Below are positions 1-64,000 of a stretch of 64,000 nucleotides of DNA, one piece after another. The stretch is from Tridacna crocea (Eukaryota; Mollusca; Bivalvia; Cardiida; Cardiidae): positions 8,831,501 through 8,895,500 of the forward strand of contig OX031072.1 in the NCBI GenBank assembly GCA_943736015.1. Direction: 5' to 3'. Numbering within the stretch: position 1 is the stretch's first letter; each line of letters begins with the position of its first letter. A program made the translations under genes and the position numbers. The notes under the pieces were generated by a model, which saw only the letters and a list, made by a program, of their open reading frames with translations, did no database searches and was not told the DNA's origin.

Positions 1-213
1 CAGTTTTTAAGTACATATAAATATCTTGAAATGACAGTAATATGAGAAAAGGTCAATGTTTTTGCACAAAGATGACAATTGAGTCTACAGCTGGGCTATG
101 ACAGAACGTTACATTTTCTCTGAAAAAAGCACAGCTAAAAACTTTTTTTTTTTTTAAATTGGCAATATAGCTCGTGAACCATCTAAAGTAAGAGTAGTGT
201 TTCGCAATATTTT

Positions 214-441
214 TTAACCTTTTCCCAAACAAGCCCTGGTTTTTACATGTCTGCAGTAAAAGTCTTTTCAAAACACTGTGGGAAAAGGAGAAATTGCTCG
301 TTACGAGCAATTTCTCCTTTTCCCACAATGTTTTCTACCCTTTTTGAGAACTTTCTGCCATTTTCTCAAAATCTAAAATTGTCGTCTGCAAACTCTTTCA
401 ATTTGGAAGGGTCCAAAATTTATTCTTTGGGAAAGGGTTAA
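214..441 (-). mobile_element. MITE family B (ATTGCTCG core)
   Basis: Bounded by TTAA at 214 and 438. Core arms are GAGAAATTGCTCG and CGAGCAATTTCTC, so the inner palindrome differs from family A in both arms while the outer GGGAAAAGGAG is kept. Left end CTTTTCCCAAACAAGCCC. Confidence 0.8.
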
Positions 442-645
442 GTCTTTACCAAATGACATAGTTTTGGACTAAATCAAAAGCATTTGCCGATAAAAAATTT
501 AATGTGCCTACATTCATGGCATTTGACGTGGATGAATAAGAAAAAACTGCAGGACAACACAGTGAGCTACATAGTGGTAAAAGGAGAAAATACTGGTAAC
601 CAGCATTTTCTCCTTTTTCCACATTGTTTTTTAATGTTTCTAAAA
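438..645 (+). mobile_element. MITE family A, degraded, sharing TTAA with previous copy
   Basis: Begins at the TTAA that ends the copy on its left (TTAAGTCTTTACCAAATGAC). Core AGGAGAAAATACTGG/CCAGCATTTTCTCC remains; the right end is lost. Confidence 0.6.
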
Positions 646-699
646 TAAATCCTCTATCTTAAGACAAATTTTTCAAATACTTTTCACTCTGACCCTTAC

Positions 700-870
700 C
701 AACTGTTCCAGCAGCTATCAAAATAACAGTTAGGTCGACTGTAGGAATGTTTCCAGATTTAGATGCATAACCAGCCATGATCTGGATAGATTCTATCACA
801 AGTTGAAACGAGGCAAGCGACATTATCACAGATAGAATTACAATAGCGATGGGTTCGAGGCGGGATTTAC
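700..870 (-). CDS. MTP-like transporter, exon 6 (TM3-TM4), gene continues left
   Basis: 171-bp exon with a TTTTTCAG acceptor and a GTAAGG donor; the carried G completes the Gly of YPGGKSRLEPIAIVI. It covers the conserved GKxRxEP loop, TM3 (PIAIVILSVIMSLASFQLVI) followed by ESIQIM, and the beginning of TM4 (TVDLTVILIAAGTVG). One base remains for the next exon, which is not in the 699 bases to the window edge. TM5 with the second DxxxD site and the C-terminal ferredoxin-like domain are therefore missing here because of the window boundary. Confidence 0.9.
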
Positions 871-961
871 CTGAAAAATACAAGCAAACAATTACTGACA
901 GCAAATAAACAGCAATATACAATATGCAATTGATAATGCTTAGTAGAAGTTAATTTTTCAA

Positions 962-1190
962 TTAACCCTTTCCCAAACAATCCCTGGTTTTTGCGGTCTG
1001 GAATAGAAGCCTTTTTAAAACATTGTGGGAAAAGGAGAAAATGCTGGTAACCAGCATTTTCTCCTTTTCCCACAATTTTTTCTACCCTATTATTAGACAG
1101 AAATCATCTTTTCAGCAAGAGTTGAACTGTCGTCTGCAAATGCTTTCAATTTGGTCTAGTCTAAAATTTTGTTGTTTGGGAAAGGGTTAA
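962..1190 (-). mobile_element. MITE family A, intact
   Basis: TTAA at 962 and 1187, ends CCCTTTCCCAAAC and TTTGGGAAAGGG, perfect ATGCTGG core. Lies in the intron between CDF exon 6 and exon 5. Confidence 0.85.
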
Positions 1191-1261
1191 ATTCTCAGTC
1201 AAGAAAAGAGCAAAGCTGTGTCAAAAATATAAGGGAAACTGAAGGCAAACATGAATGATTT

Positions 1262-1710
1262 GACTGATTGACTGAACGCTATTTTATGCTGCTTTCAACA
1301 TTATGTCAGTCATATCACTGCCACAGGTCATATATTCATGTATTTCCTTGGTTTCACCAGCACTAAGCTAGGGCTCTGAAGTGCCTTACCCAAGGACACT
1401 CCAATGAAAAGCCTAGTGGATCAATGTGTGGCCCCAAACCAATGCCTCCAAGATACCAGTCCCACACTCAACTTGGCTTGGGCAATTTCTCTCCTAGGAT
1501 TGATGATAGTCATTGCGACAAGACTGATTCCTCTCCCACTGCTGACCGTTGTTCTGATGATGGTTATATGGAAAAGCAGCCAGTGGCTTGGAAAGAAAAT
1601 TGTGCTGAGTGATGGTAAAACATACTCCAGGAAAGCATGTCGAGATATAACTGAAGTAATGTTGCAAACAACATTGAACACCATACAATCAATCATAAAA
1701 CCCATAATCA
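1262..1710. mobile_element. Inverted pair of SINE-1 tails
   Basis: Starts as a reversed SINE-1 tail (GACTGAACGCTATTTTATGC) and ends as a forward tail (ACACCATACAATCAATCA), both enclosing body sequence; apparently two SINE-1 copies head to head. Small open frames here are SINE-derived. Confidence 0.5.
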
Positions 1711-1841
1711 AACACTAAGCCACACAGGAGCCCTAGATATTAAAGCAAACTGTGGCTGTGATAGGATTAAAATATGCTGAAAGCTACATAAAACAGCACA
1801 CAATCTCACCATACAAATGTTTTCTTCAAGCAAATACTTAC

Positions 1842-1998
1842 CCCCTGGATATAAATATATATTTCTCTTTTTTATGGCCCTGGAAGTCCACCATATTATG
1901 ATTCCCGAGGCAAGGTCAACAGCTGAGTCAACCAAACTTGAGATAATTGACATAGATGCAGATAAAGCCACTGCAATAGCCTTGGCAATCAGAAGACA
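1842..1998 (-). CDS. MTP-like transporter, exon 5 (TM1-TM2 with DxxxD metal site)
   Basis: 157-bp exon between a TTTTTACAG acceptor and a GTAAGT donor, phase 0 in, one base out. It encodes the end of TM1 (CLLIAKAIAVALSASMSII) and TM2 (SSLVDSAVDLASGIIIWW), then the cytosolic loop to YLYPG. The DSAVD pentad is the DxxxD motif of TM2; the family's Zn members carry HxxxD here, so a DxxxD site argues for manganese preference by family knowledge. The usual SGSMSI turn reads SASMSI. Membrane location, secretory pathway or vacuole-like compartment, is inferred from the family. Confidence 0.92.
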
Positions 1999-2046
1999 CT
2001 GTAAAAAGAACAATAACATTAATCCTATACTTCATAATTCCAGGCT

Positions 2047-2246
2047 TTAACAACCTTAAAGAAGAATGCTTTTGAAAATACTGAGGGAAAAGGAGAAAAT
2101 GCTGTAACCAGCATTTTCTCCTTTTCCCACAGTATTTTCAACCCTTTTGTGGACAGAAATCATCATTCTAGCTACATTATTTAGTATGTGCAAATGCTTT
2201 CAGTTTGGACGAGTCTAAAAGTTTTTGTCAATTGGTCAAGAGTTAA
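2047..2246 (-). mobile_element. MITE family A, 5'-truncated
   Basis: Core with a one-base loss near the centre (ATGCTGTAACCAGCAT); right TTAA at 2243. It follows CDF exon 5 on the upstream side, about 50 bp from the splice acceptor. Confidence 0.7.
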
Positions 2247-3050
2247 AAGTTCAGAGGCCTTTCACAACTAAAGTTGCTTTTGTGACCAGTAGGTCAAAAC
2301 CAAATCAGCCCCTAAAACACCTTCCATAATCATAATTCCCTTTGCAGCCACAACAGATCAAGATCAGGCTGCACAAAATATAGAGTTTGATCTTCAATCT
2401 ATGCAGTCTACTTTGCTGAAATATGGCAGAGGAAAATCATCATTTGAGCTAAATTTACTTTGTTGTCTGGAAATACTTTCAATTTAGTAGAGTCCAAAGT
2501 TTTACTGTTTGGTAAGAGGGTTTCAGGCAGTAATGAATAAAAGTGTTCATATGAGCATTTCCCAACAATAAATGTACATGTATTCTGTGTACTAAAAAAC
2601 CTGCATTTTTTATGAGATAAAAAATAGATACATATGATCTGAAATGAGTGGGCTTTTGAGATAAGATTTTTATTAAATGAGTCAAGGGAAATGTTATTAA
2701 GAGAGCCTTTGGCGAGCTTAGTAACATTTTTCCTTGATGAGTTTGATAAAACTTTTCCTCGATGAGTCTGATAAAATTTTAACTCGAACGTCCACGCATG
2801 TCAGATTTTTTTTATCATATAACTCCATTTCACAAAATATAGATTAAATGATGAAAAAACATTCATAAATGCACTCGCGGTAATATCCTTAAGACCCATT
2901 CACTTCTATGTAATACGTACAAAATGACGTCAAAAATGATGTCACACAAATTTGACATCAAACGTGTCTAAGAAAAAAAAATTCGTAATTGGTATCATTA
3001 CATTGAAAACAAAAAAGGTTATCTGATAAAAATTGACCAGAAGTACTAAC

Positions 3051-3198
3051 CAGATTTAGAACAAATGACAGTTTGGCCAGACGCTCTGCCCGTTTCTGTA
3101 AGGCAGCGTCCATCTCTTCCTGTTCCGAGACATCTAAAGTGTCGAGCTGTATTTCTTCAAATGCTCGTATTAGCTCATCCTGTTCCTTATAGTATGTC
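3051..3198 (-). CDS. MTP-like transporter, exon 4 (YYKEQDEL motif, start of TM1)
   Basis: 148-bp exon with a TTTATAG acceptor and a GTTAGT donor. The carried AG plus G gives Arg, then TYYKEQDELIRAFEEIQ, and it ends RAERLAKLSFVLNL in phase 0. The YYKEQDELI(E/R)AFEEI segment followed by a cytosolic helix running into TM1 is a hallmark of the plant/fungal Mn-CDF branch and is the most diagnostic stretch outside the membrane core. Confidence 0.88.
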
Positions 3199-3278
3199 CT
3201 ATAAATACATCAGATTAGAAAAATAAAATCTTTCCCTACAAATATTTACCTTGTAACTATACTACAAAATGTAACCAA

Positions 3279-3500
3279 TTAACCCTTTCCCAAAAAACGA
3301 ATTTTGGACTTTTCCAAAAAGTTTGCAGATGACCATTTTAGATTTGGAGAAAATGGCAGAAAGTTGTCAAAAAGGGTACAAAACAGTGTGGAAAAAGGAG
3401 AAATTGCTCGTTCTGAGCAATTCCTCCTTTTCCCACACTGTTTTCAAGAGACTTTCACTGCAGACACGTAAAAACCAGGGCTTGTTTGGGAAAGGGATAA
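3279..3500 (+). mobile_element. MITE family B
   Basis: TTAA at 3279, mutated right end (GGGATAA). Core GAAATTGCTCG/TGAGCAATTCCTCC shows unmatched arm changes. Confidence 0.75.
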
Positions 3501-3879
3501 AAGCATGCGTATACTAAAATTAAAACCTGGCTTAAATAATCATGTTTGTCTCTGCAAGGATAGAAAACATTGTGGCAAATTAAGAAATGATATTTCCTAC
3601 CATTTTTTTCCTGCTCTTGCAATGTTTTTAAACCATTTTCCTCTAAGGTTTAGTTTGATGCAAACAAAAAAACCCCAAACACACACCATTTAATATCGTT
3701 CTAATTATGAATTCAAATTTGAATACCAAAATTAGCAATCTGGTTGGGTAAAAAAAAAAACAACTCAACCAATCAGGGTGCAGCCTAGACTTTCTAAAAT
3801 TGAATTCAAACACAAAACGCTTGTTGCATCATCACAGCCCTTTGAGTCCACAGAAAGTCAAACAAGCCACCATACAAAC

Positions 3880-3982
3880 CTGATCCTTTTTCTGAGTTTC
3901 TTGTCTTCCTTTGACTTGCCATGTTTTTTGTCTGTGAAAACTTTGACAGGAGTTTTCCATTCTTCTGTATCATCTGATGGAG
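3880..3982 (-). CDS. MTP-like transporter, exon 3
   Basis: 103-bp exon with an ATATAG acceptor and a GTTTGT donor. The single G left by exon 2 completes an Ala codon, followed by PSDDTEEWKTPVKVF and a Lys-rich stretch ending KKLRKRI. Two bases (AG) carry over into exon 4. The basic segment just before the conserved YYKEQDEL motif matches the architecture of plant metal tolerance proteins, where a charged N-terminal domain leads into the first helix. Confidence 0.78.
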
Positions 3983-4150
3983 CTATATGTAGAAAATTAA
4001 GCCCTGAGCAATTAACCAAACAAATTAATGTTTGTAAATTCCTAGAGGAAGAAAGTTAACTTACACATTTTGAAAAGAAAAATGCTATTTAGCAACATTT
4101 TCTAGCATTTACTAGTGTTAACTCTTTTTCCAACAATGTTTTAGACTTCC

Positions 4151-4379
4151 TTAACTCATTACCAGTCAACAAAATTTTAGACTAGTTCAAATTGAAAGTA
4201 TTTGCAGACGACAAAATAAAGGTGACTGAAAAATTGAAATTTGTTCTGGGAAGGGTAGAAAACACTGTGGGAAAAGGAGAAAATGCTGGTTACCAGCATT
4301 TTCTCCTATTCCTACAGTGTTTTCAAACGGCTTCTTTCTCAAGGGCGTCAAAAGTAGGGATTGTATGGTCATGGGTTAA
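4151..4379 (+). mobile_element. MITE family A, intact
   Basis: TTAA at 4151 and 4376. Right arm reads CTCCTATTCCTACAG instead of CTCCTTTTCCCACAG, a variant shared with the copy at 28858. Confidence 0.82.
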
Positions 4380-4799
4380 CCTTTTATCAGATGACAAAAA
4401 TAGGTAAATGGATACACATGTCCTGGTAAGCTTTCTAAAGATAAACTTCTCGTAGCGACTGAAGCTCACATTTTTATGGCAAGGGAATGATTTGCAGCAT
4501 ATAATTTTCACAGATCAAACTCTGCCATAAAAGAGGCTAAAATAAAATGTGCGAAACCATTTTCTGGTTTACAGTAGTTTGAACTACATTTGATCAGCCA
4601 ATGTTGAACTAATACCAAAGCCATGCTCTGGTACAAGGGATAATGCACTCTGTGATGCTATTTACCAAGCAAGATCTCAATCGTAATGAATTCATAAAAT
4701 CTAATATCCAACCAAATCCTATGGTAGAATAATCCTTGGCCATGCAGAAAATTTACCAAAGGCTAAAGGTTATGACCTGAACTGCAGCTAATCTTGGTC

Positions 4800-5010
4800 A
4801 ATAATTTGTGCATGGTGTTTATATGGTGTTTCATGCTGTTTTCATCTGAGTTACTGATACTGCAGTACCCAGTGCACCTATCTATACTTTGTATCATTAC
4901 AAATACTTTGCACAATATTTTTCCCAAGCCATCAGCTGTTTTCTCATACAACTATCGTCAAAACAAGAAGTCAACAGTGAAAAAACAATGAATCCTGTCT
5001 CAACAAGAGC
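4800..5010 (-). mobile_element. SINE-1 fragment
   Basis: Reverse body with TATGGTGTTTCATGCTG and TTTTCCCAAGCCATCAGC; head not identifiable. Confidence 0.5.
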
Positions 5011-5221
5011 TATCACTAAATGTGATTATACCCCCCACCAACTCCTTGTCACAAAAACAGGTCTTTGTCATGGAATGCAGAATGGTTTAGTACAATAGTA
5101 AGAGTTGTAAAAAGTTCAAGGGGAATAATTTCGCAACAAATCACAGAAGGGTCATGAAAATTGCACATGCACAACTTTGTACATATATAGGAACAGTGGG
5201 TGTAAATCTGAGTATAGTACC

Positions 5222-5434
5222 TTAACCCATTACCACACAATCCCTGACAAAGAAGCCAGTAGAAAACATTGTGGGAAAAGGAGAAAATGCTGGTAACCAG
5301 CATTTTCTCCTTTTCCCACAATGTTTTCTACCCTTCACAAAACAAATTTCAAATTTTCAGTCACTTTTATGTTGTCATCTGCAAATGCTTTCGATTTGGA
5401 CAAACCTAAAATTTTGTCGTTCGGTAATGAGCTA
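5222..5434 (-). mobile_element. MITE family A
   Basis: Left TTAACCCATTACCACACAA, full 65-bp palindrome around 5294, right end decayed to GAGCTAA. Confidence 0.8.
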
Positions 5435-5529
5435 AAAAGTGTTGGAGTATTGCTCCCGACAAATTTGTGTCTACGCACAGACGGATGGACGGACAGACAG
5501 CCATGGTGATTTCAGTATACCCCCCTCCA

Positions 5530-5668
5530 CTTTGTTGTGGGGCTGTATAAATACTATCATCAATTCTTGGAAAGAAACTGACTGAACTGAAGGTTCGAAC
5601 CAGCCACCTCCCTTAGTCTCAAGTCCTGTAAGCTACCAAAGTTCTACTCTACCAGGCTCTACACAAAA
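5530..5668 (-). mobile_element. SINE-1 head fragment
   Basis: Contains a reversed B box GGTTCGAACC at 5594 and tRNA-like flanks up to the donor of CDF exon 2 (5683). Confidence 0.45.
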
Positions 5669-5682
5669 AATGTGAAGCATAC

Positions 5683-5812
5683 CTGCGATTATTGCTCCAT
5701 TACTTGGCGCAACCTCAGTGATGGTGATGTGGGAGTGGTCTTTAGATCGTAGGTTAGTCATTGATATGTCTCTGCGTCCCAACAAGAAACCTTCATTTTG
5801 ACTTTTGTAGCC
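5683..5812 (-). CDS. MTP-like transporter, exon 2
   Basis: 130-bp internal exon between a TTTTTCAG acceptor and a GTATGC donor. It enters in phase 0 from exon 1 and leaves one base over. It encodes 43 residues (GYKSQNEGFLLGRRDIS... to SNGAIIA), cytosolic and polar, with no membrane segment. It belongs to the variable N-terminal domain that precedes the conserved YYKEQ stretch. Support is the clean splice sites and the phase match on both sides. Confidence 0.75.
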
Positions 5813-5867
5813 CTGAAAAATGAAGGAAAGGTCTTTACTGTGCAACAAAATTTCACCCATGTCCTAA

Positions 5868-6106
5868 TTAACTCTTTACCCCATAAGACATTTCTATGGT
5901 GTCTCTAATTGACCCTAAATAACAGCAAGGATGAACCCATTTCATATGTGTATACGACACCTTTTGATAGCATAGAAAACATTGTGACAAAAGGTGAAAT
6001 TGCTCATCAGGAGCAATTTCACCTTTTGCCACAATGTTTTCTAAAGACTCCTACAAGCAATGTGTAGAAATGACTTTCTATGGAATAAAGGATTGCAAAG
6101 AGTTAA
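5868..6106 (+). mobile_element. MITE family C (GGTGAAATTGCTC core)
   Basis: Left TTAACTCTTTACCCCATAAG. Core arms GACAAAAGGTGAAATTGC and GCAATTTCACCTTTTGCC carry the symmetric GGAG/CTCC to GGTG/CACC exchange relative to families A and B. First of three neighbouring copies to about 6355. Confidence 0.75.
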
Positions 6107-6289
6107 CACATCTGCAGATGACAATTTCAGTGTGGCACAAATGGTACAATTTCTATTGGAAAGGCTACAAAACATCCTGGGAAAAGGAGAAAATGCTGAT
6201 TACCAACATTTTCTCCTTATCCAACAATGTTTTCAAAAGGCTTCTTTCCCAGGGTCATCAAAAGTCTGCATTGTATGGTAAAGGGTTAA
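6103..6289 (+). mobile_element. MITE family A, internally shortened, shares TTAA with left neighbour
   Basis: Starts at the TTAA at 6103 that closes the family C copy and ends GGTAAAGGGTTAA at 6286. The left end segment ACAAAATTTTAG is missing; the core has ATGCTGATTACC. Confidence 0.7.
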
Positions 6290-6355
6290 TCCATTACCCC
6301 ACACAATTCCAAGTTTCAATATCCGTAAAGAAGACGGCTTTTGAAAACATTGTAA
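6286..6355 (-). mobile_element. MITE family A left half, cut by a longer repeat
   Basis: TTAATCCATTACCCCACACAA through GGCTTTTGAAAACATTGT, then sequence switches to the AGAGGACCATGATGG repeat. Confidence 0.6.
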
Positions 6356-7125
6356 AACAAGAGGACCATGATGGTCCTATATGGTTCACCTGAGTACCAT
6401 GCTGTAAAATCAAACTTGTGACCCCTGGGCAGGGCAAGTTTTGACCCCAAGGGCATCCTAAGAAAAACCTTGGTAGAGGTCCACTAGGAGATGCTACTCA
6501 CAAAATATCAAAGCTCTACGCCTTCTAGTTTCAGAGAAGTAGAAATTTAAAGTTTTCCTTCTTTGTTCCTATGTTTCGAACTTGTGACCCCTGGGGCAGG
6601 GCAAGTTTTGACCCCAGGGGCATAGTATGAAGAATTCCACTAAGAGATGCTACATACCAAATATCAAAGCTCTGCACTTTCTAGTTTCAGAGAAGATTTT
6701 TAAAGTTCTCCTTCTTTGTTCCTATGTTTCAAACTTGTGACTCCCGGGACAGGGCTAGTTTTGACCAAAAGGGCATCATATGAACAATCTTGGTAGAGGT
6801 CGACTAGGAGATGCTACATACCAAATATTAAAGCTCTGTACCTTCTAGTTTCAGAGAAGAAGATTTTCAAAGATTTTGCTATTTTTTTTCCTTTTGGTTG
6901 CCATGGCAACCAGAAATATGGCTGGAATTCAATCTCTTGAACAACTTTGATAGAGCTTCACCCAAGGAACATCTCTGCCAAGTTTCATCAAGATTGGCCA
7001 GTGGTTTAGGAGGAGAAGATGTTTAAAGAAATTGTGGACGACAGACGATGGATGATGGAAGACGGACATTGGGCGATCACAAAAGCTCACCATGAGCACT
7101 TTGTGCTCAGGTGAGCTAAAAAGGA
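6356..7125. repeat. Bivalve-type interspersed repeat (GACCCCTGGGGCAGGG units)
   Basis: Begins GGACCATGATGGTCC and CACCTGAGTACC, ends TGTGCTCAGGTGAGCTAAAA. Inside are three diverged units of about 170 bp with CTTGTGACCCCTGG and TTTTGACCCC. This repeat type is common in bivalves by my knowledge; no coding sequence seen. Fragments of the same kind lie at 8976..9400, 12700..12775 and 35390..35880. Confidence 0.65.
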
Positions 7126-7541
7126 TAAAGTCATAGATGACAATAAAGGCCGCAAACTTTTGAGTTTCCACTTTTTTTTTACAGATTGGGCGCTGCCTAC
7201 TATCCGGAAACCATGATACTGTACTTTCAAATTAAGAAATTCTAGAGAATCTGATTGTATATTCTTCAGAATGGTTGGAGAATACAGACCCTAAAATTCC
7301 TCTGGGCCTGCCATAAAGTAGAAAACATTTGATTCTTACCAGTACTTTAATGAGGAACAAAATTTGCCTATTTAGTAACGATTAATCCATTGTAGAAAGG
7401 GATTCAACTATAATCATATAAACTACATGTATAGTATAAACTTGTCAACTGAAAGACCAAAAGTCATCTGACCGGGAATGTTCTAATTAGTGGTCACTTT
7501 ATTAATTACAGCCCCACTTATGCCCAGTCAGACATTTTTTT

Positions 7542-7771
7542 TCACTCATTACCACACAATGATCCTGAGTTGAATGACCCTGAAGAAGAAAACCTTTTGA
7601 AAATATTGGGTGAAAAGGAGAAAATGCTAGTAACCAGCATTTTCTCCTTTTCCCACAATGTTTTCTACCCTTTTTGATTCTATTTTCTACTCTTGAGCCA
7701 CATTAAAATTATTGTCTTCAACTTCTTTCAATTTGCATCAGTCTCACATTTAGTCATTTGGTAAAGAGTTT
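7542..7771 (-). mobile_element. MITE family A, ends decayed
   Basis: CTCATTACCACACAA at left, GGTAAAGAGTTT at right; core ATGCTAGTAACCAGCAT. Confidence 0.7.
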
Positions 7772-7811
7772 GACCAAACCCATTAACAATAGCAATATTC
7801 TAGAAATGTCC

Positions 7812-8030
7812 AAAATGGTTGGTGTTTTCTGTCACTTTCAATATTATTTCAGTCATATCGTAGCCACAGCTCACATATTATCACATGTCCTGGGTTTCAT
7901 CAGTACTAGGCTAGTGCTCAGAAATGTCTTGCCCAAGAACAATCCAGGAGCCTCCAAGTTACATGACTGTATTTTACAGTACCACAGTATCAAGTGTTTG
8001 CTGCCGAGACCTCTTAACTACAGCTTGAAC
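7812..8030 (-). mobile_element. SINE-1 fragment
   Basis: Tail and body of the SINE described at 10005 in reverse (TTTCAGTCATATCGTAGCCAC, CAGTACTAGGCTAGTGCTC); no tRNA head. Confidence 0.5.
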
Positions 8031-8207
8031 TAGGCTACAGTTGCGATGTTTTTTGCGGTAAATCTAAGGTATGCTTAATAATAGTCTTAGTCAATTACAC
8101 TTAATTACAAGCTTTCTTATGTGTATTTTCACATTTTCCCACCCTTTTCTGTGTAACGTAACGTTTATGATGTCATGTTTGTTTATATCAATTTATTTTT
8201 ATGTACT

Positions 8208-8234
8208 CCTGAAGAAGGCAAATGCCGAAACGTC
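8208..8234 (+). other. Hammerhead-like CTGAAGA...GCCGAAACGTC motif
   Basis: CCTGAAGAAGGC, a four-base spacer, then GCCGAAACGTC. This short conserved string recurs at the ends of animal retroelements, and its CTGANGA and GAAAC boxes resemble the hammerhead core seen in Penelope-like elements. Pairing next to the boxes is imperfect here, so catalytic ability is doubtful. Confidence 0.3.
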
Positions 8235-8336
8235 ATACATTACATTTACCATTACAATTTAAATATGTTGTTGTAGTTATTCAACCCTTTACAGTACCAC
8301 TAAGACACAAAGGACCCTAGATACAAATTGAAAGTA

Positions 8337-8564
8337 TTAATTCTTTACCAAACAACAAATTTTTGGACTGGACCAAATTCAAAGCATCTGCAGACAAAAA
8401 ATTAACCTGGTTAATATGATGATTTTTGACTTTGATAGGGTAGAAAAATATTGTGGGAAAAGGAGAAAATGCTGGTTACCAGCATTTTCTCCATTTCCCA
8501 AAATATTTCCGTAAGGCTTCTATCTCAGGGTCTTAAAATTTGGGATTGTGTGGTAAAGACTTAA
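8337..8564 (+). mobile_element. MITE family A
   Basis: TTAA at 8337 and 8561; middle segment altered (ACCTGGTTAATATGATG) but palindrome kept. Confidence 0.75.
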
Positions 8565-8726
8565 ATGCTGATCACAAAATAAAAATGACTTTCTTTTCTT
8601 TTTCAAAAGAGTAGAAAACATTGTTGGGAAAGGAAGTTACTGGTTACCAGCATTCTCTCCTTTTTCCACGATGCTTTAAAAAATATTTTTGATTGGGATT
8701 GTTAAAACTTTGTAGTGAAAGGTTAA
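8561..8726 (+). mobile_element. MITE family A, shortened, shares TTAA at 8561
   Basis: Left end missing; core arms mismatched (GGAAGTTACTGG versus CCAGCATTCTCTCC); ends AAAGGTTAA. Confidence 0.6.
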
Positions 8727-9507
8727 TCCCAAATATTTTTTTATCAGATTACAAAACATCCAGAATGAAAAAACTTCAACAGGACCATGGGTAACTAAAC
8801 AAATATTACCTACCAATGGTTGTATATGCTAATGTGAAGGAAACAGTTAATATTAGCCATAAATATTCTTCTTGAATGTATATTTTATCTGCTGTAATGC
8901 ATAAATGAAATTTCTCTTCTATTACTGCAAGTAGGTTTCACTTTAGTCTTTAGAGGGAGGATAAGTTTATGAGTTAAAAAGAGGGCCAGGATGGCCCTAT
9001 ATCGCTCCGCTGGTTAATATGTAAAATCCTTACATGCCTAATATTACAATACTTGGCCAACTGGTTTTGAACATTCACCGTAAGACCTCTGAGACAGGAC
9101 AAAAATTGGTAGCTCTAATTCTTCTGGTTAGTAACACGACGATTTCTGAAGATTTCAACATGAGCTCATATAAATTTCTGACTCCTGGGATGGAATCAAT
9201 TTCGACCCTACGGCTATAATTTTGGCACTCTTGATAGAAGCCCACTAGATAAAGCTACATGCCAAATTTGTTAGTCTTCAGTCTTATGGTTTCAGAGAAG
9301 AAGATATTTAAGATTGTCAATATTTTTCAATTTTGTTACTATGGCAACCATACTTTTTGAAGGCCTTCTGCCAGTGGAGCTGAAACTTTGTGAGCAAAGG
9401 GTTAATCTATTCTCAGTCCAATGGTTAATTATCAGTAATAAAATAGTGCTAGATCCTGTTATACAACGCAGATATTTTTACCCTTAGTCCCTACAGGATG
9501 AAATTCT

Positions 9508-9736
9508 GAACTCTTTACTAAACAACAAAATTTTAGATTGGTGCAAATTGGAAGCTTTTGTAGATCTATGACAAAAGTAATGCAACTCAAAAATTGGAAC
9601 TTGTTTTGGATTGGATACAAAACACTGTACAGTAGGAAAAGGAGAAAATGCTGGTTACCAGCATTTTCTCACAATGTTTTCGGAAGGCTTCCTTCTCCAG
9701 ATCGTGAAATCCAGGGATTGTTTGGTAAAGGATTAA
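9508..9736 (+). mobile_element. MITE family A with shortened right arm
   Basis: Left CTCTTTACTAAACAACAAAA, right GGTAAAGGATTAA. The right core arm jumps from GCATTTTCTC to ACAATG, losing the CTTTTCCC part. Confidence 0.65.
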
Positions 9737-10004
9737 ATTGATACTTCACTTTAGGAATAACCGAATTGACTCTATTAGTCCCTAAACTGGTCAAAACTTT
9801 TTTCTCCTTTTCACACAATGTTTTTTAAAAGACTCACAATGTTTTCACAGGAGCCAAAGCTTGGGCTTTTTTTGACAAGGGATACACAGTTTTTACAGCT
9901 GTTGAAAAATAATTTCAAACTGGAGAGAAAAAAATATCCTTATCCTGGGTCTGTACTTACACTAACCATTCTTAACAATGTTCCTTGGCTAATTTTAGCT
10001 GAGT

Positions 10005-10291
10005 CCCAGTAGCTCAGTTGGTAGCATGCAGGTCTTGAGAACAGGAGGTCATGGGTTCAATACCTGGACTATTTCTTTCTGAGGACTGACGTGTCAATGC
10101 GACAGGGTTCATTCCTCTCTCACCGCTGATCATTGTTTCAACAATGATTATGTGGGAAAGCAGCAAGTGGCTTGGAAAGATTATTGTGCAGAGCACTGGT
10201 GAAAGAAACTTCATGGATAGGTGCACTGGCCACTGCAATATAACTGAAATAATGTTGAAAATGGCATTAAACACCGTACAATCAATCAACT
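10005..10291 (+). mobile_element. tRNA-derived SINE (SINE-1)
   Basis: A tRNA-like head carries a perfect pol III A box TAGCTCAGTTGG (10010) and a B box GGTTCAATACC (10054), spaced as in tRNA genes, followed by a ~215-bp body and a CAATCAATCA tail. The body (GTGGGAAAGCAGCAAGTGGC, TAACTGAAATAATGTTG) recurs at several other places in the window. Confidence 0.75.
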
Positions 10292-10359
10292 GTGTAACAT
10301 TAGATTTACAAAGTGACACAATTTCCGACCAGCTCAACCTATAGGTTCAGCCAATCAGA

Positions 10360-10435
10360 ACTTGTGTTACTTTCAAATTAAGAAAATTCTTCAGAATTAG
10401 GCTAAGAATGTTCTAGAGAATAGATGGTTAATGCT
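10360..10435. repeat. Fragment of the CCAAT-type palindromic MITE
   Basis: AGCCAATCAGAACTTGTGTTAC and AGGCTAAGAATGTTCTAGAG match one half of the element described at 47236. A second half-fragment lies at 7215..7290. Confidence 0.5.
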
Positions 10436-10542
10436 GAACCTGGATCTACATTTTATCTCCAGTAGACAACTTCTGAAATCCTCCAGCAAACTATTTACCA
10501 CAACAGTAAGCCCAAAGAAGAAATTGCTTTCAGCATATACTA

Positions 10543-10770
10543 TTAACCCTTTACCAGACGACAGAATTTAAGCCTTGTCCAAACTGAAAGCATTTGCAGA
10601 TGACAATTTCATTGTGGCACAAACAGTGCACTTATTCTTGTATGGAGTAGAAAACATTTTGGCAAAAGGAGAAAATGCTGGTTACCGGCATTTTCTCCTT
10701 TTCCCATTTTTTTTTCAAAAGGCTTCATTTCAGGGTCGTTAAAAATCGTCATTGTGTGGTAAAGGGTTAA
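10543..10770 (+). mobile_element. MITE family A, intact ends
   Basis: TTAACCCTTTACCAGACGAC to GTGTGGTAAAGGGTTAA. Middle segment CAATTTCATTGTGGCACAAA marks a sub-lineage also seen at 14778 and 6103. Confidence 0.8.
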
Positions 10771-10997
10771 GTGGTTGGGCTTTATTGTAAGACAGAAAAT
10801 TCCCTGCACAACATAATTGTAAACCACATACAGTGTAGAAGGGGTATTTTTAGTCTAAAAATAAAACCCATAAAATGCAATTTCAAGGTTATTTTTTTCC
10901 AAATTATCTCAGTAGGCAGACAGCATAGATCAACAATCAAGCTGAACATTTTGTCTAATCTGATCTTGACTTACACTAGCCACATTATGTAATATAA

Positions 10998-11217
10998 TAC
11001 CAAATAACAAAATTTCAGACTGACAAAAATTAAAAGCATTTGCAGAGAACAAATAGAATGATACTCAAATGATGAAATTTGTATCAGAAGAGTAAAAAAA
11101 CGTCGTGCAAAAACAAAAAAAAATACTGCTTTTCACAGCTTTTTTGCCTTTTGTCAAATAGTTTTCAAATGCCTTTCAAGGCTATTAAAACTTGGGATTG
11201 TGAGGTAAAAGGTTTAA
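10998..11217 (+). mobile_element. MITE family A, strongly decayed
   Basis: Outer segments recognisable (AAAGCATTTGCAGAGAACAA, TTGGGATTGTGAGGTAAA) but the palindrome has broken down into an A-rich stretch. Confidence 0.5.
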
Positions 11218-11291
11218 GTTTTAAAAGGCACCTTAAAGGCTAAATTGAAATCAAAAGTCACATAATAGGATAAAGTCTATGTAATATAACA

Positions 11292-11516
11292 TTAACCCTT
11301 TACCCAACAACAAATTTTTAGACTGGTCCAAATTGAAAGCACTTGCAGCTGACAAAATACATTGACAAAAATTGAAATTTGTTTCCAGCAGGGTAGAAAA
11401 CACTGTGGGAAAAGGAGAAAATGCTGGTTACCAGCATTTTTTCCTTTTCCCACAATGTTTTCAAAAGGCTTCTACCTCAGGGTCGTAAAAACCAGGGATT
11501 GTTTGGTAAACGGTTA
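11292..11516 (+). mobile_element. MITE family A, intact
   Basis: TTAA at 11292 and 11513; core with ATGCTGG/CCAGCAT and one right-arm change (TTTTTTCC). Confidence 0.82.
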
Positions 11517-11695
11517 AGCCATTGAATATAAAGTCCATGGCCTATTGGACTTTTGACACAGGTCTAGGAGTTGACTAGAGTCGTGGGTTAACATTTTAAA
11601 ACCCAACTCTGTATGATACCCTTTCCCACACTATCTCCCAAGTTTTAACCTGATATTGGAGGTTTTTTAAAGAAATTGTGGGAAAGGAATTGGAT

Positions 11696-12020
11696 GATTG
11701 ATTAATTGATTGTATGGTGTTTAATGCTGTTTTCAACACTGTTTCAGTTATATCGCAGCAGCAGTGCATCTATCCATACCTCCCTGGATCTCTTTTATAA
11801 GTACGTGTATTCCTCACAATTTTCTGTCCAAGCCAATGATTGTTTTCCCACATAATCATCATCGAGACAATGGCCAGTGGTGGAAGAGGAATGAATCCTG
11901 TCAAAGTGACTATTATCAATCCTCGGAAAGACATTGGCTGAGCCAGCGGTTGTAGCCAGGTATTGAACCCTGGACTCTGTGTTCTCAAGTCTTGCATGCT
12001 ACTGACTGAGCTACTGTGGC
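11696..12020 (-). mobile_element. SINE-1, reverse copy with head
   Basis: Mirror of the copy at 10005: tail TTAATTGATTGTATGGTG first, then body, then reversed B box (GGTATTGAACCC) and A box (ACTGAGCTACTG) near 12010. A family A MITE core fragment follows immediately at 12026..12080. Confidence 0.7.
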
Positions 12021-12947
12021 TCTGCATGAAAAAAGGACAAAATGCTTGTAACCAGCATTTTCTCCTTTTTCCATGTTTTCTTCCCTACAAAAGACAAAAT
12101 CCTGTCATATGTGCAACCTTTAGGGCTTGGTCAGACCGGCTAATGGATATGTGACGAAGGGAAAACAGACAAAAATGATGCAGAATTTGGCTATCCAGTG
12201 ACAAAATTCATCTCCTCTGCCGCTTGAGGCTCACGTGATCAGTGCATGAAGATAAGAAGCCATACAATAGTCGCATGAGTATCGCACATGTACCAGAAAA
12301 AACACATGTTTACCAGATATGTACCAGACAATAAACAGTCTGTTAACGAATATCACCATACGGGTAACAGACTTGCACTGGATAAAACGGTAGTGCAACG
12401 CATGAGAACCGGACAAAACATTCTTCAGGTACGGTGAACGGAAATGTACCAAAGACCAACGTACGAGAAACATACTGGTCATATGACATGCCGAGGTAAT
12501 AATTAGTCAGATACATCCAAAGTCTGTAATTTGCAGGTCTCTGTCCATTTTATCCAATGGAAATTTTGCACAAGCTCAAAACTTCCCACCATATAGAACA
12601 GACATCGCAGTGCATGAAGTTTTCATCATTTTTCAAGATTTTTGGACTGATAATATAGCTTTCAGAGCACAAACAAGGTAAAAGTTGATGATGAGCAACA
12701 CATGACACAGACGAAAAAAGCACTATCACAAAAGCCCAACTTTCGCACTTCATGTTCAGGTGAGCTAAAAACAGACAATATCAAAAACTGTCGATGAAAC
12801 ATTTATCATTTGACGGTGTTTAACGATGTTTTCAACATTACTTCAGTTATATCGCAATGGCAATTGCATCCATTCCTACTTTCTTGGAGTTTCTCTCAGC
12901 AGTTTTCCACACAAAATTTTTCCCAAGCCACTGTTTTGTTTTCCCTC

Positions 12948-13157
12948 TTAACTCTTTACTACACACTGACAACTTTAAACCACCCTGAGGGAGAAGCCTT
13001 TCAAGAATATTGTGGGAAAAGGAGAAAATGTTGGTAATGTTTTCTATCCTTTCAAATACAAATTTCATCATTTGAGGCATGTTTATGTACTAATAGTCAT
13101 CTACAAATGCTTGCAGTTTGGACAAGTCTAAGATTTTGTTGTTTGGTAAAGGTTTAA
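12948..13157 (-). mobile_element. MITE family A lacking one palindrome arm
   Basis: Left arm GGAAAAGGAGAAAATG is followed directly by GTTGGTAATGTTTTCTA; the second arm is deleted cleanly near the centre. Confidence 0.7.
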
Positions 13158-13304
13158 CCATCATTGAAATGATGATCAGTGATGAGAGAGAAATAAATAC
13201 TTTTCACAATGACTATCATCAATCCTTGGCAGCTATGCCATGGATCGAGAAGTGTATCCAGTAGGTTACATTTTCAAAGCTAGAGTACATATAATTATGT
13301 GGAC

Positions 13305-13760
13305 CGCAACATGCGAAAAGCGGCTTTTGGACATTTGCGTAAAGTGTCGTCTCGGATTAGCCTACGCAATGCTAATCCGAGACTGCACTTTACGACTACA
13401 ATAGAATACAATACAATTTTGTGCTACAGTAGATTTCTGCTAAAATAGAAAATTACAAAAAAAAAAAATTAAAAGTGTTGTTTCAGATTAGCCTGCGCGG
13501 ACTGCCGATGTCCGAATACCCCTTTTCCCATGTTGCAAGCCATATGGCCTACAACATGCCAAAAGGGGCATTCGGACATTTGCATGAAGTGTTATTTCTG
13601 ATCAGCCTGTGTTCTCCAAGCAGGCTGATCCAATAGGACACTTTCCGTCTTAATGTTATTTTCTATTTTGCTCAAGTCTACTGTTGGGCAAAATCTTATG
13701 TAATCATAAAATACCACCTCGAGCCTACGTGGACACTTTACGCTAATGTTTGAATGCCCC
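13305..13760. repeat. GCGTAAAGTGTCGTC palindromic repeats, three diverged copies
   Basis: GCGTAAAGTGTCGTCTCGG with its inverted partner at 13318..13400, and further diverged copies near 13490..13560 and 13565..13660 (CATGAAGTGTTATTTCTG / GATCAGCCTGTG). These resemble hairpin elements I know from bivalve genomes. Confidence 0.55.
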
Positions 13761-13803
13761 TTTTTGCATGTTGCAGCAATATATGAACTTGTAAAACACT
13801 TAC

Positions 13804-13995
13804 ATTTGAAGTTACATTCAACTTTGTACCTAAAGACTGACTTCGGCGGACCCCATGAAACTCATCTTGGTTAACGTCATTGAGGTCTTGCGAGATGGAA
13901 CAGTTCTCGGATTTCGAGGAATACAGTTTCAACTTGACCTCATTCTGCATGAAGCTGTCCTCTTCAAGGTTGTAAGCATTTCCTTTGGATGTCAT
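13804..13995 (-). CDS. Mn-type cation diffusion facilitator (MTP-like), coding exon 1
   Basis: First coding exon of a membrane metal transporter of the cation diffusion facilitator family; the family exports divalent metals from cytosol into organelles or out of the cell. The exon encodes a 64-residue hydrophilic N-terminus starting MTSKGNAYNL. The ATG at 13995 has an in-frame TGA three codons upstream, and the exon ends in a GTAAGT donor (phase 0). The identity comes from the downstream exons at 5683, 3880, 3051, 1842 and 700, whose phases all match. The spliced part in this window is 901 bp, about 300 residues; the C-terminal half lies beyond position 1. Intron 1 is about 8 kb and packed with MITEs and SINEs. 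The N-terminus alone is not diagnostic, so this exon is linked by phase and position only. Confidence 0.7.
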
Positions 13996-14137
13996 ATTGT
14001 ATCAGCCGGAATGTTACATGAAGCAATCTGGTGACTTGGCTTCCTTCAGCTTCATGTCATATCTAAAACGATAACGATTTCAGTTACCCTAAGGGAATTA
14101 AATGCATCTGCATAGAGTATCGACCTAGTTTCTTAGT

Positions 14138-14367
14138 TTAATCCTTTACTCCACAGATACTTATTTCTACACATTGCTTGTAGGAACCTTTGGAAAACAT
14201 TGTGGCAAAAGGTGAAATTGCTTGTGACAAGCAATTTCACCTTTTGCCACAGTGTTTTCTACACTATTAAAATATGTCATATACACATAAGAAATGGCTT
14301 CATCCGTGCTGTTATTTATGGACAATTAGAGATACCATAGAAATGACTTATGGGGTAAAGGGTTAAC
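14138..14367 (-). mobile_element. MITE family C, intact, upstream of the CDF gene
   Basis: TTAA at 14138 and 14364, core GGCAAAAGGTGAAATTGCTTG with matching right arm. Its edge lies 143 bp upstream of the CDF start codon, so it may overlap that promoter. First of four elements in a row to 15004. Confidence 0.82.
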
Positions 14368-14588
14368 TCTTTACCGCATAATCCCAACTTTCAACAACCC
14401 TGAAAGAGAAGGCTTTAGAAAACTTTATGGGAAAGCGAGAAAATGCTGTTGACCAGTATTTTTTCCATTTCAAAGAATATTTTCTACCCTATCAGAGATA
14501 GAAATTGTGATCTTAGTAACGTTAAAATTTTCGCCTGCAAATGCTTTCAATTTGGACGAGTTTGTCATGTCGTTTGGTAAAGAGTTAA
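14364..14588 (-). mobile_element. MITE family A, decayed core, second in row
   Basis: Shares TTAA at 14364 with the previous copy and TTAA at 14585 with the next. Arms now mismatch (AAGCGAGAAAATGC versus TTTTTTCCATTTC). Confidence 0.75.
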
Positions 14589-14781
14589 ACAACCCTGAAG
14601 ACAAAGGCTTTTGAAAACATTGCAGGGTATGGAAGAAATGCTGGTAACCGGCATTTTATCTTTGTCCTAGAATGTTTGCAACTTTACCACACACAGAAAT
14701 CATTCTGAGCTACATTTATTTGTTGTCTGCAAATTTTTTCCATTTGGTCAAGTCAAAATTTGTTGTTTGGTCAGGACTTAA
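14585..14781 (-). mobile_element. MITE family A, 5'-shortened, third in row
   Basis: Starts directly at CAACCCTGAAG after TTAA, lacking the terminal 25-30 bp; core ATGCTGGTAACCGGCAT. Confidence 0.7.
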
Positions 14782-15004
14782 CTGTTTATCAGACAACAAA
14801 ATTTAATTCTTGTGCAAATTGAAAGCATTTGCAGACGACAATTTCAATGTGGCTCAGACAGTGCAATCATTTTTTGATGAGTAGAAAACATTTCGGGAAA
14901 AGGAGAAAATGCTGGTTACCAGCATTTTCTCCTTTTCCCAAAATGTTTCAAAACGGTTCTTCCCCAGGGTCGTTAAAAGTTGTCATTGTGTGGTTAAGGG
15001 TTAA
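14778..15004 (+). mobile_element. MITE family A, fourth in row
   Basis: TTAACTGTTTATCAGAC to GTGGTTAAGGGTTAA; clean palindrome GGGAAAAGGAGAAAATGC. Opposite orientation to the preceding three. Confidence 0.8.
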
Positions 15005-15062
15005 AGAATAGGTGGAGATGCTCTTAACCTCCATAATTTATCTTCTTGTTCACTCAATGTTT

Positions 15063-15287
15063 TTAAACTCTTTACTAAGCAATCCCAACCTTAAACAACC
15101 TGGAAAAAAAAGCCTATAGAAAACATTGTGGGAAAAGGAGAAAATGCTGGTAACCAGCATTTTCTCCTTTTCCCACAATATTTCCACCCTATCAAAGCCA
15201 GAAATCATCATATTACCAAGATTTAATTTGTTGTCCGCAGATGCTTGGAATTTGGCCCAGCCCAAAAATCGTTTGGTAAAGAGTTAA
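15063..15287 (-). mobile_element. MITE family A
   Basis: TTAA at 15063 and 15284; full ATGCTGG palindrome. Confidence 0.8.
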
Positions 15288-15511
15288 CCCATTACAGCTC
15301 AATCCCTACTTTTAACGCCCCTGGAAAAGAAGCCTTTTGAAAACATCGTGGGAGAAGGAGAAAATGCTGGTAACCAGCATTTTCTCCTTTTCCCACAATG
15401 TTTTCTACCTAATCAATTAACAATTGCACCATTTGAGCCACACTGACATTGTCGTCTGCAAATGCTTTCAATTTGGACAGAGCTAAAATTTTGTCATCTA
15501 GTAAAGAGTAA
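15284..15511 (-). mobile_element. MITE family A, shares TTAA at 15284
   Basis: Same orientation as its left neighbour; right end decayed to GAGTAAAA. Confidence 0.75.
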
Positions 15512-15588
15512 AACATACAATGACAAAATATCCCAACTCTTATAAACTACTTTCACGATGACATTTACATGAATTGTTTTCTTCACAT

Positions 15589-15800
15589 TTAACTCTTCAC
15601 CAAACAATCTTGCACTTTACAATGTTCGGAAAGAAGGAGCTTAAAAAACATTGTCGAAAAATACAAAAAATGCTTGTAGCCTGCATTTTTCTCATTTCTC
15701 CACTATATTTTCTAACTTTTCAAAGACAAATCCCATCACTGCCTTATCTGTAAATGGTTTCAACACGGACATGTTTCAAACATTGTCTGATAAATAGTTT
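15589..15800 (-). mobile_element. MITE family A, diverged
   Basis: TTAACTCTTCACCAAACAA, core AATGCTTGTAGCCTGCATT, right end GATAAATAGTTTA. Confidence 0.6.
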
Positions 15801-15870
15801 ATATGGTGGAAAATTTGTATACAATCAAGTTATGTTCAAACATGTACATATATCAAATGTGATGTACTGT

Positions 15871-16358
15871 TTAACCTGACCCTTTATCCCTTATACCACA
15901 CAATCCCAAGTCTTAACTCATTACCAAACGACAATATTTTAGGCTTGTCCAAATTGAAAGCATTGCAGACGACAAAAGAAAAGTGACTGAAAATTTGAAA
16001 TTTGTTTTGTGAAGGGTAGAAAACATTGTGGGAAAAGGAGAAAATGCTGGTTACCAGCATTTTCTCCTTTTTCCACAATGTTTTCTAAAGGTTTCTTTCT
16101 CAGGGGCGTCAAAAGTAGGGATTGTGTGGTAATGGGTTAATGACCCAATGACAGAAGCCTTTTGAAAATATTATGGGAAAAGGAGAAAATGCTGGTCACC
16201 AGTATTTTCTCCTTTTCCCATAATGTTTTCTACCTTTCCCAAAATAAATGTTCATTTTTGAGGTACGTTTATATACAATTAATTTTGTTGTCTGCAAATG
16301 CTTTGGATTTCAGCAAGCCTAAAATTATGTTATCTGGGTTTATCATAAAGAAAGAGTA
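15871..16358 (-). mobile_element. MITE family A split by a nested copy
   Basis: Left fragment ends ACACAATCCCAAGTC at 15912; right fragment resumes TGACCCAATGACAGAAGCC at 16141. The inserted copy occupies 15913..16140 at the internal TTAA normally read as CTTTTAACGACCC. Core arms ATTATGGG/CCCATAAT differ symmetrically from the usual ATTGTGGG/CCCACAAT. Confidence 0.8.
15913..16140 (+). mobile_element. MITE family A nested in another copy
   Basis: Intact, TTAACTCATTACCAAACGAC to GGTAATGGGTTAA, sitting exactly on an internal TTAA of the copy spanning 15871..16358. Confidence 0.88.
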
Positions 16359-16378
16359 ATCATTAATATTAACTCCTC

Positions 16379-16602
16379 TTAACCCTTTCCCAAACAATCC
16401 CCGTTTTTTACGGGTCTGGAATAGTAGCCTTTTGAAAACACTGTGGGAAAAGGAGAAAATGCTGGTAACCAGCATTTTCTTCTTTTCCCGCAATGTTTTC
16501 TACCCTATCATAGACAGAAATCATCTTTTCAGCATGAGTTGAAGTGTCTGCAAATGCTTTCAATTTGGTCTGGTCCAAAATTGTTGTCTGGGAAAGGGTT
16601 AA
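16379..16602 (-). mobile_element. MITE family A
   Basis: CCCTTTCCCAAAC-ended lineage like 962; TTAA at 16379 and 16599. Confidence 0.82.
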
Positions 16603-16641
16603 CTCTTGCCAACTATGGGTAAATGACTTTTCTTGAGGTCT

Positions 16642-17097
16642 TTAACACCCATTACCACACAATCCCTACTTTTGATGATCCTGAGAAAGAAGCCTTTAGA
16701 AAACATTGTGAGAAATGGAAAAAATGCTGGTAACCAGCATTTTCTCCTTTTCTCACAATGTATTCTACCCTCACAAAACAAATTTCAAATTTTCAGTCAC
16801 TTTTATTTGGTCATCTGCAAATGCCATAGATTTGGACATCGCTTAACCCATTACCACACAATCCCTACTTTTGACGCCCCTGAGAAAGAAGCCTTTTGAA
16901 AACACTGTAGGAAAAGGAGAAAATGCTGGTAACCAGCATTTTCTCCTTTTCCCACAGTATTTTCCACCCTTCCCAAAACAAATTTCAATTTTTCAGTCAC
17001 CTTTATTTTGTCGTCTGCAAATGTTTGCAATTTGAACCAGTCTAAAATTTCGCTGTGTGGTAAAGAGTTAAAACATTGTCATTTGGTAATGAGTTAC
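16642..17097 (-). mobile_element. MITE family A split by a nested copy
   Basis: Left fragment runs to GATTTGGACATCGC at 16842; right fragment resumes AACATTGTCATTTGG at 17072. Arms GTGAGAAA/TTTCTCAC are symmetric variants of GTGGGAAA/TTTCCCAC. A ~25-bp direct repeat ending ATGACTTTTCTTGAGGTC flanks the whole unit (16608..16641 and 17104..17128). Confidence 0.78.
16843..17071 (-). mobile_element. MITE family A nested in another copy
   Basis: Intact, TTAACCCATTACCACACAA to GGTAAAGAGTTAA, inserted at the CCTTAAAA-like site near the right end of the host copy. Confidence 0.85.
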
Positions 17098-17132
17098 AGA
17101 CTTCTGCCAACTAATGACTTTTCTTGAGGTCG

Positions 17133-17440
17133 CCCCCACCTGGGTGGCTGAGTGGTTAGCTTGTCGGGACTCGTGACCTGGTGATTGTGACTTCGATACC
17201 TGATTGAGGCAAACTTTCTTTCCGTCATATTTACACACCTCACCTTGGCTGAAGCATGTGAGAAAAGTAGTTGGTGTATTACCTTCAGTCTGAAGGTGTC
17301 TGCTCCGATGCTATTTTTGTGAAGACCAGTCACAAAAATAGCATCGGAGCAGACACCTCCAGACTGAAGGTATTGGTGTATGTGCGTCACTGACCGCCAT
17401 GATATGACCTTAGTTGTTAAAGTGGCATTGAAACTCAATA
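17133..17440 (+). mobile_element. tRNA-derived SINE-2, interrupted
   Basis: Head with A box TGGCTGAGTGG (17145) and B-box-like ACTTCGATACC (17190), typical of tRNA-Ser-like pol III promoters; the tail runs TATGACCTTAGTTGTTAAAG. A 93-bp inverted repeat element (17280..17372) splits it. Confidence 0.7.
17280..17372. mobile_element. MULE-like solo inverted-repeat element
   Basis: TACCTTCAGTCTGAAGGTGT and its complement with almost nothing between, flanked by identical 9-bp direct repeats TTGGTGTAT (17271 and 17373). Nine-base duplications plus long inverted ends fit Mutator-like elements. Confidence 0.75.
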
Positions 17441-17751
17441 CAACCAAATTTCTTGAGTTCTATAAGTATCTTTTTTGTGCCAACTGAACCTGATTAGCAT
17501 TAGATGATAGATACAAGATCAGATTGCACATTATGTGCAGTCTGATCTTGATCTACACCATCCAAAAAGGCTATCTAAGGCAACATAGAAAATGAAGGCT
17601 TTTAGAAATCACAAAGAAAAAGAAAAAATTGCAAATAATAAGCAATTTCTACTTCCCCGATTAGATTTTCTAATCCATGAGAGAAGAATGATTAGGTGTA
17701 CAAATTTTAAACTTATCAATCTAGATAGAGTCTAAAATTTGTCTGAAAAGG

Positions 17752-17986
17752 GGTCCACTCATTACCAAACGACAATATTTCAGGCTTGTCCTAATCGAAA
17801 GCATTTACAGACGACAAAATAAAAATGCCTGAATATCTGAAATTTGTTTTGTGAAAGGTAGAAAACATTGTGGGAAGAGGAGAAAATGCTGGTCACCAGA
17901 ATTTTCTCCTTTTCCCACAATGTTTCGTAACGGCTTCTTTCTCAAAATGGGTCGTCAAAAGTGCAAATTGCGTGGTAACAGGTTAA
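17752..17986 (+). mobile_element. MITE family A
   Basis: Left CTCATTACCAAACGAC, right GTGGTAACAGGTTAA; core ATGCTGGTCACCAGAAT. Confidence 0.75.
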
Positions 17987-18194
17987 CTCTCAAAAATTCA
18001 AAACATGCCCATAATGAAAGCACAAGCAGAAAATAGATTAAATGTTGCCAAAATGATAGTAATTCTGTGGAAAGGATGGAAAACATTTTCAAAAATAGAG
18101 AAAATACTGGTTACCAGCATTTCTCCTTTATTTGAAAGTGTTTTCAACAACTTTCTTTAGTTTTGTAAACTCAGGATTGTTTGTAAAGGTTTAA
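17983..18194 (+). mobile_element. MITE family A, diverged, shares TTAA at 17983
   Basis: Body recognisable by AATACTGGTTACCAGCATT; outer core replaced by TTCAAAAATAGAG/CTTTATTTGAAAG, itself an inverted pair. Confidence 0.6.
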
Positions 18195-18228
18195 AATGCA
18201 TAAATATAGCCTCTAGGTCGTCTAGGAT

Positions 18229-18457
18229 TTAACTCTTTCCCAAACAACAAAATTTTAGACTGGTCCAAATAGAAAGCATTTGCAGAAGACAAAATAAATG
18301 TGACTACAGAATTGAAATTTGTTTTAGGAATGGAAGAAAACTTTGTGCAAAAAGGAGAAAATGCTGGTTACCAGCATTTTGTCCTTTTCCCATAATGTTT
18401 TCAAAAGGCTTCTTTCACAGGGGTGTTAAAAGTTGAGATTGTATGGAAATGGGTTAA
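18229..18457 (+). mobile_element. MITE family A, intact ends
   Basis: TTAA at 18229 and 18454; core with GTGCAAAAAGGAG left and TTTTGTCC right differences. Confidence 0.8.
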
Positions 18458-18597
18458 CCAAAATTTAATATCTCATAGCTTGGTTACCCTTTTGTTTGTT
18501 TAATTTTGTAATTTTTACACCATTTTCAATACTGTGTCAATCAAAGTATTACAGCAACTTGTGCTCCTATGGTATATTTCTGGAGTTTCTTGAAGCA

Positions 18598-18820
18598 TAA
18601 CATTTTATATTTGTCCATACTGAAAGAATATGAAGACAACATAACTATAAAGGTAATTAAAGATAATAGAATTTATATTTGAAGAAGCTGAAACATTGAG
18701 GGAAAAGAAGAAAATTTTGGAATAAGCATTTTTCCCTGTTTACTACAATGTATTTTAAAAACTGTCTTATTCTTACTCTGTAAGAATCCTTAAAACTCTA
18801 GATTATGCTCTATAGGCAGA
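18598..18820 (+). mobile_element. MITE family A, heavily decayed
   Basis: Order of segments kept (TTTGTCCATACTGAAAG, GAGGGAAAAGAAG, CAATGTATTTTAAAAAC) but few exact matches. Confidence 0.4.
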
Positions 18821-18825
18821 GCTCC

Positions 18826-18957
18826 AGATGGTGGGAGTGGTTTTGATTTTAAAATTGAAAATATTAATTATTCTCAACTAATCTCTATGTTGTGGGTACT
18901 CATTAGAATCGTCTCATCGAGACAATTCTAATGAGTACTCACAACATTGTGGTTTCA
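18826..18957. repeat. Inverted repeat TACTCATTAGAATCGTCTC
   Basis: TACTCATTAGAATCGTCTCA is followed at once by TGAGACAATTCTAATGAGTA after ATCG. Diverged relatives occur near 24950..25000, 48440..48540 and 50400..50470, so this is a separate fold-back family. Confidence 0.55.
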
Positions 18958-19599
18958 AAGAGAAATAACAATGTAAGAATACCATCACTTCCTCTTACCT
19001 GGCACTCTGATAGGGTTAACACCACCTAGCTGACAGATACCACTACCAACAACAGCCTCACACCCTCTCCAGGCTGCTTTTTTAACATAAATGAAAGCAC
19101 TGCATAAGGATGCTGACACACTGCTGCAAGTGCTTGATTTTTAGTAAGAATTCTAACTCAAAACAGTCTTAACATAAAAGTTCGTAACAAATGTACAGCT
19201 GAAATATAAACCACACCTGGCAGGATTCAAAACCGTGTGACAAATATCCCCATTTTGTCAAGATTTAAAAGCCTAACACCATGACCTCTGACCTAGAGAT
19301 ATCTCCCCAATGCAGTTGTCAGGTTTTGTATTTAAACTGGGACGACACTATGCATGACGGAGTGGTCTCCCGTAATAAAGGGGCATAATATGTGTAAAAG
19401 AATTATCTGCTCTTGTTGTAAAGGCGCCCCCTTTGATGGTTAACAAAATGTCCAAGTTTGAAGTAAATATCTTCAGTAAAAATAGAGATAATACAAAATG
19501 TCAAAGTTTTCACACAACATCACAGACAATGACGCAGACGCCGTCACTGACAATGCATGGGAAATAATAATACCTCAAAGTTTTCTTTGATTGGTGTGT

Positions 19600-20023
19600 A
19601 TTAGATTTTAATGCCATTTTAACAGCTTAGGTTGTATCAGGGTCCAAAAAATTTCAGAATTCATACTTGTCTTCTTGCCATTTTGCATCCTCTTCTTGCC
19701 ATTTTGCACTCGTCCTCCAGTTAGACAAAGAAGGATAATGTAATAATTGCTCTCATCAAACATCTTCCAGCGAACAATCAGATTTTCTGGACTCTGCATA
19801 CCATGGCGATCAGTGATGCACTCATCTGTTTCCTGGCTTTCTCACACCAGTACTGACGCAACTCTCTGTCCAAAGCCACTGACTACTTTTTCCACATGCA
19901 TTAGAGGTGAGAAGCAAAAACATCGCCAGAGAGGAAGTTTGCCTCAATCGGATATCAAACCCTCAACCTCCAGGTCAGGAGTCAGAATGCTAACCACAAA
20001 ACCACCCAGCTGGGCCTTGTTTT
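19600..20023 (-). mobile_element. SINE-2, reverse copy
   Basis: Reads AATGCCATTTTAACAGC, then CCATGGCGATCAGTGATGC, ending in the reversed head (CAATCGGATATCAAACCC, CTAACCACAAAACCACCCAG). An extra stretch (CTTCTTGCCATTTTGCA twice) lies inside at 19670..19700. Confidence 0.6.
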
Positions 20024-20132
20024 CTTTGAAAACAGCCAAGTTGGGATGAAATGGCTGAAGTCATGTTTGTTGATTTTGTTTGAATGATGATTACAATGTT
20101 ATCCGAGTCATAAAACAAGCCCTGTACTTCAC

Positions 20133-20356
20133 CCTTCACCACATGAAAAAATTTTAGACTGGTCCAAATTGAAAGCATTTGCAGACAACAAAATAAAAGT
20201 TACTAAAAAATAGAAATTTGTTCTGGGAAGGATAGAAAATACTGTGGGAAAAGGAGAAAATGCTGGTTACCAGCATTTTCTCCTTTTCCCATAGTGTTGT
20301 CAAATGGCTTCTTTCTCAGGGGCGTCAAAAGTAGGGATTGTGTGGTAATGGGTTAA
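20133..20356 (+). mobile_element. MITE family A
   Basis: Left end blurred (CCTTCACCACATG); right GGTAATGGGTTAA; core perfect. Confidence 0.75.
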
Positions 20357-20361
20357 CCCTT

Positions 20362-20465
20362 ATGCTGTCAAGCTCAACTGAAAGGTCTTGTGCAGACAGT
20401 GCAGATCAGGATCAGACTGCACAGATGTGCAGTCTGATCATGAATCCACACTGTCAAATAATATT
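20362..20465. repeat. GATCAGACTGCAC palindromic repeat
   Basis: GATCAGACTGCAC, short spacer, GTGCAGTCTGATC, with outer partners GACAGTG and CACTGTC. Same family at 17510..17565, 45350..45410 and 49216..49323. Confidence 0.6.
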
Positions 20466-20504
20466 TTTACTCAAAAGATCCTTTGAAAAAGCAAAATTCT
20501 GACT

Positions 20505-20735
20505 TTCCCAAATCTTTATAAAAGCCTTCCTTTAAGGTCATTAAAACTCAGAATTATGTGGTAAAGGGTGACCAAACTAAGCCAGACTTGGTAACCAGCA
20601 TTTTCTTCTTTTCCTACACTGTTTTCTACCCTACCAAAGACGGGTATCATCCTTTCAGCTTCACTCAATTTGTTAAATGCTAAAACAATTTGGTTGAATC
20701 CAATTTTGACATTTAGTAAAGAGTTTACATACCAA
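20505..20735. mobile_element. MITE family A remnants
   Basis: Two half-elements facing each other: GTCATTAAAACTCAG...GTGGTAAAGG, then TAACCAGCATTTTCTTC...AGTAAAGAGTTTA. Confidence 0.45.
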
Positions 20736-20831
20736 GAAATCAGCTGAAATTCATCAACTTTCAATACAAGATCCTGGAACACATATCTTCATCACAATGT
20801 AAAACTTTAATGCACACACCTAAAGCTATGT

Positions 20832-21038
20832 TTAACCCTTTACCCAATAAGGCATTTCTATGGTATCTCTAATTGACCCTAAATAATAGCAAGGATGAAG
20901 CCTTTTCTTATGTGTATATGACACCTTTTGACAGCATAGAAAACATTGCGACAAAAGGTGAAGAGCAATTTCTCCTTTTGCCACAATGTTTTCCAAAGGC
21001 TCCTACAAGCAATGAGTATCTATGAAGGAAAAGGTTAA
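20832..21038 (+). mobile_element. MITE family C with core deletion
   Basis: TTAACCCTTTACCCAATAAG left end; core reads AAAGGTGAAGAGCAATTTC, so the left arm lost AAATTGCTCGTGAC. Confidence 0.75.
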
Positions 21039-21276
21039 CACTGACCATAATTCAAAACTAGCTGTAGAGAAATCCTACAAGCCACATGTTATTCAGTGAA
21101 AAATAGATTTTCATGAGGTTCACAACTTACTCATAAGCTTTGTGTTACAAGTAGAAAGGTACCTGGTGGGGAAAATCAAAGTTCTATGATGTTAAATGTG
21201 TGTAATTTTAGCTTCTATAAAATTCAGAGATTGGTAGTTTTTTTTTTTAGTTCTTCTCTTATTTCATTTAATGAGT

Positions 21277-21395
21277 AGAGAGAGAGAGAGAGAGAGAGGG
21301 GGGAGAGCAGGAGGAACTTGAGCAAGAGAGGGAAGAAGGGAGAGAGAGAGATAAAAGAAGGGAAAAAGACAGAGAGAGAGAGAGAGAGAGAGAGA
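21277..21395. repeat. (GA)n simple repeat
   Basis: Runs of GAGA at 21280..21298 and 21373..21395 within purine-rich sequence. Open frames across it are an artefact of the repeat. Confidence 0.9.
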
Positions 21396-21445
21396 TGTGC
21401 TGATTGCCCTGCTATGACTTTAAATGGCATTGAACACTCATACAA

Positions 21446-21780
21446 ACAAACATTAAACGACCACCCAAATAGGAAAGTGTTTGAAAATGTGGTGGAAAAG
21501 GGAGAACATGCTGGGAAGTTGGGAACCATCATTTTCCGTCTTTCCCACTATGTTTTCTTTCCTATCTAAGACCATCCAATAATTTAAGTAATGTTTTAAT
21601 TGTTGTCTGCTAAATGCTCTCAGATTGGACAAGTCTGCAAATTTTGCCATGTTGTCAAGAGTAAACCCTTTACCTGACCAAACCCTTTTTGCCTTGTCCA
21701 AGTTAAAAGCATTTGCAGACAGCAATTTCAAATAGGAACAAATGGTGTTAGTTTTCTTTTATAGGGTAAATATTTTTAAC
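21446..21780. mobile_element. Two decayed family A MITEs
   Basis: 21446..21666 reversed (GGTGGAAAAGGGAGAAC... GTTGTCAAGAGTAAA), then a forward left half from 21662 (ACCCTTTACCTGACC, AAAGCATTTGCAGACAGC) ending near 21780. Confidence 0.5.
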
Positions 21781-22073
21781 ATGTCCATATTTCAACTACT
21801 CATACTTTATCCACTGGAGGTGGGATTCCCTTATTTTATGGCAAATTTTCTGAATTTAAATGCATGAATTTATAGTGTCTTTAGGCGCATCGACATCCAG
21901 TACCATTTAGCGTGCAATAAAGAAGTAATGAAAGGAAGTAAAGTATTAAAGTGCCCTCATACAGTACCGGTATAATAAGTCCTCTTTACTTTACGCATTA
22001 ATCAGGAAACATGTCGTACACATATATCGATTATAAGATGTCTGAAACACTTTTTAATGGAATTATCTAAAAT

Positions 22074-22148
22074 TACGTCATTTTCATTTTTATCTAGTTA
22101 TGATGCGCTTGGAAGTTTGACACTAAAGTTGTCGATTTTAAGGTAAGG
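22074..22148 (+). promoter_or_regulatory. Possible 5' end of the zinc-finger gene
   Basis: TACGTCA half-CRE at 22074 precedes TTGTCGATTTTAAG|GTAAGG, a usable splice donor at 22143, in one of the few repeat-poor stretches upstream of 23232. Purely positional suggestion of a non-coding first exon. Confidence 0.2.
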
Positions 22149-23079
22149 TTGGGTGTGAGTGAGGGCTGTTTGTAGCCTTCTGAAGTAAGTAATATTGTGA
22201 AGGGAGCTACTTTTTTTTTTGGGGGGGGGGGGATGGAGGTTACTTAGATGAAATGCATTATTTCTCTACTTTTACACATATATTCAAAGTATAAAGGGAA
22301 AGAAAGAAATATTTTTATGTGTGCCTGGACTGGAGCATACTTGGAAAGTTGAACGTTGGCTTCTAGTGGCATCAATGTGACGTGTAGATCAAGATCAGAC
22401 TATCAGATAATCTTCTGATTCACAATCACAGTGTGCATTTGCCTATTTGCCAACGTCTAGACTACATGTAAATACAAAAATTCCATTTTAAATCAACTGA
22501 GGTGCAATAAAGAATCACAATGCAGCTCGCTAAATTGATTAACATCACGTGAATAAAATCTGTCCATCCATGCATATCAGTCATGTGCAAAAGAAAAGAA
22601 AGACAAGCAGAATTTTCGAACAAAACAGAATCGGCAAACACTTCAAAATTAATATGAATTCTTGATTTACCTTGGTATGAAATGCAGACTTGGAAAACTT
22701 GGGATAATAGGCTACTAACGTTAGGCCTACTTTATAAATTTTTATTAAGTTGAAAGACGATCATTCTCGATGAGCAGACGCTTGCATTCACATTTAAATC
22801 CCGAGCACATGATGACCAGGAAGAAATATAGTCGTCAGATGAAAATTTGTTTTTGGAAAAAACTAACCTAGAATGAATGTAAGTAGTCATACATGAAGCT
22901 GATAAATGATCTCCATGTAGATTTTAACACAAGAATTCGAGTAGTATTCCTGAAGGTCGTGATGGTGTATAACAATACAATATCATTAGTTTTCGCGGAT
23001 CCTTCATTTGCAAGCTTTTTTTTTTTCGTACAGGTTAACCAAACAAGAGATCAAATGCAGTTGAAATTATCAATTATCG

Positions 23080-23208
23080 ACTGTAGAAAACCATGTTGGT
23101 AAAGGAGAAAATGCTGATTACCAGCATTTTCTCCTTTTCCAGCAAGGTTTTCAAAAGCTCATTACGTCTGGGTCATTAAAGCTTGGGAATGTGTGGTATT
23201 TAGTTTAA
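23080..23208 (+). mobile_element. MITE family A right two-thirds
   Basis: ATGCTGATTACCAGCAT core, then GTGTGGTATTTAGTTTAA. It ends about 24 bp before the candidate coding exon at 23232 and could supply sequence near its acceptor. Confidence 0.65.
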
Positions 23209-23231
23209 TCTTATACAAATATCATTTACAG

Positions 23232-23366
23232 AAAAAAGTAAGAAGATGCAGGAAATTTATATATTGTCCATTTATGTGACCATTCATCAAGAAAATGAAA
23301 TCAAGAAACTTTTCAAAAGTCATGGATGGGAGTATGATCGTGTTGATGAAGTTGAAAGAAATAAAG
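23232..23366 (+). CDS. C2H2 zinc-finger gene, probable first coding exon
   Basis: 135-bp exon candidate between a TCATTTACAG acceptor and a strong AAAG|GTAAGT donor, open throughout in one frame. It leaves one base (G) at its 3' end, exactly what the large exon at 26022 needs (acceptor TTTGATTTCAG). The likely start is the ATG at 23246 (purine at -3), giving MQEIYILSIYVTIHQENEI, then KKLFKSHGWEYDRVDEVERNK before joining EEAHPV. If so the protein is 877 residues. It abuts a MITE remnant on the left and is followed by another MITE at 23404. I do not recognise the domain; support is splice-site quality and phase agreement. Confidence 0.6.
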
Positions 23367-23403
23367 GTAAGTGTACAAGATGTGTTCATCAGTGTATTCA
23401 ACT

Positions 23404-23585
23404 TTAACCCTTTACAAAACGACAAAATTTTAGACTTGTCCAGATTGGAAGCATTTTCAGATGACAAACTAAACGTAATTCAAAAATTGAAATTAATTTC
23501 CAGCAGGGTAGAATACATTGTGGGAAAAGTAGAAAATGTTGGTTACCAGCATTTTCTCCTGTTGATGTTTTCAAATCTTTATTTA
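23404..23585 (+). mobile_element. MITE family A, right-truncated
   Basis: TTAACCCTTTACAAAACGAC; stops after AGCATTTTCTCCTG. Lies 37 bp inside the intron after exon 23232..23366. Confidence 0.7.
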
Positions 23586-23767
23586 AGATAAAAATTTTGA
23601 TTCCATAAAATTGAATGACTTTGCAGACAACATTTCAAATAAATTCTAAAATATTTCTTTGAAATTGTAGAAAAGATTGTTGGCAAAAGGACAAAATTAA
23701 TACTACTTATCAGCATTTTCTGCTTTTCCACAATTTTTCCAAAATGCACCATCATGAGAGTTATTAA
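23586..23767 (+). mobile_element. MITE family A, decayed
   Basis: GACTTTGCAGACAACATTTC, then a mismatched core AAAATTAATACTACTTATCAGCAT, to TTAA at 23764. Confidence 0.5.
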
Positions 23768-23992
23768 CACTTTACTGCAAAATCCGGACTTTTACCAATC
23801 CTGTGAAAGAAACCTTTTGAAAACATTGCGGTAAAAGGAGAAAATGCTGGTAACCAGCATTTTCTCCTTTTACCACAATGTTTTCTACCCTTCCATGTCC
23901 AAATTTCAATTTTATCATCACATTTATTTTGTCGCCTGCAATTGCTTTCAATTTGGACCAGTCTATAATTTTGTTGTCTGATAAAGAGTTAA
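23764..23992 (-). mobile_element. MITE family A with symmetric arm change
   Basis: TTAA at 23764 and 23989. Arms read GCGGTAAAAGGAG and CTCCTTTTACCAC: the GGG/CCC pair has become GGT/ACC in both arms. Confidence 0.82.
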
Positions 23993-24217
23993 CCCTTTAC
24001 CCCATAAGGCATTTCTATGGTATCTCTAATTGACCCTAAATAACAGCAAGGAAGAAGCTGTTTCTTATGTGTATATGGTACCTTTTAATAGCATAGAAAA
24101 CATTGTGACAAAAGGTGAAATTGCCCGTGACGAGCAATTTCACCTTTTGCCACAATGTTTTCCAAAGGCTCCTACAAGCAATGTGTAGAAATGAGTATCT
24201 ATGGAGTGAAGGGTTAA
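23989..24217 (+). mobile_element. MITE family C, shares TTAA at 23989
   Basis: TTAACCCTTTACCCCATAAG to GTGAAGGGTTAA; core GACAAAAGGTGAAATTGC with GCCCGTGACGAGC centre. Confidence 0.82.
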
Positions 24218-24365
24218 TTGTACAGAATTGTGTGGAAGCATGTTAAATACTGCTCTATATATCATACTTTGCCTGATACCAGATAGTATTGACACAAGGC
24301 TTGACAACCCAGTGTGCTCCATCTGATCTTGATCTACAATAAAACAGTCTCTGTGTACATCCACC

Positions 24366-24600
24366 TGGTTAGCAGCATTTTCTCCTTCTCCCTCAATTTT
24401 TTAAATGGCATACTTACGAGGATCTTCAAAACTTGGAACAGTGTGCTGAAGGGTTAATTTCTCGAACTCTTTACCAAAGAATTTTGGGTTTTAACAAGAA
24501 AAGGGGTGAAAACAGTGTTGGATAAGGAAAACATGGAGGTAATCATTTTCTCTTTAGCAATATAGCTTTTCAAAAGTCTTAAAAGCAGATCTCTTCCTTA
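24366..24600. mobile_element. Two family A MITE remnants
   Basis: Right half at 24366..24457 (AGCATTTTCTCCTTCTCC... GAAGGGTTAA) and a decayed copy at about 24470..24595. Confidence 0.45.
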
Positions 24601-24614
24601 CGTTTGTGGTCACA

Positions 24615-24833
24615 TTAAACTCTTTATTACACAATCCCAACTTTTAACGACCTTGATGAAGACAGCTTTTGAAAACATTGTGGGAAAAGGAGAAAATGCT
24701 GGTAACCAATGTGTTCTACCCTATCAAAGACAAATTTCATCATTTGAGCCACTAATACCTTACGATGATTCGTCGTCTGCCATTGCTTTCAATCTGGACC
24801 AGCCCAAAATTCTGCTATTTGGTAAAGAGTTAA
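24615..24833 (-). mobile_element. MITE family A lacking one palindrome arm
   Basis: AGGAGAAAATGCTGGTAACC runs directly into AATGTGTTCTACCC; TTAA at 24615 and 24830 intact. Confidence 0.78.
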
Positions 24834-25069
24834 TTTCTCTTCTGCAAACTTAATGCTTTCAATTTGGACAAATTCAAAAGTCATGTAATTTGACTTTTGA
24901 GACTTTTCATGTAATCTGTGACTGTGTTAAAAATTACTTAGACCCATGCTTTGGGTACTTGTATCTCATTGAAATAGTTCTAATGAGTAAACAAGTCTGA
25001 GACAGGCTGCTGATCACACTAATCTTAATTAAGTGATGCTGCGGTGATATATATAGGATCTAACATGAG

Positions 25070-25525
25070 TTGGCTTTTGAGATAAGATTTTATTAAAAGA
25101 GTCTAGGGAAATGTTATTAAGCGAGCCTTTAGCGAGCTTAATAACATTTTCCTTGACGAGTTTAATAAAATCTTATCTCGAACGCCCACAAATGTCAGAT
25201 TCTTTTTATCACATGTCGACGATAGTTCACAAAATACAGATCAGATGATGCAAAAACATTCATAAATACACACGCGGTATCTTCCATGAGACCCATTCAC
25301 TGGTATGAAATGCGCATGAAATGACTTCACACAAATGTGATATCAAACATGTTTAAGATATAGAGGATATTTTGTCTTTTTCGGTGAAAGATCAAAATCT
25401 ATTTCATCGACTGGACACCATAAGTAATATTTTCACAACTGGCGCAGCCACGAGTGAAAATATTACCGATGGTGTTCACGAGATGAAATAAGTTTCAATC
25501 TTTCACTGAAAAAAAAAAAACAAAT
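25070..25525. repeat. Fold-back repeats (GAGATAAGATTTTATTAAA and AGTAATATTTTCAC types)
   Basis: 25074..25180: GATAAGATTTTATTAAAAGAG and TTTAATAAAATCTTATC pair around GCGAGCCTTTAGCGAGCTTA; a copy is at 2655..2820. 25378..25510: GGTGAAAGATC...ATTTCATCGACTGGACACCAT pairs with ATGGTGTTCACGAGATGAAAT...TTTCACTG. Confidence 0.6.
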
Positions 25526-26021
25526 ATTCTATTTCTTTTAAGCTTTTAACCCTTTCTGGGAGGAGTTTTATAAAAATCCAGTACAGTTCTTTTCCGTTAT
25601 TCCTTGTGGCGTACCCCTCTAGCATAGCAACGCATTACAATATTACTTCAAGTGCGAGAAATGCAAGGTATATGACGTCATATTTCCCATCTGGTTGTTA
25701 GGCACGCACAATTTGCCTAGGCAACAAGAACGTGAAAATCGAAGATCGAAAAATATTTTCACTGCTATTTCTTGATATCCTACCGGAAAGCATGAAATAA
25801 AAGAAAATTCATAATGGGTATATTACTCTGAAAACAGGGGAAGTTATGTGATAAATGTATATTTTTTCATATTTGAACATTTATTCTGCACTGTACCAGA
25901 GGCAACAGGTACATCACCTTTTGGGAAAGTTATCTGATATGGTAAAATTTCTTCCAAATGTTCCAACAGGAGATTGTAGGTAAAGATTCAACAACTTACA
26001 TTTTTTATTTTTTGATTTCAG

Positions 26022-28534
26022 AAGAAGCCCACCCTGTAACTGATCATGAAACTGATCATGTAGCTCCCAAGAATCACACTGTATGTGATAAAGAATTACT
26101 GGTACATGGTGTTTCACTGCAGAGGAAAAATGGGCCAACAGCTCAAAATCCAACATCGGAGGCAACTGAAAAATTTCAAGTACATAAAATAAACAGTAAA
26201 GTAGACAACGCTACCATGAAACCTTTAGGGTGTGACAATGGAGATAACAAAGCATCAGGTGACATTGTGCTTGAAATGCCTAAAAATTTTGTTATGCAAA
26301 AATTTGATATAAAGAAGCATAAAAATCCAAGACAAGAATACACACAGAGTGTGAAGAAGAAAATAGTTCTTCCCATGAGAGTTACTAGAAGAGGGAGAAC
26401 AAATAAACAGAGCCAAAACAGTAATCAAAATAGTTCTTTCCAAGTCAACATTAACACAAAGATTAAAGAAAGGATAGTAGCTCTACAAGGCAAGAAAGAC
26501 ATTGTCAATGACAGTAGTGAAAGGAAAATAAAAAACCCTTTATCCCAAGCTGTTCCTTCTGAAACAAATACATGTCAATCTGAAAAAGAAGCAAATGAAA
26601 AGGTGTTAAGGGAGCCATATAAACCTGTTGAGACAGTAGTAACAAATGATAAAATGTATGTAGAGGAATCTGAAATAGATCAATTAAAATCTACTGAAAG
26701 TAAAGGTAAAAAGCCAAAAATTAGCATAAAAAAGGGTAAAAGTAAGACTCTGACATCATTATCAGAGTTAGATAATCAGATAAAAGAAATGGAGAAAAGT
26801 CTACCTGAAGATGTTAAACTAAAAGTTCTGCAGGTTTTTAAGGATGCTGAAAGTAGTAAAAATGGTATAAAGGGTTTTCAATGTTTTTACTGCAGCAGAG
26901 TGTTTAGAAAAAAATCTAACTTTATCAAGCATATAGACAAACACACCAAACAGGCCTTTGATTGCCCAGAATGTGGGAAAAGATTTAACAATCACAGGAA
27001 TATGAATGCTCACCGTTTCAACCGGTCAAGATTGAAAGAGTTCAAATGTGATATTTGTGGGCATAAAGCAAAGACCGCCTGCCTGTTAAGGATCCACGAT
27101 AAAACGGAACATCCACCTTCTGAAACTTTCTATTGTCATCTCTGTCCAAAAGTTGTCAACACTAAAGCTTACCTAAATATGCACTTGAAGTTTTCTCATG
27201 GTATTGATGAAGGAATATATGAATGTCCTATATGTGGACAGAAATCTAAACGACCTAAACACTTTCAAAAACATTTAAAAGAACATCAAAATGATAATAG
27301 CCATAATGATAGACAGTGTTCAGTTTGTCATAAAGTTTTCAAAAGCAAGCTATTATTGAGAAGTCACAAGCGTGTTCACCTAGATCGAAAACACGAGTGT
27401 AAACTGTGTGGAAAAAGATTTTCAACAGCAACAAAACTAGCTGGCCATGAGCGAACACACTCAGGTGTCAAACCGTATCAGTGTCCACATTGTGATTACA
27501 AATCAACTCAAGCTGGAAACTTGAGAAGCCATATGAAAGTACATCAGAGAGAACAAGAGGTGAAAAAGGAATCTGCAAAGTCTAAAAGCAAATCTGCACA
27601 GAAAAAGTTGACAACAAATGAAACTTGTGCCTCAGTTCTGGACCAAACAAACCCAACCCAAGTTTGGTATGATAATAAAAATTACTCCCATGATCAGATG
27701 TTGCCTGTCAGTACTACCACACAGTATGAAGGGCAAGGTGTTGTGTACCCTGAACAAGGACAACAGATTTTTGACAGTGAATTAGTTTATAACAATTTAA
27801 AGACAAGTTCAGCTAAAGATGACTGTCACCAACAATTACCTGATGAAATGTATGCAACACCTCAAGTTGCAAATCAGTATTCACTGGATTATAACATGGA
27901 AAACTTCACAAATGCATATGATACAAGCCAATACTACAATCCAGTTGACTCTTCTTACATGATACAAAATGACACAACAATTACAAACAGTGTTACAACT
28001 CATCCACAGCAAATGCATCATCTATATCAACAACAATCAGGTCACATGTCTGACCACCAGAGCCACCACCAACAACAGGTACAAGAACAACATCAACCAC
28101 ACCAAGTACAACAAGGCCACAGTCAGACTACAGTGTCACATGGTGTTATGTATCAAACATCCATTGCTGCAGAAACGGCAAAACATGAATGCATAGAGCA
28201 ACAGAACAGTCTATATCCAAGTCAGTATTATACCAACATTTCAAAACACTCCAACACTGGAAATTACCATCAAGGTATGAAATTTGACAAATATGAACAT
28301 GATCAAAATTTAATGTACCCTTCAGATAAATCAGACTTTACAACCTCAACTAGTAGGATTTATTTAGGAGACGTTACAGGTCAAGAGCCATTAAATTATC
28401 CGTATACAGCCACAACAGCTTTACAATACAGCGAGAGAGCCAGTCAACAAGATTATGATATTCATCCTCAGAATACCTACACAGAACTACAACAAGCAAC
28501 TGTAACAAATGCAAACCAATCACAAATGTCTTGA
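26022..28534 (+). CDS. C2H2 zinc-finger protein, large last exon
   Basis: Encodes a probable nuclear DNA-binding protein. The frame is open from an ATG at 25958, but a TTTGATTTCAG acceptor at 26012..26021 makes the exon start more likely at 26022. Residues (counted from 25958) about 306-530 hold eight finger modules beginning FQCFYC, FDCPEC, FKCDIC, FYCHLC, YECPIC, RQCSVC, HECKLC and YQCPHC. Finger 2 lacks the second zinc histidine at the expected place (NAHRFNRS), so it is degenerate. Only fingers 7-8 have a TGEKP-like linker (HSGVKPYQ). The N-terminal third is Lys/Glu-rich and likely disordered; residues about 530-858 are Q/H/Y/T-rich, like an activation tail. Family is certain; the specific orthologue is not recognised. 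Confidence 0.93.
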
Positions 28535-28620
28535 CAACAGTTGACCAACAAATGTATTTGTTCTTTACCAAAGGCCAAAAGTTTAGAGTGGTCCATATTG
28601 TTTGTAAGTTTGTATGGTGT

Positions 28621-28848
28621 TTAACTCTTTACCAGACAACAAAATTTTAGCCTTGTCTAAATTGAAAGCATTTGTAGACAATAATTTCAATGTGACTCAA
28701 ATGAAGCATATTTTCTTTAATTGGGTAGAAAACATTATGGGAAAAGGAGAAAATGCTGCTTACCAGCATTTTCTACTTTTCCCACAATGTTTTCAAAAGG
28801 TGTCTTTCCGAGGGTCGTTAAAGTCGTCATTGTGTGATAAAGAGCTAA
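28621..28848 (+). mobile_element. MITE family A in the zinc-finger 3' flank
   Basis: Starts 86 bp after the stop codon of the zinc-finger gene, so probably transcribed in its 3' UTR. Core ATGCTGCTTACCAGCAT. Confidence 0.75.
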
Positions 28849-28857
28849 CACTCTTAT

Positions 28858-29086
28858 TTAACTCTTTACCACACAACAAAATTTTAGACTGGTTCAAATT
28901 GAAAGCATTTGCCGACGACAAATTAAAGGTGACTGAAAAATTGAAATTTGCTCTGGGAAGGGTAGAAAACTCTGTGGGAAAAGGAGAAAATGCTGGTTAC
29001 CAGCATTTTCTCCTATTCCTGCAGTGTTTTCAAAAGGCTTCTTTCTCAGGGGTGTCAAAAGTAGGGAATGTGTGGTAATGGGTTAA
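28858..29086 (+). mobile_element. MITE family A carrying ATTAAA
   Basis: TTAA at 28858 and 29083. ATTAAA at 28922 is the first polyadenylation-like hexamer I noticed downstream of the zinc-finger stop; most copies have AATAAA at this place (GACAAAATAAAGG). Confidence 0.8.
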
Positions 29087-29274
29087 CTTTATTTCACTTA
29101 TATCAGTAGCCTGTGTACCTGTCTATACTTTCCTTGACTCTCATCTACCAGTACATCACATAATATTATTGACTTCCTAAAAACTGACTGCTTTCTCACG
29201 TAACAATCATTATCAGGACTATCATCCATCTTTGGATGGAAATTGGGCAAACTTGGAATTTTAACAAGGGGCTA

Positions 29275-29504
29275 TTAAACCATTACCGCCCAATCCCTGC
29301 TTTTGACGCCCCTGAGAAAGAAGCCTTTTGAAAACACTGTGGGAAAAGGAGAAAATGCTGGTAGCCAGCATTTTCTCCTTTTCCCACAGTGTTTTCTACT
29401 CTTTCCAGAACAAATTTCAAATTTTTCAGTCACCTTTATTTTGTCATCTGCAAATGCTTTCAATTTGGACAAGTATAAAATTTTCTCGTGTGGCAAAGAG
29501 TTAA
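29275..29504 (-). mobile_element. MITE family A, intact
   Basis: TTAAACCATTACCGCCCAA to GGCAAAGAGTTAA; core centre GGTAGCC. Confidence 0.82.
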
Positions 29505-29660
29505 TAATACCTCATATGATAGACTTTGTTATTGAATGGGTAGAAAACATTGTGGGAAAAGGAGAAAACGCTGCTTACCAGCATTTTTTCCTTTCCCTGC
29601 AATGTTTTCAGAAGCCTTTCTGAGGGTCATTTAGGTCAGGATTATGTGGAAAAGGATTAA
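29501..29660 (+). mobile_element. MITE family A, shortened, shares TTAA at 29501
   Basis: Left third missing; core AACGCTGCTTACCAGCATT; TTAA at 29657 is shared with the next copy. Confidence 0.7.
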
Positions 29661-30110
29661 CCCTTTACCACACAATCCTGACATTTAAAGACCCAGTGAA
29701 AGAAGCCTTTTAACTCTTTACCAAACGACAAAATTTTGGACTCGTCCAAATCGAAAGCATATGCAGACGACAAAATAATGTAAATCATAAAATGAAACTT
29801 GATTTGGAAAGGGTAGAAAACAATGTGAGAAAAGGAGAAAATGCTGGTAACCAGCATTTTCTCCTTTTCCCACAATGTTTTCAGAAGGCATCTTTCTCAG
29901 GGTCGTTAAAAGTCGGAATTGTGTGGTAAAGAGTTAGATATACAGTATTGTGGGAAAAGGAGAAAATGCTGGAAACCAGCATTTCCTCTTTTACCTAATA
30001 TTTTCAACCCCTCCTAAACGACATTCAATTTTTTAGGCAACTTGATTTTGTTGACTACAAATGTTTTAAATTTGGACCAGTCTGAAATTTTTTTGTTTGG
30101 TGAAAAATAT
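29657..30110 (-). mobile_element. MITE family A split by a nested copy
   Basis: Left fragment ends GTGAAAGAAGCCTT, right fragment resumes TATACAGTATTGTGGG at 29938. The insertion at 29710..29937 occupies the TTAA in GCCTTTTAAAACATTG. Confidence 0.72.
29710..29937 (+). mobile_element. MITE family A nested in another copy
   Basis: TTAACTCTTTACCAAACGAC to GGTAAAGAGTTAG, perfect ATGCTGG palindrome. Confidence 0.82.
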
Positions 30111-30763
30111 AGAGGACTGTCTTATTTACAGATATGTACTATTGTTTATTTCAATTCAATGAGCGTCAAATTTTGGCTTATAATGTTATTAAAATTTTTC
30201 TAGTCAATTCTCATCACTTTTTTTTTAATTGTTGCTAGAAACAATCCTGTGTTTTCCTGATCTTGAGGAAGTTCCCTTTAAAAATATTTTGACAAAGGAG
30301 AAGGAGTTTAAAAACATTGTAGTAAAAGTAAATGCTGGCAACTAGCATCTCTTCCCTTTTTCTCATAGTTTTCTAGCCTTTCAAAGGCTGTTTCCTATCA
30401 TGTGGGTCAACCCTTTGAAAACCCTCTGGAAGACTGCCTTTTAAAACATTTTCTCCTTTTCCCACAAGGTTTTCAAAAGGCTTTTTCTCAGTTGTGATCG
30501 TATGGTAAAGTGGAATGAACATTGTGGCAAGAGAAACTGTTTTTTCAGTAGTTAATCTACTTGAATCCATGTGTTTTATAACTACATGTACATGTAGTTT
30601 TTTAGGTGTATCACAATTCTATATGAAGTTCATAGCTGAAGATTCTTTTCCTATAATTAAAAAGAAAAGTACAATCAGTACAACATACATGGATATTTTG
30701 AACTGTTCCAGAGCTAGCGCATATTAGTAAATAAAAATACACACTAAACTTACTCTTTACAAA

Positions 30764-31230
30764 ATGATGAATTGATTGTATTGAGTTTAAAGCTGATTTC
30801 AATATTATTTCAGTTATATTGCAGCAACCACTCCACATATCCATGCTTTCCTTGGGTTTCTTTTTACCCATTACCACACAATCCCTACTTTTGATGACCC
30901 GGAAAAATAAGACTTCAGAAAACATTGTGGGAAAAGGAGAAAATCCTGGTAACCAGCATTTTCTCCTTTTCCCACAATGTTTTCTACCCCCCACAAAACA
31001 AATTTCACATTTTCAGTCACTTTAATTTTGTTACCTGCAAATGCTTTCGATTTGGACAAACCTAAAATCTTGTCATTTGGTAATGAGTTAATCAACCATT
31101 ACTTCGCACAATATACTTTTGAAGCCACTAGCTGTTTCTCACATGATCATTATTGAAATAATAGTCAACAGCAAGAGAGGAATGAATCCTGCTACAGTGA
31201 CTATCTTCAATACTACCAACAATTCTGCAT
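30764..31230 (-). mobile_element. SINE-1 fragment split by a MITE
   Basis: Left part TTGATTGTATTGAGTTTAAAG through CCATGCTTTCCTTGGG; right part resumes TACTTCGCACAATATAC and CCTGCTACAGTGACTATC. The MITE at 30863..31091 separates them. Confidence 0.6.
30863..31091 (-). mobile_element. MITE family A inserted in SINE-1
   Basis: TTACCCATTACCACACAA to GGTAATGAGTTAA; core GGAAAAGGAGAAAATCC has a single unmatched change. Confidence 0.8.
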
Positions 31231-31435
31231 TTTTACCCTTAGTGACCCTATCCTAATAATTTCCGGAAGAGGACTTTTAAAGTCAATGTGGGAAAAGGTG
31301 AAAATGCAGGTAATTTCCTTTTTTCCCAATGTCATATATGCTTTCAGAGAAAGTTTCCTTTTAAGAATTTTGCCATATGCAAAATACATGTACAATGGAT
31401 TTAAAAAGGTAAAAAATTCATTGTTTTGGTAAACA

Positions 31436-31677
31436 ATTAATCTTTACCAATCTATCTCATTTTTTTACAAAACTAAACAAACAGGAGTTGGAAATAATTG
31501 GAAAAAAGGAGAAAATGACAAATCTTTAGACAAAAATAAATGCAACGCAAAAAATTGAAATTTGTTTTGGGAAGGGTTGAAAACATTGTGGGAAAAGGAG
31601 AAAATGCTTTTCCAACGTTTTCAAAAGGCTTCTTTCATGTGGTCATCAAAAGTCGGAATCATTTCAGGAAGAGTTAA
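31436..31677 (+). mobile_element. MITE family A lacking one palindrome arm
   Basis: AAAGGAGAAAATGC jumps to TTTTCCAACGTTTTC; the flanking segments are otherwise in order. Confidence 0.65.
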
Positions 31678-31904
31678 TCCTTTCCCAAACAAGCCCTTGT
31701 TTTTACATGTCTGCATTACTAGTCTTGTGAAAACACTGTTGGAAAAGGGGAAATTGCTTGTAACGAGCAATTTCTAACGAGAAATTTCTCCTATTCACAG
31801 TGTTTTCTACCTATTTGGAGAACTTTCTGCCATTTTTATCAAATTTGAAATTGCCCTCTTGAGTTTGGAAGAGTCTAAAAATTGTTGTTTGGGAAAAAGT
31901 TGAA
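31674..31904 (-). mobile_element. MITE family B with duplicated arm segment, shares TTAA at 31674
   Basis: Right arm reads ACGAGCAATTTCTAACGAGA then AATTTCTCC: part of the arm is written twice, as expected from polymerase slippage or template switching on a hairpin. Confidence 0.72.
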
Positions 31905-32109
31905 CAGCATTTCTCCTTTTCCCACAAGGTTTCCTTCAATATCAAAGACAAGTTCATATGGAACATTAAAAATTTTGTCATCTGCAAATGCTCTCGAATG
32001 AATGAGATGAGCAATTTTTCTCCAAGAGTTTACCCTTCACCAAACAATGAAATTTTATACTTGTCAAAAGCTGAAAGCATTTGAACTTGAAGGTGACCAG
32101 TTAGAAGCT
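31905..32109. mobile_element. MITE family A remnants around an inserted element
   Basis: Right half at 31905..32030 and left half from 32031 (CACCAAACAATGAAATTTTA). The latter resumes at 32661 (GGTAGCAAACATTGCAGG) after a ~550-bp insertion. Confidence 0.45.
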
Positions 32110-32660
32110 CTTTAAAGGTGGCCCTTCAGATATTGGGGCGAAAATTTTACAAGAATAGAAAAAAAATCATCCTTATACTCCCAAAGCCTTATAATTTTCA
32201 TTCATTAAACCCCAGTAGTCGAAAACCACCCAACAACTAGATAAATTAGAGATTTACTTCAGCCCAGGTCAACACTGAAGGGAAACACAGTCTATTTTTA
32301 CATGAGCTACTCGTTAATTTAAATACCGGAAATACACAGATGAAGCTTCAAACACAGCTTCGGAAGTTCTAGACATTATGGAAAATAATTACATGTTTGT
32401 TATGTTATGGAATTTAATAGTCATTGGTCACGTGCAGTCAATTAACATTCCCACAATGCTTTTTTGATTTTGGCGGGAAATCTAAAAATAGCTTAAGAGG
32501 CTACGTAGCCTTTTAAGGGAATACCACCAAAAGATTTTTTTTTGTAATTTTATGATTCTTAATTACTGATGATTTGTATTGTATTTTTCATATAAATTTC
32601 ATTGACATATATTTTTTCAATTTGGTGTGTTGCGAAAATTCTAAATACCCACCTTTAAAG
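32110..32660. mobile_element. Unclassified ~550-bp element with short inverted ends
   Basis: Ends TTTAAAGGTGG and CCACCTTTAAA interrupt a family A MITE. A/T-rich interior without open frames. Confidence 0.4.
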
Positions 32661-33294
32661 GGTAGCAAACATTGCAGGAAAAAGAGAAAATGTTGGTAAA
32701 TTGTACAATTAAGTCAGTCTCTGAGCAAATCTCCTGTAAGTTTAACATTTTTTCCACGATAAATACGTGTAACTTTTGTGTCGCCCATGAAGCTGTAATA
32801 CAAACGACAATTCTATCAGACGAACAAGTATTGGAACGAACTTACTGTGGTATGAACAATACGTTTTGACCCGGTGTCGGCACGAATAGTTTACTTCCGG
32901 ATATTATTAATCTTTGGTAATGCGGTTTCGGACGAACACTGTTGGACGGAGATGACGATTTGTAAAAAGGCTGAAAAGTTGATATTGCTCGCTTCTAGAG
33001 AACAACAAAATTTATTTTTTAGAGGCAGGTACTTTAATCTTTCTTAGCATCTAGTTATACTTGTTCATGATCAAGAGTCCCGAAAATAAAAGGGGGTGAT
33101 TAAATTTAACTTAGCTTCCTGTTGAAACATGCAACTTGAAAGTTGCATCTGTTTATCTGTTAAGAAATGCGATGACTAAGCAAGTACTTTGAACTCGCCT
33201 GGGCGCGTCATACCAACATTTTCATTAATGATACCTTGTCACTGATGACCATGACTTGGTTTTATTAGCAAAATCTCCAGCGTTTGTCTATTAT

Positions 33295-33956
33295 TACCTT
33301 CAGTCTGAGGGTGTCTGCTCCGATGCTATTTTTGTGACAAGTCTTCGCAAACATCTTCATATCAGCCATTCATTAAAGGCTTCTTGAAAAAATATGATTT
33401 TACCCGCATCTTTTCGAACGGCTCTATGTGACAGAATTTCCAATGACAATAAAATGGGCATGGATCGTTAGATAAATGATTAACCTTTACAAAAAAACTG
33501 GTGTTAGTTAATATTCAACTCTTACCTTTGTGCAAATCTGTACTTTTCAACATAGATAACGGTTGACCTACTTCACCAGAAATCAAAACATGATGATCTT
33601 TTCAATGCGCATGTCTCGGTAGAAATCGCAGTATCTCTGACACGCTACAGGACGGTTTAGTTGCGAATTTCGCTGTAAACAAACGCACCGTGATCGAACT
33701 TGACTGTATAGGGTTAGGGAACCAGACTGTACAAAATTCAAATTCCGTTGAGTGCGCATGCCTGACTAACGGAAGTCGCCGTGTTAGTTGTTTACAAATA
33801 ACGCTGGATTTATTTACGTTGGGAAAAAGCCATTCGAAAAGATGCGGGTAAAATCGTATTTTTTCCAGAAGCCTTTAATGAATGGCTGATATGAAGGTGT
33901 TTGCGAAGACCAGTCACAAAAATAGCATCGGCGCAGACACCTTCAGACTGAAGGTA
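33295..33956. mobile_element. MULE-like element with 127-bp inverted ends
   Basis: Ends TACCTTCAGTCTGAGG and TTCAGACTGAAGGTA; arms pair over about 127 bp (33295..33421, 33830..33956) including CTTCATATCAGCCATTCATT. Flanks GTCTATTAT and GTTTATTAT are 9-bp direct repeats with one mismatch. The ~408-bp interior is non-coding. Confidence 0.8.
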
Positions 33957-33965
33957 GTTTATTAT

Positions 33966-34836
33966 GAGCTTAAGGACGGTTATAACATAAAACATGTATG
34001 GTTTTTTTTTTCCAACTCTTAGCCTGTGGGAAAAAAATCAAAATTAATTATACCTTCATGTCAATAGTAAGAAAGCAAAATGATGCTTTTTTGCAGTTAT
34101 ATTCACGGGCAAAATATCAGTCTGTCATAGTGTAGATCAAAGTCTCGATAATGAGACACTACACAGTAACAGTGATTTTTTTCATAGTTGGACATTTATT
34201 GTGCACTGTACTGTCTCAAGTCAATCGTAAATTTTTCAGCAGCAAAGATGAAGTGCTATACTGCCTTTCTGTTTTATCGGTTTAATCTGTATTGTAGCAA
34301 AATGCAATTTAATATCTAACATGACCATATACAAATTATTAAACCTTTTATTACCTAAAAAGCTTGTGGAAGTCGTTTATACCATATAGATCTGGGAAAA
34401 AACACTGACGAAAATTATTGTGCATCACGGCCATTTTGATTGTTTTCAGGAATGTAAATAACTCCAGTAAGAGATGAAATGCACGGTTTTCTCTTATGTT
34501 TAGCGTTTAAATTGTAAATATTTTTATTTCAAATGAATTACTATTAAATACACAAGCAACAGTATGTTTAAATCCTACTTTTTATGCTCTTTCTTTTTGC
34601 GAAATTATAATAGTTCAACTTGCATACAAAGTCTGTGTGGAACTTTCAACTGTTTTTTTCTTGATCGTCTCTGTACCCAGAGGCAACCAGTCAAAAAGTA
34701 ACAAAGCTTTTGGGGACAATTTTCTTTACTAGATCCATCTATCTGTCACGATATCACCAAACCACCCCCTCTTTCGCTTCGCTCAAAACACTTGTCTTTT
34801 TTTAATTTTCTACAGGTAAGGCGCCTGCAAATTTGC
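33966..34836. other. Repeat-poor intergenic stretch
   Basis: A/T-rich sequence in which I see no exon, RNA gene or known repeat. Confidence 0.4.
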
Positions 34837-35065
34837 TTAACTCTTTACCACACAACAAAATTTTAGACTGGTTCAAATTGAAAGCATTTGCAGACGACAA
34901 AATAAAGGTGACTGAAAAATTGAAATTTGTTCTGGGGAGGGTAGAAAGCACTGTAGGAAAAGGAGAAAATGCTGGTTACCAGCATTTTCTCCTTTTTCTA
35001 CAGTGTTTTCAAAAGGCTTCTTTCTCAGGGGCGTCAAAAGTAGGGATTGTGTGGTAATGGGTTAA
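34837..35065 (+). mobile_element. piggyBac-like palindromic MITE, family A, reference copy
   Basis: Intact 229-bp copy with TTAA at both ends; the left end reads TTAACTCTTTACC and the right end GGTAATGGGTTAA. Inside, from the left: ACAAAATTTTAGACTGG, AAAGCATTTGCAGACGAC, then a palindrome built on GGAAAAGGAGAAAATGCTGG and its complement with one central base, then AAAGGCTTCTTTCTCAGGGG. There is no coding capacity. TTAA duplications with ends beginning CCC/CYC are the signature of piggyBac-superfamily transposons, so these are inferred to be non-autonomous piggyBac-type elements. Plus means this end order; copies starting CCATTACCACACAATCCC are reversed. Confidence 0.85.
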
Positions 35066-35953
35066 ATGACCTCACACAATCAATACTGTAATAATTTTCA
35101 ATAGCTGAACAGATGTACAACTAAACAGAATTAACTCTTCTTAAAACTTGAGATTATCATTACGTATATTTTTTGCATAAATTACAATTATGGATGTTAA
35201 ACCAACAGGGAAAACAATCTTGAGAATAATAAATGTTTCACATTTTGCTTCCCTAGCATCAGCAACTTTTGAAAGCAAAATCTGCATGGCTGTGTTCTAT
35301 TTTTAGTGCTTTATTTTTAGAACAGTTATGCACCACTCCATCAGTTAGTTTACTGATGTGTTCACATTTTATCTAAATTTGTTAAGGCCCAGTGGCCCAC
35401 TTGATAAAGGCACATGCAAAGATTGGTAGCCCTTGGCCTCATGGCTAGGTACGGGGAGATTTCCAAAGTTTTCTCTATTTAAGCCCTTGCAAAAATTTCA
35501 GCCCCTCGGGGCGGGTCAAATTTGACCCAAAGGATATAATTCGAAGTCTACTAGGTTAAGCTACATCATCATTTGGTAGCCCTGCCTTGTGGTTTTAGAC
35601 AAGAACATTTTCAAAGAATTTCAGTACTTTTCAGCTTTGTTGCCATGGCAACCAGAGTTTTTGAAGGAATGTAATTCTTTCAAAAAATTCTGAAGAGTAC
35701 TATGGCACTGAAGAGTACTATGGCAGGATAATTTCTGTAAAGTTTAATTGAAATTGGATGAGCAGTTTCAGAGAATAAGATGTTTGAAGTAAAAGTGAGC
35801 ACATGAAGGGGCGCATACACAACAGACACTGGGCCAAGACATAAGCTGGCTGGCCTTCAGCAAGTGGAGCTAAAAGTATTATTGCAGTAACTGGCATTAA
35901 CTCTTTACAGATTAATGCTGCCATTTTGGAACAGTCTAAACTGTTTTCCTTTG

Positions 35954-36181
35954 TTAACCCATTACCAAATGACAAAATTTTAGACTGGTCCGAATTGAAA
36001 GCATTTGCAGACGACAAAATGAGGTGACTGAAAAATTGAAATTTGTTCTGGGAAGGGTGGAAAACACTGTGGGAAAAGGAGAAAATGCTGGTTACCAGCA
36101 TTTTCTCCTTTTCCCACATTGTTTTCAAAAGGCTTCTTTCTCAGGAGCGTCAAAAGTAGGGATTGTGTGGTAATGGGTTAA
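35954..36181 (+). mobile_element. MITE family A, intact, possibly nested
   Basis: TTAACCCATTACCAAATGAC to GGTAATGGGTTAA. MITE-like scraps on both sides (CTCTTTACAGATTAATG at 35900, TTTTCAAAAGCCTTCATCC at 36200) suggest it sits within an older copy. Confidence 0.82.
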
Positions 36182-36711
36182 TCTCCTTTTGTTCAAAACG
36201 TTTTCAAAAGCCTTCATCCTCCAGGTCATTAGAAAATGAGATTGTTTGGTTACTTGGTAAAATATTAGATCACAGTTTGATTCTCATTATATGACTGATT
36301 TTTATGATGACTTATTTATATCTATTGCAGATGAAACCATATAATGTGGATTGAAACAAAAGATTGAACAGAAGTAAAAGAAACCTATCTTGTCAGAGGA
36401 AAAAGGACAAAAGCAGGCCTAAATAAATGAACATGCCAGACATAGTCTAGAGAAGAAAATCACAGAATGTGAACATATATTGGATAATAGACTGGCAGAA
36501 GGTGTTGCAGTATTTTTTTACCAGTCATGTCATACATGTATGTTAAGAGAATAAGTCTTTTATGAGTGATCTTGCATTCCATAAGAGAATTGGTCTGAGG
36601 GATACAGGGTCATTATGGCCCTCTTGTTACAGAGTAAGATAGGGCTGTTATTGACTGAACCATTTGGTGAAGACAATCAGAAGATGTGTTTAAATTCAGA
36701 GATCATACAGA

Positions 36712-36945
36712 TTAACCCTTTCCCAAACAAGCCCTGGTTTTTACGTGTCTGCAGTAACAGTCTTTTGAAAACACTGTGGGAAAAAGAGAAATTGCTCGTA
36801 AAGAGCAATTTCTCCTTTTCCCACATTGTTTTCTACCCTTTTTGAGAACTTGCGGCCATTTTCTCAAAATCTATAATTGATGTCTGCAAACTCTTTCAGT
36901 TTGGGAGAGTCCAAAATTTGTCAGTTGGGACTGGGAAGGGGTTAA
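36712..36945 (-). mobile_element. MITE family B
   Basis: TTAA at 36712 and 36942; core AAATTGCTCGTAAAGAGCAATTT. Confidence 0.8.
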
Positions 36946-36993
36946 GATTAGAATGTTCTGAAGAGTGGTTAGTAAGTACAAAGCCAGGAAGAT

Positions 36994-37228
36994 TTTACCT
37001 ATTACCACTCAATCCCGACTTTTAACGATGCTTACAAAACAAGCCTATTGAAAACATTGTGGGAAAAGGAGAAAATGCTGGTAACTTGCATTCCAGCATT
37101 TAGTCCTATTCCCACGTTTTCTACCCTTGCCAAATGAAATTTCAATTTTTGAATCGCATTCATTTCGTCGCCTGCAAATGCTTTCAATTTCGAACAGACC
37201 AAAATTTTGTCGTTTCATAAAGAATTCA
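36994..37228 (-). mobile_element. MITE family A with rearranged centre
   Basis: ATGCTGGTAACTTGCATTCCAGCAT: about 8 extra bases at the palindrome centre. Confidence 0.7.
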
Positions 37229-37258
37229 TTATTGTCTATATTTGTAACAATGATTATT

Positions 37259-37486
37259 TTAACCCATTACCACACAATCCGGATTTTTGATGACCCTGAG
37301 AAATAAAGCCTTTGAAAACATTGTTGGAAAAGGAGAAAATGCTGGTAACCAGTATTTTCTTCGTTGCCAACAATATTTTCAACCCTTTCCAAATCAGATT
37401 TCAATTTTTGATTCACATTTAATTTGTCGTCTACAAGTGCTTGAATTTGAACCAGTCCAAAGTTTTTTTGTTTGGGAAAGAGTTAA
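37259..37486 (-). mobile_element. MITE family A with symmetric arm change
   Basis: Arms carry ATTGTTGG and CCAACAAT in place of ATTGTGGG/CCCACAAT; inner right arm decayed (TTCTTCGTTG). Confidence 0.78.
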
Positions 37487-37732
37487 ATGTGTTGTGCTTA
37501 TTACACATGTATACTTATGTAGAATGTAGGTTGAGGTGTACATCATTTGGGCAATCTAAACAAGGTAATTTTATTTGTTTGTAAGTTGGCTATTAACTAA
37601 ACCAGTGTACCTGTCCATGCATTCATAGACTAAGAGTTTTTCTGTAAAGTATTTTGCTGAGCTAGGGATTACAACCACAACCTCTTTGTTTCTAGTTCTG
37701 TACGCTATCAATTTAGCCTTTCAAAAAATAAT

Positions 37733-37808
37733 TTTAACTCCTTACCACATAACAAAATTTCAGACAACAATAAATTGAAAGCATTTGCGGATGACATCTA
37801 TACTAGCT
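37733..37808 (+). mobile_element. MITE family A left end only
   Basis: TTAACTCCTTACCACATAAC to GCATTTGCGGATGAC, cut by the next copy. Confidence 0.6.
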
Positions 37809-38036
37809 TTAACTCTTTGCCAAATGACAAAATTTTAGACTGGTCCAAATTCAAAGCATTTGCTAACGGAAAAATGAATGTGAATCAAAAATGGAAACTG
37901 GGTATGAGAAGGAAAGAAAAATTGTTGGAAAAGGAAAAAATGCTGGTGAACAGCATTTTCTTCTTTTTCAGCCATGTTTTCAAAAGTATTCTTTCTGATG
38001 GTTATTAAAAGTAGGGAGTGTGTGGTACAGGGTTAA
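37809..38036 (+). mobile_element. MITE family A
   Basis: TTAACTCTTTGCCAAATGAC to GTGGTACAGGGTTAA; core centre GGTGAACAGC. Confidence 0.75.
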
Positions 38037-38192
38037 AGGATGATTCCTACCTTTTTTGACATGGTAGAAAAGATTATGGAAAAAGAAGAAAATGCATTTT
38101 ACTAACATTCTCTCCTTTTTTCACACTGTTTTTCCAAATGGCTTCTTCTTTACAGTTGTTAAAACTCAGAGGATTGTGTGAAAAAGATTAAA
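38033..38192 (+). mobile_element. MITE family A, shortened, shares TTAA at 38033
   Basis: Core AAATGCATTTTACTAACATT; ends GTGTGAAAAAGATTAA. Confidence 0.6.
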
Positions 38193-38351
38193 GATACCCA
38201 TTTGCTCATTGTAGCTTAATATAGAAATGTGTTTACCTCAGTAAATTAGCAATACCTATAGCCTAAAAAAATAAATGTTAGGTTCAGATTCGTTGGGTCA
38301 AAATTGTAGACCATGGTGGAGTGTATAACTATGTTATTTACGCACCCCCTT

Positions 38352-38580
38352 TTAACCCATTACCACACAATCCCGACTTTTGACGACCCTGAGAAAGAAG
38401 CCTTTAGAAAACAATGTGGGAAAAGGAGAAAATGCTGGTAACCAGCATTTTCTCCTTTTCCCACAATGTTTTCTACCCTTCACAAAGCAACCTTCAAGTT
38501 TTCAGTCACTTTTATGTTGTTGTCTGCAAATGCTTTCGAGTTTGACAAGCCTAAAATATTTTTGTTTGGTAATGAGTTAA
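38352..38580 (-). mobile_element. MITE family A, intact
   Basis: TTAACCCATTACCACACAA to GGTAATGAGTTAA; palindrome around 38439 perfect. Confidence 0.85.
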
Positions 38581-38719
38581 AAACAGAAAGCTACACTACT
38601 TGTTTCAAAACATGAAATGGCGCACTTCTCTGTTAGTAGGATCATGGGTTTTTCTCTGTCCTTCAACAATCCAAAATTGTAGAATGTCTGGGTTGAGGTT
38701 TATTTATATATGTCCGACA

Positions 38720-41240
38720 AAGAACATCTTTTGACAAAATCCAGCAGTGATGATGATGAATGCTTCATAATTCTTTTCTCTTACACAACAGAGTGTTTGG
38801 TCTATCTGTATATCAGTCGAGTATAATGCCAAATTGTATCAAGTTAGAATCCTGTTAATGCTCTTCGTCATGAAGCAATGCACATATGTGAACAGTATGA
38901 CTCATAATTTTGTAGAACATCCAGGTAGAGGCTTAGTTAATTTAGAGAAAGAAAATAACTTATTTGACATCATCATTCATTCAAGAATGTGACTTTTTTT
39001 GGTCATACAACAGAGAGCTATGTCTTTCTGCGTAAGCTGCTCTCTTATGTAGCATCCAGTCCTATAAAATGGGATCAAAATTGCAAATCAAAATCCCTTT
39101 TATACACTTTGTCATGATGAGGCAATGCACATATGGTATCGGTCTTAATCCTCGAAAAAGAGGATATTTGTCCCTGCAAGGATTTGAATCCCGCCAGATG
39201 CGATTTGTATTTGAGCTATGCATTTATTTGTTTCTTTATTATGGACTTTGTACATAAAAATCTATATAACCTGCAGTCTAATCTAATGTCAAATTGTATC
39301 AAGTAAGATTAGAATACTGTTGATACACTTTGTCAAGATGCCCTGCATATGTTAAAAAATGACAAACATAATATGATATTGTAAAATATCCTGTTGGACA
39401 TAAAAACATAAACTTATTTGGCAACTACAATCAGTCATGGATGACGATTGCTTATTTGCTCTTTTTTCTTAAACGACAGAGCGCTTGGTCTATCTATATA
39501 ACCTGCAGTCTAATCTAATATCAAATTGTAAAATGTGAGATCAGATTCCTGTTCATACACTTTGTCATGAAGCTATGAACATATGTTAGCATTATGCCAC
39601 ATTATTTTATAGAATGTCTAGGTCGAGTTGCCGTTATAACATTTGGACACAGTAATTAATTACGAGTAATCAATTTCAAATAAAGATTGATTTATGACTT
39701 ATTTTCTCTCATACAACAGAGTGCTTGGTCTATCTACATGTATATAATCTGTAGTCTAATCTAATGTCGAAGTGTATTTAGATAGAATCAAAATTCCCTT
39801 TATACACTTTGTCATGAAGCAATGCACATTTGTTACTATAACGCCACATTATTTTAACTCATTACCACACGAGACAATTTTGGATGGTCCAAATTGAATG
39901 CATTTGCAGACGACAAAATAAAGGTGACTGAAAAATAGAAATTTGTTCTGGAAAGGGTATAAAACACTGTGGGAAAAGGAGAAAATGCTGGTTACCAGCA
40001 TTTTCTCCTTTTCCCACAGTGTTTTCAAAAGGCTTCTTTCTCAGGGGCGTCAAAAGTAGGGATTGAGTGGTAATGGGTTAAAGAATGTCTAGGTCAAGTT
40101 GCCATTATATTATTTGGACAAAGTAATTAATTACCGAGTAATCATTTTTAAATAAGGATTGATTTATGACTTATTTTCTCTCATACAACAGAGTGCTTGG
40201 ACTATCTATATAATCTGTAGTCTAATCTAATGTCAAAGTGTATTGATATAGGATCAAAATCCCATTTATACACCTTATCATGAAGCAATGCACATATACA
40301 AGCATTATGCCACATTATTTTATAAAATGTCCAGGTCGAGTTGCCATTATATCATTTGGACAAAGTAAACAAAGTTATTTGATGATAACAAGCAGTGATG
40401 ATGAATGCTTAAGAAGTTGTTTTGATATTGTAGAATGTCTAGGATGAGGTAAGGTTATATTTGTCAAACAAAGTTAACAAAGTTATTTGCCAAGACATAT
40501 TTTGTTGTAGAATGTCTAGGTGAATGTTAAGTTATATTAGTTGGACAAAGAAAGTAAATTGACATCACTAATCATTTTTAAATAATGATTGATTATGACT
40601 TATTTTCTGTCATACAACAGAGTGCCTGGTTTATCTATATAATCTGTAGTCTAATGTCGAAGCGTATAGAGGTGGGTTCAAAATCTCATTTATACACTTT
40701 GCCACATTATTTTATAGAATGTCCAGGTCGAGTTGCCATTATATCATTTGGACAAAGTAAACAAAGTTATTTGACAATAACAAGCCGTCATGATGATGAA
40801 TGCTTTAGAAGTTGTTTCTGTTATAAAACAGAGTCTTTGGTCTATCTATATACCCTGCAGTCTAATCTAACATCAGATTGTATCAAGTTCGATCAGAATC
40901 CTGTTGATCCACTTTATCATGATTCACTGCACATATGTTAAAAAGATGACAATCATAATTATTATGATGCTGTAGAATGTCTGGGTTAAGATTTAATCAT
41001 ATAGTTGGACAAAAACATAGACTTATTTGATAATGTTCAACAAACAGTCATGAATGATGTTTGCTTAATAACTCTTTTCTTTTAAACGACAGAGTGCTTA
41101 GTCTGTCTACCGTATTTACCCTGCAGTCTTGTCTAATGCCAAATTGTATCAAGTTAGATCAGGATCCTGTTGATCCAGAATGTCATGATGCACTGATCAT
41201 ATGTTTAAGAAAATATTTAAAAAAAAATATTATGATATTG
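38720..41240 (+). repeat. ~230-bp degenerate tandem array
   Basis: Units carry ACAGAGTGCTTGGTCTATCT (near 38790, 39010, 39475, 39715, 40188, 40617, 40828, 41089), CTGCAGTCTAATCTAATG, ACTTTGTCATGAAGCAATGC and TATAGAATGTCTAGGTCGAG. Spacings are about 210-260 bp or twice that, once the inserted MITE is discounted; roughly ten units. Short open frames inside are not conserved between units. Confidence 0.75.
39854..40081 (+). mobile_element. MITE family A inserted in a tandem-repeat unit
   Basis: The unit reads ACATTATTTTAA|CTCATTACC...GTAATGGG|TTAAAGAATGTCTAGG, while empty units at 39598, 40311 and 40703 read ACATTATTTTATAGAATG or similar. One TTA(A) in the empty site became two at the borders. 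Confidence 0.9.
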
Positions 41241-41249
41241 TAGAATGTC

Positions 41250-42420
41250 TAAAATGAGGTTAAGTCACATTTGTCATTGTTTATCTTGCTCAGTGTGGAA
41301 CCATGGTAATGTCCCTGCTATCAAACATTGCTTATCTGGCTCAGTGTGGAACCAAGGTAACAGTCCTGCTATCAAACACTGTTTATCTGTGTCAGTGTGG
41401 AACCATGGTAACGTCCCTGCTATCAAACATTGTTTATCTGAGTTAGTGTTGTTCCGTGGTTATGTTACTGCTATCAAACATTGTTTATCTGAGTCAGTGT
41501 GGAACAAAGGTAATGTCCTTGCTTTTAACCATTATTGATCCAAGTCAATGTTGTACCAAGGTAACGTTCCTGCTATCAAACATTATTTATCTGTGTCAGT
41601 GTGGAACCAAGGTAACGTCCCTGCTATCAAACATTGTTTATCTGGCTCAGTGTGGAACCAAGGTAACGTCCCTGCTATCAAACATTGTTTATCTGGCTCA
41701 GTGTGGAACCAAGGTAACGTCCCTGCTATCAAACATTGTTTATCTGAGTCAGTGTTGTTCCATTGTTATGTTACTGCTATCAAACATTGTTTATCTGGCT
41801 CAGTGTGGAACCAAGGTAACGTCCCTGCAATCAAACATTGTTTATCTGAGTCAGTGTTGTTCCGTGGTTATGTTACTGCTATCAAACATTGTTTATCTGG
41901 CTCAGTGTGGAACCAAGGTAACATCCCTGCTATCAAACATTGTTTATCTGGCTCAGTATGGAACCAAGGTAACATCCCTGCTATCAAACATTGTTTATCC
42001 GATCAGTGTTGTTCCGTGGTGATGTTACTGCTATCGAACATTGTTTATCCGAGTCAGTGTTGTTCCGTGGTTATGTTACTGCTATCGAACATTGTTTATC
42101 CGAGTCAGTGTAGTTCCGTGGTTATTTTACTGCTATCGAACATTGTTTATCTGGCTCAGTGTGGAACAAAGGTAATGTCCTTGCTTTTAACCATTATTGA
42201 TCCAAGTCAGTGTTGTACCAAGGTAACGTTCCTGCTATCAAACATTGTTTATCTGAGTCATTGTTGTAACGTAGTTAGGTCCTTGCTATCAAACATTGTT
42301 TATCTGGCTCAGTGTGGAACCAAGGTAACATTCCTGCTATCAAACATTGCTTATCTGGCTCAGTGTGGAACCAAGGTAACGTCCCTGCTATCAAACATTG
42401 TTTATCTGAGTCAGTGTGAT
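41250..42420 (+). repeat. 51-bp minisatellite, about 23 units
   Basis: Unit: TCTGGCTCAGTGTGGAACCA, then AGGTAACGTCCCTGCTATCA and AACATTGTTTA. Two unit types alternate irregularly, one with GTGGAACCAAGGTAAC and one with TTGTTCCGTGGTTATG. Because 51 is a multiple of 3, two forward frames stay open over long runs (NQGNVPAIKHCLSG and LAQCGTKVTSLLSN repeats, up to 305 codons). No promoter, splice context or unique flank supports a protein. Confidence 0.88.
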
Positions 42421-42779
42421 ATCATTGATCCATTGTGTCTCTCAAACATTTTTATACCCCTGTGAAAGGAATGTTTTCGGGGGGATACTGGAATCAGCCT
42501 GTCTGTCCGTCTGTTTACAAATATTTGCCTCTTTCAGTCAAAGTGCTGTTGGGGATATAAAGTCACTTTCAGTGACAGCTCTACTTTATCATACTCTTAG
42601 TAGTTTGCATACCAAGGTCGCTGCCAAATGATAGTATTTTCATTTTTGTTGTATTTAATTGTACAATGAAATTTAGGTCTTACATAAACACATTTAAATG
42701 AGAATTCAATAAAACCAGTTTTGCAACCATTGTTATCATTTTACAATAAAACTTTATCTTATTCAATTTCTCAGAATCG

Positions 42780-44850
42780 TGTATGATTCCAGCTCACCTG
42801 GAATACAAATTGCTCATGGTGAACGCTTCTGATCATTTATAGAGTATCCTTTTAGGCATATACCCCCACCCCCTAAAAGCTACATTCTCTTGATAATATC
42901 TGAAATGAATGCCAAAATCGGTCTTGTTGAGTCAGTTAACCAGGTCCAATCTTAGAAAAATCTTGTGTATTTTGTAGAGACCACAATTTCAGTTCAGTAC
43001 TCGTATTACTTGGTCAGAATATTTTTTTTTATAGTGTTATAATTTCGTAATATCATTTAAATTTGAGCTCACCCTAGTACAAAGTTCTCATGGTGAGTTT
43101 TTGTTAAAATGCTTTGTGTGTAGTGTGTCGTCACCATATACCCAATGTACCCAGTACAGGCTACATTTTCAGTCAAATACCTATGAAGCTTGTTCAGATT
43201 TTTTTTTATTATGTTTTGGATTGTGTGAAATTTGGTCATGTCAGGCCAAGAATAAGTTCACCATGCGAAATCTTAGAAAAAAAAAAACCCTTGTGTGTGC
43301 TGAAGAGGCCATTTTTTCAGTCTTACACTCTTACAGATTGGTCAAACTATATGTGTTAATATGAGACTAGCTTTAAAAATGAGTCATTTAGGGAAAAAAA
43401 AAAAACACTTGTTCACCCGCTCTGGTATCATAAAAAACCTTGTGCACACTCTAAAGGCTACATTCCAATATTCAAGAAAGTTTTTCAGAATTATGTCTTG
43501 ACAATACGGTATCTTGCATGTTTTGAAACCTTTGGGGTCGTGCTGTGTCCGTCGTGCGTCGTCAACTTTTACCTTGTGTACGCTCTAGAGGCGACATTTT
43601 CAGCCTGATGCTCGTAAAACCAGGTCAGAATGTTTGTCTTGGTGAGACCTTGGACGAGTTCGGGTCAAATACTAGGTCACTAGGTCAAATCTTAGAAAAA
43701 CCTTGTGTACGCTCTAGAGGCCACATTTCCAGTCAGACACTAGTAAAACCTAGTCAGAATGTATGTCTTGATAATATCTTTCACGAGTTCAATAATTATG
43801 CATCATGTGGGGGTCAAAAACTAGGTCATTACGTCAAATCTTTGAAAATTCTTGTGTACGCTCTAGAAGCGACATTTTCAGTCCAAAACTCCTGAAAAAT
43901 GGTCAGAATGTTTATCTTCATATTCTGGACGAGAAGCAAAATGGTTCATGTCGGGTCAAACACTGTCACTAGGTTAAATCTTGGAAAAAACTTAAGTTCG
44001 CTCTAGAGGCCACATTCTCAGCCTGATACTCGTGAAACTTAGTCAGAATGTTTGTCTCGATGATACATGTATCTTGGCATCTTCGGAAGCCAAGGCTAAT
44101 GATTCACTACGTTACTCTACCCTTGGCAGATCAAGCTTGATTTTTACATACACCAGATACGCTTTTTCTTTAGATGCAGCCAGCTCTAGCTGCAATTAAT
44201 GAAATTGCTCATAGCATTTCATCGTTGATAAAAATAGAATAAGGTAGCGACCTTTCAAATAGAAGGTAAACATGGAAACCCACGTGGATGTCTGCTTATC
44301 GCTTCATGTTAAATAATTGTATTCGTAAGCTGTTTGTAAAATGATATTTCATTGGCTTTCAGAAATATGATGTAAAGGGGGGTAATAACCAGCATCCAAT
44401 AGAGGGCCCATCGCAGGAATCTCGAAATCGGACTCAATCAGCCAAGGTAAGATCCACGTAGTGATTGTAACCTTGGCTTGCGAAGATGGTATCTTGGACG
44501 AGATCGATAATCGGTCATGTCAGGTCAAAATTAGGTCACTAGGTCAAATCTTAGAAAAACCGCGTGTACGCTATGGAAGCCACATTTTCTGTCCAAAACT
44601 GTTGCAAGTTGGTCAGAATGTTTGTCTTGATGATTTCTTGGACCAGTTTGCGAGTTGGTCATTTCGGGTGAAATACAAGGTCATTGAGTCAAATCTTCTT
44701 TAAAAACCTTTTTCAGTCAAATACTGATGAAAATCTTGGTAGAATCATAGAATGTTTGTCATAATACCTCAAAAGAGAGTGAAAATTGGTCATCTTCAGT
44801 TAAAAGACTCCGAAGAGCAACTTCAAGGCCACTATGGCCCTTTGTTTTTT
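42780..44850. repeat. Bivalve-type long repeat (AGGTCACTAGGTCAAAT units)
   Basis: Bounded by AGCTCACC...CTCATGGTGA motifs at 42780 and 43067 and by GCCACTATGGCCCTTTG at 44830. Units contain GTACGCTCTAGAGGC, GTCAGAATGTTTGTCTTG and TAGGTCACTAGGTCAAATC about every 130-160 bp. This repeat class is familiar from bivalves; no reverse transcriptase or transposase frame remains. Confidence 0.65.
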
Positions 44851-45076
44851 TTTTCTTCTTCTTTTAATTCCAATGTCAGCATTAATGATAATTAACTTAT
44901 ATTATTCTGTAACTTGTTATAACATAAGTGATACAATAAAAACTGTTTTTTGTCGTAACATAGTGATATAATTAAATAAAACGTCTTTGATGAAAGGTTT
45001 TTACGTTTTACAGAGCACCAGGCCAAAGGCTAGTAGAAGCTTTACACTTATACCTCTCCAGCCATCTGTCAATTCT

Positions 45077-45304
45077 TTAACCCTTTACGAAAAAATCCCG
45101 AGTTTTAACGACAGTGCAGAAGAAAGCCTTTTGAAAACATTGTGGGAAAAGGAGAGACTTCTGGAAACCAGCTTATACTCCTTTTCCCACAATAATTTCT
45201 ACCCTTTCTGGTCCCCCTTTTTTTTACATTTGAGTATTAAAATTGTCTGCAACCGCTTCCAATTTGGATCAGTCTAACATCTTATCGTTTGGTAAAGAGG
45301 TAAT
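45077..45304 (-). mobile_element. MITE family A, diverged core
   Basis: Core GAGAGACTTCTGGAAACCAGC; right end decayed (AAAGAGGTAAT). Confidence 0.7.
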
Positions 45305-45334
45305 CCTTAAGTTTCTACATAAACGAAACGGAAA

Positions 45335-45415
45335 AAATTCGGAAAGTGAAGATATAAGATCAGGCTGCACGTTTTGTGCAGTCTGATCTTGATGTTCAAT
45401 GTCTGCAAAAGGGCA
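45335..45415. repeat. GATCAGACTGCAC-type palindrome
   Basis: GATCAGGCTGCACG, TTTT, GTGCAGTCTGATC. Confidence 0.6.
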
Positions 45416-45443
45416 TAGAGATGCTCTCAGGCAGCTCACGAGT

Positions 45444-45682
45444 GAACTCTTTACCACACGAAAAATTTTAGACCGGTTCAAATTGAAAGCATTTGCAAAC
45501 GACAAAATAAAGGTGTCTGAAAAATTGAAATTCCATTTTTTATTTGTTCTGGGAAGGGTAGAAAACAATGTGGGAAAAGGAGAAAATGCTGGTAACCAGC
45601 ATTTTCTCCTTTTCCCACTGTGTTTTCAAAAGGCTTCTTTCCCAGGGGCGTCAAAAGTAGGGACTGTGAGGTAATGGGTTAA
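45444..45682 (+). mobile_element. MITE family A with 10-bp insertion
   Basis: Extra CCATTTTTTA inside TTGAAATT..TTTGTTCTGGG; GGTAATGGGTTAA at right. Confidence 0.78.
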
Positions 45683-45989
45683 GGAATAATATATCTGATC
45701 ATGACGGTATTTGTTTTGCAGTCGAACATTTCTGAAATCATTCTAGAACAAGAGCTTCGCAGAGCGGCGCTTGTACGCTCGAATGGGTTTCTCAGTCGAT
45801 GAAATGGGTTAAAATCGAGAATACCTGGAGAGATTAAAATTCTAGGAGTCACACGCACAACTACACATAGGGATTCATTGTGGTAGGTTTGAACTTAATC
45901 CAATGGAAACTGCGCACACAAGAAATTGTTTAATGTACGGACGACTGGGGCCATAACATTATACGAACCTTGGGACTTATAGAGACGAC

Positions 45990-46155
45990 AAATCTCTCAA
46001 AATAAGAAGTTTCTCCTATCTCCTTGCCCAGTAGGGTAGAAAATATTGTGGAAAAAGAAGAAAATGCTGATTACTAGCATTATCTCCTTTTTCCACATTG
46101 TTTTTAAAGGGGTTCTATCTCGGGTAAAAACAGGGATTGTGTGGTAATGGGTTAA
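45990..46155 (+). mobile_element. MITE family A right two-thirds
   Basis: GTAGGGTAGAAAATATTGTG onward; core GCTGATTACTAGC; ends GGTAATGGGTTAA. Confidence 0.65.
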
Positions 46156-46367
46156 AGGATTCATGATAGCCACTAAGACGGGATATACTATTTCTCATCG
46201 CGTATGATTGTCTAGATGACAGTTATGTGGGAAAGCAGCCAGGAACTCGGGAAGAATATTGTGTGCAGTACTGCGAAGTACTGAGGGGAAAAAACTCTAG
46301 GAAAGCTTGAAAGGTGCATTGCATAACCCCCTCCCTCCGTATGACTGTATAATGCCGAAAAATGGCG

Positions 46368-46585
46368 TTAACTCATTACCAAACGACAATATTGTAGGCT
46401 TATCCAAATCGAAAGCATTGGCAGACGATAAAAAAAAAGTGACTGAAATTTTAAAACTTGTTTTGTGTTGGGTAGAAAACATGGTGGGAAAAGGAGAAAA
46501 TGCTGGTTACCAGCATTTTCTCCTTTTCCCACCATGTTTTCTCCAGGCTTCTTTCTTGTGGTCGTCACGAGAGTTAATGGTTTAA
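46368..46585 (+). mobile_element. MITE family A with symmetric arm change
   Basis: Arms AACATGGTGGG and CCCACCATGTT: both depart from AACATTGTGGG/CCCACAATGTT at the paired position. Confidence 0.82.
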
Positions 46586-46744
46586 ACACCATACAAACCT
46601 AATAATGGGACGTTCTCTGTGAAAAAAGGGCCTAATGCATCGCAAACATTTCCGCAGGATGACCTTGGAGAAAACTCTTTTGCGTTTGACAAACCCTGCC
46701 CAGTAAGTATATGATGATTACGTGCGCCGACGGATATAGTGTTC

Positions 46745-46754
46745 GGGACTTTCC
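46745..46754 (+). promoter_or_regulatory. kappaB-like decamer
   Basis: GGGACTTTCC, a classical kappaB sequence, about 6.7 kb beyond the IkappaB-like start codon on the gene's downstream side. No gene begins nearby, so it may be chance or a distal element. Confidence 0.2.
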
Positions 46755-46803
46755 GTTCACAAGACCAACGCCCTTTGACTGTAGGTCTCGGACAGCACGT
46801 CAG

Positions 46804-46806
<3 letters not shown>

Positions 46807-46840
<34 letters not shown>
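46807..46840. repeat. (GA)n simple repeat
   Basis: About 15 uninterrupted GA dinucleotides. Confidence 0.9.
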
Positions 46841-47235
46841 GATTACGAACATTTTTTCTATATTGTTTTGATTTTCAAAACGTCAGAGTCGGGGCGAAAG
46901 AAAAAGTGACGCCTTGCATAATCCTTCGCGCACAAATGTTCTTGTTCTCTTGGTTATACATATTGTATATAAAAAAAAAGAACGTGCAACCAGTTGAATT
47001 CACAAAATCTTTCTTTTATGAAAGATCGACGTCGTATTGAGTAAATTACAACATGGAGCAAAAAGTTTTAAGAGTTTGCCCAGTGCAATGTAGACCTACA
47101 GCCTAATCAGACTGAATTATCTGAAATGCCTTATCTTGATCTACACCGTCAGAATAAACACTATGTACTTTAGCTTGACACTCGAAGAGTAAACCCATAG
47201 TTACAATCTCGTGTTTTAACGACCGTAACAAATTA

Positions 47236-47433
47236 GGGCCCCTATTCACCAACCATTCTTTCAGAACGTTCTTTGTCTTATTCTCCAGGATTTTCTATAT
47301 TTGTAAGTAACGCAACTTCTGATTGGCTAAACCATTCGGTTTAGCCAATCAGAAGTTGTGTTACTTACAAATTTAGAAGACTTTGGAGAACATGGCTAAG
47401 AATATTCTCAAGAATGGTTGGTGAATAGGGGCC
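47236..47433. mobile_element. CCAAT-type palindromic MITE (TA target)
   Basis: 198-bp element with GGGCCCCTATTCACCAACC and its complement at the ends, flanked by TA on both sides; centre TCTGATTGGCTAAACC / GGTTTAGCCAATCAGA. TA duplication suggests a Tc1/mariner or related source. It interrupts a decayed family A MITE (47175..47600). Other copies: 48000..48190, 49638..49812, 50890..51095. Confidence 0.75.
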
Positions 47434-47857
47434 TACGCTTTTGAAAAAATTTCGGGGAAAGGAGAACAAGCATTTTTCTCCTGTTCCATCAAAGTTTTCT
47501 TCCCTTTCTGAGACAAATCGAATTAGTTGAGCCACATTTTATTTGTTGCCTTCAAGTGCTTTGAATTTTGACAAGTCACAATTTTATAATGGTAAAAAGT
47601 AAAAATTAACCAGCTGGTAGAAAGTAAAATCTTTGGAATAGAAAGTAAAAGATAACTATATTAATCTTCAATAAACAGGCTTTGCAACAATCCTTTTTAC
47701 GAAATATGTGACGCATGACGCACAAAGGGACCATCGCAGGGAATTCTGTACATCGAATAGTTGAAAAAAGATCAACGATAGTGCATGTCCGTTTAAGTTG
47801 ATGATTCAAAAATAATTGTATAACAAGGTAACTGACAACTTTTCATACAGTAAATGT

Positions 47858-47935
47858 CATTAAAGCGAAAAGTATCAACCCTGGTCAGCCGGCACAATTC
47901 GCGCAGTCTGACCAGAGTTGACACTTGTCGCAGTT
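47858..47935. repeat. Palindrome of the GTCAGNCTG type
   Basis: GTATCAACCCTGGTCAG pairs imperfectly with CTGACCAGAGTTGACAC around AATTCGCGC; a similar one at 51187..51250 pairs AAAGTATCGACTTAGGTCAG with GCTGATCTAAGTCGATACTT. Confidence 0.55.
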
Positions 47936-47999
47936 CCCAGAAGGTCCCTTTTTTGCGAGATGGGTCACGATATATCTCTATTACGAAAAGATGACCAGG

Positions 48000-48190
48000 G
48001 CCTATTTCACCGACCACTCTTAAGAATGTTCTTTGTCTTATTCATCAGAGTTTTCTACATATGACAGTAACACAACTTCTGATTGGCTAAACCATTTGGA
48101 TTAGCCAATCAGAAGTTATGTTTCTTTCAATTTTCTAAAAATATTGGAGAAAAAGACAGATAATACTCCCTAATGGTCAGGGAATACAAA
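48000..48190. mobile_element. CCAAT-type palindromic MITE
   Basis: GGGCCTATTTCACCGACC left end; centre TCTGATTGGCTAAACCATTT; right end decayed. Confidence 0.65.
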
Positions 48191-49009
48191 CCCATGTGTA
48201 AATAAACGGGCTTTGTTGTTCATGACGTCATTTTTGGGAAACAAATAAATCTTTATTACAAGAAGATGGTAGTAATATTTATAAATAAACGTTTTTTTCC
48301 TAAAATCTTTTTGACAAACAGATAAATAAATTATTGTTATTAAGTTACTACATAATTACGTAGCGTTATTTCTGACAAATCTATAACTCCTATCATAAGA
48401 GGAACAGCAGAGGTCCGGGGAAGGAGCGATGGTTTTCTCGATGAGACGATTGTAACGAGTAGCCACAACATAGGGGTTGGTAGAGAATAGTTTATATTGT
48501 CAGTTTTGAAATCAAAATCACTCCCTCTATTTGGAACTCTAGGCCTAAACACCATATTGTCATCAACGGGCTTTGATGAAATTAATTGTTGATAAATTGT
48601 TACTACGAGAGGCTTCTGAATGTACTAAAGTGACTTCAAAGCTACCGTATACAAGATGCACCTACTGGTTTTTTCAAAACAGAAATGTTTTCAAACCGAA
48701 ACAGAAAATAGAACACGAGGACCAAACGTCTGATTTTGACCCAAAGCTGCTATGCGTGACTCACAACTCTTAGCGGACATAGATCAAAGATCAGAGTGAT
48801 ATTGCTCAAGACCGTCCGTTACGGATATATTCTGTATACGGTAGCTTTGATTATTTGCATCACACGGCAAAACATTCATAACGAGCAGTTGTTTTTTCAG
48901 CAATGTTTCCGCCTGCGCCTTTCTGCACTTACAACTTCAGTATTTGTACACAATGAAAGAGTCTGTAGACATCAATATAAAACATTTGACTCAAAATTGT
49001 CAACTGTTG

Positions 49010-49120
49010 GAGTATAAATGGTTGAAAACATTGGAGAAAAAGGAGAAAATATTGTTCACCAGCATTTTCTCCTTTTTCCCACAATGTTTCCAAACGTTCT
49101 CTACTTGGAGGTTGTTAACA
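49010..49120 (+). mobile_element. MITE family A core fragment
   Basis: GAAAACATTGGAG... GCATTTTCTCCTTTTTCCC. Confidence 0.5.
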
Positions 49121-49215
49121 CCTATTCTGCAAAATAACCAAAATGAAATTTTCATTTCGAAAGCAGAAACCCAAATATGCTATTATACATTATGTTTTAG
49201 GGAATATTATCTCGT

Positions 49216-49323
49216 TATCGGACAGTGTAGATCTAAGATCAGACTGCACGTTCTGTGCAGTCTGATCTTGATCTACACTGTCCGCAAAAGGTCAGCTAGT
49301 CTCGCTTAACAGCTTAAGGGTTA
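49216..49323. repeat. GATCAGACTGCAC palindrome, best copy
   Basis: GACAGTGTAGATCTAAGATC, AGACTGCACG, TTCT, GTGCAGTCTGATCTTGATC, TACACTGTC: arms of about 30 bp. Ends TTAAGGGTTAA. Confidence 0.7.
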
Positions 49324-49574
49324 AAATTCGGGACTTGGGTCAAAGACTTAATCCTCAATTTAATATGTGATTTAGCCCTACTTTACAAAGGCACTCCCAT
49401 AAACAAGCTCGTTGGCATGCTGTAAAGTCGTTACCGGATGTGATACATCAGCAAACATCCGCCATCATTTACTTTGGAAGAAAAAACATAATCCTCAACC
49501 TACTAGATAGATGAAATGAAACCTACAGAACCCAAATTCAGCTATTTCACAGGTTTTGAAGTATTTTTTATGGA

Positions 49575-49870
49575 AAAAATATCTCCTCGATGGACAGTGT
49601 ATGTTCAAGACCAGACTGCTTGTTCTGTGCAATCTGAACCCGTATTCACAGACCATTATTGATAATATTCTTAGTCTTATTCTCTAGGATTTTCTACATT
49701 TGTAAGTAATACAAATTCTGATTGGCTAAACCGAATGGTTCAGCCAATCAAACGTCGTGTTACTTACATATATAGAAAATTCTGAAGGATAAGACAAAGA
49801 ACGTTCTTTATATCTTGATCTACATTGTCCGTAAAAGGCTCTTGAGTCGCGCTTAGCAGTCTATGGGGTT
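49575..49870. mobile_element. CCAAT-type MITE inside a GATCAGACTGCAC palindrome
   Basis: The palindrome breaks after TGTGCAATCTGA (49640) and resumes TCTTGATCTACATTGTCC (49813); between lies a CCAAT-type copy whose right end is lost. Confidence 0.6.
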
Positions 49871-50067
49871 TGAAATCCTTTACAAAACTGTCCCAAAACA
49901 TGGTGGAAAAAAAATATTGATAACCATTATTATTTTTCCTTTTCGTACAATGTTTTCTAACTAGTCAAAGACAAATATCGTCATCTGAGCTGCAATCAGT
50001 TTGTCATCTGCAAATCTTTTTCAATTCGGTTGGGTCCAAAATTTTGTCTAGTGGTATGGGGTTTAAC
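49868..50067 (-). mobile_element. MITE family A, decayed
   Basis: CCCAAAACATGGTGG, AATATTGATAACCATTATT, then GTCATCTGCAAATC and GGTATGGGGTTTAA. Confidence 0.5.
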
Positions 50068-50383
50068 CTTTAAAAAACTGCCTCGTGTTTCACGGCCTTG
50101 AGAGACGGTTTTCGGCGTAGATAAATGTGCTGCCTTTTGACTTATTTTTTGTTACTGATAACAAATGAATTAATAGAAATTTGTGATTGGTCTAAAAAAA
50201 ACCATTAAAACATGTTTATCTTAGAGACCCCATCCTATTTCCTGGATAAGCTGTCGATCTTTTATTGAAAAGATACTTCTTGTTTATTTTGAAAAAAATG
50301 TTTTGGGAAGAAGGTGCATGTAACCAGCAAGTTGGATTAATCAATAAGAATCAATAAACAAAATACCAGAGGTTTTCGTTTCC

Positions 50384-50830
50384 TTGTTGCTTCAACATCC
50401 CTACGTTGTTGATACTGACTCTATCTGTTCTAATGAGACAATTCAAATAAGTACTCATAAATTTCAATTATTCGAACTTGAACGACAAGACAGACACATT
50501 GAACAATGTGAAATCTTAAAGTATCAGAAAAAAATCAACAAGTGTATATATATAGATTTTTGTAGAAAAATAGAGAAAATGCTGGTACAGGTTGAGAAAT
50601 GTTTTATATTATTGTCACATAGTTTCAAAAGTCGTGTCGTGTTATTGAGACAATTCAAATGTTTACCCATAAGTTTCAATTGTTCGACCTTAACAACCAT
50701 AGAAACACAATTAACAATGTTAAACATTAAAGTATTAGAAATAATTTCAACAAACGTATACATAGATCTTTGAAGAAAAATTGAGAAAAATGCTGCAACA
50801 GGTTGAGAAAATTTTTATCTTTTTGTCACA
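50384..50830 (+). repeat. ~230-bp direct duplication
   Basis: GAGACAATTCAAATAAGTAC...GAACAATGTGAAATCTTAAA and GAGACAATTCAAATGTTTAC...AACAATGTTAAACATTAAA are two diverged copies in tandem, each ending AGAGAAAATGCTG-like. A 129-codon frame spans both and is not supported as a gene. Confidence 0.5.
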
Positions 50831-50889
50831 TTGTTTCAAAAGTCGTGACCTGAAGCCGGGTCCAAAATCATTCGGATTGATGTAAGACT

Positions 50890-51095
50890 AGGGCCCATAT
50901 TTACCATGCAACCATTCTTTAAGAACGTTCTTCGTTTTTTTTTTCTCCAAAATTTTCTACATTTGTAAGTAACACAACTTCTGATTGGCTAAGCCATTCG
51001 GTTTAGCCAACCAGAAGTTGTACGTGTTACTTACACGTACAAATTTAGAAACCCTTGAAGAATAAGACTGAGAATATTTTGAATACGGGCCCTGA
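50890..51095. mobile_element. CCAAT-type palindromic MITE
   Basis: GGGCCCATATTTACC left, GAATACGGGCCC right; centre TCTGATTGGCTAAGCC with its partner. Confidence 0.7.
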
Positions 51096-51302
51096 TGAAA
51101 TATGTGAATCCATACAGTGCTCTACAGTAATCTACATGATTGACCTACACTTTGTGAAAAGGGGTTTTAATACATTACATCTGCAAAAAGTATCGACTTA
51201 GGTCAGTCTGCGCAATTCGTACAGGCTGATCTAAGTCGATACTTTTTGCTTTTGATGAATTTGATGAATGTCCAGTGTCCAGTGGGTGGTTAAACCAGAA
51301 TT

Positions 51303-51533
51303 TTAATCCATTACCACACAATCCCTACTTTTGACGACCCTGAGAGAGAAGCCTTTAGAAAACATTGCAGGAAAACGAGAAAATGGTGGTAAACAGCATT
51401 TTCTCCTTTTCCAACAATATTTTCTACTCTTCACGAAACAAATATAAAATTTTCAGTCACTATTATTTTGTCGTCTGCAAATGCTTTGAATTTTGGACAA
51501 GCCTAAAATATATTGTTCGTTTGGTAATGAGCG
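51303..51533 (-). mobile_element. MITE family A
   Basis: TTAATCCATTACCACACAA; arms partly mismatched (AAACGAGAAAATGG). Confidence 0.75.
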
Positions 51534-51595
51534 GGATTTAGGCCGAATTCATAATTATGTGAGGACTGGCTCGGTTATAAAACAACACGTAAGCA

Positions 51596-51823
51596 TTAAC
51601 TCTTTACCAAACAATCCCTTGTTTTCAGGACCCTGAGGAATAAGCCTTTTTAAAACATTGTGGGAAAAGGAGAAAATGCTGGTAACCAGCATTTATTCCT
51701 TTTCCCACAATGTTTTCTATCCTACTAGAAACAAATTTATAGGCTGAGTTACGTTTATTTTGTCGTCTGCGAGTGCTTTCAATTTGGAACAGTCTAAAAT
51801 TTTGTCGTTTGGGACAGGGTTAA
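51596..51823 (-). mobile_element. MITE family A, intact, 3' of the IkappaB-like gene
   Basis: TTAA at 51596 and 51820. On the minus strand it carries AATAAA near 51759, about 500 bp after the IkappaB-like stop codon. Confidence 0.82.
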
Positions 51824-51869
51824 ACCCTCTTTTGCTGCAGCATGGATCATTTTCAAACTGACTCATATC

Positions 51870-52160
51870 AAAGCTAACCTAATTAATGTCCGGCAGCCTA
51901 CCCAAGTTTCTAATTACCAGATAAAACAAAGAAGTTTGGGAGAATCGTGACTTTAGCTCCCATTTGGATTTGTCAATATGTCACGTGATAAACACTGGCT
52001 CACAACAGAGCTAACTCAACGGGTAACGTTACATTATTATCGTCCGGTAAGCTATCAAAGTTTCCATGTATCAAAAACTACGCAAAACTTTGGGGGAATT
52101 GAACTTTTAGTTCCCGTTTGGGATTGTCATCTGATCATGTGATATCGTGAAACGACACGA
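51870..52160. repeat. Diverged ~150-bp direct duplication
   Basis: CCGGCAGCCTACCCAAGTTTC...AGCTCCCATTTGG...CACGTGATA and CCGGTAAGCTATCAAAGTTTC...AGTTCCCGTTTGG...CATGTGATA. Located just beyond the IkappaB-like stop. Confidence 0.6.
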
Positions 52161-52257
52161 GCACACATACCAAACCAGGAAGAATTTTTAAAACTTCCTA
52201 TGCTTGATAGAAGGGTTCTTTGTCTTTCCATTTGTATACACTCCTATACGGTTGTTT

Positions 52258-53424
52258 TCAAGTGTTTCGATTATCCTTGAAGAGTTCCACAATTTCGTCG
52301 AAATCTCGCAGATACGCGAGAACAACCGGTGTTTCCCCATTAAGAGTTTCCGGTGATGCGTGCACGTTACGGATTCCTAGTAAATATTTTACCAACCCTA
52401 TATCACCACATTCCGCGGCAAAATGAAGCGGTGTCCGACCGCTCTTCTCGTCTGCTAGATTGACATTGGCTCCATGTTCAATCAAACACTTCATCAAGTT
52501 TATATCCCGAAACTTGGCTGCGATATGCACACACCCTTCTCCGTCATAGTTTTTGATATCCAACACATTTCCGGGTCGCGCTGTGCCACTCCTTTTCTTA
52601 AATGACCTCCTGTCTCGAGGGGCCGATAAAAAATCTACAAGATCAGGTCGCCTCTTTTCGCTTGCGATGTGGATCGGTGTTCGGCCAATTTTATCCCTCA
52701 CTGAAACATCAGCGCCATTTTTAACAAGTTCTTGCACAAGTTCTACCTGCTCAGTCAACACAGCTAGATGTAAAGGAGTTTGAAACAATAAATTCCGCAT
52801 ATTTATATCGAGGCCATTCTGAACCATGATCTGTATGAGAACGCTGGCGAGATAGGGACTCTCCAGAATGATGGCTTGATGCAGCAGTGTATCACCGTCC
52901 TCATCCTGCATTTCTAGTTCTTCTAAATCGTTAAACGATTCTACAGGGTAAACTCTGTCCATACCATCTGTTTTCGAGATTGTAAGTGTATCAAAATCTT
53001 CGAGCACAGGAATCAGATTATCATCTCTTGGTTCAGTTGACGCCTGCATGTCTACATGAGATGCTGTTCTTGTAATGATTTTCTCTCCAAGAATATGGCG
53101 ATCCTCTTTTTTCTCCTTAGCAACTGTCATTTGTGTACCGACTACTTCTGTCCTGTCTTCGTCCTGTATTTCTTTCGGTAAAACAAGTTTTGACATTGAA
53201 TCAGCTGCTGCTGCGCTAATATTATCAGTTTCTGGAATTCTCGAATCTATTTGGCATTTTGTCGCTCCATCTGACGAGTGCTCCCCCGCCATAAATTGTC
53301 CTGGTCTTTCCCTACAGTCATCACTTTCGGTCTCACGGGGAAACAAACGAGTATGATAATCTTTCGTAGGCACAAAACTGCCGTCGTCCGTTTCCAGGTC
53401 CGATAGAGATGGCATATTCGACAT
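52258..53424 (-). CDS. IkappaB/Cactus-like ankyrin repeat protein
   Basis: 388-residue cytosolic inhibitor of Rel/NF-kappaB by family. The upstream in-frame codon at 53451 is GTG, so the ATG at 53424 (A at -3, product starts MSNMPSLSDLE) is taken as start; a TAG precedes it in frame. Residues about 1-170 are acidic and Ser/Thr-rich. Residues about 174-385 carry six ankyrin units: DEDGDTLLHQAI, QTPLHLAV, GRTPIHIAS, GEGCVHIAA, GRTPLHFAA and a weak last one (GETPVVLAY). An insert of about 20 residues between units 3 and 4 is placed as in IkappaB proteins. No canonical DSGxxS phosphodegron is visible and no PEST tail follows the last repeat. The whole CDS is uninterrupted. A Bcl-3/IkappaB-zeta-type role is the main alternative. 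Confidence 0.88.
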   Translation of the reverse strand: MSNMPSLSDLETDDGSFVPTKDYHTRLFPRETESDDCRERPGQFMAGEHSSDGATKCQIDSRIPETDNISAAAADSMSKLVLPKEIQDEDRTEVVGTQMTVAKEKKEDRHILGEKIITRTASHVDMQASTEPRDDNLIPVLEDFDTLTISKTDGMDRVYPVESFNDLEELEMQDEDGDTLLHQAIILESPYLASVLIQIMVQNGLDINMRNLLFQTPLHLAVLTEQVELVQELVKNGADVSVRDKIGRTPIHIASEKRRPDLVDFLSAPRDRRSFKKRSGTARPGNVLDIKNYDGEGCVHIAAKFRDINLMKCLIEHGANVNLADEKSGRTPLHFAAECGDIGLVKYLLGIRNVHASPETLNGETPVVLAYLRDFDEIVELFKDNRNT

Positions 53425-53565
53425 TTTTACATATAACGACGATAAATCCACAAGTTTTAACTATTAAAAGTATGCAACTTCATTTGAGCAACCTTTAAAG
53501 TTTCAACATTTTACGCATGTAATATCCCCCAGTCTTTTTTTCGTAGGTATTTTCCATGGTTAACT

Positions 53566-53575
53566 GGAATTCCCC
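53566..53575 (-). promoter_or_regulatory. Consensus NF-kappaB site upstream of the IkappaB-like gene
   Basis: Minus strand reads GGGGAATTCC, a full match to GGGRNNYYCC, centred about 146 bp upstream of the ATG at 53424. IkappaB genes of insects and vertebrates are induced by the factor they inhibit, so the position fits an autoregulatory loop. Function is inferred; one 10-bp match can occur by chance. Confidence 0.5.
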
Positions 53576-53810
53576 ACAATCTATTTTTATCTTCACGAGG
53601 AAGTCATGCACGCACTAACATATCATTTAAAATCGACTTTTTGCAATTTCTACCAATATTTTCCATCAGTTAATGTCGAAAAAAGAGGTTGGGCTTTTAA
53701 TAATGTTCCATTACATAATTTCCGTACATGAATCATGTTTTAAATGTTTCCAACGGTTGACATCATTTTCATTTTCTAATCATAGCATTTGATCAAACGG
53801 GCTACCCTAT

Positions 53811-54041
53811 TTATTCCATTACCAAACGACAATATTTTAGACTGGTCCAAATTGAAAGCATTTGCAGACGACAAAATAAAAGTGATTAAAAATATAAAAT
53901 TTGTTTTGTGAAGGGTGTAGAAAACATTGTGGGAAAAGGAGAAAATGCTGGTTACCAGCATTTTCTCCTTTTCCCACAATGTTTCCTAAAGGCTTCTTTC
54001 TCAGGGGCGTCTAAGGTAGGGATTGTTTGATAATGGGTTAA
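53811..54041 (+). mobile_element. MITE family A upstream of the IkappaB-like gene
   Basis: Left end blurred, right GATAATGGGTTAA; perfect palindrome. Its near edge is about 390 bp upstream of the IkappaB-like ATG. Confidence 0.78.
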
Positions 54042-54399
54042 TACATTGATAGGGTTGTCGGCTGTTTATTGTAAATACATGTACATAATTTCAGTAACAT
54101 CGCAGATCTGAATTACATGTATATTTTACCTGTGCTTCGCGACACATTCTTTAAAAGCTGCTGGCTGCTTTTCAACATTAAAAAATCTCAAAGAATGTGA
54201 CAGGAAACTTTGAGAAGTCATATAAGTATTCAGAGACACGCAAAATGAAGTTAGAAAGGTCAACGGGGGGCAGAATTTCTTCAAATGTCCATTACATAAG
54301 ATGACAGTTTTAAACCGATATTAAAACCCAAATATTGCCTGATCAGCCCACATATCTCAATACATCTAAAGTTACTAATAATCTTTCAGATGAGAAGTT

Positions 54400-54497
54400 A
54401 ATTTCTGGTTTCATTTCTAAGTCTTTTCTATTGTCACCTGCAAGTGCTTTGAATTTGGACCAGTCTAAACATTTTGTTGTTTGGGAAAGTGTTAAGG
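54400..54497 (-). mobile_element. MITE family A right half
   Basis: GTCACCTGCAAGTGCTTTG, TTGGGAAAGTGTTAAG. Confidence 0.5.
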
Positions 54498-54499
54498 CA

Positions 54500-55973
54500 A
54501 ACAAAAGCTTTTGGATTTTCCATAATTGGCGGTTTCCCGTAAACCGAAAAAGTCTACTTACGTAACCTTTTATCAAACAATGCCATGTTTTCCCTCGTCA
54601 CAACTCGGCCTATTCCGTACCTACATCTAACCTCATCACCGGATCATCCGAGGTATGCCGAATGGCCGCGTTTTATGACCATGTCAAAGAATGCGTATTT
54701 TTTCAAATGTTGCAAATAAAGAAAATGATGGTTGACCGTATTTTTTTGTCCCTTTTGAGATCGTTAATTCATTTATCTATTAGTTCAATTTCAAGTAGGT
54801 TGACCCCAACTCCCCATCATCTCCCGCTAGATGTTATTCTATAAATACTCATATATCTAATTTGGGCATCCTGGGTACAGAGCCAAACCACTTTCCTACG
54901 CGACAACCGTTACTTTGAATTTTAAACTAAAATGAACGTTTACTCAATAAAACGCTACCTCGTGTAAATCACTCAGCTATGATCAGCAGTTTAGAGAAAT
55001 CCGGAGCTCAAGCAAATCTCATTTCTCCTCAAACGTATTGATAAAAGCTATTTTTGGAAGGCGAGATTTTCATTCTCGCCTTCATGTGTCAACGCTCGGC
55101 AGCTTGCTGAAAATGCCTCTGAACAGCATTATCAAAACGCCTTTCAAATAGTTCGATACATCTCGAGTAGATTAGAACAAAATAATGTCGAGACCATTAT
55201 AAATTTAATCAGAACAGCAAGAAGAAACTTCAGGTTTCTAGAAGGAATGAAATCTAATTGGTGAAATGCATCGTTTTTGACAAATGCAAAATACTTTGGA
55301 TCAGTTCATTGATATAATCATGTTGCTATAGCAACAAATAAACCGTACCTATATTATAAGCCAATCGAAAGCTACTAACATGACGTCATTCGGACCTACT
55401 TCCACTTCACAACGCATAAACAACTAACCTGTTGGATCGTATATGTAAATTTACTAACCCAGAACTAACCAATCGGAGAGCTTCTTCGAATGACGTATCG
55501 CTGATAGACCCCTTTCCTCTGTTGGCAACCTTGTTCTGTCTTTGTGAGAAGTAAAATTTCAATGAAATAAATCCCTTTGAATCATCAAGTGTTTAAACAA
55601 AATTTTCTCTTTCAAAGAAATATTATTTTTTTTTTATCAAAGTTGTGCTTGACTTCATGATTAATGACTAGGTTATTATTACGCATCGGTGAGGCCGAAT
55701 TTTGATTCCGGAGTCCCGTGAAAAGAAAAAGGTAAATCAGTTGATATCACGATAGATGTGTCACTTCGAAGTAGTTCTGGTCAGTATATGATGTACCGAT
55801 GTATAGCCTGGGTTCTAGGCTGATCACTTCTTTCCTTATATACGACTATGATCGGATTTTACTATATCAGAAATGACAGTAACATGATCTATAAACGTTT
55901 TGACATGCAAAGAATTTCAACTTCTTCTTTTGGTCGTCACGTTGCTTAACGTTCAGCAATTATTCATAAATAT
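54500..55973. other. Intergenic stretch, little recognised
   Basis: No exon or known repeat recognised. A short perfect hairpin lies at 55057..55083 (GAAGGCGAGA and TCTCGCCTTC around TTTTCAT). Confidence 0.4.
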
Positions 55974-56211
55974 TTAACCCTTTACCACTCACTAGAAACG
56001 ATTCTGGAAATCAAGCTTTTAAAAACATCGAGAGGAGAGGGGAAATTACAATCGGAAACCGGCATTTTTTTTTCATTTTACCACAATGTTTCTACCTTAT
56101 CAAGAACAAATTTCGTCGCTAATTTGGGCCACCCTGAATTTGTCATCTGTATCAATCAGTGCTTTCAATTTCAACTTAGTCTGAAATTTCTTTGTCAGGT
56201 AAAGAATAAAC
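55974..56211 (-). mobile_element. MITE family A, decayed
   Basis: TTAACCCTTTACCACTCAC; core no longer palindromic (GGGGAAATTACAATCGG). Confidence 0.55.
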
Positions 56212-56879
56212 GCTTATCGCAATGAATTGTTATCATAATCACTTACCTCCATCATTATTAGAACTGAAATCTTTACCTTATATATTCCCATTTATTTTCC
56301 TCGAAAGAATTTCCTTCAACTATACACTTTTTTTCCAAAACTGAATAACACAATGATAAAATTATCTTGACAGGGAGAATCCCACTGTCCTAGAGTGCAT
56401 CGGACGTGTTCCTGATTTTCTAAGAACACGGACCAAGGACCTGTATCTGTGTAATTGTACCCGATATATTTTTGTCGAATAAAGGAATAGAGTGTATCTC
56501 AATACTGACGAGTTGGCAATCATTTTGGTTTCATGTCTGCCGACAAGCTGAACGTACATTCCGGTTACGCGGGATTAATGAAAGACAAGCGTTAATGTCA
56601 ATGAACCCTTAAATCGTTTATTACGCCTGTCTCTTTTGAAGACAAGGCACGTGATTCTATAGGCTGCACAGAATATGCAATCTTATGTCGGATTAGCTAT
56701 ATTGTAATAACCCGAACCAAAACAGCCCTGGATGGAGTTACAACAATTAAGCATTTTTCCCGAGATGTAAAATGCCATTTTCATCAATCCAGCACTCTAA
56801 TATAAGGGTTAACAGAGTCATAGATTACAAGAATCGTATAAACGAAAAACACCTTCCGACGTTCCTTATAGGACCTAAG

Positions 56880-58060
56880 AAGTCAACTATTAAATGATGT
56901 TGGTTGGTTATCCTTGATAGGATGGTAAACATTGCGCAAAACGGAGAAAATGTTCGTTGCCAGTATTTTCTCATGTTCCTGCATGCTTTCAAAATACCCT
57001 TCCCTTTCTAAAAAGCCCCATACTTTAAGGTCATTAAAACTCGGCACATACATTGTAATCTAAAAGTTAAATCTCCGTTTTGAACATTGAAAGTCGTTTG
57101 TTTTGAAAGTCTTTATCAGTCTTGATAAAGTATATTTCAAATAAAATAGTAAACAAATAAAAAAAAAAGCCTTTTAACTGAACGACACTGAAATTTTGAC
57201 AACCTCAAGTAAAAAAAAGTTTCAAAATACTGTTAGAAAAGGAAAAATGCTAGTCACCGTTATTTTCTCATTTTACCACTATGTTTTGTACTTTTTCCCA
57301 GCCAAACGGCACATTTTCAGCTGCTCTTAACTTATTATCTGCTAAATGCTTTAATGTAGACGGCCCTAATTTTTTTGTATTTTCTGAATGGTTTTGTAAA
57401 GGGTTACTAAGATGGAAAACATTGTGGGAAAGTCAAACAAAAGGTTAATTATCATTATTTGCTACTTTTCCTACAATGCTTTGAAAAGCCTCTTCTTCAA
57501 CATTGTTGAAAGTCAGTATTGTGATCCAAGAGGCTGAATCTCAGTTTCTATACTCTAAAATGTACCTTTCTAGAAACTTTTTGCTCTCTCAATAGAATTG
57601 TCCATGGAATAAAATGGTAAAGACTTTCAGGAAATTAATCATCTCATTACAGAGTTACAGTTTTACACCTATCAAAATTGATTACATTTTCAAGCAAAAA
57701 TTATTCTTTAATCCTTTACCATACCCTATCATGTACAGTTTTAACAACCCTGAGAAAGAGGCCATTTAAAAACTTAATTTTGAAAAGGAGAAACTTTCTT
57801 GACTCTTTACACGAAAAAAAAAAAAAAAAAAAAAAATCAGACTTTCCAAAATTGAATGCATTTTCAGGTAGCAACTTTTTTGTCTGGCACCATTGATGGA
57901 ACCTGTATGAAATAGGATGGAAGACATTTTAGGAAAAGGAAAAAATGTCAATTAGCACCATATTCTCCTTTTTAGACCAAAAGTTCTCAAGCCTTCTTCC
58001 TAGATCTTTTAAACTCATTATTTGGGGTAATAGAGGGTTAGATCTAAGTTTCTATACAAC
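56880..58060. mobile_element. Cluster of strongly decayed family A MITEs
   Basis: Successive remnants near 56900..57070, 57170..57400, 57410..57545 and 57710..58040, recognised by segment order (AACATTGTGGGAAAG, ATTTTCTCATTTT, CTCAGTATTGTG). They look older than those left of 54 kb. Confidence 0.4.
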
Positions 58061-58617
58061 GTTAAAATATATACGGGGAACAGTAAATTAAAACTCTTTG
58101 CTATCACATAAAACTTTTCCTTCAAATGAAATGGAAAGGAGTTTCAGAAAAGTCCATTCGTTTTTTCAACATATTTTCACAAGCCTTCTTCAAGTTTGTT
58201 AAAACTCAGGATGGTAAACTGGTCTTTATTGCGCAGGAACATTGCACAACTCTATAGACTTTGCTGTATCAGGAGAGGCGATTTAAGTACAGGAAAATGT
58301 ATTTCAATATGTTATGCCTATATTCTAAACTCGCCTTCCAACAGTACTTTCAGTACTTTGATTTACATTGCTATTTTATAGAGCGTAATATTACAGTCAG
58401 CCCGCTTTCGGGGTTAGTGATGCGTCATATAAGACGGTCGAATCTTTGAAGGAAATGACATGTGTAGACAACGCCCAAGCTCCATCTTAAAAGAAGGAAG
58501 CTTCCCGACACTGGCCGAATAGTCTTTACGAAAACATATCGATGTTTACCGATGTCTACCTTACGCCAGAATTAATCTGTTGTTTGCAGCATTCCAGTAT
58601 CACAATTTTATCGTCTG

Positions 58618-58950
58618 GTTAACCCTTTCCCGCAGAGTGCCGACTTTTAACAACCCTCGGGAAAAAAAATCTTGTTCTTGTTACGTTGTACTTGTATTGG
58701 GGTTTAACGCCACTTTTAACAGCTAAGGTCATATCATGGCGGTCGGTGACGCACATGTGTTTCCTGGCTTTCTCATACCGGTACTTACATAACTTTCTTT
58801 CCAAAGCCACCGACTACTTTTCTCACATGCTTCAGCAGAGGTGGGAAAAAATCAGAAAACAATGTGGGATAAGGAGAAAATGCTGGTTACCAGCATTTTC
58901 TCTTTTTCCCAAAATGGTTTTAGACCACTAAAGAGAAATTGCATCGTTTG
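58618..58950. mobile_element. Family A MITE interrupted by SINE-2 tail
   Basis: TTAACCCTTTCCCGCAG to about 58675, then SINE-2 in reverse (GGGGTTTAACGCCACTTTTA to CTTCAGCAGAGG, 58698..58842), then the MITE core GATAAGGAGAAAATGCTGG. Confidence 0.6.
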
Positions 58951-58989
58951 AGCCAAAACAACATTTCTGTGCTGTATGCTCTTCGTCGA

Positions 58990-59365
58990 ACACACAGACA
59001 GACAGAAACAGAAACAGAATAAGAGAGAGAATCGGAGAGAAAGAGAGAGAGAGAGATAGAGGCAGGCAGACAGTCAGACAGAAACAAAGACAGAGACAGA
59101 ATAAGAAAGAGAGAATCGGAGAGAGAGAGAGAGAGAGAGAGAGGCAGGCAGGCAGACAGAGACAGAATAAGAGAGAGAGAGAATCGGAGTGAGAAAGAAA
59201 AAAAAGAAAGGGAGAGAGAGAGAGAAAGGGAGAGAGAGAGAGGAGGAGGGGCAGGCAGACAGACAGACAGAAACAAAGACAGAAACAAAGTGAGAATCGG
59301 AAAAAGAGAGAGAGAAAAAAAGGAAAGAGAGAACGACAGACAGAAAGAGAATAAGAAAGAGAGGG

Positions 59366-59396
<31 letters not shown>

Positions 59397-59450
59397 AACA
59401 GAAAGAGAGAGAATCGGAGAAAGAGAGAGAGAGAAAACTGACAGAGGGAA
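58990..59450. repeat. GA/CAGA-rich simple repeat
   Basis: Alternating (GAGA)n and CAGACAGA blocks with recurring AGAGAATCGGAGA, a ~100-bp higher-order period. It creates a Ser/Leu-rich reverse frame that is not a gene. Confidence 0.85.
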
Positions 59451-60174
59451 AAAATCAGTCAAGTAAGAAGATCTGAGGCTGGGATAGTTCTTACCGATAA
59501 TACGTTTCAATTGCCATGGAAAACTCTTACATCTACAGAAAGGCATAAATATCTAAAAAGATTAAGTTATATTTTATCATTTTTGTACCATTGACAAATT
59601 CAAAAGCTTCCCCTAAAATCGGTTCGCGGGTACCTACCACTTGTTTCGACAAATAAAAAAAGTTAGTAGTAGAAAGAAAAAATCAGTTCCGCAGGGGGAA
59701 GGGTATTCTGCAAGGTTACAACGTCTGTACCTGTTACGGAGTCAAGACCCTTCTTAGTCTTACGACCTTCAGCGAGTAAGTGGTCTTTTTAAACGAGTCG
59801 CATCGGCGATCTTTTGTCGTATCGTAGAAAATTTAAACTCGCCTCCAAAGTCGATACGCATTACTCATTCGACAAATGAAAAATCTAGTAGCAGACAAAA
59901 AAAAAAATGCCACGGTAGGTAAGGGTTTTCTGTAATGTTCCAGCGAGTATCTTGTTTTGAGGTCAAGTTCCCTTTCATACTTCGTGCCTGCTCAGATTAG
60001 CGAATTAGCGGTCTTTAAAGCGAGTCGCATTGGCTTTAGGTTCGAAGAAATCGAGATATTTCCTGCACCGTAGGAAAATTTAAACTCTCCTCCAACATTG
60101 GTCCAAAGGTACCAACGACTTATTTCTAAAAATGAAAAAGTTCGTAACAGGTCGAAAAAATGCAGTCATGAAGT

Positions 60175-62837
60175 CACTGTATGGAAACTCTGTACGGGAA
60201 ATTTCTTCGGTGAATTCAAGATGGCGGACACGTGTTATTGACAAAGTAAGTGTCGTTTAATTTTGGTCCAAACTTGTTTCTAATTGCTTCCCCTACAACG
60301 AGTAAGGTACCAATCTAAAGAGCTTCGATTGAAAAATCAAGCGATAGTAGCTGATGAGAAAACGGGAGTGCCTCTTGTCCGTAATCCCTCGCTGAACATG
60401 GTGTTTTGATGAAGTTGAAAAACTAAGCGGGAGGCCGGGAGAAAACTGGCTTTATTTCATCGAATAGAAAGCTAATGATAAAAGAAGGTGCCTCGATCGG
60501 TGGGGAAATGTCATATTCTTACAACTGTACCAAAATATTTTGCTTATATTTCCTGATTAAGCTGTTATAAAGTGTTGAAATTTTGCATGGTGTACTCTTC
60601 GGTGCAAACCGAAACTAAACTACTGTATGGTTGGGTGATCGGAATTTCTGTGCGCTTCGGTAACAAATATGAAGTCAAAAATCTGTACGCTTCGGTGAAA
60701 ATGATTAAAGGAGAAAAATGCTAGAACAGTCTATTTGTATTTCCCGCACAGCGAGAATTCCTTATACAAGTACATGAGACCAATTTGTGTCATTTACTCT
60801 ATATTTTGTTTGTCATGTTAAAACCGTATAACGCCTCAAAAATGAATCACGCCAGGGTTTCCTGGCTTTGTAAGGATTTGATAGAGAATTCTTTGTTATT
60901 CCCATTTTCTAAATGAAAAGTACGAGTCATTTTAAAATAATGTTTTAAATAGTGTGAATTTGAAAAAAAAAAAAAAAAAAACTTATCCCCAGATAAAACT
61001 ACAATGTATCAACATATTCAGATGACCTCGATCAAGACCTTTTATTCGGGTATACTAAACACCGGAGTGTAAAAAAATAAAGATATGTTATCAACAGAAT
61101 GTAAGAAAAAATTTTTAAGTTCCATGTGTATAATTCTATGGTAGAACACTGAAAGTAGAAGAAAAAAATATCACTAAAGTAGTTCCTCATCCGTGTAACT
61201 CAAGTGGGAGTTTATAAAAGCTTTAAAATGAAAGCTTCGGAATAAGGACAATATGTCCCTTGGAAATGCTTACAAAAGGATGATATAAAGGGGTCGTAAC
61301 TCAGAAAACGATGTAATGAAGACAGAGTTGCCTGAGTGTGTTGTATAGTCATCCGGAGCTTCTAGTCAAAGGAGTTGATACTTTGAATATTAAGATCGAA
61401 ATTAGTGGGTTTTTTCCCCAAATGAAAAAAGAGCTATGGTTCTTCTCGATTGAATTTCTCAATTCTATCGATGTGTGAAAACTGTCGGTTTCAATTAATG
61501 AAAAAACGCATAATTTATGCTAAATTAAAACTCTTAAATGTGAATTTAACAACAGGCATGCGATTATCTTTTTTAAAAGGTCTCTTTAGGTATAAAGAAT
61601 AACAAATGATCACTCAGGCGATATCAATGAAAATAAAAAATGAGCTATATAGCTACAAAGTAGTGCACAAAGGAGTTTTGTTTGGCATTTTTCACTGCCG
61701 GTTCTTAGTGTTTGAAAAGTCAAGCCAAAGCTCAGAGATGTGTCATTGTTTGATTCGGGTTTATATGGCTTTCCAACTGGTTCTGGTTCGATCAACACAA
61801 AGTTTGCTCAGAAAGTGCTTCATGTGTTCACCAGCACTGGGCTTGGGCTCTAAAAATATGTCGCCAAAAGACATACAAACATAGCCATGGAGTGTCCTCT
61901 GTGGTATTCTAACCAACACCATCCACAAAAAGTTACTAAAAATCTACATAACCTACTGCTCCACGGAGGACCCCTGATCAATAAATGATGATAGAGGAGG
62001 TACGGTTCTATATTTCGCTTTTCACATAATGCGTCTATGAAATCTATACTATGGATGGCTTCTACATTTTTGGTGTCAGACCAAGACAAAAACCTTAAGT
62101 TTATTATTTTTATGTTAAAGGCCAATATATATATGTACATGTATACAAGATGCTTCTGTTCATGTTGTTCAGCACTTCTCAAAAACGAGCCATTTTAGTG
62201 TACGAAGTTGCGGATTTATACATCACGTTTCTTTGAGTTCAAACATAAAAACATCAAGTAAATGACCCATGTAGGTTGTTCGTACATTTCTTTTTTTCCT
62301 CCCTTAATCGTTTTCACCGAAGCGTACAGATTTTTGACTTTATATTTGTTACCGAGGCGTACAGAAATTCCGATCACCCAACCATACAGCAGTTTAGTTT
62401 CGGTTTGCACCGAAGAGTACACCATGCAAAATTTCAAAACTTTATAACAGCTAAATCAGTAAATATAAGTAAAGTATTTTGGTACAGATGTAAGCGTATG
62501 ACATTTCCCAACCGATCGAGGCACATTCTTTTATCATTAGCTTTCTATTCGATGAAATAAAGCCAGTTTTCTCCCGGTCTCCCGCTTAGTTTTTCAACGT
62601 CATCAAAACATCATGTTCAGCGAGGGATTACGGACAAGAGACACTCCCGTTTTCTCATCAGCTACTATCGCTTGATTTTTCAATCAAAGCTCTTTAGATT
62701 GGTACCTTACTCGTTGTAGGGGAAGCAATTAGAAACAAGTTTGGACCAAAATTAAACGACACTTACTTTGTCAATAACACGTGTCCGCCATCTTGAATTC
62801 ACCGAAGAAATTTCCCGTACAGAGTTTCCATACAGTG
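60175..62837. mobile_element. 2.66-kb element with ~546-bp terminal inverted repeats
   Basis: Ends CACTGTATGGAAACTCTGTA and its complement; arms 60175..60720 and 62291..62837 pair nearly throughout (for example AAAATCAAGCGATAGTAGC with GCTACTATCGCTTGATTTT). Flanks GAAGT at 60170 and 62838 form a 5-bp duplication. The 1.57-kb interior has no transposase-like frame, so it is presumably non-autonomous. CACTG ends with a 5-bp duplication do not let me fix a superfamily. Confidence 0.85.
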
Positions 62838-62842
62838 GAAGT

Positions 62843-63570
62843 GGTACGCGTGAAAAAAAAATCTGTATGCATCAAAGCGGGAGGAATTCAGCGTGTTTAG
62901 CGTGTCACTCTTTTATTGTACACTGTATTCGGTTTTATATATTCTTTCTTAATCTTATTTCTCGATAAATAAACATTTCTTGACAAGGAGCCTAACGTTC
63001 GAAAAATGTTCGGCTCTTACAGTCAATGATCCCGCACGGTCTGCCATTTATTCACGCGTTTTCTGTCTTGCTCATTTAAACATCGTTTGCGGAGGAAAGG
63101 TTCGGGTCGCCTTAGCACTTTTCCACGCGTCTCGTACATTCGGAATCCTTTACATTTTCGTGTACGCTTAACGTATTTTCTTCTCCTAATCATCTCATAA
63201 AACTGATAGTTTAGGTGATGAAAAATACGGATCCAGATCGAACTACGCTACGATATGTTCCTAGTGCCTCTCTAGATTGATCCTGACACACACACACACA
63301 AAAAATGATTTCTTAAATAAAATACGAAGAAAATCTTATCTTATTTTTTCTTTTCTGGCACTAAAGGCAACGTCAGATAAATTTCTGATTTAATCAGTCG
63401 CGTGCAAATCCGCTCCAGATGAAGATTCGAATGAAGTTTTCAAAGCTCGACACCTTCTCTTATATGCTCCTGGGAGCTGCTTCCCAGCGATTGCTTGACC
63501 TATTTGGATAAACCGTTTCCGGTTTTTTCTGCGATGACTCCGCGCTTGCGTCACGCTCGCGTCATCTGTG
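62843..63570. other. CpG-richer flank, possible promoter region
   Basis: Contains many CG dinucleotides (ACGCGTTTTCTG, GCGCTTGCGTCACGC) unlike the A/T-rich remainder. A short (CA)n lies at 63290. No exon recognised. Confidence 0.4.
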
Positions 63571-63576
63571 ACCCGC

Positions 63577-63745
63577 TTTTTCCTTATACGGACATCTCGT
63601 TTCCGGTTCTCACGATTCAAGAGCGTCGTTTCTATAAATACCTGACCCACACTAGCGTTGCTAAGGGCCCCGTCTTTTCCTTATACGGACATACCGTTTC
63701 CGGTTCTCACGATTCAAGAGCGTCGTTTCCATAAATATCTGACTT
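63577..63745 (+). repeat. Two tandem ~97-bp promoter-like units
   Basis: TCCTTATACGGACAT starts at 63581 and again at 63678, followed in both by CGTTTCCGGTTCTCACGATT and then a TATA-like TATAAATAC or ATAAATATC. The offset is 97 bp with few differences. A weaker third copy (GGATAAACCGTTTCCGG) begins near 63507. Each unit ends in an A/T-rich TATA-like box. Confidence 0.6.
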
Positions 63746-63803
63746 CCACGCATCTGGGCACGCTAATTTGTACTCTATGACGTGCCTGCACCTGGGCACG
63801 CTA

Positions 63804-63815
63804 TGACGTCACGTG
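63804..63815. promoter_or_regulatory. Overlapping CRE and E-box
   Basis: TGACGTCA (63804..63811) overlaps CACGTG (63810..63815), so the joint site reads TGACGTCACGTG. It lies in CpG-richer sequence near the right edge, downstream of duplicated TATA-like units, as expected for a promoter of a gene outside the window. Confidence 0.4.
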
Positions 63816-64000
63816 TCAGTCATTAAAGAGCCATAACAAAGCAATTAAAAAGCCATAAATATGCAAATTTGAAGCCATACCGACCACCTGTAGTCCCGTT
63901 CTATCAAGTATCCGCGAAGGAAATTAACTGGTATTTACTGTCGTGTTTGTCCGTGATTTTTTCTATCTATCATTTTCGAAAAGTGATTCAAGTGCACAGA

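What the first reader, a model, noticed from the sequence alone, without database searches (positions are those of the whole stretch)
16142..46585. Symmetric substitutions keep the palindrome arms matched
Several copies differ from consensus at paired positions in both arms: ATTATGGG/CCCATAAT (16170), GTGAGAAA/TTTCTCAC (16708), GGTAAAAG/CTTTTACC (23830), ATTGTTGG/CCAACAAT (37320), CATGGTGGG/CCCACCATG (46480). Families A, B and C also differ symmetrically (GGAG/CTCC versus GGTG/CACC; ATGCTGG versus TTGCTCG). Independent mutation would break pairing. Either arm-to-arm copying (hairpin-templated repair or replication) or selection for a hairpin acts on these elements.
Basis: partly seen in the sequence, partly recalled or inferred. 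Interest (0 to 1): 0.8.

Follow-up and report, generated by a model that had tools for sequence, protein, structure and literature searches.

The report
Matched arms of a palindromic transposon
A very abundant short mobile DNA element carries a near-perfect 67-base palindrome whose two arms changed together as the element family evolved, while mutations in individual copies mostly hit one arm only, so the matching looks largely inherited and not repaired copy by copy.

Summary
In detail: all five cited changes are paired and arm covariation is far above chance. The palindrome (2 x 33 nt, 1-nt centre) is the core of a ~229-bp non-coding element with TTAACCCTTT ends in a 1.05-Gb eukaryotic genome; 51,913 copies have perfect outer-arm blocks. 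The commonest paired variants are family states: consensus cores of B1 and B2 differ from A at 3 and 4 pairs, all symmetric; carriers of paired 8C, 26T, 31C have related flanks. Other changes are mostly unpaired: 439 single-arm against 23 paired (10.1 expected), without significant excess in the inner stem. So in-place arm copying is not the main cause. Coupling acts mainly in source lineages, most likely by selection on a symmetric core: the inner stem diverges 3-5x less than the flanks. A residue stays unexplained: paired 9G has 218 copies against 13.8 expected on two flank types, and paired inner 24C has 288 copies, so low-rate template switching or conversion between copies is not excluded.

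The parts
15907..16150 (-). family A element around core 16019-16085 (repeat unit as listed, 244 nt; element consensus is 229 nt; 15900-16160 was the genome query)
   Evidence: (D3)
16164..16230 (+). palindrome core, paired change at pair 10 (G-C to A-T), 2 further unpaired changes
16699..16765 (+). palindrome core, paired change at pair 13, 3 further unpaired changes
23819..23885 (+). palindrome core, paired change at pair 14 (T), 1 further unpaired change
37314..37380 (+). palindrome core, paired change at pair 12 (T), 5 further unpaired changes, all in one arm
46475..46541 (-). palindrome core, paired change at pair 9 (G), no other arm change; 218 genome copies have this paired state with otherwise consensus outer blocks
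5259..5331 (+). perfect palindrome copy, 35-bp stem predicted (-40.5 kcal/mol as single-stranded DNA)
269..335 (+). family B1 core (symmetric 26T, 31C; 8C in one arm)
3379..3445 (-). family B1 core (symmetric 8G, 26T, 31C)
36767..36833 (+). family B1 core
5975..6041 (.). family B2 core (GGCAAAAGGTGAAATTGCTC type)
14193..14259 (.). family B2 core with paired 31T
24096..24162 (.). family B2 core
13002..13045 (+). core of an element whose palindrome lost most of one arm
24671..24716 (+). core of an element whose palindrome lost most of one arm

Best explanation
The palindrome is the conserved core of a TTAA-bounded, piggyBac-like miniature transposon (MITE). In the lineages that propagate, the two arms are kept matched, most likely because elements with a symmetric core (a stem or dyad) propagate better; now and then a source changes at both members of a pair and founds a family (8, 26, 31 in B1; 14, 21, 26, 31 in B2). 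Resident copies inherit these symmetric states and then decay by ordinary one-arm substitutions and by deletions in the palindrome. Shown: element anatomy, symmetric differences between family consensuses, carriers of paired 8C/26T/31C related by flank, other changes mostly unpaired, slow core. Inferred: that the coupling agent is selection for propagation, and that a piggyBac-type transposase moves the element. A small extra supply of symmetric copies by template switching or by conversion between copies is allowed and may be needed.
For: (217 elements; null with copy load and position effects; both-different pairs calibrate, 10 seen and 12.3 expected): paired-same 62 against 14.8 at the five diagnostic sites, 5 against 3.2 at inner pairs, 0 against 0.6 at pairs 1-5; 439 single-arm changes outside the diagnostic sites; arm changes unique within a flank cluster are 1 paired and 35 single (cut-off 0.10), 0 and 63 (0.14), 1 and 128 (0.20); carriers of paired 8C, 26T and 31C have more similar flanks than random sets (p 0.000, 0.005, 0.005; 400 draws); consensus cores of B1 and B2 differ from A at 3 and 4 pairs, none one-sided, while flank identity to A is 120 of 159 and 94 of 143 aligned bases; at cut-off 0.2, 4 of 6 flank clusters keep the same core consensus, one differs by 3 symmetric pairs, one (n=4) by one unpaired base. 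Inner-stem divergence is 0.21-0.32 of flank divergence, 0.24-0.41 without the 38 search-selected copies; B1 3.6% against 16.9%, B2 2.3% against 6.8%. Centre base non-A in 31 of 177, flank level or above; mean 2.5 L/R differences per copy, 42 of 217 perfect; 24 of 275 elements have cores shortened to 29-59 nt.
Against: Pairs 6-14 show 18 paired changes against 6.4 expected, in copies not related by flank. A nearest-relative count including the diagnostic sites gave 48 paired against 529 single and 22 both-different changes at K=12 (crude expectation 10.3), and only 16 of the 48 were shared by any of the 12 nearest copies. Genome-wide paired 9G is 218 copies against 13.8 expected from 1,691 one-arm and 51,913 consensus copies, and a longer pattern finds it on both flank types, 155:84, so one founding lineage does not explain it. 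Paired inner 24C has 288 copies. At cut-offs 0.26 and 0.30, where families are lumped, there is no excess of symmetric fixed differences. Terminal branches of the flank tree carry 30 same-base co-changes where 23.1 co-changes of any base are expected. In B1 the centre is less variable (7.1%) than the flanks. The slow core could also come from conversion between copies.
Confidence: 0.6

Rival explanations
1. Arm-to-arm copying in place: template switching or hairpin-templated repair during replication homogenises the arms of resident copies, turning some one-arm changes into two-arm changes and reverting others.
For: Excess of same-base pairs in flank-unrelated copies at 6-14; paired 9G about 16-fold over independence and on two flank types; paired inner 24C in 288 copies; position 22 both arms changed in 568 copies (any bases) against 10,249 one-arm, an excess of 2-4% of carriers for an assumed consensus count of 80,000-200,000; centre T in 19 of 215 read centres against 3.4% A<->T change at flank sites (T versus other changes p 0.055), as spacer inversion would give.
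Against: Unbiased copying should give about one paired change per reversion; the inner stem lacks most of the changes the flank rate predicts yet shows only 5 pairs against 3.2 expected. In the sample the excess is in the outer block, not near the loop. Centre T is not associated with paired changes (p 0.57; any non-A centre p 0.054).
Confidence: 0.2
2. Conversion between copies: short ectopic gene conversion centred on the palindrome spreads symmetric cores among elements with different flanks and keeps the core near the consensus.
For: Core 3-5x less diverged than flanks in every distance bin (0.24-0.41); same or near-same core consensus on diverged flanks; paired 9G on two flank types.
Against: The centre base is as variable as the flanks or more in the A set and B2, though not in B1; B-type states 26T and 31C stay with related flanks; A-runs at pairs 2-5 are as slow as the inner stem while 6-14 is faster, not a simple tract gradient.
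Confidence: 0.15
3. Selection on resident copies for an RNA or DNA hairpin (for example as small-RNA precursors).
For: Long stable predicted stem; outer-arm single transitions favour those that leave a G-T wobble on the minus strand, 87 to 50.
Against: Inner-stem single transitions show no wobble preference, 51 to 51; 175 of 217 copies have at least one L/R difference; constraint on this many copies is implausible (inference).
Confidence: 0.05

Closest known systems
piggyBac-superfamily MITEs (e.g. Pokey MITEs mPok1/mPok2, PMC4912750, seen in a search listing only; that Pokey is piggyBac-type is recalled)
   Same: Short non-coding element bounded by TTAA with TTAACCCTTT ends (A left end, B1 and B2 both ends); piggyBac transposase matches (PF13843) abundant in the same genome
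   Different: Large conserved internal palindrome; a source transposon with matching ends was not found in the 4 gene-start stretches read
REPINs (bacterial hairpin-forming miniature mobile DNA, PMC3116915, passages read)
   Same: Miniature mobile palindrome; the paper reports a predicted hairpin with common compensatory changes on its two sides and argues for selection on the replicating unit
   Different: Bacterial and linked to RAYT tyrosine transposases; here a eukaryotic genome and a TTAA-bounded element; in REPINs the spacer varies and the two end blocks are conserved, here the stem core is conserved and the flanks vary
Template-switch maintenance of hairpins (PMC8794818, abstract and section 7 read; PMC8604942, abstract start in listing)
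   Same: Predicts paired substitutions and inversion of the loop
   Different: The signature is weak here: most changes unpaired, no significant link between centre inversion and paired changes

Membership tests
MITE | short non-coding element, terminal inverted repeats, very high copy number | tested here: met
   229-bp consensus with clean ends, imperfect TIR TTAACYCTTTACCAMAC; 51,913 copies with perfect outer-arm blocks
piggyBac-type | TTAA at both ends as target-site duplication | tested here: inconclusive
   Consensus starts and ends with TTAA and conservation drops at once outside; no empty site was examined; that Kolobok elements also use TTAA is recalled
piggyBac-type | TIR beginning CCC/CCY after TTAA | tested here: met
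   TTAACCCTTT at A left end and both ends of B1 and B2; A right end reads TTAACTCTTT; that CCC is typical of piggyBac is recalled
piggyBac-type | autonomous partner with the same ends in the genome | tested here: inconclusive
   118 PF13843 match pieces; four 700-nt stretches upstream of transposase matches read; two hold TTAACCCTTTATATACG, sharing 11 nt with the element's left end; whether these are transposon ends was not tested
Template-switch homogenised inverted repeat | private paired changes at all stem positions together with loop inversion | tested here: not met
   sample: inner pairs 5 against 3.2 expected, centre T not linked to pairs, p 0.57; genome-wide counts of paired 9G and 24C point the other way, so a minor contribution stays open
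REPIN | bacterial, RAYT-mobilised REP doublet | not tested
   host genome is 1.05 Gb with eukaryote-like genes; RAYT not searched
Described structured RNA | match to an Rfam family | tested here: not met
   no match at gathering scores in the window

The most novel reading that the evidence does not exclude
A very abundant family of natural palindromes is homogenised arm to arm, or copy to copy, at a measurable low rate (of order 2-11% of variant-bearing copies end up symmetric at the two positions counted, 22 and 9), giving a genome-scale natural assay of template switching or ectopic conversion at palindromes in a eukaryotic genome, on top of selection for the stem in source elements.
Probability: 0.3. 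Interest if true: 0.65.

Novelty: new variant of a known kind. Interest (0 to 1): 0.42.

Why it matters
It separates two things that look alike: inherited symmetry from a coupled source lineage, and repair of symmetry in each copy. An MITE whose internal palindrome is its slowest part points to the core, and not only the ends, as functional in propagation. The many copies of one palindrome would let template switching, stem deletion and conversion rates be measured in nature.

Tried and rejected
Independent mutation of the arms as the full account: rejected. In-place arm-to-arm copying as the main cause: rejected because inner-stem changes in the sample are nearly all one-sided. RNA-level hairpin selection on copies: no wobble preference in the inner stem. 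Ascertainment as the cause of the slow core: 38 search-selected copies were removed and the ratio held; part of the apparent private flank rate may still be unsampled lineage variation, because the sample (217 elements) is sparse. Singleton counts in flank clusters gave an inner deficit that shrank at looser cut-offs. Tree-parsimony co-change counts were too noisy to separate old from new branches (internal: 4 same-base co-changes among 48 arm changes). A guess at the host from chromosome number was dropped. Rfam and tRNA scans were empty. The listings of five keyword searches of open-licence papers (15, 10, 15, 8 and 2 papers shown) named no description of this element or of arm covariation in MITEs; other literature was not searched.

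Weak points: the null model and the choice of five diagnostic sites were made after seeing the data; the Fisher test of 5/0 against 23/449 (p 5e-7) rests on that choice and is illustrative. B1 and B2 copies were picked by paired states at 26 and 21, so only 8, 14 and 31 are unforced there, and 8C is held by only about half of B1 copies. The 268-core set uses gapless scanning with at most 11 mismatches per arm. Of the 20 loci of 10 kb, 15 were centred on search hits. The flank-type baseline for paired 9G differs by subset: 101:51 in 217 elements, 95:22 without search-selected copies, 24:45 in consensus cores not deduplicated, so 'near baseline' is soft; that pattern (239 copies) is also not the same set as the 218. 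The consensus count for the inner pattern was never obtained; 80,000-200,000 is an assumed range, guided by the sample ratio 108:38.
Full report
What is there. The window lies in a 1.05-Gb genome of 31 contigs with eukaryote-like genes (a C2H2 zinc-finger ORF and an ankyrin-repeat ORF). It holds 56 gapless copies of a palindrome with two 33-nt arms and a one-base centre, at most 11 mismatches per arm. The palindrome is the core of a ~229-bp element that starts and ends with TTAA; conservation falls off at once outside it. Ends are TTAACCCTTTACCACAC on the left and, read inward, TTAACTCTTTACCAAAC on the right. In five 10-kb loci not centred on search hits 12 cores were found in 50 kb, which extrapolates very roughly to 250,000 copies. 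An exact pattern for the outer blocks of both arms has 51,913 copies genome-wide. A perfect window copy folds as a 35-bp stem, -40.5 kcal/mol as DNA.

Check of the observation. All five cited paired changes are present. They come with 11 unpaired changes in the same five cores. On 49 of the 56 window cores the stem has 40 two-sided pair-keeping cells against 9.1 in shuffles, and 35 of the 40 fall on pairs 8, 10, 12, 14, 21, 26 and 31.

Test for ancestry. Elements were found by their flanks alone, so that substitutions in the core were not used: 275 with both flanks, 217 kept after limits on core length and gaps and removal of duplicates. Paired 8C, 26T and 31C are carried by copies with similar flanks (p 0.000, 0.005, 0.005), so they mark subfamilies; paired 10T, 11A, 12T, 13A and 14A are carried by copies no more alike than random, 12A shows a weak tendency (p 0.16). 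A null with copy load and position rates predicts the number of both-different changes well (12.3 expected, 10 seen). It leaves paired-same changes at 62 against 14.8 (five diagnostic sites), 18 against 6.4 (other pairs of 6-14), 5 against 3.2 (inner stem) and 0 against 0.6 (pairs 1-5), with 439 single-arm changes outside the diagnostic sites. Leaving out the 38 search-selected copies changes little. Changes unique within a flank cluster are 1 paired to 35 single, 0 to 63 and 1 to 128 at three cut-offs. A cruder nearest-relative count that includes the diagnostic sites gave 48 paired, 529 single and 22 both-different (K=12).

Families. B1 (14 copies) and B2 (17 copies) have their own flanks, also TTAACCCTTT-bounded, and consensus cores that differ from A at 8, 26, 31 and at 14, 21, 26, 31, each symmetric in the consensus. 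Membership was assigned by paired state at 26 or 21, so only the symmetry at 8, 14 and 31 and the absence of one-sided family differences are unforced; 8C is held by about half of B1. Flank clusters about 20% diverged from the global consensus either keep the same core consensus or differ at three symmetric pairs (cut-off 0.2); one cluster of 4 differs by one unpaired base, and at cut-offs 0.26 and 0.30, where families merge, the contrast is lost.

Slow core, free centre. The inner stem diverges 0.21-0.32 times as much as the flanks in every distance bin, 0.24-0.41 without search-selected copies. In low-polymorphism columns private A/T changes are 5.8% in flanks and 1.4% in the inner stem; G/C 8.1% and 4.8%. 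B1 and B2 show the same: flank 16.9% and 6.8%, inner 3.6% and 2.3%. The centre base is non-A in 31 of 177 and varies in 29% of B2, but only 7% of B1. My reading, an inference: propagating lineages are constrained in the stem and free in flanks and centre, and the sparse sample makes lineage changes look private. Conversion between copies is an alternative.

What remains. Genome-wide counts in otherwise consensus outer blocks: 9G in both arms 218, in one arm 1,691, neither 51,913, so independence predicts 13.8 pairs. By a longer pattern, paired 9G copies lie on both flank types, 155:84; sample mixes are 101:51, 95:22 or 24:45 by subset, and that flank base marks a subfamily. Position 22: 568 with both arms changed (any bases) and 10,249 with one. 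Paired 24C: 288, its one-arm count not obtained. These do not fit single founding events for every paired state, and leave room for low-rate template switching or conversion. Against template switching, centre inversion is not tied to paired changes (T p 0.57, any non-A p 0.054). Single transitions in the outer arms favour minus-strand wobble, 87 to 50, but not in the inner stem, 51 to 51.

Who moves it. PF13843 piggyBac transposase matches are common in the genome (118 pieces). Four 700-nt 5' stretches were read; two contain TTAACCCTTTATATACG, which shares 11 nt with the element's left end. The filing as piggyBac-like rests on TTAA and CCCTTT (recalled as typical) and is not proven.

Comparison. 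REPINs show compensatory changes across a hairpin in a mobile element and a claim of selection on the replicating unit (PMC3116915, passages). Template switching is reported as able to maintain stems and invert loops (PMC8794818, abstract and section 7). The element here is best seen as an MITE variant with a conserved symmetric core.

Noticed in passing
window 41275-42418: 51-bp tandem repeat array of about 22 copies, 81% matches, open over long stretches in two frames
   Followed up: no
window 52258-53460 (-): ankyrin-repeat ORF; the 60 PDB matches shown (of 340) include BCL-3 among many ankyrin proteins
   Followed up: partly
window 25946-28534 (+): long C2H2 zinc-finger ORF of 862 codons, stop to stop
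   Followed up: partly
window 13002-13045, 24671-24716; 24 of 275 elements in all sequence held: elements with shortened cores (29-59 nt instead of 67), in many of them part of one arm deleted
   Followed up: partly
L050 around 6426-6510: the start of the element's left end repeated in tandem at 28-base steps
   Followed up: no
outer arms, 217 elements: single-arm transitions are asymmetric with element orientation (87 minus-wobble, 50 plus-wobble), not in the inner stem
   Followed up: partly
window 17280-17372: a different 43-bp-armed inverted repeat, 98% complementary, 7-nt spacer
   Followed up: no
window 58990-59434: GA-rich low-complexity array with 46-84 bp periods
   Followed up: no
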